DNA of 64,000 nt from Lethocerus indicus (Eukaryota > Arthropoda > Insecta > Hemiptera > Belostomatidae), in the NCBI GenBank assembly GCA_019843655.1, contig JACDQD010000005.1, forward strand, positions 6,723,575 to 6,787,574, in the 5' to 3' direction. The notes under the pieces were generated by a model that was not told the origin of the DNA, ran no database searches, and saw only the letters and a list, made by a program, of their open reading frames with translations. Position numbers and translations under genes: made by a program. Shown piece by piece: positions 1 through 64,000 of this stretch (positions are counted from its first letter, which is position 1; every line of letters starts with the position of its first letter).

Positions 1-60
1 TGGGTCGGGCCTCGTAATTTCGGAAAGTTTCCGGAGCGGTGGGCAGAGTGGCCGGAGGGT

Positions 61-84
61 GGAAGAGGGAGGGAGGGAGGGAGG
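61..84 (+). repeat. (GGGA)n purine run
   Basis: Short run of GGGA/GAGG units at the window start. Confidence 0.8.
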
Positions 85-152
85 CTCCAGCCATTGTCTA
101 ACTTGGCGGCTTTATGCTCTGCTCCGTGTGCGAGTTAGAGAGACCCCGCTGG

Positions 153-187
153 GCGCGCGCGCGCGTGTGTGTGTGTGTGTGTGTGTG
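153..187 (+). repeat. (GC)n(GT)n microsatellite
   Basis: Alternating GC (153-165) passes directly into GT (165-187), a purine-pyrimidine alternation with Z-DNA potential. Confidence 0.9.
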
Positions 188-1367
188 GGCGCCGGGGACG
201 TCCTGCCAACCGACTGGGTAATTAATTTAGGAAACTGTTTGGACAATCAAAACTCCTGGAGGGTGAAACACAAGGGGCCGAAGAGAGGGGTCTGGGAGGA
301 AGATGGGGCCATGGAGTGATGCAGAATAAGAGGAGGTGAATGTGGAGTAGGATTAAGACAATGGGATAGGGCATTAACTCACTTTTTTATCCAAAATATG
401 AAAATTTGGGGTGGATCATACTAAGTATCAATTATGGGATCACCATTCATACTCGTTTACAAATGTTTAAATTTCATAAACACGCAATGAATGGCGTAAA
501 ATTATAACCGATCATCATATCTTCGATATAATTGGACACTGGGGATGCATGAATAGATTTCCGGAAGTTTTACCACTTGCATCAACTATAAATATATCGC
601 AAGGCCAAAGGTTTGATCGAGTTAGAATTTTCATAGACAGTCCATTGTTCAGTCAAGGCCAATGTATACATAGGCTCATCGGGATGTCGATCAAAGGATA
701 AATTAATTAAATTTCCAAACTTTGTAATTAAATATGTTTCGAGAGTAGGTTTACACTTTTATGATACTTCATATAAGTGTGTTTAGAAGCATATTTCGTG
801 CCAGTTTCAAGAATAAAGGTTTTACTTCAAACATAGTTTATGAAACGACTAATATTATTGGGGTCCGGTGCTCTACTGTTACATTTGCTGATTGGAATTT
901 CAAAAAATAAAAATGAAAGAGGTCGGAAAATTTTTAAATGTATCCCTTCAGAAATGAAAACATTTTTCCGGTCATACTACCGGTTGTATTACTCTTGTTT
1001 GTCGGGAAAATGGAAATACTCAGATAGCGAAACGCGAAATCAGTTTTCTGAATATATGACCAGCGACTGTTGTGGGGTGGGGGCTAGGTTAACGAATGAA
1101 AAGAATTTCCGATATTGTTATTTAAATTAATTCAGCCGCTATCTCGGGCTGTGGCGTCGCGACGAAAGCTCATACATTTTGCATGAGGCGGGCCGCCGCG
1201 AGGGGCTTATTTATGCGGCGTCCATTTTGTGTGCTAATAGTGTTTGGCCGCGGGAGTACTTAACAACAGCTTAGCGCCGGCGAAGGCGCCAAAGCGGGAT
1301 TCTGATGAAGAGATCACCTGAGCTGTACCCAAACCTCTAGCTAGGCCTATCTATCTCTCTGCCTGTG

Positions 1368-1384
1368 CTCTCTCTCTCTCTCTC
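1368..1384 (+). repeat. (CT)n microsatellite
   Basis: Short CT run. Confidence 0.85.
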
Positions 1385-2145
1385 CCTCCACACCTGGTGC
1401 CTCGTGACTCACAACTCGAAAAATTATTATTCACGAAAGAATAGAATACAAACATTGAGCGTGGAAGTTTTATGTCCCCTGTTAGCTTGGTTTAATAGCG
1501 GCATAAAATGCTCAATATTTCATGGCTGGATCCCCCACTTTGAGTCCGGAATATTGCCACTCGTGTGATTTCCTCCATTCGTATTAATTTACAATAGATA
1601 TGTAATTACAGGTTTATTCCGAACCATATATTATATTATTACATATTTAAACAACAATATCCTAACGAAAATAGCTTTTGAAGACACGCCAAACAGAAGG
1701 AATGAATCAAAAAATTCCCATTGTTAGTGCTGATATCATTAAAACCGTTGACTGTTGCCCATACCTCGTATTCTATTTTTTATTACTGTAAAGATTTTTC
1801 CATTGAAAGGAAGAAGTATTGTCGTTAATTTATCTGAGAATTCAAGCGTATATATTCCCCTCGATATCGAATTGTAGGAACTTAAAAACCAAGGGAATTA
1901 TCCTACTCATTATATATTCATTTTCACGGTATCGTGTGTTTGTTTGTTTTGCCGACAAGTAAAACAAACAGGAATGCGATTACAACAAAAAAAAACAAAA
2001 ATTCCCGGGGCCTGTTCCCTCCGTTTCATCTCCGCATAAAAATGACTTCGCTAATCGGTGTCCCGCAGAATTCGCTTTAGGTCTTGCGGCCGGCAGGACT
2101 GGTCAGATGGGTAATTTCGTAACTTTCTTTTTATATTATTTTCAG

Positions 2146-2265
2146 CGTGTAATTTATCGCCGAGCCGAAGCAAAGGAGGAGCGCCTAATTGCTGGTCCTC
2201 TCCACCGTCTAATTAGCAAAACATATTTTTCTTCGCGTCCAAATTGTTTAATGGGGCGTCGTTAA
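2146..2265 (+). other. Possible terminal coding exon
   Basis: A strong acceptor (CTTTCTTTTTATATTATTTTCAG ends at 2145) opens directly into 39 sense codons before TAA at 2263-2265. The peptide starts RVIYRRAEAKEERLIAGPL and has a charged, protein-like composition. No domain is recognised, and 39 open codons alone can arise by chance. It would be a C-terminal exon or an exonised intron piece. Confidence 0.2.
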
Positions 2266-3336
2266 GCCCCCCCCCTACCGCGACCAATCTCGTCCGTCTA
2301 CCTCCGGAATGAGTTTGAATGTTCCGTTTGAACCAGAGTGAACCAGAATAACGGGGTTAGACCGTCAAGATTTGACCGGTCTTCAGCATTTGTCAGCTAA
2401 CGATAACTCATATTTATATAGAAATTTCAATACTACATTTGCAAATTTAACTTGCTGTAGTACCGTCTTCAGAAGTAGTCCAATGCTGTTGCGGGTAAAC
2501 AATACCGAATTTTTATACTGTTTACGAACCACATTCCGAAGACCAACTAGCAACTAAAGCCAGTAGGACGTTAGTTTATTAATTTCATAGGAGGTCAATT
2601 TTGGAGGACAAGTAAAATTTAAAATAACCAACATCCGAATTCAAACATCATAAATCGGTCCTGTCGTAGAAATTCCGACCGCTTTTGTAATACCCGATAA
2701 AATTTAATACAATTAAATCCGTAACGATGAATTCCATTCTGAATTCCGCATTAATAAACCGCAGGATGTGACACCGAAATTTGTTTTTTCAATCTGAAAT
2801 AACATTGACAGATCAAATATCTGATTTCCATCGCTACGCCATGGATTGTAATACAGTATATATGGGGGAGAATTAATTTTCTGATTATTTGTATCTGTCA
2901 TCACATTCCATTTTTTCACCTTTCATCAGGTTTGTTTTATTGTTGTCGATTTCCGAACATATTTTGAGCCGTTCTTGGACTTTACTTAACCGGGTGAGTT
3001 TGGTCGAAGGGGGATGTGGTTGCATGATGGTGAGGGGGGGTTTCGGTCCCGCTTTCAAATAAGGGGAAAAAAGTCGCTTTTCAAAGTCGGGATAAAGTGG
3101 CCTTCGTTAAAAGCGATCCAGCCGCTTTTCCCTCGGCCCTCTCCCATTCTTCTTCTTCTTCGTCTTCTTTCTCCTCCCCCTCCCTGCCGCAAAGCCACGA
3201 CTTAACCCCTTATATGGTAGACAATGCGTTCATAAAGTCCCTCCCCGTAGGCCGACGCCGACGCCGCCTTGTTTAACATAGAGGTCTCTTATAAGTGCGC
3301 CCCCTCTCTCCCCCCACCACCTTCTCCCTCTCTGTT

Positions 3337-3354
3337 TCTCTCTCTCTCTCTCTC
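3337..3354 (+). repeat. (CT)n microsatellite
   Basis: CT run inside a pyrimidine-rich stretch of about 90 bases. Confidence 0.85.
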
Positions 3355-5599
3355 ACTCTCTTCTCTTCTTGAACACATCTCCTCTCCCCCTTCCATCTCC
3401 GGGTCTCGTTGTTTTTGCACGGTTCTCTAGTTGCCGTGGTTCTCTGGTTTCCACGCCGTCCCAGACTGTTGACGTCTACTCCGACTCCGAGCGTGGGGTA
3501 ACTGGAGAGAGCGGTAACCGGAGCCGCCCCCCGCCCCCGCCTTCGGCTAGACCGCCCACTGTGACCCCGACAGATGTTGTTCCGAAGGCGGATTAGTCTC
3601 GACAATAAAAAAGTATATATTTCGTGTTCGTCCAGAGAACTGGCTCTCGCCTCTCGGCCAACTCCGGGGCTCGAATTCCGGTCCCGCTCTAGTTCCGACT
3701 TCGGTTAATATAAAAACGCGGGATATATCTTCCGTTGACGCGTCAGTGTACCGTTTTGTTAGCGGGCGTACCTATTTGGGTCTCTTTTCGCTAAACTATA
3801 TACAGGGTCTTAAATACCGCCTGTGTTACCGGTGAACGGGTCGGATTGGCACCCCTTTTCCCGATTTTTATTCACTGTCACACTCAGAAAAGACGCACAC
3901 GCACACAGGAGGTGATCTGGCGTAGAATCCGAATGTTATCGATCCCACCGGGATACGGAGAGCTGCGTGACTGGATAAAATTTAAAGCGAGGCCCGGCAC
4001 ATAGGCGCAGACCGTCCCCCTCATTCCAATCAAAATGATGAGGGGGAGGATCACCCCCCAGCCGTCCAAACGAAGCTACCCCTTCCGTCCCTCGGTGTAT
4101 CGAACAAAAGGGAGTTTCCAGAGCCGTTCCAGGGTTGCAATGGGGAAAATGCTCGGTATTTTCCCCACCCGGCCATCCGGACACAATCCCCGATTCCAAT
4201 TTTATGGATAGGCTTTGATTAAAGCATTTTTTGTTTAATATAAATTTTTTTCGGAAAAATTGCTACGCCATCAGTACAGGGAAACAAGATATTGAATTCG
4301 CGCCGGTATCAAGCGTCAGTCGTGACAGATGTCTTCAGTGCCGGGAATTCATGATCTGTACGAATTGGTATCGACGTTTACGATGGTAACATCGCCTAGT
4401 TAAGTAAATCATATCGGTCGAACGGCGTGGGCCACAATTTCAGTTGTGTCTATAGGAAATTGCCGGATATTCACGGTGAACGAACACAAAACGGCGTACT
4501 AGCGGCGGCCCTAATCTCGGCCCTTATTGGACCGTGTAGCCGGCTGATAATATGTTGTCTGTAGCACGGCCGGGATAATAGAAAATGAACGCTTGTTCTT
4601 TGACTCTCGAGGAGCAATCCTGTATTTTTTCGAAATTGGATTCCGTCGTCCTCCCTCCCCCTTCACCAGTCGGCGAGATCACCTTAATTTTGAAAAGGCC
4701 AAAAAGGAGAAGAAAAAAAAGGAAAAGAGAACTAAATTGCCGACCCAATAATTTCAGTTCCGCGGGAAATCGGGTTCGGAATTCACGGGAGGAAATAAGA
4801 GGGAAAGGGAAGAATGAAGGGAGGTTGTATGGAGGGGGGAGAATATTAGGAATGATCGATTGCTTTCGGAGAGCGTTGGGATCCTTAATCTCGAAATTCC
4901 CCGGTCGCCCCCCCATCGTCCCCTTTCTTCTTTTTCTTTTAATATTTGGAGTGTGCACCTTTAAATTCATTGGATTAGGCTCCCGGGGGATAGGCGGGAC
5001 CCTCTCAATATAAATATCTCCGACATCTCGGACTAAACCCCCACCCCACGCGACTACTTTCATACCCTTAAAAGCCCCAACCGGCAGTCTAAAGGACGCG
5101 TGAAGGATGTGATGTATCTTTAAAAGCAAGGATTGTGTCGGGCCCGCGTCATTGAGAATTTCTACGCTTATCCCGTTTAATACTCATGTTCCTTTTGTTT
5201 TATAATAAGGAATAAAACAAATTTCACTGTTATTGTTTGTTTTACGATTGAAAATATCTTGGAACACACAATATCAGATTTTAGATATTCGTGAGAATGC
5301 CGATTCGGATTGTCTTTAGCCTGGTGTCGATATCGAGAATCCGAAACCGATCCGAAAATACGGCCAAAAAACCTATCTGATATCTCGGTTTTCCTATCCT
5401 CCCTTTTAGACGATTCATTTAAGCTATATACAATAATAAATAATATGTTATACAACTTAATAGTAGACATTTCAGTATTTTACCACATTCAGAAGGAACA
5501 GCTCCTACTGACTTTGGTGAACCGGTTTGAAAACAGAAGAAAGGGCAGCCCACGCTAATCATTGTCACAGTCTTTAAAGCAGCAGCATTCTCTTCTCTG

Positions 5600-5600
<1 letters not shown>

Positions 5601-5649
<49 letters not shown>
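5601..5649. repeat. (TA)n microsatellite
   Basis: About 24 TA units, 200 bp upstream of recursive splice site 1. Confidence 0.95.
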
Positions 5650-5651
<2 letters not shown>

Positions 5652-5820
5652 TCCCTATTATTCTTCCCATGTCATACTAATTGGGGTTCACTTGATTTAC
5701 GATCACCTCGTTATCCCAGGACGTTCATGGAACTCGTCCATCGTAGGCTGAGCCTATTAGATAAAATATGAAATTAGGTATTTTTATATTTTGGAATGCC
5801 GCTCTAAAGTATTATAATTG

Positions 5821-5858
5821 TACTAATTCTTGTCCCTGTTTCTTGTTTGCAGGTAAGA
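5821..5858 (+). promoter_or_regulatory. Candidate recursive (ratchet) splice site 1
   Basis: A branch-like TACTAAT (5821-5827) is followed by a pyrimidine-rich tract (TTCTTGTCCCTGTTTCTTG) and TTTGCAG ending at 5852. GTAAGA begins directly at 5853. A strong acceptor and a strong donor therefore meet with no exon between them, which is the known design of recursive splice sites in long introns of flies and vertebrates. It lies on the same strand as the two similar sites near 27.0 and 49.4 kb. The alternative is an ordinary 3' splice site of a short exon that happens to start with GTAAGA. The motif is seen directly; its use in splicing is inference. Confidence 0.6.
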
Positions 5859-5934
5859 GAATTCAAAGTGTTCTTAGTACTGTAAAGGCAGACCCCTTTT
5901 TCCAGACCTGTCAGAGGAGCTCCATTCAATTAAG
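5853..5934 (+). other. Possible recursive-splice exon or short cassette exon
   Basis: This is 82 nt from the acceptor at 5852 to a second possible donor, AAG/GTTTGT, at 5935. Read in the frame that starts GT-AAG-AGA, the whole segment is open and its codons look ordinary (peptide begins KRIQSVLSTVKADPFFQ). It could be the short exon that defines a recursive splice site, or a normal alternatively used coding exon. I recognise no domain. A GAATTC lies 6 nt after the junction, as it also does near site 3. Confidence 0.35.
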
Positions 5935-7944
5935 GTTTGTGCGAATAAACTTACTTCCCGTAATCCTAAAGCTATTTTTACTCTATCTCCAGTATATAAG
6001 GACTTAGTTAAATATTTATTTGAAAATCAAAGTTAGAAATTAGATAGCAAAGTTGGAATTAAAGGGAAATTCGGTCGTGATTAGAAACCGGGTTGGGCCC
6101 TCATCGCTGGACTGCTCTGCGCTCTCACTTCAAATGTTACTTATTCCGAAGTACATTACTTATCCGGTAGAAAATGACTTGTCACTTAGCGGAGATAAAT
6201 CACCCATTGTTAGTTCGAACCTCTTTAGGGTGCACGACGTTGTTATGGCCGGAGTAATGATCTGTTCATGCATATATTGGGTTGGCTCTGGGTCGTATTT
6301 CCGCGGCCATTTTGTGAAAACAGCCCACCGTTGTTGTTTGCGGCCTTTACCGGCCACGCTCTTTGGATTTTGAAGTGAAAAAATATATTAAAAAAATTCT
6401 ATTAATTCCCGAATAATATTCACAATACTCCCCAATTCATGCGAAAACTACGATAATCTTCTTACATAAAAAAAATAAAAATTTCATGCCAAAGCATCGG
6501 CCGTCTAATTTTATGTCCGTACATAGAGTATTATATATTAGTATTTACTCTAAATTGAAATGTTTTCCTTTACAAGCGTTTAATGTAAGTGAAATTTCTC
6601 AATCCTCCATCCGAGTGTTATGAACGAAAATTTGATTTTAATTCAGTGACAATTTTTTCTCAAAAATCACAAAACTGTCCGACTGGCACTTTTAATTATA
6701 AGAAAATAAAGTACCGTAACCGACCCGGTTATTAACTGTTCAGGTTAAATTTCAAAACATATTACACAAGGCTGACTGAGCCTTGTTACTTACCATCTAT
6801 TCCGCTTTACCGTAGTATCGTAGTTTCGCTACATTCCAGTATAACTTTGAATGAATGTTCGTTACTTTCTGAAATCGTCCCTTGTTCCCATATCGTCAGA
6901 TTCCCGAGCGCCAATTACGGTGTATCCTTTTTGGCCCAGTCGACCGCTGTTTGACCTATCGCGGCCACCGTTAAAAGCATTTCCCTGTTTAATTGCTCCT
7001 CTGTTTTCCTACTTACAGTTGCGACCGTAAAAAAAATTGAAGCACTTCCTAATAGCTTATTCGTGTTGTTGGTTTGTTAGTTGGGCGCTATTATGAGTCG
7101 CTTATTTTTCAGTTTCATGCCGGTTTTTGGCACCGACAATCGGTTTTTAAAAATACCCGCCGAGTCTGGAACGACCAGATGATGACCGCGTGCATTTAAG
7201 AAACAAAACATTTAGTCCTAATATTTGTATTGCTTATGCTTTTTATGTTCTTATTTTATTAGTTAAATTAGCCGCAGTTCTTGAAAACTAATCAATGCGC
7301 TTTTTACTGCATTCCTTTCATTATCGGAATTGAATATTATAATGATTCGTGATGATTTTGTCAGCATACAGCCTACGTTGATTATTTAAGCTCCCTATCT
7401 TCCGCGTGTAATCCAACTCCCCCGTTTCTGTGCGGAACCTTGAATGCGCAATGTTTTTTTTTTATCTAAATTTTCGACCTTGGCACAAGCCGGCCGAAAT
7501 TGTTTTATTGCGGTCGTAATTTTTTGTTTCCTTTAAATTGTCCGCCTCTCGTGACGCGTCTTGAACTTTCCTCGCCGCCGGCTCCGCTGCAATTACTCTA
7601 ATTGAAAGTCCGAAGGTTAATGTATCGGTTCTGTTTCCATCTGCGTTTCGATTCGAAATACCTTTCGCGAAAAAAAAATAAATACGGAGTCGCGTTACAG
7701 TATCCGATTTCCTATTTGTTTTTTGTGCGCTGCCAACGGTACCTCTGTTCTATATATATTAATATCAACACGTATTTACCCATCGTGTAACCTAATTATT
7801 CGAATTATTAGCTTTTTTGTGGCCACCGTTTGGGCCTCTAATACAGGAACGTGAAACTAGAATACCCAACATCGTATAATTCTACAGCATATATTGTACT
7901 GCAAAGTCGTTTTAAAAGGCATTAATCTGTGAATGGTTTAGTCT
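5935..7944. other. Non-coding stretch, no gene recognised
   Basis: AT-rich unique sequence. An isolated good acceptor (CTGTTTTCCTACTTACAG, ends 7019) and an isolated minus-strand donor (ATG/GTAAGT at about 6793) have no convincing partners. Confidence 0.55.
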
Positions 7945-8395
7945 TAAACATACAGTTTTTTCAATAATGCTGTTAGTACTAATAACTTTAGACATACCAA
8001 TTCCCACCCAACAGCGGATTCGCTATCTTGGCCTCCACCTCGACAACAATATATTATATTGGATGACAAATTAAGCCAATGTCAACATACCGACAGTGGA
8101 CGAAGTCGCAAAATCCCGGTTCCTGAAGTTCCACTCCCGCCTTTCTCCTCATCCTAATCCACTCGTTCAGTTCCTCTCCTCTCTTACCCATCCATTAAAC
8201 CCCCCGCGTCGGCTTAAACGCCGCTGGCCTAGAGATCTTCTTAGCCCGTAGAATTGCTATACCAAGCCGTAAACTATTTCATGCATTGATAAAAGTGCCG
8301 TCATTGAATGGTTTCTTTTGTCAAGTCATTCAAGTGAGAAACATACACTCAACACTATAATTATGCTATAATTGATTGTACAAATAAAAAAAAAA
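7945..8395 (+). mobile_element. Jockey-type LINE fragment, 3' end, internally deleted
   Basis: Bases 7,945-8,044 encode the reverse transcriptase piece LDIPIPTQQRIRYLGLHLDN, a hallmark of Jockey-clade LINEs. After a 38-bp unrelated insert (8045-8082) the frame resumes as NIPTVDEVAKSRFLKFHSRL, then SPHPNPLV and RRLKRRWPRDLLSP with a stop at 8249-8251. An AT-rich 3' UTR follows, with AATAAA and a 10-A tail ending at 8395. Roughly 90 codons between the two blocks are missing. Most of ORF2 and all of ORF1 are absent, so this is a dead, 5'-truncated copy. It shares the C-terminal block with the copy at 46.2 kb. Confidence 0.85.
8045..8082 (+). repeat. 38-bp filler at the Jockey deletion junction, copy A
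   Basis: Starts AACAATATATTATATTGGAT and ends AAATTAAGCCAATGT. It matches 8589-8626 at 36 of 38 positions in direct orientation and sits exactly where the Jockey coding sequence is interrupted. It has no relation to the missing Jockey codons. Confidence 0.75.
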
Positions 8396-8588
8396 CTAAT
8401 ACCTTTATGGGGTCGGGAATTCTGTCCTTCATAGACAATATTATCCTTAGTTTATATCGATAACTCTCCGATATTCTCGTGAATATAATGAAATTAATAA
8501 CAGGCAAAATCATTGCAATATATATCTGCTAGAGAATAGTGTAATTGCTGAACGGTCCATTTGCACAAATTTCGAGATTATATATTGG

Positions 8589-8626
8589 AACAATGTATTA
8601 TATTGGATGATAAATTAAGCCAATGT
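8589..8626 (+). repeat. 38-bp direct repeat, copy B
   Basis: Matches 8045-8082 with two differences (G for A at 8595, T for C at 8611). It lies 194 bp beyond the Jockey poly-A tail in otherwise unique sequence, so it may be the donor template for the filler inside the element. Confidence 0.75.
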
Positions 8627-8725
8627 TCTGGTTATATCTTCTTCGTTGGCTGCTGCTGCTGCGGTTTGAAATCAACTTCACCGGCCTTAAATTCATTGGA
8701 ACGTGGGGGCACATTAATGAAAGTC

Positions 8726-8731
<6 letters not shown>

Positions 8732-8783
<52 letters not shown>
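8732..8783 (+). repeat. (GA)n microsatellite
   Basis: About 26 GA units followed by degenerate GTGAGA units. GAGA-factor-type motifs are present, but a simple repeat is sufficient explanation. Confidence 0.95.
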
Positions 8784-8786
<3 letters not shown>

Positions 8787-10676
8787 GAGTGAGAGTGAGA
8801 GTGAGAGCGAGCGGGCACCTGGCCGTTGGGTTACTGGCGTCGTTTCTCCCCTTCCTCTCTTCCCGTCCTCAAATATTTAGGGTCCCGCGGGATAGCCCGG
8901 TCCCAGAACGAATTAACCGACGCGTACAAGACACTAAATTCTGCCCCCCAGGTAAATAAATAAAAAAAAATTCAACCCCACCGAGGGCGCGGCTGTGGAA
9001 GGAGGCGAATATTTAAATCCCCGTCACCCTGACGAGGCCCCCCTGGTGTTCGCTGCAAGTTCATTCGGCGCTGAATAAATAAATGCATTTAGCCCCCACC
9101 CCGGTGCTATTAAAGCGGCACGAAGCAGCGGTACTTCTTTTTTCCCCCCAGTGCAGGGCGGAGGGAAAAAACTTTGGGGATGAAACTGGCGGAAATTGCT
9201 GTCGGTTGTATTTTAAAAAGTTATTTTCCGCGTAGTTGGGGAATTGAACTTGGAAAAACGGTCCCGCTTGATTCGTTTAATTCTGTTTATTTTTTAACCT
9301 TCTTCAGTATAAGTATAATTTAACTCCGTCTGCCTCATAGGATATCGATAAAAATGCAGTTACTATTTCTATTTGCTATTCTTGGGCTTATCACTAGGAG
9401 GTTTGTCCAGTCTTTGTTATTAACCGGTATGAATGTTTGCTCTCGAACTATTTTACGCTCGTTTCAAAGTGAAAGTGTAAATACATAATGATTCCTTCTT
9501 GTTTTTTGTTTTTTAATTGGAATCACTATAACTTTGTTTCATGTCACTGTACCAACAGTAGGCCGCCGTTTTAATCGTTTAGAAATAAAACGCCTCTCTT
9601 CCTAAAATACCGGGTTATTATATTCCTCGAGTTCGTACGATTAATTTAGCAGTATATAAGTTTTCATTGTTCGAAACGTCTATTGTCTAGTCTGCGGGTC
9701 GTGGGCGGTGGCAGCTCGGGGCGGATCTAATTAATGGCGGGGAACACTGCACACCGGATATCGTTTAACGTTTCATACCGTCTAATATTTCATATTCGGA
9801 GTACGGTTAATTGCGACAGTCTGCTGTCTGCTCGGACTGATATCTAATTTCTGGCGCCCGCTTTAATTCGGACCGACGTCCAATTTGAATGGGGTTAAAG
9901 GGGGTAGGGGTGAAAGGGGCGGTCGGAGGGAAGTTTTGGTTCCGGATTGTCGTATCCGGAGAGATTTCACGCCCAAGACGTCGGTAATGGACAGCCTGAC
10001 GTCTGCTCCTCGGACATCTCCACTAATAGAATTATGACCCTTGTCCATATATAAATTGGGGAATAACCCCCGCCCCCGCCGCCGCCCCCGGCCCCTCACT
10101 CGCCTTGTGGTAAATCCAGTGCCGCGGGTGCGATAGTCACCTGGGTTGAGTCATGGCCGACCCCTAACTATAATTTATGGGACCGGCCCCCAGACTGGGG
10201 GCCTCGAAATTGCCTGCGCCTTGCTGCGACCGCCGTGCAACATTGATCTTCCCCTGCCGGGCCTATGTAGGTTAGGCAGAGTTCTCTTTCTACAATTTAA
10301 ATGATATATTACTCATATGTCATATTTCTGAAGCCGTGGCGACTTCAGCCCTCTCTCGTCTATCGCGAGGCTTAGCATTTTAACAAAAACAACTATAATA
10401 ACACATACGGCTAGTCTACGTATTGTATTTCCGTTTACTATGTTTCAATCCATTCTTTTATTCAATTTGTTCGACCGGAAAAAGCGATATAGTGAAACAT
10501 CCGTGGTACAGCGACAGACTGAAAGTGGACCGCGATATATGAACAGGAACGAGTGTATATTCAAGCCGCCTGTGTAAAATACGTTCCAAAATTGTAAACT
10601 GTTATCAGGTTTTGGCGGCAGTGCGTTACATTCTGTTTACCTCCCGGAGAAAAACACGGTAATTGTAACCTCGCAC

Positions 10677-10748
10677 TTTACGGGGGTTAACGTATTTTGA
10701 TTACGGATAACGTAATACCCCCGTTTACGGGGGTTAACGGGGGTATTA
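10677..10748. repeat. Compound direct and inverted repeat cluster
   Basis: A 16-bp direct repeat TTTACGGGGGTTAACG occurs at 10677-10692 and 10724-10739. Overlapping it is a 13-bp inverted repeat, TAATACCCCCGTT at 10713-10725 and AACGGGGGTATTA at 10736-10748, with a 10-base loop. GTTAAC and TAACGTA(A/T)T motifs recur inside. It could form a hairpin or be a paired binding-site array. Confidence 0.7.
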
Positions 10749-12556
10749 ATTTTGACCGGTAAAGCAATTATTTCACGATGCCCGATAATTTACCTAGTTT
10801 CAAAACGTTCAAGGCAATTTAACTATTATATGCCCCGGTGATGTCGATTGTTTCAGAAAAAACAGTATATACACATGTACACGCCGTTTCGTATATTAGC
10901 CGACGCCGGGAAACAATTGAACTCGGCGCGCGTTTTCTTTTTATTAACTTCGCAATATCCAAACCGACGGAGTGCGATAAATAACTGTAATTGAACTGTA
11001 TTTCCCGGCCGGCCGATAGTGCCGCCTTCCCGTAGGCCAACAATTAGTCCATAAATCAGGATGCCGGGGCGGAAAGGGCCGTTGAGGGGGGGGGAGGAAT
11101 AGTAGCTAATTCCGTTTTTGCGCCCTTCTGGGGGGTGTCTGCGCCTCCTCCCCCATAAAGGTGGTATTTTTTGCCAACGTAATTTTATCGCCTGCGCGGC
11201 TTCTGCGGGGGGAGGGTTCGACGCCGTTAAAAAATGCCCGGATTTCGAATTTAGATAGCGGCCCTGTTTTATGGAGGCCCGCAGAAGGCGGACACCGCAA
11301 GCGCTACTAAAAACGCTGGAGGCCGAAAAAAACAAAAAAAGAAAAAAGCGGGATCGTTTGTTCCACGGGGTTGTTTAGTGGCCACATCCCCCGTCTGCCC
11401 GGTTCCACACACGGCTTCGTGACGTTGTTGTTTTCTAATTACAGGCCCCCCCCAACGGTTTTTTCGACGAGCCTAGGTTCGCTTTTTTTTTTTTGTTTTC
11501 GGAGGCGCCGGATTTTCGCAGTCGATTTATAAACATTGGGATAGGAAAGTTGTGGGCCCCGTCCGTACGATGGGTTGGTCGTACGAGCGGCTAGGGGAAG
11601 GGGGGTAGGAATTTATGGGACGTTTTAACTCCCCCTTTAACCCATCCCCGCAGGTGGGTTCGGTATAATTAAGCTCCCCACTCCCCCCGCTCTAGCGCAG
11701 CTTTTCTCCTGATCTCCCGTCGTTCTGTTTGCTGGAAAAATAGGCGGGAGCAAAGCTCAGAATTTTTTTCCGTGCTAAAACCACCAAGTCGCCGTACCTG
11801 GAAAACTTATCAAAAGTACGCTTTAATACAGAATTCATTGACAATTCTCAAAAATTATTACGAAGAATAGAGCTTTCGATAGTTTCACGCTGTGAGTAAG
11901 GCAGTGCAGAGTAAACAAAAAGCCCAATTACCAGAAATTAGCAGTGCCGTTGTCATTATAGTAGTGCCGCACATATACCGCAGCTGTACAGAAAAAGTGC
12001 AATAAAAACCCAGCGGAGAGTTAGCGCGAACACTGAAATTGTTTCACTAAAATCGATGATAGTAGATGTCGGGGAATGAAATCCAATTCTGTCGCTGGAA
12101 CCCAGATGTAGATTGCACCAATCTAGTGTCCGCCAATTAAAAGTGACCCTGTGTAAAGGAAATTGGAACACATACACACACAGGAGCGGTGTCGTACTCT
12201 TTGGGCCGCAGCAGCGATAGGCGTGTTGGGAAATAGAAAACATTAGAGACGCCGAAGACTTTAATGGGGCACTGAGATAGAGATAATGACGGCATTTCTA
12301 ATGGGGTAATTGTTCTGTTGGTGGTGGCGGAGGGGGAAGTGATCGGGGACAATATCGGGGTTTCTCCGTTCCCATTTGTAAATTACATTATGGCCGTCGT
12401 GGAACATGCGTGGGCCGCCAGTACCTAATAGTTTAAGAAGTAGCTGGGCAGGGTAAAAAGAGAGTTATGTACAAGAAAAATTAATGTACCATTAACAAAC
12501 TCTAAAAACCATATAAAATACCTTATAAAATTATATTTCTACCGCCGCAGTAATAT

Positions 12557-13000
12557 TTAATAGCTACGCCCACGAAGCTTCCCCCGCTTAATCATAAACC
12601 TTTCTTCGTTCCAACCAAACCCCTGTGTTTGGGCCGAAAACGACACTAATATCTTTGATAAAGGTACAAAATCCTTCGGTAAACCTGTTTTATCCGCAGG
12701 GCCATCGAAGAACAAATGATGGACGGGGAGAAATGGAAAGCGGGATGGTTGAGGCGGTGTAAGCCGATTATGTGTGTATACAGTGCGGAGGTTGACGGGG
12801 AGGGGGACCTGCGTGCAGTACGCCCCTACCCGAGGATAATCCGGCTGCAGATCATCGTCCTTTGACTGCTCTTGGGGTTGGTGGCCGTGGTGGGACATCT
12901 TCGGTGTCCTTACTCCCCTCCGAGGAGGCACAGTGCTCTGATGATCCTCACTTTCATGAGCTTTCAACACTTCACCGGACGCCGATGATCGGGAGCCAGT
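12557..13000 (-). CDS. Possible coding exon on the minus strand
   Basis: A minus-strand frame is open from about 13,000 to 12,557. Its first half is strikingly protein-like, with fragments GEVLKAHESEDHQSTVPPRR, RTPKMSHHGHQPQEQSKDDD and LQPDYPRVGAY: hydrophilic and rich in H, Q, D, E and P, like linker regions of nuclear proteins. A T-tract sits just upstream, but no AG acceptor lies right at its end. GTAGGG at about 12,831 could act as a donor. No family is recognised and chance is not excluded. Confidence 0.22.
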   Translation of the reverse strand, partial: TGSRSSASGEVLKAHESEDHQSTVPPRRGVRTPKMSHHGHQPQEQSKDDDLQPDYPRVGAYCTQVPLPVNLRTVYTHNRLTPPQPSRFPFLPVHHLFFDGPADKTGLPKDFVPLSKILVSFSAQTQGFGWNEERFMIKRGKLRGRSY

Positions 13001-13413
13001 AAAAAAAATTAATTAATTTGACATCAAATATTTAATGAAACCGACACGGAAATAATTGGACAGTTCATTAGTCGCTGGAATTCCAAAGGGTTTAAGTGAT
13101 TTTATCGCTGTTATGCAAATTTCCATCCACGTCCTGTCGCGATACGTAATTACGTTCGCTTTTTTAAGCCGGTTTAATGCAAATGTCAAAACGTGAGCGC
13201 GTTCTGTGTTGCGGTCGCATTAAATTAAAGAATTCACCCCACTGTAATTGATTTCCTTCTTATAAACCGCCGGTTGATAAATAGGATAAGGGTTCCTAAT
13301 TGCAGACAGTGCAGTTAGTCAGTTGGCCAGCATAATCATAAACCTTCCCCCACCACCACCGCAACTAGCACATAATACCTCAATGTTTTGTGTCCGCGTG
13401 TGAGTAGGAATGC

Positions 13414-13432
13414 GAGAGAGAGAGAGAGAGAG
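13414..13432 (+). repeat. (GA)n microsatellite
   Basis: About 9 units. Confidence 0.85.
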
Positions 13433-13767
13433 CTAGATAGGTCTCCGGGCACTACACGAGCGAGATAGAGTATCTCTCTCTATCCCGCAGGACTCTCCAA
13501 CCTCCCCTCCCTCCAGCCTAACCCGAGCATTCCCGGATTTATAGCACCGTTTTACAACCCCCCGCGTTCCCATTGCCCTCCCCCAACCCCCCCGGCGTGT
13601 AAGTCCCTATAATTAAGGCCCGCCCAACCTGCTATATACAATAGTTGCCGGTATAGCTTGCACAGACACACACACACACTGGTAGAGAGCACCGGCCCCC
13701 TGGAGAACATCGGTTCGAGAAACAATGACTCGAACAATAGCCCTTGTCTCAGTGTATGTACGTAGTT

Positions 13768-13788
13768 TGTGTGTGTGTGTGTGTGTGA
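13768..13788 (+). repeat. (TG)n microsatellite
   Basis: About 10 units. Confidence 0.9.
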
Positions 13789-13898
13789 GAGACGAGGATG
13801 AAAGGAGTAAGGGGGGGTTGTCTAAAAGAGGGGGATGCTGATAAGCGGGCGGGGTCTGATGATCCCCCCGAGGATTACTATGTGTTTGTAGCCCTGTT

Positions 13899-13902
<4 letters not shown>

Positions 13903-13964
<62 letters not shown>
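13903..13964. repeat. (TA)n(TG)n compound microsatellite
   Basis: TA run (13903-13945) followed by TG run to 13964. Further AT-rich palindromic sequence (TGTATATATGTACATATATA) continues to about 14,016. Confidence 0.95.
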
Positions 13965-13965
<1 letters not shown>

Positions 13966-14324
13966 ATATTATATAAATAATATATAACTGTATATATGTA
14001 CATATATATATACATATTCGCCTCTCTTATCACTGCTGCCTCAGCAACTAGCTTCTCTGTGTCCCTGGAGAGCAGAGACTGCGAACGCTGCAATATCAAT
14101 TTTGCGAACCGTGAGATAACAAGCGGCAGGTTAGTGGTAATGAATCATCAAAATAACCCAGGAAACTAAACTTGTGTTCACGGACCCGTATTTTCCTAGC
14201 TTATCGAGACCTTCATGCTAGGATGACTTATATTCTACAAAAAAAAAATGTTTCCGTTCAGTCGGTGGAGACTTTTCTAATTTTCGAATATCCCTGAAAA
14301 GTAATGTTACCATATTCATTAATC

Positions 14325-14702
14325 TATTGGGTTGACAACTAAGTAATTGCGGAATTCACCAACAAATGGCGCTGTACATATTTTTAAGTACGTCAACATC
14401 TTTGCACAGATAAGATTCTTTGATATGTTATTATTTGGTCCTTTCTGAAACTGTCAGTATCAAAATGACATTGACCAGTTGTATTGTGTGTGCGTAAAAA
14501 AGGCTAAAACGCGGTGAACCGAAGCGAGCGTTTCCGTCACATTTTGCTTTCTTATTTTCGCAAAGGTGTTACTCTGTGTACGGTGATGAAGCCTTAAAAG
14601 AACGGCGCTGTCAGTACCGCCTACAGAAAGATGTTGTACTTAAAAATATGTACAGCGCCACTTGTTGGTGAATTCCGCAATTACTTAGTTGTCAACCCAA
14701 TA
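14325..14702 (+). mobile_element. Mariner deletion derivative 1, TA-flanked
   Basis: The element spans 14327-14700 (374 bp) between TA dinucleotides (14325-14326 and 14701-14702). The ends start TTGGGTTGACAACTAAGTAA and match as inverted repeats over about 65 bp with one mismatch, extending to about 77 bp with a 2-base gap. Near 14,560-14,630 on the + strand is a relic of the transposase N-terminal helix-turn-helix region (VYGDEALKERRCQY), preceded by a frameshifted HILLSYFRKG-like piece. The sequence then jumps to the 3' inverted repeat, so the DDD catalytic domain is absent. It is non-autonomous and could only be moved by a full mariner elsewhere. Confidence 0.92.
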
Positions 14703-15842
14703 TATTAATATTGTTATATTTTTACTGAAATTTATGAGCGTGTATTGCTTTGAGGGGTCCTCGTCGGTTGTCCAATAATAGGACGGCGATCTCGTCTCCT
14801 CAGTCGGCAGTTTCCGGCCCCTTGATGTGATGTCAACGATCGGAGACCTGACGTTCGATCCCGGTCGGATCACCAACTTTTGCAATAACCCCCCTCCGTA
14901 GGTTCTCGGCAACTCCCTTGCACCGTGGACCCGCCGGGATTGGGGGTAGCGGTGAAAGGGTTGAGGTGGAGGAGGAGGGTAGAAGGAGAAGGAGGGCAGG
15001 GCGAAATGGAGGGACTCGGGAACGAAATTTGTTTGCCGACTTCCGGTCGGAAAAGTGCAGTTGGCGGGGTTGTTATTGGACGCCTGGTCCTGATGGGGGG
15101 CGTTATTGGGGGAATACTAGAAATGCTGGCGGTATAAAACTTTCGAGCGTTGGGCCGAAATTTGGTACGCGGTAAAAAAAAATCTTTCTCAACAACCCCT
15201 ACGCGCTATTTGCGTTTCGGCGGTAACCGCACTGGAGTTCGATGTATATTGAACTAACAATTCGTACTTTGTTTTGCAAGGCCCATTGAATTTGAACCGG
15301 ATCGGATTGTTTTAACTCTTCCGAGTGGCCAAGATATCGGGTTGGCAATTCATTAGGTACTTTCGCGTTTTCCTCCCAATGAAGCATCTTGTCAAATTAT
15401 GTGCTAAAAAAGTCACAAAAACAACCTTTTTACGAATTTTTTTATAATACTAGAAGTCAAACAATATCTTGTTAAATACTGCTGTATAATAAATCATAGT
15501 TGCAATTTCGGATGAAATACCGTTCTGCAGAGAATCCGCGCTATCACGATTCAAAGTATCCGCCAGCCAGGCACAGTTTCGGACCCCTCGAACGATTTAC
15601 GGCCGTCGGGCGTTCGACGTTAGTGGGAAAGTTGAAAACAAAGTTTATTTGCCTTTAAAATTAACCCGGCCAGTGTTGTACTTTCTATTTTTTTTCTCCG
15701 ATTCTGTCGGCCCCGCTTTCATTGAACTCCCAATTTCAGTGTCACTGTTGACCGTTGTCAGGGATTTATTAGCGCTCCGACCTCCCGGGGGTGCTCTTAA
15801 TTACCGAGTTCTTCCACTCTTACCCTTTGTTCTCTGCTTTCC

Positions 15843-15845
<3 letters not shown>

Positions 15846-15899
<54 letters not shown>
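15846..15899. repeat. (TA)n microsatellite
   Basis: About 27 TA units, 83 bp upstream of the exon candidate at 15,983. Confidence 0.95.
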
Positions 15900-15902
<3 letters not shown>

Positions 15903-15982
15903 GCCGATTTTTCAGTTTCTACCCCCATAATGTTTGGCATTCTCTAATACAAATCTTCTGTTACCTTTTGGTTGTTTTTCAG

Positions 15983-16105
15983 ATGAATGTTTAAATGCTT
16001 AGCTATTTGGGCTCTCATCGCCAAATTCTGTCTTTAAACATTCAAGAGTCGTCCGTTACACTAAGTGGAACGTTGTTTCAAATATTTACGGGCTATGTAG
16101 CAGAG
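15983..16105 (+). other. Splice-delimited exon candidate, 123 nt, non-coding
   Basis: The acceptor is strong (TTACCTTTTGGTTGTTTTTCAG ends at 15982, with CTAATAC branch-like sequence upstream) and the donor is strong (CAGAG/GTGAGT at 16106). The 123 nt between them have stop codons in all three frames, so it is not a normal coding exon. It could be an untranslated 5' exon, an exon of a non-coding RNA, or a poison exon. It starts AUGAAUGUUUAA, a three-codon upstream ORF if it is in a leader. Both splice signals are seen; exon use is inferred. Confidence 0.35.
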
Positions 16106-17216
16106 GTGAGTGAAAATAATGGGGCTTGAAGTGTCGGCCGTTCTTTTGTCGGCGGACCTCATTGTTCGTCCAATTGGTGTCGTTCGTTCGGACCTCGCCG
16201 GTTCAAAGGCCCTCCGAGCCCAAATGCCCTTTTACTTTCGGCCGAGTCCAAGGGCGCGGCAATTTCCTCTTCACAATTTCGTCCCTCGGTCAATTTCAAA
16301 ACCATTATTTTTCGTCGCCTCTAGTTGACTGGGCCTTTTCAACTCTCAGTACGAGTGATCGCCAAAATTCATTTTATGGACTTCGGCTTTCGTGTCGTCT
16401 GCAGGACTCCGAAACGAGGCGAACTTTGAATTATTTATTAACCATAATAAACCCGGAATTTTGCCAGTGTTACGCCAGCGGAGACACTACGCCCCCATCA
16501 AGTTTTCCATCTGATAAATAATTATTTGAGTAAAGAGTAGAAAAGGATACATGGACATGGTAGTACTACTCTATATTGCTGGATACTGTTCCTTGATCAC
16601 AGACCATGTACGTTAACGGAGGTAGAAAGTTCCAAATAGGTTTCTTAAAAATGTTCAGAGAGGATTTCATGTAAAGCCGTCGCATAAACCAGCGTTTCTG
16701 TCCCTTACCTCTGTTGGTTATTGGATTTCCATAATCCCCAGTCCGTTTGAACGTATCGCGTCATTTCAAATCAAGGACAATCCACCTTGAGCGGTGGGCT
16801 TTGGGTGGCCGGTGATGTCACCCGTTCCGGCGTCCTTAGCGGATATCTGATCTCACTCCAATAGAGGAGCAGCAGTCCACAACTCGCAGCTTTCTGACCT
16901 TCTGGCGCTTATTTCCAGTCGATAACGTCATACGTCGCGTTCCCCGAATGAAAGGCGGCTTCTGTGGCTACTAACGCCTTGCGTACAAACGGTACACCGG
17001 GCTGTGACGCTCAAGATTACTCAGGAACTTATTATTGTTTCAAATCCTATCGTACCTCTCTAATCTCCGGCGAGATATTCTGCTGCGTGACCTCAAGAGG
17101 ACAACCTAATGAGTCAATGAAAAAATAAAGGTCAACACATCGGTCAATATTGAATTAACCCTCTCCGTAAAAACATGGTTAAATTACAGTTAACCCGAAT
17201 TCATATTTCTTTCAGC

Positions 17217-17314
17217 GGGGTTTCGGTATCGAACCGTTGACTATATTAATTAGAAAGCCCCCCCCCCCGAATTTCCTGAATATTTCCACGGCCATTATTC
17301 ACCGGCCGTCGTTT
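17217..17314 (+). other. Splice-delimited exon candidate, 98 nt
   Basis: TTCATATTTCTTTCAG ends at 17216 and is a good 3' splice site. A donor-like TTT/GTAAGG begins at 17315. The frame starting CGG-GGT-TTC is open across the segment and for about 30 further codons. It includes a run of C that encodes prolines, which lowers confidence. The donor context (TTT before GT) is poor. No homology is recognised. Confidence 0.2.
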
Positions 17315-19267
17315 GTAAGGATTTATTTGCAGAAAAATCATTGCTATAATGCTCGACATTTAATATAATTGAGAACGGGCGTTTAGGAGACCCCCGGCGT
17401 TACAAGAGTCACGGAATCGGCGGCCGTAACCCCGGGCGCGATATTTCCACTCTCTCCCAGTTGTGAAACCGTTTTTGTTTGTCCTCTTAAATTGTTTTTC
17501 CAATTACCGTTATTTTTTGTTCGGCGGGTCCCTTTTCTTGTAAATTGCCCCTAAAATGTGTAGCGGTGGGAGGTGGGGGGACTTTAAACGACTGTCGTCC
17601 GGTTTATTATCCGTGTCGCCGCCCGCGCGGGACTTATTATCCTTTCACTGTTTTTCCCTCCCCCCCGTTCATGGCCTCATTTCAAATCGTAGAAAAACCC
17701 GTAAATTACAGCCGCCGAGGTTGGCCTCTACCGAAAATGAAACAACGCGGTTGTTATTATAAACTGATCAGGCGGGCGGCTAGAGGGAGGCCTCGTAAAT
17801 ACCGGCGGACGGGGAATTTGTGAATATTGTTTCGACTGTTGTTGTGTTCGCGCGGAGGGGAGAAAAAAATGGTCTGATAAATTGTCAAACTTGTGTAACT
17901 CGATTTATCCTCGTTTGTCGGACGGCGTTCGCTCTGCTTCGGTTTTTAACGCAAATTGACATTCATACCTTTTGTGTTTTTTTTTAGAAATAATTGAAAT
18001 CCGCCGTCAGTCCGCGTTTTAGTTTTATCGCGGAAAGGAAATCAATTAATAATTTTAAAACGGACGAATATAATTATTATTCTGTCAACGCGGCCTACTC
18101 TAAATTCCGTCGCATTTAGTTTACTGAAATTTAAGGAATTTCTGCTGCATTCATAAACCTAAATCTGTCCAAATTAAAAGCTTAACAAATTCAATTCAAT
18201 ATATCGACGTTGCGTAACGGTAATCTGTACCCAATAACACGAAGTAAAAAATTAATTTACATTGGAGTAATACGTTGAAATATTTCGTTATACGGGTGTT
18301 GTTCAAAGGAGATCGATATGTTGGCATTTTCTTTCAACAGCATTCGAGTCTAATATGTTGTATCCTAAAAACAAGATTTTGTTGCTAGTTCTGACTTAAT
18401 ATTCAGTTTTAAAGGATATTATTTTTGGGACCGAACATGCTTTCGTTCAATTTTGACTCCGGTGGAAAACATCCCGAAAACATTTCGACTGGGATAACTG
18501 CTAAAATAAAAATGACTGCTAGCTAGTCTGTGAAGTATTCCGTCTGCAGAAATAGTAACTGATCTGAGGGGGGGGGGGCTAGGGTGCAGTATAGATTGGC
18601 CACGGTCCTTCTGCGTAGTTCGTGTGAAAGGAACCATCTGATGACTGCCGTGTAAACAGGGGACGACGGGGAAGAGTGGATGGGCCGAAAGAGGGAAAGG
18701 ATGAAGAGGGATGTAAAGCGGGCGGTATGCAGGCGAAGCCAGGCTTACATATCCAAACAAACGTCGGGGTCCCCGGTTGATTGAGCGCTGTTTGTTTGTA
18801 GGCCCGGAGGCTCAAGCGGCCGACTGTCTGTCTGTCTTTCATCCTCTGTCCCTAATGATACCCGGACTCTGCTGAATATCATTCTCTGCTCGTTCCGACG
18901 GGGCGGCGGCGGGGGCGGCGGCTTAATGTCAAGGATGGCGACCTCCAGATGGTCGCAGAAACCGGCCGTTATAAAACAAACACATCGGCTGAATAATACA
19001 ACTTCCACCGCCGTTTAGACCGGAGGTCCTTGAACATTTACAGTCACTCGGGCGATAACAAAAAAAAACTTGAAATTAATTACACGGTCTTCTTATTAGG
19101 GCCCTTATCGCTTTTCTTTCGGATGCCACCGTCCTTTCGGTTCCTCCGATCCGAGGGTCAGAAGCGTGTCTGGGAGAGGTGGGCGGAGAAAGGGACGACG
19201 ACGTAGTCCAAGGCCGAAAGCGGTTATACAGTTAGCCGAATAATCCTGTGCGATGCGGTGCAGCCGA

Positions 19268-19287
19268 GGAGAGAGAGAGAGAGAGAC
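19268..19287 (+). repeat. (GA)n microsatellite
   Basis: About 10 units. A purine-rich stretch continues to about 19,350, followed by a CT-rich stretch at 19,407-19,470. Confidence 0.85.
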
Positions 19288-20450
19288 AGAATGATGGGAG
19301 GGAGAGAGGGGCGTAGTGATGAGAAGAGAGAAGAGAATGAAAAAGAGAATGTCGAGATGAAGCTAGCCAGTGAGTGAGGTGGCTCTCCCAAGGTCTGTTA
19401 GAGGTCTCTGTCTCTCTCTCTCTTTCCTCCTCCCCTTCATCTCCTCGTTCTCCTCCACCTCCTTCTCCTCCTACTACTGCTAGTTGCCCCAAGGTGACTT
19501 TCAGGTTTTTGCCATTATACCCGGTGTGTTCGGCTTTTTGCCTCCATGCCCCCGCCTTGTACGTGTGCGGCGGTCGACCCCGGCGGCCTGCACCCGACGG
19601 TCAGCCAACCTCCTCCGCTATTCTTCCCTCGCTTCTTTCCTCTTCGATTCCCCCTTCCCCTTCCCAACTCCCTTTTGTTCCAGACATCGAGATGCAGTCT
19701 ATAATCAGCGCGGCCCCTCAAAAACAGGTCCCGTCTCCGATCATCGTTGTGGTCTTTGTCTTTTTCGCCTCTCTCACACAGACCTCTTCTCCTCTCTAAT
19801 ATTGGCGGAGTTGCATTCGAAAACCCATTTTGCTACGCGGCTAGAATAATATTTTACATGGCGTTTTCAACAAATTTAAGTTCGACCGATTGATTGTTCA
19901 CCACAGAATCTCAATGAACACTCCCACATTGATGGGAAAGATAATTAAAAGTTTAAGATTGCACTGATATCGCAGGATCCGGTCTTCACATTGTATGCCT
20001 GATTATTGGGCATTGCCACGTTATAGTTCAATTATATCGTAAAACTTTGAGTGAATATGTCGTAGTCAGAATATAACTGTATCAGCCTACTAAGCTCCGG
20101 TCACTCCGCTGGATATCCTGAGCGCCGTCTCTGGATGTGCGCAATAAATGTTTGTACCTCGGTTCGGGCCCTCCGAAGAAGAAAATATACCCGGAGTTTC
20201 AGGCTATCTGGTTTTTATCAACGGGGTTGGGGTGGTTGGGGGGGAGCCCTTCCTTCTCCTTGTCGCCCCGACGTGGAAGTCAGATAGCCCAGGAGGGAGG
20301 GATCGAGCGGCTAAGTATCTCGGCGGGGTCGCTCGCCTCCCAGATATTGGGTTAGGCCCCACTTATCTTGTCCCGCTTTCGGCCAACGTCCCCTTTTTCC
20401 AGAAACTTCTTTCTTTTGTCCTTTTTCTTTTTTTTTATTTTTTTACTTAC

Positions 20451-20540
20451 CTTTCCCATCCCGCCTCCTTGTGCCGTCCTCCTATCCTTTAGCGATTCGG
20501 GGTATTTTTCCGGTCCTTGACCACGATAACGGTCGCCCAT
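20451..20540 (-). CDS. Possible first coding exon on the minus strand
   Basis: Read on the minus strand, an ATG at 20540 opens 30 codons (MGDRYRGQGPEKYPESLKDR and so on, ending GGGMGK) that run exactly into a perfect donor, AAG/GTAAGT, at 20451/20450, leaving phase 0. The peptide is hydrophilic and basic. Upstream on that strand is a TATA-like AAAATATATACGG. I recognise no family. The perfect donor after an open ATG-led segment is the reason to list it, but a short piece like this can occur by chance. Confidence 0.22.
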
Positions 20541-23042
20541 ATTACGGCCATCCGTATATATTTTACGACCGACCCACGTTGCAGTTTCTTTCTGGCGTTT
20601 ACATCATTCGGATTGATTCATTTGTGTGACTCGTGGGCGGACCTAAGTGTTCCTGTATATTTTGAACATTCGCATTGAAATTAAATGCCGAAAAAAATTG
20701 TTTTCTCAGAATATTTGTAAACCTGGATATATTCCGAAATGTAATAAAATTACGTTAACACTAGAATATGTTCCGGACGAGAATATTTTTCATTGGCCGA
20801 CGTCAATAAATATAGTCCATAGATCAACAATTATAAACTAATTTCTATATAGGGGTTAGATTTCATTTTAACAGAATTTTCTGTTACGGCAGAGGGCGTA
20901 TTGTTTCTTGCCCTAGCGCCCTTCTGATTATATAATTGGTGTTTCCAATTGATGGCTAATTAGGTGAAGTTTTTCACCCACCGAAGAGTCAGCTCCTCCC
21001 CCGCCCCTCCCGCCGATTGAATACTTAGCGAACAGTTGTTAAAAGCTAGAAAATAGTTTGCATTTCAATTAAAACTTTTCTAGCGTTCGGCTAGCCTTGG
21101 AAGTGGTGGCTAATGAGGCCTGTCAAATTGGCTCGGCGTTCTTCCGAAAGTTAGCCTGGCTAATCGCTCGACTCCCCTTTTATATTATATCCTTTTCGGA
21201 TTTGTTCATTCAAGGCCATAACCCACCCACAGCTACAGTGCGTCGCATTTTATATTACAGTTACAGATACAGGAACGAATAGGAAGTATGTTCGTGTATT
21301 ATTTTAGTTTCTAATAAGACAATTATAGTGTACAAAATATAACTTAAGGGGGGGGGGGGCGAAAAATAATGCGGTAGTCCAAATGCGGAAATGAATATCA
21401 AATCTGCTGTCAGCTAATGTTACTAAGAAAACTCGAGATGAATTCGAGAGAATTGTTCGAAAAGTAATTTTCTGACGTTTTTCCAAGGCCTCTTTGTACT
21501 TTGAGTGTAAACACCTTTTTGATGGGCCATTTTTGGGGGTTTCCCCCACTCTCTCCCAATCAACATCCCCTTCCAACACGAAGGCTCTCTTCGCGATCCA
21601 CCCTCTTTTCTTATCCGTTTTTTTTCCATTTAAAAATTCGACTTAAATCGGAAATTGGCTTTAACGCTAAAGGTAGATTACTTTAATTGGAGCGGCATCA
21701 GTGGAGTGTCCTCGAGAGTGTCGGGGCAGGATCGCGCTCGACAGGGGGGGGGATCGCTTGAAATACCCCTCAGATTTCTTTCTTTTTTTTACTGAACGTG
21801 AAATACCGTTAAATGAGAGTCTCAAACAAGGCTCTCCTCGGAGATAAGGAGCCGGCCTCCCTCCTGCCGCCCCCGGTGGATGGAACGGCCCATTTGATCT
21901 AGGTGATTAAAGCGGTCTCCTCCCTCCCTTCACCCCCTCCATTCAACCCCCTCTGCTAGGCGGTCACGTGACTTTAATTATTTCCCTCCGCCTTGGTCTT
22001 GCCAAGGGTTGTAGGCCGGGAGGTGGGGGGGGGGTTGCCTTATCTTCGTGTTCCGGCGGCGGGTGAGGGGGTGAGGAGGGTCCAGGTCATTAAGGCACGT
22101 AATTCCCCCTCCCACCCCCTTCGTGTCGTCCCCTCTCACTCCTCTATTCCACCACCTCCTCCTCCTCCCTACCCACCTTTCCACCGCTTTTTTCCATCGT
22201 CTACATTACATGAAACGTGAAAAGGAAAGGTTCCTCTAGTGGCTCTACAAAATTATAACGTCGTTAAAACATTAGTTCAAGATACAGGGAGCCGAACACC
22301 TCCAGTTCGAGTTAAACAGTCCCACGCCACCTATGAGCCTCTATGTGTATTACAACGTGTCAAAAATGAAATCTCTCAATACCTCGAATAAAATGCAGTC
22401 CAGAAGGAAATAAGTGTACTGCGAACTGCGTAACCTCCGCAAATAAACTTAAACCGTCGAAACCGCTGCTTCCGTAATCTCAAAACGGCCTCCAATGAAA
22501 GCCGGCGCTGTTCATATTTTGGCCGACGCTCGCGAATATTGTCGTAAGTCATACCGGTTGGAATTGAACCAAAAATTTGCATTTAGACGCGCCCTATGCT
22601 CACCCCGGTTTCTATTCGAGACCGTACTGAATGTATGCAACTGTCGCGCTGTAAATTTCAGTTACGCTACGCTCGCGAGTACCTGCCAGCTACTCGGAGG
22701 CCTCTGATGTCTGTCATGTCTAATTGTTATTCTAGTTGCGATTAAAATTTTTATTTGCGCTACTACCTCCGGTATTTCAATAGGTTTGAATTGAACGCGA
22801 ATCCCCCCCCCTCAGTTCTTTCCTTCCATTCGATGAAATTTACATACGGATTATGAGAGTCGGGCCCTCCCCGAGGTCGGATAAGAAATTCAATTCCTGG
22901 TTGTTTGGGGGTGAGGGGGCGGCTTCGGCAATACGTTGCGAGGGAGAAGTTCCCGGGGGTCGTAAATCGTTTAAGGAGAAATATACGGCGGTCGTGAGGG
23001 TAGGGGGGGGGTGTGACGGCCTCCACCCCCTCGCCCCGGGGG

Positions 23043-23125
23043 TATATATAAGGCTTTGTTTCTCGACAAGTCGTATCTTCTAGTCAGACCAAGACACCTC
23101 CATCCAGAGACGTATCCGAGTAAGT
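23043..23125 (+). promoter_or_regulatory. Promoter and short non-coding first exon candidate
   Basis: TATATATAAGG at 23043-23053 lies directly after a GC-rich, C/G-run-rich block (about 22,880-23,040). An initiator-like TCAGAC is at 23084-23089, slightly farther from the TATA box than usual (39-43 nt). A perfect donor GTAAGT (context CCGA/GTAAGTATC) starts at 23120. A transcript starting at about 23,076-23,086 would have a first exon of about 35-45 nt with no ATG. The TATA box and donor are strong; the initiator is imperfect. It could be an alternative promoter of the + strand host gene. Confidence 0.35.
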
Positions 23126-26100
23126 ATCAGGTCCCTACGAATTTGTAACCGGGGCTGACGACGTGCACTTTAAATTTTGACACACGGATTCTATAGGCAG
23201 GGCTTAACAATAATATTGAAATATCATCCTGATATTTTTAAATAAGCAAGCACTTATATATATTTTAAAAAGTAATAATACATATAGACGGTTGCCAGCT
23301 TTGATTGGAATATTGATCCCATCTGTAGTCTTTAGTCGGAATAGGTTTACTGAATCCACAGATTTTTCGATCTTACGATTTTCCGTTCCTGGCTATCTTC
23401 AGTATCATTCCGCCGTTGAATTATCGACTGTCGTCGCCACCGTCAGTGCGCAGCTGTTTTGCACCTGCTCGCCACTTTGTACGGGACTTCCGCTGTTGGT
23501 GGGGGGGGGCGAACAAAGTTACGCTCCGGGTTTAAGTTCGGCCCGGCGTTGTTCCACTTCTCGTTACTCCGAGGAATCGTAATGGGCGGTTTTTAACGAC
23601 TGGAGGAGAGGCGGAGGACGCTTCGCGGAACTAATCCCATTTGTTGGTTTAACACTGGGACACCGGGGGTTTGGAGCCGATCGGCGGTGGGCATTGTAGT
23701 GTCCCCTTGTGCCCCGGCGATTGTTTCAATTTCTCTTTGTCCGGAATTCCTCCCCAGTTACACCGTCCCCGGCCATTGTCTTCGGGCCCTGTTTTATCGG
23801 ACGTTTTCTTTGTTCGCCGGCCTCATCTCAGAATCTGTTGGTCCCGGCCATCCCTTCGGAGACATTCCAAAAGGGCCGTACTTGTAGGTATTGAGCTCTA
23901 TCTAACCCTAAACCTAACCTAATTATTATTAAACTGAAAACTGGTATTGTATACGCTCGCAGCCCGAGAATGGAATTCGCACCGTCGGCGAAACCCGAGC
24001 CTCTAAACGCTGAACTACAGCGGCCCGGAATAAATTCTTCCAACCAATAAAATTATCCATTTATGACGAATTATTTTAGCCAATTACACTCAATATTTGC
24101 CGTTTCCGAAACAAGTGCGTCCCAAGCTCTATTTCTGGTATTGTAGTGGGGGAAGATGGTAAAAATAGGCGTCGATACCGAATCTGAATCGCCGCCTTTT
24201 GCGGGTCTAAAACCCGTTTCTTCCGAGGGATTTTCCGGTCAATTTTTCTAGACGGGTTTCGTCCTGTAATATACTACCCCGGTCGATCTGTCGGTTGACC
24301 TTTTCTAACCCGGCATCCATTTCACTGTGCGTCGTCTATCTGGTGGTCGGGTGGCCGGCGGAGTCGAATTGATGGCCTCCCTGCACAACCTTTGCGATTT
24401 GTCCCTGCGAAATTGCCCACGGCCGATCTGCGAATTTGCATCTCACTTCGGGAACACCGGATATATTTTCTCGGTCCGGGACGTACGCCCCTTCGAGAAA
24501 CCCCGTCTGCCCGCATCCCGACACTGCGTCCACTCTCCTCTTCCCAGAAGCATTACCCGGCGAATTTGCCCTGTTGGTTTTCAACCGATAGCGATTTATT
24601 GAATCGAGCAAAACCATATTGGTTGAGTTCGTTCACCACCGCGGATAGAATTTATACTAAAATCTCTAGATACATGCAGTACTTTTGGCACTAATCTTAA
24701 TACTGGGTTGTGGGTCATTTTATGTTTTCTATACTGTTTAATTAACTAGAACACGAAGTAAATTATCGACACTTCTGTGTATAATACATTAGTATTACAT
24801 ACACTTGAATATATTATGGATTTAAATAAAGTAGAAGATATATATTTTAATTAAAATGGAGCGATAACGAAAGTCTTTGCGATCATCCTTCTGCGTTTCT
24901 TTCCTCGTATTTTCCCTCCTCCGTTCCTTTCACCTTTACCCCGGTCACGATGTCGTGCTCTCCCCGGCGTCGTCGTCTCCTGGAAGCCCTCCCCCTAGTC
25001 TACCATCGAGGGTGTCACGCCCCCGGCCCCCGGCCCCCGGCCCCAGCCCCGGCACAGCGTGGCACGGCCGAGCGTGATCGTCAGCCCCATGCTCCGCCCC
25101 GAGTTAATTACCCGAGCACGCCAAACTACTCTTGTTTTCGTGTCTCCGACCTCCGCCGTTGCCGATACAATCGATCCCTAACCTCCACCTCCCGCCCGGG
25201 GGCCTGTGGTTTTAAACTAAATGTCGTATAAACAACTCCTTAACGAGAACAAATCGTCGCTTATCTACCCGACTGTGCGAAACTATCGCGCCCTGAATAC
25301 AAATTTCCCCTTTGTCCGCGAGTCGTTTATTCATTGCCGCGCATAATTACTTTCATTTTCAGAATTTGCATTGACGTTTCGTCGCATAAATATGCATCGC
25401 TATCCCCCAACCACTCTTAAGGAGTAGTTAATTCGAGCCATGCAAATGCAAACTTCCCCACGATCTCAGGATGAATGCACATTTCGTATATTTATCTATT
25501 GTCTATCGCCCGCTCTAATGATTATTCAATTAATTGGTAATTTTCTTCGTCATTCCCAGTTTAGTCGGGTCTATTTTCCTCTGCACCGAGGAAATGACGT
25601 CCCCAGCCAAATTAGGTTTCGATATTGAGGGAGAAACCGGAAATGGACTATCGGCGCATTTCTCTAGTGTTTTACTGCACACTCCATTGCTTAACGTCGA
25701 GCTAAACCCTGATTTAATCTTACAAAGTATAAAGGCTATGTATATTTAGCGTAGGCAGGAGAATCGATATAGCCATCTTATTAGTCAAAAATGTTGTACG
25801 CGCTGTATTTTATTTGTGAAACAAGAGTACAGTGTACTTTCGATTATTCCGATTATTTGGCCAATAGCGCCTGTTAGAACTGCTAAGAACCCGCTCCCGG
25901 GTTCCCGGGGATTGTTAAAGATCTAAGCGTCAATTCTGGTATTTCTTTTTCTGTGTCCGTGAAAAATAAAAAACAAGATAGGCCGGCCATTATTCGGGGC
26001 CGTTATCAGGCCGCGAACACCTGCCCTTATCTGCGGGCCCCGCCACAGCCTGCAACTCTACTCGATTCTCCCATCGGACCTAATGTCCTCCAGAAATGGG

Positions 26101-26850
26101 AGTAAATGAAGGAGGGCTCTATCCTTATTTTTCTTCGCGATTGTTCCCCATTTTAAGGGACGACCGATCGAAAGCAAACGGGGAAGAAACCTTTTTAAAA
26201 ATTCAGACCTGCAGATCGCCTGTTGAAAACTAACATTGGGGGTTCAAAACCCTTAACAATTTCAAAACTATCCCCGTTTATATTCATAAAATGTATTGAT
26301 CAAATCCGCGTTGTTTCAAACAGCCGTTCGTACCTTCTTTTCTAGAGGAATGCTTTAGATTTAAGTGTAAACCTCGTGTACAAAAATGCCCGTACTATTC
26401 GCGTTCCTGTCATTTGCACGCTGGCAAGCCGGCGTAAAGTTTCTTAGCGTCGGACGAAAATAATATTTCCGCCTTGTTTTTGTTCAGCGCCGCAATTCGG
26501 AAGAGAGCCCCCGTCGCAACTTTAAGTAAGGGGGCTGGCTTAATGGAATTAAGAACTGTTGCCGACTGTGGAGTGTGTGTACCGCTAGTATTGCCTCCAG
26601 TTCCATTAACAGCGGTAAATCGGGGCGGTGCCCTTCGGTCGTTGTGTCTGTCGGTTCGCAATTTTATTCCCGAGGTGGAAAAATCGCCCTTCTCCTGCCC
26701 ACCTTCCACAGGTTGTAATTTAAAATAGTCGAGCGTCACTAATTGGCGCCAATTAACCGGTTCTTCTGAATTAACAGAGTGTGTTGATTCCTGAATTTCT
26801 TCTTCTCGCCTCGAAGAAGTGCAAGTCTTCGCCGGGGAAATAATTACTGT
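23126..26850. other. Non-coding stretch, no gene recognised
   Basis: Contains a short telomere-like CTAACCCTAAACCTAACCTAA at 23,902-23,922 (too short to mean more than chance), a tRNA-like relic on the minus strand at about 23,950-24,030, and GC-rich blocks. An isolated good acceptor ends at 25,360. Confidence 0.55.
25019..25050 (+). repeat. CCCCCGG short tandem repeat
   Basis: About four copies of a 7-bp GC-only unit, the last degenerate. Confidence 0.8.
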
Positions 26851-26853
26851 CGA

Positions 26854-26888
26854 TATATAAAATCGGTACTTAAAGAAACGGTCAGTTT
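26854..26888 (+). promoter_or_regulatory. Core promoter candidate: TATA box plus initiator
   Basis: TATATAAAA at 26854-26862 is followed at the canonical distance by TCAGTT (26882-26887), a full match to the arthropod initiator TCAGTY. The initiator A at 26884 is 28-30 nt from the TATA box. Such a pair at correct spacing is unlikely by chance in 64 kb. A transcript starting here would reach the GTATGT donor at 27023 (139-nt exon) or GTAAGT at 27069 (185-nt exon). It could drive an alternative first exon of the + strand host gene. No downstream promoter element was clear. Confidence 0.45.
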
Positions 26889-26996
26889 AACTTTAAAATC
26901 AGATTCCGACATCGGCGTTAATTAAATTTGATGAGATGAATTTTGTTTTTTGTGCATATTTTTTTGTACTTAATTTCCCGTCAATATAATACAATT

Positions 26997-27028
26997 CTAA
27001 ACAACTTTTCTCTTATTTTCAGGTATGT
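26997..27028 (+). promoter_or_regulatory. Candidate recursive (ratchet) splice site 2
   Basis: TTCTAAAC (branch-like) leads into CTTTTCTCTTATTTTCAG ending at 27022, and GTATGT starts at 27023. The acceptor has an unbroken pyrimidine run and the donor is a good consensus. The site lies about 21.2 kb after site 1 and 22.4 kb before site 3. It sits 134 nt downstream of a TATA/Inr pair, so the GTATGT could also be the donor of a first exon starting near 26884. Both uses are possible and are not exclusive. Confidence 0.6.
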
Positions 27029-27068
27029 ACACCTCTTGAATTTCCAGACCAATGTGGATTTTTTTCTA
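27023..27068 (+). other. Possible recursive-splice exon, 46 nt
   Basis: The segment runs from the acceptor at 27022 to a perfect second donor, GTAAGT, at 27069-27074. Two of its three reading frames are open. Competition between GTATGT at the start and GTAAGT at the end is what a recursive-splice exon would need: definition through the downstream donor, then removal through the upstream one. No protein domain is recognisable in so short a piece. Confidence 0.4.
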
Positions 27069-27155
27069 GTAAGTAATTATTTTTTAATTATAGTTAAATT
27101 TATAAATAAAATTACCAAATATGGTTGCAGGAAGGGTTCCGTAGGGTAAAACATT

Positions 27156-27393
27156 TTAACCCTCTATGGGCCCGTGTAACTTTCAGTTCACATTTCAATT
27201 TATCGAGATTTTACCAAATAATTATAGCTTTTTTCGTGAGATGGGGCATAAATCTTAATGCTATAACGTTGTCAAGACAACAAATATCAGTATCAATTTT
27301 TTTTCATTTGCATGTATAGGTTCATAATTGCTGATTTTTCGTTCCCCCAATTTTTTTGGATTTAAAATAAAAATTCGGCCCATAGAGGGTTAA
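27156..27393. mobile_element. PiggyBac-like MITE with TTAA target duplications
   Basis: TTAA (27156-27159) is followed by CCCTCTATGGGCC. At the other end GGCCCATAGAGGG precedes TTAA (27390-27393). That gives a 230-bp element with 13-bp perfect terminal inverted repeats and a TTAA duplication, the signature of piggyBac-type transposition. The AT-rich inside has no transposase. It lies about 85 bp downstream of the GTAAGT donor next to recursive site 2. The assignment rests on ends and target site only. Confidence 0.75.
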
Positions 27394-28407
27394 TTTTATA
27401 TATAAAAGAGATTATTTTGAACGTTATGTTATATCTTTGTTTGTTAAGTTTTCGGGTACGCATCACCCCCCCGATAAAATCGCTCTTGAGATGGTCAGAA
27501 CGCTTGTAGTTCCAAAATTTCGTTGGAAGAGCCTTACACCTGAAGGTGTATTAGTTCCTTCCGTGGCCTATGGTAGAATAGACTCAGTTCGTTGAGATCG
27601 GATAAGGCGGATTATTAGGCTGATGATGGCAATAATAATAATGGGCCCTGATGAAAGCAGTGTGGCGTGACCGTGCCCCATTCCATCGGCTTAATTAACA
27701 CTCTAAGTTCCCCTTCTCCGTTGATGGATCGCCGGAGTCTCCTCTGTCGTGACGGCCGAATGTAATTCGGCGTATTTCGTTATTCGTTCGCGGGGAATAA
27801 AAATCCGCGCGGAACCCGTTCTTCATTCAGCCCGGACCGCTTTCTCTATTCAAATGCGACAAGTCCCCAAGCGGAGAAAAGTTCAACCGACCGGGGCCCG
27901 TGCTTTAATACCCGTTCGATCTTTAAGCCCCGTTATTCGTCGATCGGCGCCATTAAGTACAGCGATTCCAGTTTCAATACCGCCATCGTTCTAGCAATCT
28001 AGTGTTTCCAGAAAAATAGAACCTTGAAACAGTACGTACCCTGTCAACCATAATAGTTCAAAAATACATCGACCAATTCCGTTCAGATTAGATAAAAAAT
28101 ATTTCAACAATATCAGAATTAACTCTCACCCTAGTTTTATTTCACTATATATTTAGGAAAAGTTTATGAATTTCCAGAAGGTTGGTTCAATTGACGTTTA
28201 CGATTCCGTGCAACTGTGTTTTCATATATTAAGTTGACGTATTCTATCTGTAAAATCCTGTTAAATTAATCCAGATAGAAGCAACGGGCTACGTGTAAGA
28301 CATAGAAATTGATACACAATTATAAATATATAAACATTTATGGGGCCTCTTAGAGGACCTCATGAACCGAATTACACGCTTGCTAAATAAAGAATTTAAT
28401 ATTTTAA

Positions 28408-28431
28408 AACTACAACTATGTAGTTGTAGTT
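28408..28431. repeat. Near-perfect palindrome
   Basis: Arms of 11 bp, AACTACAACTA and TAGTTGTAGTT, are separated by TG. It is too short for a microRNA hairpin and not followed by a T-run. It could be a dyad binding site or a chance palindrome. Confidence 0.6.
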
Positions 28432-28533
28432 CAAATACATTTGAGATTTTCAGCGAACTTCAGTCCTGAAGAAATTACAGAGTATTTCCAATTTTTACAA
28501 TGCTCTTCTAAACGAACAACGTTCCTACTACTG

Positions 28534-28743
28534 CTACCGCGAGGGCTGTTCTGTTTCCGAATTGCCGCCCACGCGGGTCCATCTTCGCGCTTCACTTGGG
28601 GTTTTCATCCGTCCATTTAAAGAGTTTTCTATAGGAGGGATACTATTCCAAGAGGGGGGCCGAAGCTCCAAGCTAAAACTTTGGGTTCGTAGGCTGGAAG
28701 AAGTTTCGGAGGATTTCGCGTCCCGCTCGCCCAATCGCGTCGT
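28534..28743 (-). CDS. Possible coding exon on the minus strand with good acceptor
   Basis: On the minus strand, CCGTCATCATTTTTTGCAG ends at 28744 and opens directly into about 69 sense codons (TTRLGERDAKSSETSSSLR at the start), ending at a TAG at 28534-28536. Composition is polar and Ser/Arg/Glu-rich. The opposite strand is also open over most of this GC-rich stretch, which is typical of chance ORFs. A terminal exon is possible; nothing identifies it. Confidence 0.18.
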   Translation of the reverse strand, partial: TTRLGERDAKSSETSSSLRTQSFSLELRPPSWNSIPPIENSLNGRMKTPSEARRWTRVGGNSETEQPSR

Positions 28744-31700
28744 CTGCAAAAAATGATGACGGAGACTGGGAATTTTAAGCACCCGAACAATTTAATGCGG
28801 TTTTTCGGGCTTCGGGGGGCGAAGTACTATTTCCCTTCTTTTTTTCGGTCGGGGGAGTCCGGGGGTGGCTTTTAATTTACTTTTACCGCTTCGAGTTTAT
28901 TTATTTTGGCCCTCGCTGTCAACTACAGCGGTCGGACGGTGTGTGCGTGTCATTAAGGCGGGGACGTCTGTCTGCTCCCGTTGAAATATTTGCCCCGCGC
29001 CCATTTTGTTTCGGTTTTCACTTCTGCTCGGTAAAAAGGTTGTAGTGGGCAGTATAGTTTTCGACGAAAACTTTCAAACCCTCAGTATTCATATAGTTTT
29101 AATTCCCCGTACATCGTATTCTCGAAATCGTCCAAATTTAAACCGAATAATAATGAAGTCCTAGTATTGAAAATACAATTCATGAGGTCACTCGATTCCT
29201 TTATTGTCCCCCATAAATATAATTCTCGCAAAAACATCCCCAGGAGGAAGTTTATTTAGGAACTAAGAATAGACAGTTGAGTATGGAGTTATGAATGTAA
29301 TTTTATTAGATATAAATTGTATTATATTTTTCAGCGAATTTACTTTGGATAGTTTAAGTAAAGCCCGATAATTTAGTTTTGGCTCTCTTTGTGTTCTACA
29401 AGAACGCGAGAATCAAGGAAAAACGGAAGGCGGGAAGGAAACGAGGAGGAAATATTTGTTATTTTCTGGGGCGGATTTCATGTGTGGTGTTCCTCTGACG
29501 AGGACTCTCTCCCTCTAAGGATCCTCCTTCACGTCCATTCCCCCTAAACTGTGCCCATTTCCCCCCTTCATATTTTCTTATGAAGGGCCGTACTCTGAAA
29601 CGGCCACGGTTCCCTATTTTAAGTGGTGGGGGAGGAGGGGGGGTGTTATCTCCCCCAGCTTTTTGTGAAAATATATTTTTCGATTACCCTCGTTTTTTGG
29701 TCGACAACTGAGTAGTTTATTTCTAATCCACTTTTGAAAGTTTTCCTTTTCCGGAGTCCCGACCAAACTTGGGAGTTCGGTCGTTGTAGCGATAAATGTC
29801 AAGATTTTATAAATATCTTACGATGTATCATGTCCTGGTATAATAATACCCGAACAAGTATTGCTGGACTACTAATTGTACTTCACTAGCAAAGAATTTT
29901 ACCACATATTCGAACTTACCCCGTTTATCGTTTGATTTACACTTAAATAGACTTAGCTAGGCTTTTCAAGCCAAGATGAACTTATAGTCCGTATTGACCT
30001 TTCGTCTTATTGCTGGCGGTGAAAGGTTGCTCCTTCTTCTCCCTCGAGTCTGGTGAACTCTCTCGGTTGGACGTCTGTGAAATTCCCCTATTTCTATTCA
30101 TCGCCCGTCCACTCCGTTTTCCCGCTCCCCATTAACCGACCTATTGATTTCAGAGCCGCGATCGGGGACGTAAATATTTGTAATTACCGTACGTTTATGA
30201 TTGATTGTGTTTCGTGCAGCAAATAACACTTTGGACGAGTCAAAATACGGGCAATTTCGCTTCATAAATCCTCGCAATTTGTCCGTGCGGCTAATTACGC
30301 TATCCCGGTTTTTCGACTTCCACTCGCGGATTTCAGCCATTAGAGATTATTACTTTCGAAACTTCTTTTCCAATGTGAGGCTGCTCTTAAGAGCCGTATG
30401 CCGACTTCATGGCGCGGCCATTTCTCCGACTTGTAATTAACAGTGTGATTAATTGAAATTTAGTTTGTTAACGTTGTTTAATACTTTTGTAAACTCCTTC
30501 ATCAGTGTTGATTCTCCCGTTTCCAATATCTTTTTCCGACCGTCGGGTTATTGCATCGATGTGGTTAAATAAACCGTATTTATTGTGAGGGATGTACTTA
30601 TACCAAAAATATAATGCACAAAGTCCTTTATAACAAATTCTAAAATGGCGAGACACTGTAGGTTTCAGTTTATATATTAAATTTGTTCAATGTTCGAAAA
30701 GAGTATAATTTCAGGGTTTTAGTTCGAGGTGATTATTTCTTGCTCCAATTTTCCCCAGCTTTCAGCCGGGTTATTATCTGCATCCCGGTCGAAGAAACAA
30801 CCCTTAGCGGTACTTATTGGCGGTGTACTTACACAGGCGGAAGCTCGGGGGCGCCGTCGGTCCCGAAGAAACTCCGGGCTTGTCCGCCCCTCAACTTGAT
30901 CGCTCCTTCAATTACTGGTCTTATCTCTGGGAGGCCTCCACTTCAGCTTGCGGGGCGGGGTGGAAGGGGGCGAAAATGCGATAACTCTTATCGGCGAAGC
31001 GGCGCCTCTTCCCGGCCACAACCCCGCCGCACCACAAGAGATAGCTGCTCGGGCATTCCTTCTTACCCTGTCGTTCCCAGAGGCCTAATTTATTTGTCCG
31101 AGAAAATTCGCCCGCGGCCCCGTTCTAGCGTACAGCCGTTATTTGGATAGTGAAATTCATTCGAAACCGATATTCCGGATTTTAGAATCGACGCGAAACT
31201 GACGCCCCCAATACTGAAACCCCCGAAATAACAAGTTAGGTTCGGCAGGACCTTTTACAAGTTTATTTTTTCATAAGTCATTAATCAACATCATTTCAAT
31301 AATACGTTGAAACTAGCGGTTCAAATTTGCGGAAATTTTTGTTTCGGAAAATGATCTTTTCATGATTTTCGCGCGACCCCCCAACGGCCTAAACCCCCGG
31401 TGTCTCATCCTCGTCCGGACAACATTTCTGCCCGGATATTCATTCGAATCCTACTTAGAATATAGGTCCGAAGGGTTGGATAGAGAGAAAGTGAGAGAGG
31501 GGGAAAGGATGGAAATTCGTGGAAAAATGTTGTTGACGGACATTTTGACTGGTGGGAGGCTCGTTCTCGCTCCTGGCTTGGGACCGCGGCGGAAAAACTG
31601 TAATTTCGGGGATGGGGAGTGGAAGGATGCCGAGGACGTCGGGAAGGAGCTTGAGAGGGAGAGAGAGAGGGTTGGAGGGAGAGTTTAATCCTTGCTGTCT

Positions 31701-31840
31701 GGTTGGGGAGAGAGAGAGAGAGAGACCCACTTAGGGGTATTGTTCACCCCGCAGCCGCTAGACAAAACAGACATTCCCCGCAGTATAAACAGATAGAGCC
31801 CTAGTCCGAGGGACTAAACCCCGAACACTTACTTAACTCC

Positions 31841-31868
31841 CTCTCTCTCTCTCTCCCTCTCTCCCTCC
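31841..31868 (+). repeat. (CT)n microsatellite
   Basis: CT run, 120-180 bp after two (GA)n runs at about 31,661-31,677 and 31,709-31,724; the opposite-strand runs could pair. Confidence 0.85.
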
Positions 31869-34800
31869 TTCGTGTTTCACTGTATTCCCTTCCCTATCCA
31901 GTTTCCTTCGCGAAGAAAGATTGCGGTCTGCGGGCTCACCAGGGCAGTGGTGGGGGAGCTTCCACGTTTTGTCCCGTTCTCCCCCGGAATACGCTTAAGC
32001 GCCGGCACCGTAAGCTTCAGGAAATCTGACTCCTGGAAAACTTTCATAATGAATGCTATCCAGATAATAGAATTGAGAAGAAAAGCCGCCCCCGTTTCTG
32101 ATGGTGACGGCTAGAAATAAATGTTGCACGGATGTTATCTTTATTTGTAAGGACACCTGAACAATATCCACGAAAAATTAATATTACTTATAAAATGAAA
32201 AGAACAAATGACGGTCCTAATCTACCTAGGAAAGATGAATATTAAGCTCGATGCGGGCAGAATTACTGTCCAGAGGCTTAATCTGGGAATTAAGTTGTCT
32301 CGCCTTTTGTAATGCGAGTTGGAGTAAATATAAATATTTGTAGTCATTTAAAATAACTCCTTAATAGGCTCCTTATTTGTTTTGTTTCACGCCCAACAAT
32401 GTATTAGAATTAGAGAAAAATTGTTGATTGGCGTCGTTTTCGTTGCTATCCGACCCACCCGGTTATTCAGCGGTTCGGAAACAAAAAATAAATAAAACCG
32501 AAATTGACGTTCTCGAATAGTTGTGTAACTGTTTTAATTGGGCGGAGGCACTTCCACATTTAAAAAAAGCTAACGGATGCATCATCCAATATCGGTCGGT
32601 TCGACAGTCTGGTGGTTCGAAAACAAGAGAATCTAAAATTTACCCACTGCCACTCAAAGGTTCATACAGTTGCGGTTGCGAAAATATGTAATTTAAATAT
32701 AACCTGCCTGACAGGGTTGAATGGTTATAAGTTTATTTCAGGAATATTAATAAAAAATAAGAGCATCTATAACTATAATCTGAATTTACCAAACCCTCAA
32801 CTTTGACTTTTATTCTGGACAGGGATGTGAGAAAATTGTAGAACGATACCATAAAACGGTATTAAAAAAACTCTATTCCTCTATGATAGATCTAATTCAA
32901 AATTTGCCTTTCGTGCAAATTGCAACTACGAACGAAAACGGCGGTTCGTCCGTATAATAATTCAACGGACAGCTTGGAATCGAATTATTCTACGCTGCCG
33001 GCTGCGGTTAGAGATGCTGGAACGACGGCTCGGTTCCGAACGGGTTTGCGGTCTCGGCCGAAAGTTCGTTAGAGAAACTATGCCGGGATTTCTCGCCCGT
33101 CTGAAATCGTAAATAGGTATAATCGGGTATATTCTCAGGGCAGTTGGCGCGGTACGATATGATGGTTCCGGCACAGTGTTACGTGGCATAACTTCAATTA
33201 ACCGGTCTAGCTCTCTCTCGAAAGTGGTACAATGTGTTGAATCGTCATCACTTGTGTATAGACACTAATTACAATCGTGGATGTTTTGATTTTTACCTGT
33301 AAAAAATTGTAAATATTTTTTCCTAATGAGCTGAACGAACACTGTTGAACTTTGTATCCGAATTTTTGGCGAGGGAAAAAATTTGAAACAATTTCAATGC
33401 TCGGAGGAGTTGCCAGGCTTTCGCCGTTGCCGAGCGGCGTTGAGGTAACGCGCTTGAAAAAAAAATATTGACAGAACGCGGTGGGATAGAAAACCGGTCT
33501 ACCTCCTGGAACGGACAGGTGAGCGAGTCTATTTTCTGAAACTTTACGGCGACGGAAAATAGAACGTCTAGGCGGGAGTGAAAAAACGCAGGTACTGGGC
33601 CGTTACCTTCCGGATGGGGAATTTTAGATTCTCCATAACTGCCTGTTCTAACTTATGGCGGGGGTGAGAGGGTCAGTGATCTAATGAAACCTCCCGAGGG
33701 CAGTAATAATCTCCGCCGGGGTTGTTTTATTACAGCGTAAATCTCTCCAGTCCCAACTATTCTACCAGTCATTCCTCCCCCCCCCTGTTAGGCTAACTCA
33801 ATTGCAGTAATAATAACCCATCTACTTCCCGTCTAATTTAGTTAGCTACCGGACGCTTTTTATGAAGATCTTTATAATGACGGGTTGGGATATTGAAGAT
33901 CGTTCTTTATATATTTTATTATAGCATTTATATATTTTTTTATAATTATTGGTTATCCATAGGCCGGAAGGGAAAACGCAACATCAGCCATATCCCACAA
34001 TTCTGTTTAATTCGCCCCTTCAACTCGCATCGAGGATTTAGATTTATACAGGGGAAACAAACTCTCTATAGCTCGTATTGTTGCTTGTTCTATTGTTTAT
34101 ATATAATCGGCTTTTCGGAAGGGATTCCGGTCTTGTTCCGTCCTCGTCTTGGTTCGCACGTTGCTACTATGGCAATACTATACAGTATATACATTGGAAA
34201 GCGTTTAATGCCGAACCGTGTATGGGAACCGAAATATATTTTTTCGTATTAAATGATAAAAAATCACAAATGTCCTTAAATTTATATTGTCAAACATATC
34301 ACATTAATTGAAGTATCAACACCACTTACCTTTATTTAATAAATTTAAAATAAGAAACAATCAATGAAAATTGTGACGTAAGAAAGAATATCACTTTTTT
34401 ATAATCAATTGTCCACCTACTTTTCGATTTCATCCATTTCTATATATCGGAACCGGTTTAACAATGAACCAATCGTACCTTTGATAATTAAAGTTTTTAT
34501 TTGTCCGCTATAATTTCAAATTTCTCTGTTTGGAGATTAAGAACAGTCGTTATTATATCGGTTTCTGTTATATAACCACCACAATTGAAACAGATTAAGG
34601 TCGAATATTGAGTATGTCTCAATTGCACAATTAAATAAATATATTGTTAAGATTATAATTCCGATTTTTTAATGACCCACGTTCTTGTTTTCCGCATCGT
34701 ACAACTGGAAATATAGTAATAATTTGGCGTTTGGTCTTCTCTCGTTATATATCGGCTTTGGACAAGCATTGGCCTTTCTGTCATCTCCAGTTGTACCTGT

Positions 34801-37800
34801 CGTTTGGGGCTTTGCGGAAGATACACGCAATATTTGCTCTGATATTGGACGTCGGGTCGCTCGTAGCTGTCAATCGAGTGAGATAGAACGTTTAAAAATA
34901 TGTAATTGAGTTACTTGTTCAGCATTTATGTAGCATATATGAAGGTGTGTATATTATCAACCCCCGAATCCTGCCCGATCACACTCCTCCTATATACAGA
35001 CGAGGCGGTTACGCCTGATTGGAAGCAAATATGGTACAGCCTTAGGCGAGCGCTCCGCATCGAGATTTCGGGTTTACGGTCCGACGGCCGATCGAAGAAC
35101 CGAGTGTTTACCGTTTACATCCCCCGCGCTTCGGGCCCCCCTAGAGTTGAACGGGGAGCCGGTAGGGGGAGGAGCGTGCGCCCCGAAATGAATCGCAATG
35201 ACACACTCGGGACAAGTAGGAAATTGGACGGCGAAATTTATGTGACAGTGGACGGTGGAGAAGCGCCCTAAATAATGGAGGGCGGGGGGGGGGACCCACC
35301 AGTTAGCGGCAAAATACGCTTCAGCCGCCCGCCCTTGTTTCTGGTCTCGATTCGATGGTTCGAATCCAACGTATAATTGAAGTATTACCGGTCGCAGCGG
35401 CCGTACAGATATATGGGCCGGGAGATATTCGCTCCGCTAGGAATTTTATTTAGAATTATACAGTAGTGGCGGAAAAAAAAAACCGCCCTTCGGCCTTTCC
35501 GTAACATAAATTTTTCCGAGCGTCATGAATCATGACGGTGGGGGTGCGGCCCTTTTTTGCCAGTCGTAAACTTGCCTCTGGCCCGCGCCCACTGTTCGGC
35601 AGTTTTATTAATACGTAGCATAAACCGCTTTATTGGGCGTGTTAAAGAAAAAGAATTCTGGGTCTACGCGGAGTTTCATTGAGTGGCGTTTGCCTCTTCA
35701 GTGTGGCGATCCACAACACTGGACAGGTATTCCCACCCCTCCAGCATCACTGATGGGAGAAACCGACGGCAAGAATGAGCCCTCTATGAAGAGGAATATA
35801 CCATTTTTCGTTCGATACCATTTCCGCTCCTAACGGAGACGATCAGTGTTAACGCGGAGTATTTATTCAGGATCGGGGGCTGCACATTGGGCTCCAGTTG
35901 ACAGTAGTTTTTATATTTCGGTCCAACACAAATTGCTGTAAAACCGTTGAGGAGTATACAATGTGAATGAAATAGGTTTACCCTGTGGGTACGGGCTCTG
36001 TCCCGTCCCCGTAGTGCGCTTCGCCTTGTTAATGATTCGGGACTTTTAAAAAGTTATTTCTCCCGGATTATCAATAATTCAGTGGGATTGCCGTCGAGCG
36101 GTGGCCGGGTTTTTTTTCCTCTACCTACTTTTTCTTTTTTTTTCTTGTTTTTTTTTTAAAGCATGGATTATTCATCGGTCGGTCGGTGGTGACAAACAGT
36201 TGGCATGTGCCGAAGCGCGGCTGAGGGTTGGGGCGGGTTTTCTCTTTTTTTTTTCATGATCCATCCTTTATTTAAACGGCGAATTCGTTACACTTTCGTT
36301 GGAAATGTGTGGACGCCGGTTTTAATATCTGGACAGTACCGAGCGGGCGGTAAAAAAAATCGAACTTCCCTTCGCTTCGATAGAACAATGAAATAATGTT
36401 TTCGTTTAAAGGGGGAGGGGATTAATGGATTGCCGTCCAGAAACGATTATTGGGAACTTCCAGTTGTGCCTTTTATCTGCCGAACAACAGGTCGCCCGGG
36501 CTGCGAGATTTTTTATCCGGTTGCAAATTTTAGAGGGGATTCCATTCTATTTATTCTGCGATTTTAGCAGCGCAGTAGTCTTTTAGATAACTCTAATTCA
36601 TCGAGTAATTGAATATAAAGTGCAGAAATAAAGTCGCGGTGGAAAAAAGTTATATATTTTATTCAACTGAGATATAGCTATATGTTTTAACTCTGGGGAA
36701 TCATGAGCTCCTTGGCTAATAAACAGTTCACTTATTATAACTAATAAAGAACTTTTTCGATGGCTCATATCTCGCCTATTGGCAGGTGTTGTATTCTTAA
36801 TATTTTGGACAAAGTGTAGTATAAATATTAAATGCGCTAAAATGTTTTAAAATGTGGTGAGCGGCGAAAAAGTTATATTTCCCGTCTTCATAAACTTCGT
36901 CCCTTTTGTTTTTATGGATATGCCCGAGTAAAAATTCAATTCTCGGCGGGCTTATGCGAAATTCAGGTTCGGCCGTTGCGGGGGTCGAATATTTTTAAGA
37001 GCGCGCACAGCTTAGCCGCGGATTTGAGCCCCGGCCATAAAAAGTAATCCGAGTATCCCCGTTTGTCTTAAGAGTTATTAAGGAGAAATTGAAGAGGCGG
37101 GATGTGTCTCTCGCGAGAGTGAGGGCTGTCGGGGCATAAAGATTAATTTACGCCGTCCCCCTCCGGTTTCGCGATTATGTTTTCAGTCGTAAATCCCGCG
37201 AGTCCCTGTAGTTAAAAGGTAGGAGGAGAAGGGGAGGGGTTGAAACCTCGGGACTTAATTCCGAGGCGGCATTAAAGGGCGGTGTGTGGGGTTGTCGGAG
37301 GGGGGTGAAAAAATGGAAGCCCTGTCGTTGCGGGGGTGGCAGAAGCCGGGAGGGGTGGTGTAATAATGTGAAGGAATCTCCTCTCCCCCTCCTCTCGATG
37401 CTTAAGGCGAGGACATAAATTGGGGATTTCAGACGTTTCCAGGTGGTGGTTGTGGAGCTTTTAGGGGAAGCGTGAGCTCGACCGGGAATGAAGAGTTAGT
37501 GTGCCCCCGGCAAAATGGCAGATATACTGTACCCCCTCTCTCTAGGGGGGGTGTTTTTAGGTTTGAAGGAAGGGGGCGCCACCTCACGCTCTGTCCCGGG
37601 GGGGAGATCTCTCTAAATGTATAAGCGTATTTTTCTTTTTTCTTTCTTATTAGAAGACTAATCCCCGATAAAATATCATGGACTTAACCGGATTGTAGAG
37701 AACAATGATTCTACCGAATTCATTTCTTAGGCTTAATTTAAAGTTAGTACTTTAATAATAATTAAAGAATAATAAAAGTATCACAACGCTGATGAATTTA

Positions 37801-37863
37801 TCGTCGTGTACCTAAGATTCCGGTTGCGATCAGTACTAAACGTGCGTTCTTGTGGTTTGAATA

Positions 37864-38259
37864 TATTGGGTTGACAACTAAGTAATTGCGCATTTCACCA
37901 ACAAGTGGCGTTGTACATATTTTTAAGTACGTCAACATCTTTGCACAGTATAAGCCCGACCGGAATTTTGCGAACCAGTACTGACACTGCCGTTCTTTTA
38001 AGGCTTCATCACCGTACACAGCGTATAACCTTTTATGAGCCTTCGAATGTGCACGGTAATGCTCACTTCGGTTCACTGTGTTTCAGCCTTTTATACACAC
38101 ACACACACAATTCAACTGGTCAGTGTAATTTTGATACTAAATGTTTCAGAAAGGACCAAATAATAACATACCAAAGAATCTTATCTGTGCAAAGATGTTG
38201 ACGTACTTAAAAAAACGCCACTTGGTGAATTCCGCAATTACTTAGTTGTCAACCCAATA
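37864..38259 (-). mobile_element. Mariner deletion derivative 2, TA-flanked, inverted
   Basis: The element spans 37866-38257 (392 bp) between TA dinucleotides. Ends match those of derivative 1; here the inverted repeats extend to about 85 bp (through TTTGCACAG), but the right end has lost about 4 and 8 bases within the repeat. The minus strand encodes YAVYGDEALKERQCQYWF followed by AKFRSG, the conserved helix-turn-helix segment of mariner transposases, then runs straight into the terminal repeat. The catalytic domain is missing. A (CA)n run lies at 38,095-38,109. It is oriented opposite to derivative 1, 23.5 kb away. Confidence 0.92.
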
Positions 38260-38728
38260 GTTAGATGTCTGCGCGGAAAAACAAAATTAAAGAGTTTTTG
38301 GAACACTTATTTAAATGGTTATGGATGAGTATCTTGTTGGCTATTAGGAGGTCTAATTTTTGTGGTCATTTTAGCGAATCATCCTTAATGGAAAGAATCA
38401 CTGTCCACCCCCCCCCTTTTTTCTCACTCGATAGGGGGAAAAAACATTTTCCGGACGAGATCGGGGAAATAATTTCCTCGCCGAGAGATTGGCGGACGGA
38501 ATAATCGGGGGATAAGGGTCGAAGTGGGAGAGGGAAAGCCGAAAAACATAGGTCCGTCGGCGGAGCCCGGATTTGGGGAATGGTCCTAATTGAGTCGAAG
38601 CCCCCACCGAACCCTTTGTGAAGGGCCGGGGCCCGCCGTTCCTCGATTGGCTCCAATGAATCGAGACGTGGCACGGGGGTCTCTGATTGATCATTAGCCG
38701 GCTTCAATTAGTGGACACTCCGTGTCAT

Positions 38729-38731
<3 letters not shown>

Positions 38732-38784
<53 letters not shown>
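38732..38784 (+). repeat. (TC)n microsatellite ending in an acceptor-like CAG
   Basis: About 26 TC units, then GCTCCAG/GACC. A long pyrimidine tract directly before CAG would make a very strong 3' splice site on the + strand. Confidence 0.95.
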
Positions 38785-38787
<3 letters not shown>

Positions 38788-41700
38788 CCAGGACCCGGAG
38801 TAGATCACCCTTTCTCTCTCTCTCCATCACTCTCTCCTTTTCCGCTTCCTCGACTCTTCACTCCCCGCGGCGTGTCCACTCTCTTCTGTCTCTCTTTCAA
38901 ACAATAATGATCGCCCCCTCCTAGTGACGAAGGTTCCTTCCGGTGCTGGAAGGGGGATAATTGGATTCAGCCTATGACAGACATTAAGAGGGACACGATA
39001 AGTTCATACATAGGTTTTCCTACGTCTATTGGCGTGAAACGTTCTTCTAGGATTTGTGTAAAGCTGTATTTTTCGATTTAACGCTCTTGTAGATAGGCGG
39101 CAATCTCAGCCCCCCACTTCTCTATTCCCCTTTGTGTTCTGCGGGATCTCTCCGGGTTAAATATTCATGACCCGTCGTCGCCGGAGAACCGGGGTACAAC
39201 GCGGAATGTTATTAATTGAAAATAATAACATTTTCAAATGTAGCCCCCCCCCTCTCGGTCCCCGTTGTATGCCGCGCGTTCGTCGCTCCCGAGCGTCAGG
39301 AATAATTGGTTTATACATCGTCATGGGGGGCTGCTTTAAATTTCAGTCACATTTCTGCCTGTAGCACCCCTCCCCCGTACCCTGCCCCTCATTGTGCGGT
39401 GTCGCCCCCCGCCCTCGCCCCGCTCAGCCTCCCGCTAATGAATTGTTCGGGATTGGGCGCGGACAAATTTCGCGAAAATTGGCCGAATTATTTGAGAGGT
39501 GTCGGTGGCCCTCGGGGGCGGGGGGGGGAGCGGAAGGGGGTTTGGCGGGGGCCAAATTAAATTTGCCGTCTCACCGCCTTCCCGACTTCAAACGCCGGCC
39601 ACCGCGTTTGAGCCCTCCCCGGCTCTATCTCTCATTCGAATCCCATACCGTGTTTAATGAATTCGAATTGTTTATCCAATTTGTCGGGCTAATTGCTTTA
39701 ATTTTCTGCATGAGTCGGGACGCCGCTCTAGTGTAATGTATGTTAAATAAAAAAAAAACTCGAAAAAGAAAGAATTAGGGGTTGAATAAAAAATACGTCG
39801 GGGACATTTCAAAGGGAAAGCTGCTGTTTTTTTTTATATGTATATTCCGATGGCCGCCTGATATTGGTTATCTGTGTGTGTGTTTATACTTATGAATACA
39901 TATGTCGAGAACGTAGTCGAGAAGCGACAGTTAATGAACCAGACGCCGGGTAGATAAATAAAGTGAAATGTTGACCAGAAGAAAAAACTGCAAGCTAAAA
40001 CTTGTAAAATTCCGAATTAAATGAACCTTTGGCCTATAGAATTGTGTCTAGAGGCACATTCTGATCGCCAGTACTGAATTAGTTCATATACATACTACCG
40101 AGCTTTGAGGTGAACTTCCGATCATAGTGCCCCAAAAACCTAGAAGTCAATTTTAACTTACTGACTAATAATTTCATTTTAATTTGAACCGAACTTATTT
40201 TGTCTGTGCCTGAGGCATTGAAGGAGATTCAAGGAGAATCAATAACACATTTGTATTAGTAATATTCGAAATTTTCTTGATGTATACTGCCGTTGGCAAG
40301 TTGAAGCAAGTAATAATGATAATAAATCGCTGGATAGATCGAGCGGGTTTTTCGGACGTTCGTTTATCGCATAACATGGAAATCTGTGTGGGACGCACGC
40401 CCGGACGTTGGGCGTCTACCGGGAATAGTCAAGGACCGCGGACGCTGAGTATTTTCCCATTTCTGGATTAGGCCGCGGTGAAGGGGGTGAGTGGGTGGAA
40501 ACTGAGAGAAATTCGGGGGTCCGAACCGAACCCCGGGTCGGTCGCCATGGAGACCCCGGCAGCTCCCCGCATAAGTACAAAGCCCGGTTGGGGCCGTGAA
40601 CGGGCTCGCCAATATTCAGGCCTTCAATTTTATTTTTCAGGCTAAATATTAACGGTAAAAAATAATTACGGTTTAAATCGACTGGAACAGTGTGTCAGAA
40701 TCCGTAACCCATATATATTTAATTATATATAGGGCGAGTTGAATTGTGGAATGTTCGCGGCTTTGTTAATTAGACGCCGGTATAGCCAATTTCGTCCCGA
40801 GGCCGTAATGATTCCTACAAGGGTATAAATATTAATTAACGCCGGGAATGGCTTTGGGCGGTTGTTCATCGTTTGCGGGTCGGCCTCCCCACGTTAATAC
40901 CCCCGGATGGTTATGCAGTCCGGCAAAACGCGCCCTCAACACTGACTATCCACCGCTCGGAAGGGGCTTAGTCCGCCTTTTAGTCGACGTTCTCCTTCTA
41001 ACGATCAGGAAGTTTCCGCTTCATCCCGTTCGTATTTACCGTTTTGTCCGAGTGCTTTCTGATATCTCCCTAGCGGGGACGGGGAAAAAGGTGAGGTAAA
41101 CGAGGGCCCATATATGATGTAAAAAATGTATTATTGACGTTTTTATTTAATAATTAATAAATTTATTCCGTTCCCTAAATTATTTATTTGTATTTAATAC
41201 TTATTAGAAATAAAAAGAAACTCATAGGCGGGGATAAAAGGCCCCAGCTCTCAGTTGCCTACTTTCTCCGATGACATTAGAACCTGTAAAGTGCCAGCGA
41301 AAAGGTCAATATATTCTGCATCCAGACATTTGTAGCGCTATTACAGTCATCAGTCAACAATTTTAGATGAGTTTGATGGTAAACGCCCTCATTCGAATTT
41401 AACGCAGTCTTCTGGACGTATAATCGGTTCTGAAAATATTGGATAATTTTTACGGTCAATTTAAGCTACAAAACTGAAACCTTAACGCACCCCGACGTCC
41501 CGAAAAATCTTTACCCGAACTTTGCGGGAAATGTTCGGGGTGCCGGGGGGGGGCCCAAAAATCCCGCCCGCGTCGGCCTCTAATTGGGCCGGAATAATTT
41601 GCATTTCATTAAGAGTTGCCCTCGGTAGGAAGTGTAATCGAATTACGCCCGGGGTCGAATAGCGTGAGCCCAACTCGACCGACCACTGGGTAACTAGGTG

Positions 41701-42183
41701 GCCGGCCTAGAAATTGAAATAAGTCCCCCGACACTGCGTCCGTTACATTTTGTACGTTACAACAGTACATACAGCACAGGACGGGTGAAGTACGAGCTCC
41801 CCCGTGGCAATAATTATGATTTGAAATTCATCGGAAAGTTCTAATTTTGCAATACAATATCGGTTCTTTGAATTCGGGCCCGATTCGATATGTCCCCACT
41901 ACCCTTTTGGAAATTGTACGATTTAATTTAAAAAGTATATCATGTATATACACATAATTTTAATACATTTTCCAATGTTCCGAGAACTGCGAAATATGTT
42001 ATTTTAAAATTTAATACTCGCACTGTGTTTGACTTGACAAATGGCACTCTGATCAAAAGCAAAAATCAGTTGCAGATTGGCTTTTTAGGAATTGGTCACC
42101 AAATCCTCCGTTTTAATTTGCCATTTTTTTAAACTATAATTTTTTGGTTCAATAATGTTTTTAATAGGCGAAATGAATCCTCT

Positions 42184-42200
42184 CATCCATCCATCCATCC
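42184..42200 (+). repeat. (CATC)n microsatellite
   Basis: Four units. Confidence 0.8.
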
Positions 42201-44337
42201 TCGATTCATACCCTGAATACGAATGGATCTCTCTTTGGAAAATATATATATTCCGGAATTATTATCCCCATGTAAAATACATACTGAGAGTCCTCTCGAT
42301 AAATTCCCCGTAAGTCTCCAGGCATTATAAGAACAAAATCCACAGCACTTTCAGTTATGTCCCGAATACCCGGCTGGTTATTTAAAAATGGGCTGGATTT
42401 TACGGTATCTGGATATAACGGGACCGATTCGTTCCGTCGGACCGAAACCAATCTATTTGGCCGGCATCGACATTCTGATTTATCGGTTCCGCTGGCAACA
42501 ATGGCCGGCCAGCACCTCTCCATTTGTCTCATTTACCGACCTTTAACCTTTCGCCGGCCCTCCGCTCTCTACCGGCTCATTTTATTTAATTGCCAACGAC
42601 TTGTGACGCTGGAACGATTCCAATTTTGCCGGAATTCCAGTTACAGAGGTGTCTCTCCTGTACGCTTCATTGAGCCTCTATCGGTGGACAGGATTGGCCT
42701 TTTATATAACTCGTATTTATTTTTCAATTCATAACTTTGAAATATACCCGGGGGGGGGGGAATTTTTCATCTTTCCTTTTGTTCGTCCCCCGTCCCCTCC
42801 CGCGCGAAATTGTTACTACTCCCCGTATGTAAATCCGGTGAGCAAAGAAAAAAAAATCAGCACTCCTTCCTGAAGGGGGTTAGAGGATACTCTGATGGAC
42901 GAGGGGGGGGGTGGCAGGAAGTAGGGCCGCAAAAGTGGAAACCCGAGGAGCAGGAGCGAAGGCACATAAAAGAGAAGTCGAACACGTCCCGAATGCATTA
43001 CGGGGGCTTTTCCTATTTACATGGCAAAGGAGTATTGCAACCGCCAAGAGGTACACCGCGCCCTATCCGATATTTTAATAGGCGCGAATTTCTCGTCTTC
43101 AACATTTTTATGCGTGGACAATTAAGAGCAGAATATCGGAAATTAATATCGATTTCGAAAATCGGTTACAAATTCTGATCGAATGACAGTTTGGTCCACC
43201 ACCGGGATTCGACCCCCGTAAAAAGGCGAGACATTTAAAGGGGAATTTCAAAATTCGATATTTGTGTATTATAAACTCATGCCTCATAAATTTACGGAAA
43301 TGAAGCCACAATACCTCATCAGTATATTTGAATCAGGACCACAGTCCCTGGTTAAAATTTCGGAGGCGGATCGAATATTGCTTCAATTATAATTGGTAAC
43401 TGAAAATAGACGGACGTTTTGAATTTAACAAGTGCGAGCCGGTTTCGGTTTCGTCACGGATTTATGACCAATTGAAATTAGGACGTGCGCTATCCTAATT
43501 ATTTCCTGGACATTAATTAGGCAATTTTAAATTTAAATTCAATTCGATGGCCCGTATCGAACAAACGAAAATTTATATTTCATATAGGTTATATATAAAT
43601 GTCTATTAATTACCTGTTGTTACCTCTCTGGGATTCGGATTAGCCCGCCGATTTCGGTGCGCATTTGCAAGCTTCACCGGTCCATATTAAACGGCCCTTA
43701 AATCGTAATTAAGCGCGCGGATATGAGTAGAAAGCGCGGAGTAGAATAGCTTTGAAGTTTCAAATAATATGTCCTCACGTGGGTGGGGGGTCGCACTGTG
43801 TGCCCCATTGTATTTTACGGTTTCACGTAATGAAATTGACTGCTTTGCTAAGGATTCGGTGAAACCGCATAAGTTGTGCGGCGGGAGGGAGTCGAGCAAG
43901 GCACGTTCTGCTTTTTAAATTTTTAATTTCTTTTTTTCTTCTAAACCTTGTGCCCACTCTATTCCGGGTGTGTTGTCCTCTCGCAGGGGGATTAAAATAT
44001 TCTATTTATTTCTAAAAATTACAGCGGGGTACGCAAGCGGACAACTGATTTCTATGGTTCTTATGTTCGGGAGAAAATTATGCAGAAAATATTTTCAAGG
44101 AATTACATTGTGAGTATAAGATTGCTGTAGGAAAAATTCAGAAATCAATTGTTCGAATTCCATACTTTTACCGACAATATCATCAATCAGGTTCAGGCAG
44201 ACCTCCTATATCGTGATTGCAATTTACGGGTCATTAGCCGGGGGAATTAACCCAATTACTCGACAATTGGGGGGGGGACTAATAATTTTATGTTAATTTT
44301 AATTCCCGGGGAATTATGTTTTTTTCGCTTATTTCAG

Positions 44338-44582
44338 GGGTTTGGGACGGCAGGAACGCCCGCTCCGTTGCTAATTTCGCAACGCCCGCCGCGGTGAAAA
44401 TTTATGGACGGGGGAGCCCCTCTCTCCCTCCCTCCCTCTCTCTCTCTCTCGCGGCCCCTAAACAGATTATATTTTCATTGGACTGTATATTCAGTATAGT
44501 TGTCTTCCTCCCTGTTAACCGCAGTAGTACAATTTATGGTGTAATTGCGTTCCGTTATGCCCTCCCTGTGGTTTTTGCCTAG
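44338..44582 (+). other. Possible exon after a strong acceptor
   Basis: TTTTTTTCGCTTATTTCAG ends at 44337. One frame stays open from there to TAG at 44580-44582, about 80 codons. It begins VWDGRNARSVANFATPAA and then crosses a CT-rich microsatellite that encodes PSLPPSLSLSL. The microsatellite in the frame and the lack of homology argue against a conserved coding exon. The acceptor itself is good. Confidence 0.18.
44418..44450 (+). repeat. (CCCT)n/(CT)n microsatellite
   Basis: Lies inside the open frame after the acceptor at 44,337. Confidence 0.85.
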
Positions 44583-46199
44583 CTCTAAATTATTCCGTTC
44601 GTTTTCCCGCACGACCACCCGGTCGCCCTTAGATACGGGCTTCGATTGCTGACTAAGCGCTTTATAATATCAATACAACGCGCATTATCCGCAATCCGCA
44701 CAGCCCTGATATCACCGCCTAATTCAAAATATAACGATAATTATTACAGAAAATCGCCCAACGAAGCGTCTGGCGAGCTGCGGAATCGAGCCGGTCGCAA
44801 CTAGAAAATTATCGCGTTCCTATAATTTAGCACGATAATTATTATAGTAGCCTCTTATGAATGTAAAGTATTTTTTGCATTAATTGCTCTAATTTCGGCT
44901 CGAAGTAGCTCCGGTACGCTGAATCCATTCGCGTCTCAAAGGTGCCTGTCGGATCGGGCTGTTCGTTCGCAGGGACGGGCACGAGGTATTTATGAAAACC
45001 GGAGTTGAATAAATAAATTTCGTGGATTTATTTGCGGGCGGAAGTGAAGGAATTTTCAGTTGGGGGGCGGAGGCGGCGGTCACGCTCCATTAACCCCGTT
45101 AAAACCGCCCTCCATCCGGGTCATTTCAGTCTTGTACGTGATCTCTCGCCCGCCTCCTCCATTAGCCCGGATAAAGGTCATTCAGATTAACCGGATAATA
45201 ACCCCCGGCGCGTTGTCTTGACGTTTCTACCGCCCCTCGGCGGTGAAGTGGGGGCGGGGGTTGGGAGGGTTTACGTCGGTCACGCTGATGACCTTTACTG
45301 GAGGTGAGGATGTGTCGTTAAAAAGGCTCCCTCGGTTGCTTTCGCTTTCGGAACGCGGGCAGAATTACTGCCCTGTGACGAACGATCAGGGAATTTTACA
45401 ATTCAAAATGAGCATTAAAATAGATTCATAAATAGCGTTCAAACACTATAACGTTCTAGTTTACTTAGGCCTTGATGTCGACAAAATAATTTGTCGGAGT
45501 TCCATCACTAATCGTATCTTTTGTCCCATTTTGGCTCTACTAGAAGAGAATAAATATATATCATTAGGCAGAAATATTCATAGATTTATTTGAGAGAAAC
45601 AGTTTTGTCGCGGTGTGTAGGGGGTTGCTGGGGGGGGATTGCTCCCGGCGCCGAGTCATCGACTTGGGACAGATGACGGGTTAAAAAGCGGTAGGTGGAG
45701 GGGGAGGGGAGGCGGAAGGAAGAGTAAAAGCGGGCCGAGATAAAGTGGAGGTTGTGAGGGGCAAGAAGAATGACTTGGGAGGAGGAGGTGGAGGAGGAGG
45801 GCAAGTGGAAAACATTTATCCGTGAGTTCTTTTGGGGAAAAAAATGATGTCCGGGTGTAAGATTGCAACGGGAATCGACTTGACACTCTGGGGCACCTCC
45901 TCCCTCTACACAACCCTTATATCCAACCTTTTGTCATCGGTCTTTAACCTCGGACTTATCCTCAAGACGGGGGTGCGGGCGGTTACTACTCCACGTCTCA
46001 AATTGATTCCACACCCAGTAACAACGGAGAATTCTATCCAGCGGTTGGAAAATAAAATAAGTAAAACATAATTGTGCCTTATAGGGATGATTATAGGAAC
46101 TGACGTCCTGTGTGTGAACGCACAAAACATAATCCGACTCATAAGATGACTGGTTGTAATTTATTATGAAATGTGTAATTTATGAGCCGTATCTTTTAA

Positions 46200-46578
46200 G
46201 ACATCGAAATTGACCTTAAGTAACAAACTAACAATATATAAAGCAATACTCAAACCGACATGGACATATGGTATTGAGCTATGGGGTTCCACCGAGACAT
46301 CCGACATCGCTCGCATCCAGAGATTCCAATCAAAAGTCCTTCGCACCATCCTTAATGCCCTGGTATGTTTCTAACCACACAATCCACAATGACCTCAACA
46401 TACCGACAGTGGACGAAGTCGCAAAATCCCGGTTCCTGAAGTTCCACTCCTGCCTTTCTCCTCATCCTAATCCACTCGTTCACCCATCCATTATCCCCAA
46501 CACGAGACAAACGCGAAAAATATACATGTATCAATTGCACCTATAACTGTATAAGTTGATTGCGCAAAATAAAAAAAG
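46200..46578 (+). mobile_element. Jockey-type LINE fragment 2, 3' end, frameshifted
   Basis: Bases 46,200-46,370 encode SKLTLSNKLTIYKAILKPTW, then TYGIELWGSTETSD and RIQRFQSKVLRTIL, the conserved region after the reverse transcriptase of Jockey-clade LINEs. Near 46,358 one base is lost, so the continuation (PWYVSNHTIHNDLNIPTVDE) is in the next frame. The shared block with the 8.1-kb copy continues to about 46,495, then a deletion removes the last codons. The 3' UTR end resembles that of the first copy and ends in an A-rich tail at 46,568-46,578. It is dead. Confidence 0.88.
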
Positions 46579-49355
46579 TTAAAAAGAAAATATCTTTTAA
46601 GAAAAGTATATTTAATTCATTTAACCGCATAATATAATTCGTTCTTACATTTCCCCTCTGAATTATATGCTGGGCCTCCCCCCTATGTATTTCCGGGGTC
46701 GAGAAAATTAATCCAGCCAGTGTAAGGCAGTATGTATCGAGAATAAAATTTGATAAATATTCATCCCCCTTCCCCTCCCCTAAATTTGTCACCGCCGACT
46801 CACCCTCCCACTTTTAATCCGTTATAATTTAGAATTTAATCTGGCGGCTATGGAGACATTAGAGCGGGAATGTATCGGAGGTAATTAGGTTGGCTAGGCT
46901 AACGTTGATACCGGTATTAATTGGTTGGCTTAGGGTCGGCGGCCACCCCGCTGCCCTTCCTGCCTCCACCCCCTCATGCCCCACAGTAAATCATCACCTA
47001 CCGCACTACCAACAGATACGAAGATTATCCCCTGGAATATGGTTGCCGGGGAAAGTGCCGGACTTCTACCGTGGGGGCAATATCATCTCCCGCCCCGTCG
47101 TATTGAGTTCGCCGAAGGGTAACGTTTTCAGATCATTGTAGGGACGCATATAATTGCACACCCTAAGTTTAAAAACAGGACGTATGAAAAATAATTATTA
47201 AAAAAAAATTGCAGGCTTGGCTTTAGCTAGATTTCCGCCATTGTAACTATCATAGTATCAACGTTAGCACTACTGTCACACCCTTACAGTGTCCACCGAC
47301 TGTAAAACGTTCATTTCGCTGTATGAAAATTCGTGCCCCCGTAACGAGCTCTGTGGGGGGTCCATCTCCTCTTCTAATTATGTGCCGCATTCGCCTAATA
47401 ACCCCTTCTCACACAGCCTGGAAGTTGGCGGTTCGCGCGGGGGTTAAAACGGGATATTAAAAGTCGGATTGGCCCCGTAAATATATAAAAAAAAATTACC
47501 CCGCCTCGAGGTGGCGTATATTCTGGTGCGTATTAGGGGGCGCACAGCGTTATTCTGTTACCGTTATCCCCCGCGGCCGGCTCTAATGGGGTTCCCTTGT
47601 TATTTCTTAATTCGATCCGCTTCGTCACCCTCGTGAACTTTATTTACCGTATTATTTTTCATCTTTCTCTCTCACTCTCTTCTCCTCTTTTTTTTCTACT
47701 CCCCACTGTCGCCGTTCCCCCCGACTTCGCAGAATCGTCTGAGAGAACATCCCCCTCTCCACCACCTCGTCCTCCTCCTCCTCCTCCTGTCAAAGGGAGG
47801 TAAATCCCGGGAATTGTCAGACTGCCCGGTATTCGTCTACGTGGCGCCAGTCACAACGCGTGAAATTAACTGGCTAAATTGTTCCGCTGTAGTTTGAAAA
47901 ATGGATTTGCAGTTTGGCACCCTCTACAAAGTTGTTTCCCTTCGGCGTGACTGCAGAGGCGAATTCCGCTCATTAAAATATTATCGAATTAAGTGAGTTT
48001 GTTCCTGAACAGGACTGGAAAAAGGTTATACTTTATTCAATTTGTAATTCGTCTCTTGCGCGCCAGCCCAGATATTAACTACCGGCCGTATGAACCTTCA
48101 TTATTTTATTTCGTATAAAATAAAAAAAATAATTGGAATGAAATTGCAAAATTTATTATACCCGAGGGAGTTTTTGCCATCACTCCGAATTTACAACCGA
48201 GTTTTTCTCTCGTCGTTCCTCGTTTTCTACAAAGCCAATACATTGCGGCTTTTCCACACTCTCGCATAGTGCTGAGCTAGCGCCAGCACTGTCCCGACCG
48301 GCCGGTTGCGCTACTTTATTGGATTTTATTTAACAAGAAAATCCCGAAGGTCATACTCGGGGTGGTTGGGGGGGGGGGTAGGTTTGGGTGGTGGCTGCCC
48401 CCCCATATTTAGATTCATGCCGCAGTGTATGAATGGCAAATCGTTGCCAATGGTTTATTCAGTATCCTTTCATTTCCCGCCGTTACCATTATGGATTTTC
48501 GGCCCTCGGCTCGTTGCAGCGCTGGATTACATGTTTTCAGTAATTCAGTAAGTCCCCGCCCATTTCAGTAAGGACGTCCAGTCAGTCTACTGGGATGATG
48601 ATACGTTTAAAACTTGCCCGAGTTGGATTAGCGCGCTAAGAAAAAACTCCGGAAAATGAGATCGTTCCGGGGTGGGGAGGGGCTTTATTAAAAAAACTCT
48701 AGGGACTAAGTACATTAAGCGTCAAATATTCCGGCTGTATATACTCCTTGACAGGAGTCAAATAAAAAATCAAGCTTAAATATATCGAGGCTATATGTTC
48801 TCGGAAAAAATTTGTGGGTTTATAAAATGACATTGGCTGTATAATTTCAGTTATAAACTATAGCGGTGAATTCCGCACTCTGTCCCCCGGTAACCAAAGG
48901 GATTTTGCATCCCCCCGTACTATAGGGTGTGTAGAATCGCGTGTGAAGGGGGTGGGACGGGGTAAGTGTGGTTAACCGGGGTGAAACCCCGGGGATAATA
49001 GAGGTGCATACTGTATGCAGCTCTCGGCATTGGTGCATCACGCAATTAACAGAGCACAGACACCCCCTTCCTCATCCCCCTACGCACCCCCATTAACCAT
49101 TGCCGCTTGAACGCACAAACGACGAGGGGCCGTTCTATGGGTGGCGGGGGCGGCAGTTCGGGGTGAAAAGTTCACGGAAAAGTGCTGTGTAATAACATTG
49201 AACCAATGATAACTGTTTGTCACCATTTTTTGTGCCCATTCTACGAATGAAAATGTATAAAACTGTCGATTGGAAACATTATTAATTCGAGGATAAATTG
49301 TGTGCATTGTGCAAATTTAATGATATGTACGCTGAATGTTCTACTGATATATTAC
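46579..49355. other. Non-coding stretch, no gene recognised
   Basis: Unique sequence. CAGTAA is repeated three times within 40 bp (about 48,530-48,575), two of them reading as CA/GTAAGT and CA/GTAAGG donor-like sites without partners. Confidence 0.55.
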
Positions 49356-49360
49356 CGTTT

Positions 49361-49398
49361 TTCTAACCATTCCTTGGTTTTTTTTGTTGCAGGTAAGG
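49361..49398 (+). promoter_or_regulatory. Candidate recursive (ratchet) splice site 3
   Basis: TTCTAACC (branch-like, 49361-49368) is followed by CCTTGGTTTTTTTTGTTGCAG ending at 49392, and GTAAGG starts at 49393. This is the clearest of the three sites: branch-like motif, long T tract, CAG, then a near-consensus donor with no gap. The first bases after the junction (GTAAGGAATTCC) resemble those after site 1 (GTAAGAGAATTC). The sequence is seen directly; recursive use is inference from known biology. Confidence 0.65.
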
Positions 49399-49444
49399 AA
49401 TTCCAAACTTTTGATGTCCGATTATAAACAACTCTTTCTGCGAG
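49393..49444 (+). other. Possible recursive-splice exon, 52 nt
   Basis: The segment lies between the acceptor at 49392 and a moderate second donor, GAG/GTCAGT, at 49445. One frame is open throughout (V-R-N-S-K-L-L-M-S-D-Y-K-Q). With the 82- and 46-nt segments after sites 1 and 2 it forms a consistent set: short, open in at least one frame, bounded by two competing donors. The second donor is the weakest of the three. Confidence 0.3.
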
Positions 49445-51167
49445 GTCAGTGCGATTTTTTTTTATACCTCGCAAACTCGATTTACATATTTCACATTAAC
49501 GGTATTGTATTTAGGATTCGAGTTACTGGAATTTGAGATAGGTCGCTGTCGGAAAATATTTTCCGAAGCCGGAAAAGCTGTAATAAATATAGACACCCGG
49601 CGGGGGGGCCGATCTATCGGCAAATCTATTTCGGCGGGTCGAAATATAATTTGATATTTCACTGGAGATAAGCGACAGTAGGCAGGTTGGCGATATGGCT
49701 ATCTCGAAAACCAATAATCGGTTCCGGATTTCTGTATCGACCGGGGAGATATTTCGATTAGAAAACCAAAATATTTTGGGACGCGACGATGTTCGGACCT
49801 ATCCGAGAGCGTAATGTATTTGCTACAATCAAGTGGAAATTATTAGATATCGTTCGCCCACTTAGCTGCGAATTATTATAGGTCCATTAAGTCTTATTAT
49901 ACTGGAAGTTTGGGCGCTTAAAGATTCCATGCAACATTATTTTTGAGTCGAACATAGTTCAGATGATGCATAAATGTTGACCCTGGAAATATTGTACTAA
50001 GTGTGGACCGTTTAATCCCAAAGTATCATCTACTGTTAAAAATTGGTTCAAACTAATGATTAGTTTATTTCCATTCATAAGTAAATTTTCGTACCGTAAA
50101 TGCATAGTCGACTAATGTAGTAGTTGAAAATTGTAAACGCGAGATTCTCCTTTCTAGTCGTACGGTCTAGGGTCGTACAATAGGAGGCCTAAATTTGATC
50201 AAATATAAACTGAAAATCGGCGTTGAAACGCCGCGCTAATGGCACCGAGAGTAGGCCCGTATTGGGAAGGGATGAGAGTGCCCCCCGCCCTCGCCCCGTT
50301 AATTGTGAAGGGGGCAGTTGTAGGGGTTGTTGGGGGGTGAGTTCGCGACATCCCTCATCGGCATTTATTGTACCCTGCGGGCGACTATCGAATTGCGCCG
50401 CGCGGGTTTGTACCTACAATAAATCCCGGCCGGTAATTGGGGCGTGAAATTCCCAATAGGTGTTTGCCGGGGGGTTCAAAATAACCCCCGACCGCCCCCT
50501 CTGCATTCGGAGCTCAATTTCGCCCCGTCGGAACAAACTCATTAACCCCCCCCCCACATGCTTTTCCTGATCAGTTATTGAGCACGTCCAGATGCCGTTC
50601 TAAATGTGCCAGTGTGAATAGGATTTGACCAAATTTTATATTGAAATGACCGACTTTCCTTTGAGCGAAATCCGGACTTAACTGGAGGTTTCCACAACCT
50701 TAAAACCACATCATATATCAACAATGACTTTAGTTATGAGATCTCTCTCTTTTAATTATAACATTTAAAACTAGAAGCGTGAAAGGACGTCTGACGTTCT
50801 TTATCAGCATTTCTTACAGAAAATAAGTTGTGGTGGGCTGTAGGACACACATATTTGATACCAATTTTTCGTACCTCCTTACTCGTGTACTATTTATAAG
50901 TATTTCCTTCGGAAAGTATTTCTTCGTATTATATCGTGTATTTAATTCGTTACGCTTGTCTGGTTTTTAGTTCAGTATTTCAGTATGGTGTAGTGGAAAT
51001 TAAATTTTTTATTTAGGGGATAATCTATGGAAATGGTGCCCGCATTCTGCTTGTTAGTCGCATGGGCGAAAAGCGGGCCAATATCATTTGCGCCGGCGTG
51101 TTATTTCAGCGCGAAGAGTATATGACGGGGCCATTCATTCAAGAACAATACGGTCTATTGAGAGGGA

Positions 51168-51171
<4 letters not shown>

Positions 51172-51200
<29 letters not shown>
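51172..51200 (+). repeat. (GA)n microsatellite
   Basis: About 14 units after imperfect GAGGGA units. Confidence 0.9.
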
Positions 51201-51202
<2 letters not shown>

Positions 51203-54200
51203 ATCGTCCCGGCAACCTATTCCGCCCAGTGTTAATGAACTACAATTACGGGTCTAATGATGAAAGGGGGTAGGGGCCCCCCCTCTCGTAAAGGTTTATG
51301 ACGTCATCGACAAGGTAACTCGCCTTTACTCGGGCCAATTTCGGTAAAGGTTAGAGCGCGGGGACGTTGAAAACCTGGCCCCCAGTGAAGGTTTCTAAAC
51401 CGACGGGGAACACAGCTTTTAATTGTACCTAACACAAGTTTCTGCTTCGTAGACAAAATATATTCCCGCATAATAAATGGCCGCGGCAAGAGAGAACATC
51501 AGTTTTTATTAAGCGAACGCTGTTTTCCGTTCCAGCTCGCCCACTCGCCTTCTTCCCAGTGTAAATATTTTTTTGTTATAAATCGAACCGATAGTAGACT
51601 CAGAGATTTACGATCTAACGTACGATACAATGCCTGAAATATTATCAGGAAATTCCCAACCGATGTCTTCATTATTTCCCAGGACTTTTCCCCGCCTGTA
51701 ATGGTAGGTGTGGGTGGAGAAAATTCGGGACGGCACTGGCGGGTTTTTCTTACCCAAATGAAAAAGCGGGTCCGCGGTACTCGGAAAATGGGTTTTCGGT
51801 GTCGTGTTTCGACTGGGGCCGCCTGGCTGTTTATCGAGCAGTTCGACTGATCAATGAAGCCTTGACCGGGGGCGTCCCCTCCCCTTACCCCGAAGTCCGT
51901 ACAAAAATGCCCGACCCCACTTCGATTTCTCTCTCCTCAAATAGCGAAGATTTGCCCCCCTCGTATTGCGCTAACAGAAAGTTTATAATCGTGAACTTGC
52001 ATTTACTCCCGGAGTAATTGTGTCCTGTAGTTCAGTATCATCTATTCAACATGCTGGAACATCTTCAGGATAGAACCAATTCAAAGAAAACATTGTCCGA
52101 TGTTTCTGATCGAGACATTCCAACAAGTATCAACAAAATTTTAGTTTGAAAAATAAATAATGTGTTTCTCCTCCATTACTGTCTGCTCGTTATTAGTGCT
52201 ATTGGAACATCAGCGCTTATTGTATTTTACAGTTGTGACAACAGTTTTTGAATTGTGCACAGTCAAATTGAACGTCCGTATCCCACCTTAGGGGGGGACG
52301 AGGAACGCGGCGTAATTTTTTAAAAAATCGTTTGACATTTATTTCAACCCCGAAATGGGGGTCCTGGAAAACGGGGGGGTCGTCGTCGGAACTCCGAAAT
52401 TGCTTCTTCTGGTGCGGACGAAATCGGTGAATAATGTACTTAAATTCACAGCCGTTTCCTCCTACCAACCCCCGGTTTCCTAATGGGGTGATGGCGACTT
52501 CCCACTCCACTTTAGGGGGGGCATCGTGTCGCCTACGCGGAAATGGCATTGATAAAAAAAACGGTCACGATATTTAAACGTCTCGAATTCGACCTCGCCA
52601 CCCCCCCCCCTCCTCCGGACCGTTCGAAACCCCTGTTATCCGGCCTTTGGAATGAAGAGGGAGAGAATGAAGAGGGGACGGAAGGATGGTGTCTTAAACG
52701 ACCTATTAAAATCCTTTTTGATCCCTCCTCGGTTTTACTTATTTTAATATTGTGTCCAATTTTGAGGACCTCAGGACTGAATTCTTTAGGAAAAGGGTGT
52801 CCAAGTTTATTATAGGAATACCTCGGTCTCACCAGTTGGTAAAGTGAATTCCAATTCGGCGTTTTCATTTCTCAATAAGTAACCGTCGAGAACTTTTCCA
52901 GTTCCTGGCTTTGAACTGCCGGATCAACGCAGCCGGATTGAACTTATTGTTAATAATCCTTTTTTTTGGAAATTATCGCTCGATTGCTTGAAATCATCTT
53001 TATAATAAATTCGCTCCGGGATGCGAAAGTAGCTCGCGTCACAAATCCAACAGTACATAACTGGGTGTGTGCGAGTTGAATGGAACGGGCGCTGAATGTA
53101 CCTTCCGTTTTTACGAGGGCCGTAAACTCGAAGCGGGTATAAAGCGGCTAGGAATGGGCGACGCGGGCTCTCACTTTGCTCGGACTAATAGGTGTATGTG
53201 TGTAGACCTCAATATATTACCCATTAAAATGCTGTACGTGCATTTAAGGAAAAAACGCGCCACTGAACATCCCTGTTTTCATATTGGAAAGGGAAATCTC
53301 CCGACCGTATAAAATATAAGGCCACGGTCAATGTTTCGAAGCGTGCGGAATAAGGGTGGTGGTGGACATTCAGATGTGAGGACTTTACGCAGATATTCCG
53401 CCCCTCTTATGCAGCCCCTCGGCGTAATTGGTTCCCCCCGCTGGAGGTAGATAATCTGTCTCTCGCATTTCCAATTCGGCGAAAACGTTTGACTTTTTCT
53501 CTCCCATGTTGCCCATAAAACGTGCCCATTCTGTGCGTCATCACATCTGTTGGGCTTTCTACCATCAGCGTATATAATTCCTATAAGCTTTACAAAAATT
53601 GGCATAAAATCATCCAAATAATTACCAAAGAACGTTTCCAGTTGGATATTTTCCTTTACAGTATTATCGGAAATTTCTGGACGTTATTGCATTTCTTCGG
53701 ACCTAATCCACAAACCCTTCTTAGTATAATAGATATGTCTAGCGTTTTGACTATTGCCCATTATTCAAAAATTATTCGTTTGATTTCCTGGAGCGTATAC
53801 ATTTAAATATTCTTTTACCGACTCAAGTAAAAGTGTACCCGAGAAGTAAGAGGGAATCGGGGATGAAATTTAGTGGGGACTATGATTACTTCCGAAGCGA
53901 CAACCTATACAATACGGTCTTATGCAAAAGTAAACGTTGGGGAGGGTGGACGGACTTAAAAACGAGTCGGGGAGGGGTCGACTTTTCGGTCCGAGGAAAA
54001 CTGAAATAGAGGAAAGAGAGGGGAAAAAACTACAGTCATTATCGTGGACAGGTGCATTTCCCTGGGGAAATCTAGGTATCCCCTCTCCGCCTACGTTGGA
54101 GCGAGATAGGGAGAGCGCTCGTTGTTTTATCCTTCGGTAAAAAGAGAAAGAAAATATATAAAAAAAAGTCGTCTTTCCCCCTACTTCTCCTTGGGCCGAG

Positions 54201-54762
54201 TGGGCGTTAAGTAAGCGGGCGCTGCAACAACCCCTTTCTCCAATATCTTCTATATTCTCTTACGGCCCAGAACTCGTCCTACTTTATTCATCGAAAATGT
54301 TTATTATTTTCTCTTTTCGCCCGGACTTGTGACTTTTATTTTTGCATACTGCAGTATGCGCAGGGGACAACATTCAATTTAACTTTAACATTTCGAAGTG
54401 CGTTAAAATTGGCAAATGGATGTTTTACTTCATCCCCACCCCCCACCAAATTGACTTCAATTGAATTCAATTCATGCTCACAACAATTTACCTGGTGTTT
54501 AGGCCGATGGAATATAGTGTTTTAATAATGAATCTCGTCATTCACAATTCCGTAACGGATACTTGTTCAGTTGTCAATCACGTTTGGGTTACAGCTATTA
54601 TAGTTAAAAATTACTTCACTATTTTCATAGATATATATTTTAATAATATTTTTTCTCCCCCTGATCCGCACGCATTGTGAACCCAAGGTACATCCTTATC
54701 GTACTCCCCGGTCGTCTTAAGAAAACCCAGGCTTATCCGTCGGCGCCCCCCCCCCTCCCTCC

Positions 54763-54788
54763 TCTTTCTTTCTTTCTTTCTTTCTCAG
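54763..54788 (+). repeat. (CTTT)n microsatellite ending in an acceptor-like CAG
   Basis: Five CTTT units end in CTCAG at 54788. A frame stays open for about 108 codons beyond it, but the overlapping minus strand is open too, so coding status is doubtful. Confidence 0.85.
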
Positions 54789-57700
54789 TTCTTTGGTATT
54801 GACCGAGGCCCTTCGGATATCGTGCGCCAGATATTGTGTGTGTTCGGAGGGCTGTCTGGGGCGGCATCGCCCCGATAAGTCGCGCATCCATCGCTTCTCA
54901 ATCACCCTTCAATGCGTTCCCGCCCCTTATTCTCCTCGGTTCTTGCGATACGCCTCTTTTGACTTCCGGCGTATTCGGCGGATGCTTGCTGTTGGAATAA
55001 CGCGGTGCATAAAAAAAAAAGTAGAACCCTTTCGACCCCTCTCGATTGTTATTTATATTTATATATTTTCCGTCCCCATCCGAGGTCCTGTGTTTTTGTC
55101 CGCCTCTCATTAGTCCGAGGGAACTGTGTATGGCCGGTGAGCCGTCCCACTGAATTTGATGGGTTTCGTAGGAAGCAGCCACCGGAATTCCGCCCCCGTG
55201 TCCCGTGTGAACGACAAAACCGGTATCAATTTTCACATCCACGACGACCGCCCTCCCTCTCTGCTCCCCGGCTCGGGTCACGCTTTTGAGTGTACGCGGT
55301 AAAAAAAAACTGTTTCCTCGCTTGATTTCAAAGCGCAAACCGAATCCGAAACTATAAGAGGATCTGTGATTCACCTCGTGCAGTATATTCTGAAATGTTC
55401 GCTCGCATGACCGAATGGCACGGGCTTGAGGGGGTCTTGACTCTAGCCGAAATTTGAACCTGTACTATTGAAACGTTCATTGGACGTTAAAAACATATAA
55501 ATGCGCACAACGAGTCGAATATTCGGAATTTTCTTTAATGTTATCGGATAATAACGCTGTATTTGATTATGTATTCTTTTGTAGCGTGACCTCAAAGAAC
55601 TCTTGAAAGGCAAACAGAATCATAAACTGTTTATTCGGTTGCAATATTGAATTGATCGGAGAATATTCCCGAATACTCTGTAGAATTCAGCTGCAAATAG
55701 TATGGCATACATAAATTTTTTTATATATTTTATTACGTACATAATTGTAAATCTTAATTACCGCCTCCCCCCCTCTGCATATTTATCAATTTATTGTTTA
55801 AATTTGGGATCCGTTGAAGGTGTTACATCGAGCTTTAAATAATGTCAGAAGATGCAACAGTGGTTTAGTACTAGTGGTGTGTGGCGGCGATGTCGATGGT
55901 GGATGGAAGGGTACGATGTAAGTGGACCGTTGGGGGGTGAAACGCGGGGGATGTGTTTAATTGATTCTATTGAGAGAGAGCCCGGCATTCGCCCACTGAC
56001 GTGCATTGTAATTTCACGCTCCGCCTATCCCTCTCTCCCTCCCTCTCTCTCGCTCCTTCCGTCCATCCCTCCGTCCTCCCTCTCGTCATCATCTCCGCCC
56101 CTCTACTCCTCCTCCTATTCCTACTCTTCATCATCGTCATCATCATCACGCCTCATTTGGACGCGACCGCGCGACCGTTTAATTAAAATCAGGTTTTCAA
56201 TTATTTCCGCCGTTTCACGGCCGGACGGAAGGGGTGGCCAACAGGACGGACGGTCATGTATTATGGATGGGGGGCGGGAAGGGGGCGGCGACACCCGTCT
56301 CCTCGTCCTCGGATGAACGGGCGCTATCCCTCTTCATCATTAATACCGACAACCGGTTTAAAACGTCCATAACAAGATATCGTATTATGTTTCCCGGCGT
56401 TGGAAGCGGTCGCAAAATGGGTGTATGAATTCGCTACATCACATGAAGTACCTTCGGAAATGCCTATTTAATAATTAGAATCTAAAAGAGGCCCATATTA
56501 AAACCTTCCTACTAAATTTTACCAAATGCGTCCTTCTTTAAATGAATCCAAAAATTTATCAAACAACTTTTATTCAATCTTTGGTCGCTCACTGATTATT
56601 TCCCGAGTAGTATTTTGGGGATATCTGTCACAATTGCAAGCGTTACATTCAACAACAGCGTACAGATCAACAATTTATTGAGAACGATTGATGAAACGTG
56701 TTCGATTGCTAAAAGCTTATTTTCTGAAGTTTTCCGCAATTGCCGCCCCCGCCCCCGCAATATCTCCAACAACGCGTTCAGGTTATCCCGGTTGTGAAAA
56801 AAAAAATTTGGATCGAATAAAATTCTAAGGAATATAGAGGGAGCTTACGGACCTCAGTCGGTAAGGGACGTTTCGAATAACGCGTTTAGAATTTATGGTC
56901 GGGATCTGTTGGCTGGCTCCATTCCATTATGGGGAGGGCCACACGGGGCTGGTTGCGGAATATCCGACGCGCCGGTCTTGGGACCCGGTGTAGAAAAATA
57001 TGAGCAATCCGATTAAATTTCAATCGGCCGCCTCCCCGCCGCGTACGATATTGCGGACGCTCACTACCTTGGACCGGGAAGAGAGATTCCGATGCAACAA
57101 CGGCCCCCGCCCCGCAATATCTGTTTTCGAAAAGAGGTCTTACTTTTTCGAAATTCCAATCCCGGGTGGGGGGGGGGAGGAAATCGAAATCGACTCGAGG
57201 CTTTTCCTGGCTTTTCCGGCTTGTTTAAGGCGCGTCGAGATGTTCCGAGGAATAGCGGATAATTCGTGGTTATTATAGGCGGCGAATTCCAGCTTTACAA
57301 TTTTTCAAGATGGCGAACAGCCGAAACCGATCTACCATAAATGAAACCAGATTTATTGGGAACTGTTGGCATTTCGTCTGAATGTACAAATTTTTTGGGC
57401 GGGTCACTCATTTCAAATTTGAACAGTGGGACAAAATTGGGGATAAACATTTGGGTAGTTAAACACATATTTGAATTTTTGTACTAAACCGACGAACCTA
57501 CTAATTCTAGTCATCCCCGCCGTTCTCGGACTACGGTCTCTTCCCTACTGACATTATTTCGTTTTGTTTTTGGAATCGGCTCAACGATTTAGAAGTCTTT
57601 CGCCGTTTCTCGGCCATCTGGCCGGCAATTCATCATCCCGCCCCGCCGCCTTTCATCTCGTTCCAATTTTCGGCCGATTATATTTAGCGCGGTTGTTCCT

Positions 57701-60700
57701 CAACCCTCAACCCCCTCACAGTATCTCTCTCTCTTTTTTCTACACAAAACCCAGTAAAACGCCGTATTTCTCTCTCCTAGCCCTTCCGTCTGGCCCGAAC
57801 GACTAAACGGCCCATTGTGTCAGCGAAATGCGGAATCGCAGAAATAACCGGCAGTGACGGGTCCGGATAGCTGTCCCGCGTGCTGCGTACAGTACGACAG
57901 CCGCGGCCTCTTCCAAGATTAAAGGCAGACCACCGCCGCCTGCTAATAAGAGAATACCACATAATTTTGGCTCTAGTCCTGTCTTGTACCCCTCATAAAG
58001 TACGCTTGTAGCGATTTGACAATAATATAACTAACGGTCAAAGTGAAAGGGGTTACGTTGTCTGTTGTATTGAATTTAAACTCAGTTTGGCTCTTTAAGA
58101 TATATGCGCTTCGATGCGTCACGATTCTTACGACCCGCACTGTAATATCAATTATCGACACTGTGTATACCATTGCTGAAAACCTCAACGTGAAGCGTAA
58201 ACTCTAATTATTCGAAGTCCTGTAATAGTGGTTCTTGCCCTAAGGAAAAGTGAAGACAAGTAATTTTTTTTATTGTTTCCGGAATTTTTTAGGCTTGAAA
58301 ATGCGGTACAAATTAGATACGTGCTAGCGAAAAATTCCGCCGTGCAATGAGACCGCGATATGGCGCGGGTGTTACAACGAAACAGCCCGACAGAAAGAAA
58401 TATCATCGCGAAACAAACGGCCGGTCTTTTATGCCTTTTACACGCCGGTTTTATATCGTCCAATTAGTAATATCTTTCAATATACTGGGGTACGGGATTT
58501 CCGCGGGAAATATCGAATGGGGTTCGTGCAGCCAGGGGTTGCGGGACGCGTCTGTATATTGGCCATAATATCGGAGAGGGTATTGAAATTTAACCGGGCA
58601 TTAGATTCTTTGGCAGGTATTTTTGCCGGGTCGTTGCCGGTAATGGCCGTGTTTTGGGAGCGGAGGGGCGGGAGGAGGCGTCGTCTTCTGAGAGAGGCCC
58701 ACTGAGAAGCGTTTCCTTAGACCCTATAAATTCTGAATATATCCCGCCTTTATCCCCCCCCCCCTCCTCCTTCCTCTTTCCACATCCATCCCTTCACTCT
58801 TCAGTATTACCTCTGCGTAATCAAAGCGGGATTTCTTCCGCTGCCCCTCAACCAAGTGAGGGAGGGGTGAGCTTCATACCTACATCCAGCGCTTCTTACC
58901 CCATATCGCTTCGGGGAATTTCTTTGTCGACGATTTGTGTTTTCAGTCCTCTTTTTATTCCGAGCTGTGAGATTATTTTTTCCTCTCTCTCTCTCTCCCT
59001 CTCTTCCGTCCTGAGGGCCCCTGGCACGGCTTAATAGCTGTACGGTGGAAGCTGTTCACAAATTTTCCTCCGTATAAGAGTGAAGAAAATGCAGCGACGG
59101 AAAACAATTTCAGTTCACTGACTGATGAAGTGTTTAGTTCGTTTTGATGGATTTGGAAATACATTCCTTATACATAAACTACAAAAATTAGTTTTATAAA
59201 ACTATATTAAGCGCTATAAAATGTTGTGCTAGTTATAATACTTTAAATTCCTCTTTAGTTTTAACGTATATATTATTGGAACAATTCCCGAGATAGGGTT
59301 TTTCAGACCTATCCGTTAAATAAATAAATGCATTGGCTCTGTAAAAGAGTTTTCCCGTTTTATCCATCATTGGCAAGTCCAATAAAATGAGTGGGCCCCG
59401 GCAAGATCCGGAAAGTTTGAGACGTGTCCCTCGAGTTAATACTTGTAATTGGTCCTATTTCATTATTTAAGCCGAGAGCGGTAAATACGGCAATAAATTA
59501 TAAGAGGTTTTGGGGTGGGGGGGGCGGCCCGGTCGGGGTCCGTAGCAATTTGGAAACTCCCATTGAAGTTGGCCCGGGCGGGGTTGGGTAGTTCGCCACT
59601 TTTAGGGTTGGGGGGCTGGCTGAAATTATGAACTTCCCGCATCAACCCCCAGAACCAACCCCCACCGCCAGACTGGATGCTGGTCCCCACTGCCTCCATT
59701 AGGGGATGAGGCAACAAGGTACGTTAGAGTGCAAACATTGTTATGGATTGAGCCGACCTGGTAGTTGTTTCCACACCTCGCCCTTCTCCCACACTAGTTT
59801 GATATTGAATTCTGAAAACTCCACTCCCGGATAGTTTACCTTACTCTCAAGCGCTGTTGGCGGGCTACGTTCGTTAAATCTGATGTGTTGGGTTTTATAT
59901 TGCTATTTTTTTTTTTTTTTGAACTGGTAGAAAATGTACCGGCGATTGTCACTCGAGGGAAAGCAGTTATTGTCAGAGGCCCAAAATAACATTACTTTTA
60001 GAAAAATATGATACATTACTTAGCAGTATTAAATTTAAAAAATCCTTACCCACAAATATTATAAGATATTTTTTAATTTTTTTAAGAGTTCCATAGAACC
60101 ACGATATTTACCATATTTAAGCATATTTAGGAGCTCCCCCTTATGGGCGAGACACCGAACGGTAGCCGCGAGGTATACATACCGTTGAGGCTTTAATACA
60201 TATCAGAAGTGTTTCTTATTTATTCATTTGTCGTCCACTCCAGTCTTCCCATCGGGTCGGAATCGAACGCCCCCGGAACAAGCCCATTTTGTAATTCGAC
60301 GATAGTTCATCAACCCTACGTTGTCTCCGCCGAGGGGATGTGGAGCACCCTCGAGCGCCCCAACTCAGCGGCGGCAGGTAGCGGCCATTGTTCTCCCCTT
60401 ATGCGATCCCGCCCCCAACAACAGTTATGTTTCCATTGTTGATTGATGAAAGATCATTGTGCCCCCACCCCCACCACACGAGTCTAATTGAAATTGATTC
60501 CCGGTCGTCACGACTGCTAAACGCCCGTTAATAATTGTGCGACAATTGTGGTCGATTATTGCAGTACAATCCGGTAAATTTACGCGTACAATGCAATAAT
60601 TTAACACGACTCTTGAAAGTCAAATAGAACAGGAACATTAAAAAGTGGGTATCAATTTTATCATTCCTTTTTGTTTTGTCGATTGCGTCGTGTATAAACG

Positions 60701-63700
60701 TCGAAAACCCGCAGTTCGAAAGTCTGCTTCTTCGTTAAAGTGACGTTTCTAAACTCTTCGAAGTATCTTTGTTCGGCCTTAGACATTGTCCTGGGTTGAA
60801 GAGGAAGCGAGCAAGCGGGGCGTGTCGGCATGTGACGGGGTGGTACGGTTAGGCGCGGGCGAGTTCTACGGGGCCGCCGACGTAGAGAGATACCTCGCGT
60901 GACCGCGGTCCATAAAGTCTGAAAGCCCCGCAGTGGGCGGCCGCTCATTACCGAGTTCATTAACAATTTTGTCCTGGGACTTCACTGCAGTGATTTATTG
61001 GGCCCTATTCGTGGCGGCCGCTCCCGATCGCGTAGGAAGTTTTCTCCGATTCAGATGTTCGTGGAATATCTTCCACGCCTCTTGCGTAATTTACAGCGCA
61101 TAAACATAAGCGTTTATCGTCGGTAAATATATAACCGGCTTATCATGTTTTCTCCGGTTGAAAATCATTTTTTTTTGTTCATTCTCTTTTCCTCGTTTCC
61201 GAGCAAAGCAACCCGCGCAAACTCTGTCCACTGACGGTCCTGAGAAGCGGTGATATAATTTTCGCCATCGTCAATCCATCGGTTTCGGCTTCCCGCCGCG
61301 AGCAGTAGAAATTGTTGGGAAGTTCGTTTTGTAGTGCTGTTGCTCCCGACAGGCCCAAATTATTAAGCGAATAACTGTAATATGGCGCAACGTAGGTGGA
61401 TACATGTCTCTCTCGTCCGTGTGGTCCATGGTTTGCCGAGTAGTAAGCGATTCCGGAGAGCTGCTCCCCCCCAACCCTCAACCGGGAGCGGTCCTGTCCC
61501 TTATGTAATTCGGGCCTGCAGGAGAGTCGCTCTCGCTGGCGGTGACAACCGCACCAACTTCGCCCCGAATTAAGCCGTCTCCTCGCGCAAGCCCTCCGCC
61601 CCACCCTACCCCCAGTAACCGCTACTGGCAAATACCGGCAGTCGGGGCGAATTAATTGCCGCCTATTTAAAGTTGGCCCGCAGACACCGAAGGCTTTGGC
61701 GCTTATAAATTATTAGAAGGCTCTGGAATTGTACGATTTGAGATGAGAGCGGAATGATTTTAATCCGTTTTCGGGTAAGCGTCTCCAATCGCTTATCTGG
61801 TTGAATGTTAGGCCGATTTGACAGGAATCTCGAGCATCGTGTTAGCACTTCCGCTGCACTGCTGTAGAGGCCGCAAAAGATTGACGAAGAGATAAAAAGT
61901 GAACCGCGTCAAGATCGGGTCAAAACTGAAAAGTTACTGGAAAAATTTCTTTTTCGGCAAGGAAGACAAGAAACTGAGTCTCCTAGCCTAACGGATTTGA
62001 TATCTATTGTTAAATGATTTTAAAGGAAATTTTCGTTTCTGTTATATACACAGAATAATATCCCGGATTTCAGCCACCGTACACGACTGAAGTATATCCC
62101 CACGACACCATAAAGTCACCACACCGAGTGAACTTAATCCTCCCGTGGGATCCCCTAGACACGAGCTACGATGTACCGAAAAAGAAAAACTATTTCAAGC
62201 TCGACCAGGGGGGGGGGTGGAGAGAAACCGAGGGACCAGTTCTGAACTTATTTCTCCTGGACTAATGCGGGAGTTGAGCGAGTTACGGCCGAGGCCTCAA
62301 TATGCCTTCGGACTTGCCGGCAGAATTGAGGGGGTGGGGGCGATAAATTTAGAGTTTTAATATGGAGCCCATAAGTCCGTATAAACTCTGAAATGCCCGG
62401 CGATGCCGGCCAGTTAGCCTCTCTCATATTTTATTCAAATGGCGTAATGCGGGCTTTGCTCGACTTTTTGAAGTTCTTTCCCACTTGGTAGTTGTCTTTG
62501 GGGGGGACGAAGTCCCCGGGACTTGGCCCGGGACAAATACCGGTTCGGTTAGACTTTGGGAGGCTGGATTTACCGAATTATTTTTTTGCGCTTCATCGGT
62601 TTCGTTCGAAGTAATAGTTTTTGCTCTACCGTGTCTAACAGTTATACTTATCAGTTTCTGGTTGTTTTCACGCTATAGGATTCAAATATGATTATACAAG
62701 CTTACCAGTTCTGTTAGATTGATAAGCATAAGGGGTTTCGAATGCGACAGCCGCATTTAAAATGATTTCTTATATTCGCCGAAGTAATACAGCTTATTTC
62801 GATTCTTGGGAATGCCCGCTTTTTTCCCTTGCCGAATTGAATGCGATCTGTGCTGGCAGCGAGTGCACGGTCTCGCAGATCCGGGCCCGGGGTGCAACAA
62901 TAGTCTGGCATTGGGGAATGAAGTGAGGGGGTGGAGAGCAGCCCCTACATTCAAATGGAAATTTATGTTTCTACCCGCCACCGGCGCTCGGGTGTTGGCT
63001 TTGACATTATTGTACGGGGGGGATGTTTGCCCTGGATATGATCAATATTATGTTTGTGTTAGGTTTAAAATGCATTTCGTTGCCGGGGAATTGGACCGAC
63101 CTGGTGCCGGCGGCGGGGGTGTTTCATAAATGCTTTAGAAATTCGGTAATTTTGACCCCTTTTCTTTTGACAATCTCATATCGTTCGGTACCCCCCCCTT
63201 CCTCCTGTTTGTATTTCCTTCCCCCTTCCCCGCCTCTGTCTCGCCCCCTCCCTTCAGTCGCAGCACCGCTTAATCGATATTGTGTTTGTGTTATATTAAA
63301 GGCGGCGGTCTTAGCTCCCCGGAATTATGTTCGGCGGCAATTCTCCGGATTGTGGGGCTGCCCGGGAGGGTGGGGAGTGGTTTGTGAAAAGGGGTGGTTC
63401 ACCCGGGGCGTTATAACGCCGGTTTAATATCCATTAAATTGGTCCGCGCAACTGGTTTCCGCGTCATGAGATAACTTCTTAACGATGCCGGGCTTAAAAT
63501 GAAAAACAGTAAAATTCGGATTGTTACGAGCTTTGTATCTCATGTATGGTTCTACTGGTATTTTAAACAAACGGAAAAGGTCGTTTCAGTGCTTCAATAA
63601 TCTCACTTCAGTTTTGAATTTCCCGAACCCGGATAGATTGCAACATTCTTATACGTTTAAGCGCGCCTACATTCTTGGAACTACCGTCTCATTAATATGC

Positions 63701-63817
63701 GGTAAAGTAGATAAATAGATTGGAGAATTTGGAATATCATTACACACAATCGCGTGTCTGTTGTTAAGGCAGGCAAACAGGTTTGGACTTCTCACCGACA
63801 CCGGTATTATGCCTTGA

Positions 63818-64000
63818 TTAACCCTTTCACTACGGGCGGGTACTTCCGCTGAACGGAGCGCCGCGACATCACTGCACGCTAAGCGACGCCGATCGTAAAC
63901 CGAGAACCAAAGCCGCTCGAATGTTTTCGGACGAAAAAATTTGTCTCCAAAGGATATTTATAAATAAAGAGTATTCCAGGGTAATGATGCAAAACAAAAT
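63818..64000 (+). mobile_element. Possible piggyBac-type element end, cut by window edge
   Basis: TTAA at 63818-63821 is followed by CCCTTTCACTACGGGCGGG. A TTAA target plus a CCCTTT start resembles the ends of many piggyBac-like elements. The matching right end, if present, lies outside the window, so this stays tentative. It does not share its terminal repeat with the MITE at 27.2 kb. Confidence 0.3.

What the first reader, a model, noticed from the sequence alone, without database searches (positions are those of the whole stretch)
5821..49398. Three same-strand ratchet (recursive) splice sites at 21-22 kb intervals imply one giant + strand intron
At 5852/5853, 27022/27023 and 49392/49393 a full 3' splice site (branch-like TNCTAA/TACTAAT, pyrimidine tract, CAG) abuts a good donor (GTAAGA, GTATGT, GTAAGG). 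The only two AGGTAAG and the one AGGTATG I found on the + strand with a pyrimidine tract are all of this type. They are collinear and nearly evenly spaced (21,170 and 22,370 bp). Recursive splicing of long introns through such sites is established in Drosophila (for example Ubx) and in long vertebrate genes. A host gene spanning the window on the + strand explains the lack of other genes.
Basis: partly seen in the sequence, partly recalled or inferred. Interest (0 to 1): 0.9.

Follow-up and report, generated by a model that had tools for sequence, protein, structure and literature searches.

The report
Three ratchet splice sites, giant intron
This stretch of DNA, probably from an insect, carries three evenly spaced landing spots at which the cell's splicing machinery most likely removes one giant intron piece by piece, a mechanism already known from fruit flies.

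Summary
With an insect-like 3'ss+5'ss matrix they rank 1, 2 and 3 over both strands; simulations give 0.015-0.035 such scores per 64 kb and 0 of 600 reach three. The short motif alone is at chance level. CTAA stands at branch distance in 3 of 3. A second donor follows at 82, 46 and 52 nt, as in Drosophila RS-exons. T exceeds A on + in 55 of 64 blocks. Best explanation: the window lies inside one + strand intron of more than 43.5 kb, removed by recursive splicing through zero-nucleotide exons. Transcription, conservation, species and host gene could not be tested; Hymenoptera is a recalled guess. With two of the four matrices one of the three sites drops to rank 4 or 5. Enrichment of such sites in bee, mosquito and beetle large introns is published (PMC2773006), so this is a new member of a known kind.

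The parts
5821..5827 (+). Branch-point-like TACTAAT of ratchet site 1 (candidate branch A at 5826)
   Evidence: CTAA at branch distance 3 of 3 against about 7% background
5830..5858 (+). Ratchet point 1: pyrimidine tract, CAG (5850-5852) abutting donor GTAAGA (5853-5858)
5853..5934 (+). Putative cryptic RS-exon 1, 82 nt, closed by donor AAG|GTTTGT at 5935
   Evidence: 12% of window positions have as good a donor in +20..+90
26997..27000 (+). Branch-point-like CTAA of ratchet site 2
27000..27028 (+). Ratchet point 2: pyrimidine tract, CAG (27020-27022) abutting donor GTATGT (27023-27028)
27023..27068 (+). Putative cryptic RS-exon 2, 46 nt, closed by donor CTA|GTAAGT at 27069
   Evidence: 4.5% of window positions
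49363..49367 (+). Branch-point-like CTAAC of ratchet site 3
49370..49398 (+). Ratchet point 3: pyrimidine tract, CAG (49390-49392) abutting donor GTAAGG (49393-49398)
49393..49444 (+). Putative cryptic RS-exon 3, 52 nt, closed by donor GAG|GTCAGT at 49445
   Evidence: 5% of window positions
1..64000 (+). Inferred interior of one + strand intron (both ends probably outside the window)
   Evidence: AT skew -0.065, negative in 55 of 64 1-kb blocks; no Rfam match at gathering score and no tRNA; no Pfam match in the 20 of 68 long ORFs scanned

Best explanation
The three sites are intronic ratchet points. A + strand transcript crosses the whole window. The upstream exon, outside the window, is spliced to the acceptor at 5852. 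The GT that follows this junction acts at once as the next donor and is spliced to 27022, then to 49392, then to an exon beyond the window, so that nothing of the window stays in the mRNA. Each acceptor is probably first recognised by exon definition, as a short cryptic exon (82, 46, 52 nt) ending at a second donor, and the donor at the junction then wins. Shown: sequence, position, excess over chance, strand coherence, branch-like motifs, downstream donors. Inferred: transcription, use and order of the sites, a single host gene, insect origin.
For: Ranks 1-3 of all positions on both strands with the insect-like matrix. 0 of 600 Markov simulations reach three. Within the window, 3 of 49 good + strand acceptors abut a good donor against 5 of 2,884 other AGs (Fisher p = 2.3e-4); on the - strand 0 of 34 against 4 of 3,402 (cut-offs 9.0 and 6.5 were set by me after the sites were known). 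CTAA at branch distance 3 of 3. Downstream donors at +82, +46, +52; per-site background 0.12, 0.045, 0.05, combined p about 0.012 (own Fisher arithmetic; weaker with the range +20..+120: 0.164, 0.062, 0.07). T over A on + in 55 of 64 blocks. 600 bp around each site have no second copy in the window. The anatomy matches Drosophila: juxtaposed SA|SD, RS-exon of about 50 nt with a downstream donor, two evenly spaced RPs in the ~50 kb kuz intron (PMC8605326, passages); recursive segments that follow a recursive site enriched for strong 5'ss (PMC6110457, passages); RP-sites 4-fold (bee), 8-fold (beetle) and 22-fold (fly) more frequent in large introns than on their complementary strands (PMC2773006, section 6 read).
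Against: No RNA, conservation or flanking-exon evidence could be had: the genome search did not complete. Splice matrices are recalled, not trained on this species. With a human-like matrix site 27023 falls to rank 4 behind + 11654; with a T-heavy matrix - 33296 and - 34329 outrank 5853. Site 2's RS-exon donor (GTAAGT) looks at least as good as its junction donor (GTATGT) in the six intronic bases, so skipping is not certain there. Poly(A)-signal words are only marginally depleted on + (AATAAA 70 against 74 expected, ATTAAA 50 against 56; on - 84 against 82 and 75 against 69). All chances are post hoc, since the window was chosen for these sites.
Confidence: 0.85

Rival explanations
1. The sites are the starts of real alternative microexons that happen to begin with GT, as in Drosophila Ubx m1/m2, so the 46-82 nt pieces are sometimes included in mRNA.
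For: A donor follows at 82, 46 and 52 nt. Expressed RS-exons exist and Ubx m1 and m2 are 51 nt (PMC8605326 passages). Site 2's second donor is the full consensus GTAAGT.
Against: All three lengths are 1 mod 3 and the two GTAAG sites read TAA in one frame at once, as expected of cryptic, excluded RS-exons. With 9-nt scores the downstream donors (5.8, 7.6, 7.5) are weaker than the junction donors (11.1, 10.5, 11.0), though the three exon bases counted there are the intron's own CAG and would be replaced by the upstream exon's end after the first step.
Confidence: 0.07
2. Chance: three AG|GT junctions with pyrimidine tracts in intergenic or intronic DNA, not used.
For: The short motif alone is at chance frequency. 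Bee large introns show only a 4-fold excess over the complementary strand (PMC2773006), so by that ratio a single site in a bee would be false about a quarter of the time. The window was selected for these sites.
Against: 0 of 600 Markov simulations and 0 of 300 block shuffles at 80% pyrimidine (2 of 300 at 70% and 75%) give three + strand sites. CTAA 3 of 3.
Confidence: 0.06
3. The sites are real but belong to two or more separate + strand transcripts (for example long non-coding RNAs), or serve as decoy zero-length exons rather than for stepwise removal of one intron.
For: No exon of a common host gene was found. PMC2773006 (passages) cites a rat tropomyosin zero-length exon thought not to serve recursive splicing of a long intron.
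Against: The strand bias keeps its sign in 29 of 32 2-kb bins, the three exceptions being scattered. No tRNA or RNA family was found in the window, and no Pfam match in the 20 of 68 long ORFs scanned.
Confidence: 0.05

Closest known systems
Drosophila intronic ratchet points / zero-nucleotide exons (Ubx, kuz, Bx and others; PMC8605326 and PMC6110457, passages; Burnette 2005 and Duff 2015 seen only as citations, not held)
   Same: Juxtaposed acceptor and donor around AG|GT, long intron, even spacing, a further donor downstream defining an RS-exon of about 50 nt, out-of-frame cryptic exons.
   Different: Probably not a fly (CpG o/e 1.17; the reading as Hymenoptera is recalled). Use in RNA not shown.
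Predicted RP-sites in honey bee, mosquito and beetle large introns (PMC2773006, section 6 and passages)
   Same: Same sequence type, more frequent on the sense strand of introns over 50 kb (bee 0.484 against 0.122 per 100 kb).
   Different: Here 3 per 64 kb, denser than that paper's bee or fly mean; but thresholds differ and this window was chosen for its sites.
Vertebrate recursive splicing with RS-exons (Sibley 2015, recalled and seen as a citation)
   Same: Exon-definition type layout with a second donor downstream (recalled).
   Different: Vertebrates show little or no sense-strand enrichment of RP-sites (ratio 1.5 or less, PMC2773006).

Membership tests
Insect ratchet point (recursive splice site) | Full 3'ss (pyrimidine tract, YAG) abutting a consensus 5'ss (GTRWG) with no exon between | tested here: met
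   3 of 3 sites
Insect ratchet point (recursive splice site) | Branch-point sequence at normal distance | tested here: met
   CTAA in -40..-15 at 3 of 3; the stricter CTAA[CT] at 2 of 3
Insect ratchet point (recursive splice site) | Excess over chance and over the opposite strand | tested here: met
   3 on + against 0.015-0.035 expected per strand or strand pair; the best - strand sites score 16.2 against 18.2-19.9. Not met for every matrix: T-heavy puts two - sites above 5853
Insect ratchet point (recursive splice site) | Downstream donor defining a short RS-exon | tested here: met
   +82, +46, +52; moderate support, combined p about 0.012 by own arithmetic
Insect ratchet point (recursive splice site) | Lies within a long intron of a transcribed gene on the same strand | tested here: inconclusive
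   Strand skew and absence of hits agree; no exons or RNA
Insect ratchet point (recursive splice site) | Deep conservation of the junction in relatives | not testable with these tools
   No insect genome collection is offered; the genome search did not complete
Insect ratchet point (recursive splice site) | Saw-tooth intronic RNA signal, recursive junction or lariat reads | not testable with these tools
   No RNA data

The most novel reading that the evidence does not exclude
An insect outside the flies (perhaps a bee, wasp or ant) removes a giant intron in roughly equal 21-22 kb steps through exon-defined ratchet points whose cryptic exons share a recognition element (TTTCCAGACC occurs only twice in the window, both strands searched, inside putative RS-exons 1 and 2), so that spacing and exon-definition elements are part of a conserved insect recursive-splicing code.
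Probability: 0.12. Interest if true: 0.5.

Novelty: new member of a known kind. Interest (0 to 1): 0.36.

Why it matters
It is a clean example, read from raw sequence, that ratchet points mark a long intron and its strand in an insect that is probably not a fly, and it gives exact junctions to test. In the listings of my searches, I saw computational enrichment in bee, beetle and mosquito (PMC2773006) but no RNA-mapped ratchet point in a non-fly insect; of the papers listed I opened five in part. The library lacks most subscription papers, so this is not proof of absence.

Tried and rejected
Motif counts alone do not support the finding and were not used. Viral-collection scans for 17-19 nt around each junction gave 0, 3 and 0 hits; the three hits share 18-20 nt with the window around 27023, and the 20 rows printed (list cut there) show no match longer than 25 nt, so I took them as chance. 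A scan for ordinary internal exons (acceptor at least 8.5, donor at least 8, open frame, 24-600 nt) found, among 57 + and 44 - acceptors, one + strand acceptor (first exon base 2930) with two donors (2994, 3030) and none on -; I ran no chance estimate for it and claim nothing. Other tandem junctions (+ 2930, + 11654, - 33296, - 34329) score below the three in most matrices, not all. Poly(A)-signal depletion was too weak to use. Pfam on 20 of the 68 stop-to-stop ORFs of at least 100 aa: no match at E up to 0.1; the other 48, and shorter frames, were not scanned. PMC13105047 (outline and abstract) describes a sequence feature around first introns and was not applied.

Full report
What was checked. 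The three junctions were read directly: TACTAAT...CAG|GTAAGA at 5852/5853, TTCTAAAC...CAG|GTATGT at 27022/27023, TTTCTAACC...CAG|GTAAGG at 49392/49393.

Against chance. The short motif is not enriched: CAGGTRWG 5 matches against 3.5 expected in shuffles, YAGGTRWGW 3 against 4.3, YAGGTAAG 2 against 2.5. What sets the sites apart is the joint signal. With a 29-position 3'ss+5'ss matrix (insect-like frequencies, recalled) the three score 19.9, 19.7 and 18.2 and are ranks 1, 2 and 3 on both strands; next come two - strand positions at 16.2. Simulated sequence reached 18.2 on average 0.03 (order-1) or 0.025 (order-3) times per 64 kb on both strands together, and 0 of 200 in each set had three. A local order-2 model, with a slightly different insect-like matrix and cut-off 18.1, gave 0.015 on + and 0.035 on -, and 0 of 200 had three on +. 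A rule without a matrix (YAG|GTRWG, at least 80% pyrimidine) finds these three on + and none on -; 0 of 300 block shuffles gave three on +, and at 70% or 75% pyrimidine 2 of 300 did. Inside the window itself, 3 of 49 good acceptors on + abut a good donor against 5 of 2,884 other AGs (p = 2.3e-4), and 0 of 34 against 4 of 3,402 on - (cut-offs set by me after the sites were known). The result is not independent of the matrix: of the four matrices, two keep the three on top, a human-like one puts + 11654 third and 27023 fourth, and a T-heavy one puts two - strand sites above 5853. The window reached me because of these sites, so the chances are post hoc.

Further anatomy. CTAA lies 15-40 nt upstream of all three (background about 7%; the stricter CTAA[CT] in 2 of 3). 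Donors as good within +20..+90 occur at 12%, 4.5% and 5% of window positions; the three together have p about 0.012 by my Fisher arithmetic. This is the layout reported for Drosophila, where the ratchet point encloses a cryptic RS-exon of about 50 nt flanked by a downstream donor, and the junction donor normally wins (PMC8605326, passages); recursive segments after a recursive site are enriched in strong 5'ss (PMC6110457, passages). The three putative RS-exons are all 1 mod 3 in length, in line with 'generally out of frame'. The spacing of 21,170 and 22,370 bp is even at a chance of about 0.03 (own arithmetic); kuz intron 3 of about 50 kb has two evenly spaced ratchet points.

Surroundings. 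T exceeds A on the + strand (AT skew -0.065; 55 of 64 1-kb blocks; 58 of 64 after masking purine or pyrimidine runs of 12 or more). A slight T over A excess on the sense strand is reported for the 5' region of Drosophila short introns, together with a bigger excess of C over G, which I do not see here (GC skew -0.005 with standard error 0.011; PMC10946897, passages). I read the bias as modest support for + strand transcription. ARAGORN found no tRNA, Rfam no match at gathering scores, and Pfam no match in the 20 of 68 long ORFs given to it. BLAST of 600 bp around each site against the window (E up to 0.01, dust on) finds no second copy beyond two 17-18 nt local inverted matches. So the sites do not come from a repeat present elsewhere in the window.

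Origin. CpG observed/expected is 1.17 and the window carries two short mariner-like elements. Both would fit Hymenoptera, but that reading is recalled and no call tested it. The genome search tool did not complete, so host gene, species and conservation stay open.

Literature and novelty. PMC2773006 (section 6 read; passages) counted RP-sites in introns over 50 kb: bee 0.484 per 100 kb against 0.122 on the complement, beetle 0.807 against 0.101, mosquito 1.029 against 0, fly 2.196 against 0.101, vertebrates at ratios of 0.9 to 1.5. So ratchet-type sites in non-fly insects were predicted already. Searches for recursive splicing with Hymenoptera, honey bee, Tribolium, Apis, mosquito and ants (listings, plus passages of two of the papers) showed me no RNA-mapped example. 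Verdict: a real feature, most likely three ratchet points of one giant + strand intron, a new member of a known kind.

Noticed in passing
14327-14700 and 37866-38257: Two short elements (374 and 392 bp) with the same 25-nt mariner-like terminal inverted repeat, TTGGGTTGACAACTAAGTAATTGCG, at all four ends; the first has arms of 74 nt, 97% complementary, and the two elements match each other in part directly and in part inverted. Too short for a transposase; the name mariner is recalled.
   Followed up: partly
8082-8169 and 46395-46482: 88-nt direct repeat, 99% identical, 38.3 kb apart. Its translation resembles the end of a non-LTR reverse transcriptase (recalled); the ORF at 46232-46546 has no Pfam match.
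   Followed up: partly
5899-5908 and 27041-27050: TTTCCAGACC occurs twice in the window (both strands searched), both times inside a putative RS-exon (0.16 expected; 2 of 100 shuffles reach two; a 10-mer shared by any pair in 2.1% of 3,000 random triples of 70 nt). RS-exon 3 lacks it. Could be a shared exonic enhancer or chance; the motif was picked after it was seen.
   Followed up: partly
2930-2993: A possible small + strand exon: TTTCATCAG|GTTTGT with strong donor CGG|GTGAGT at 2994, open in one frame. Also the sixth-best tandem junction. No chance estimate was run.
   Followed up: partly
33296 and 34329 (- strand): Two tandem acceptor/donor-like junctions on the - strand about 1 kb apart, ranks 4 and 5 with the insect-like matrices, above 5853 with the T-heavy one; A-rich in front, probably chance.
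   Followed up: no
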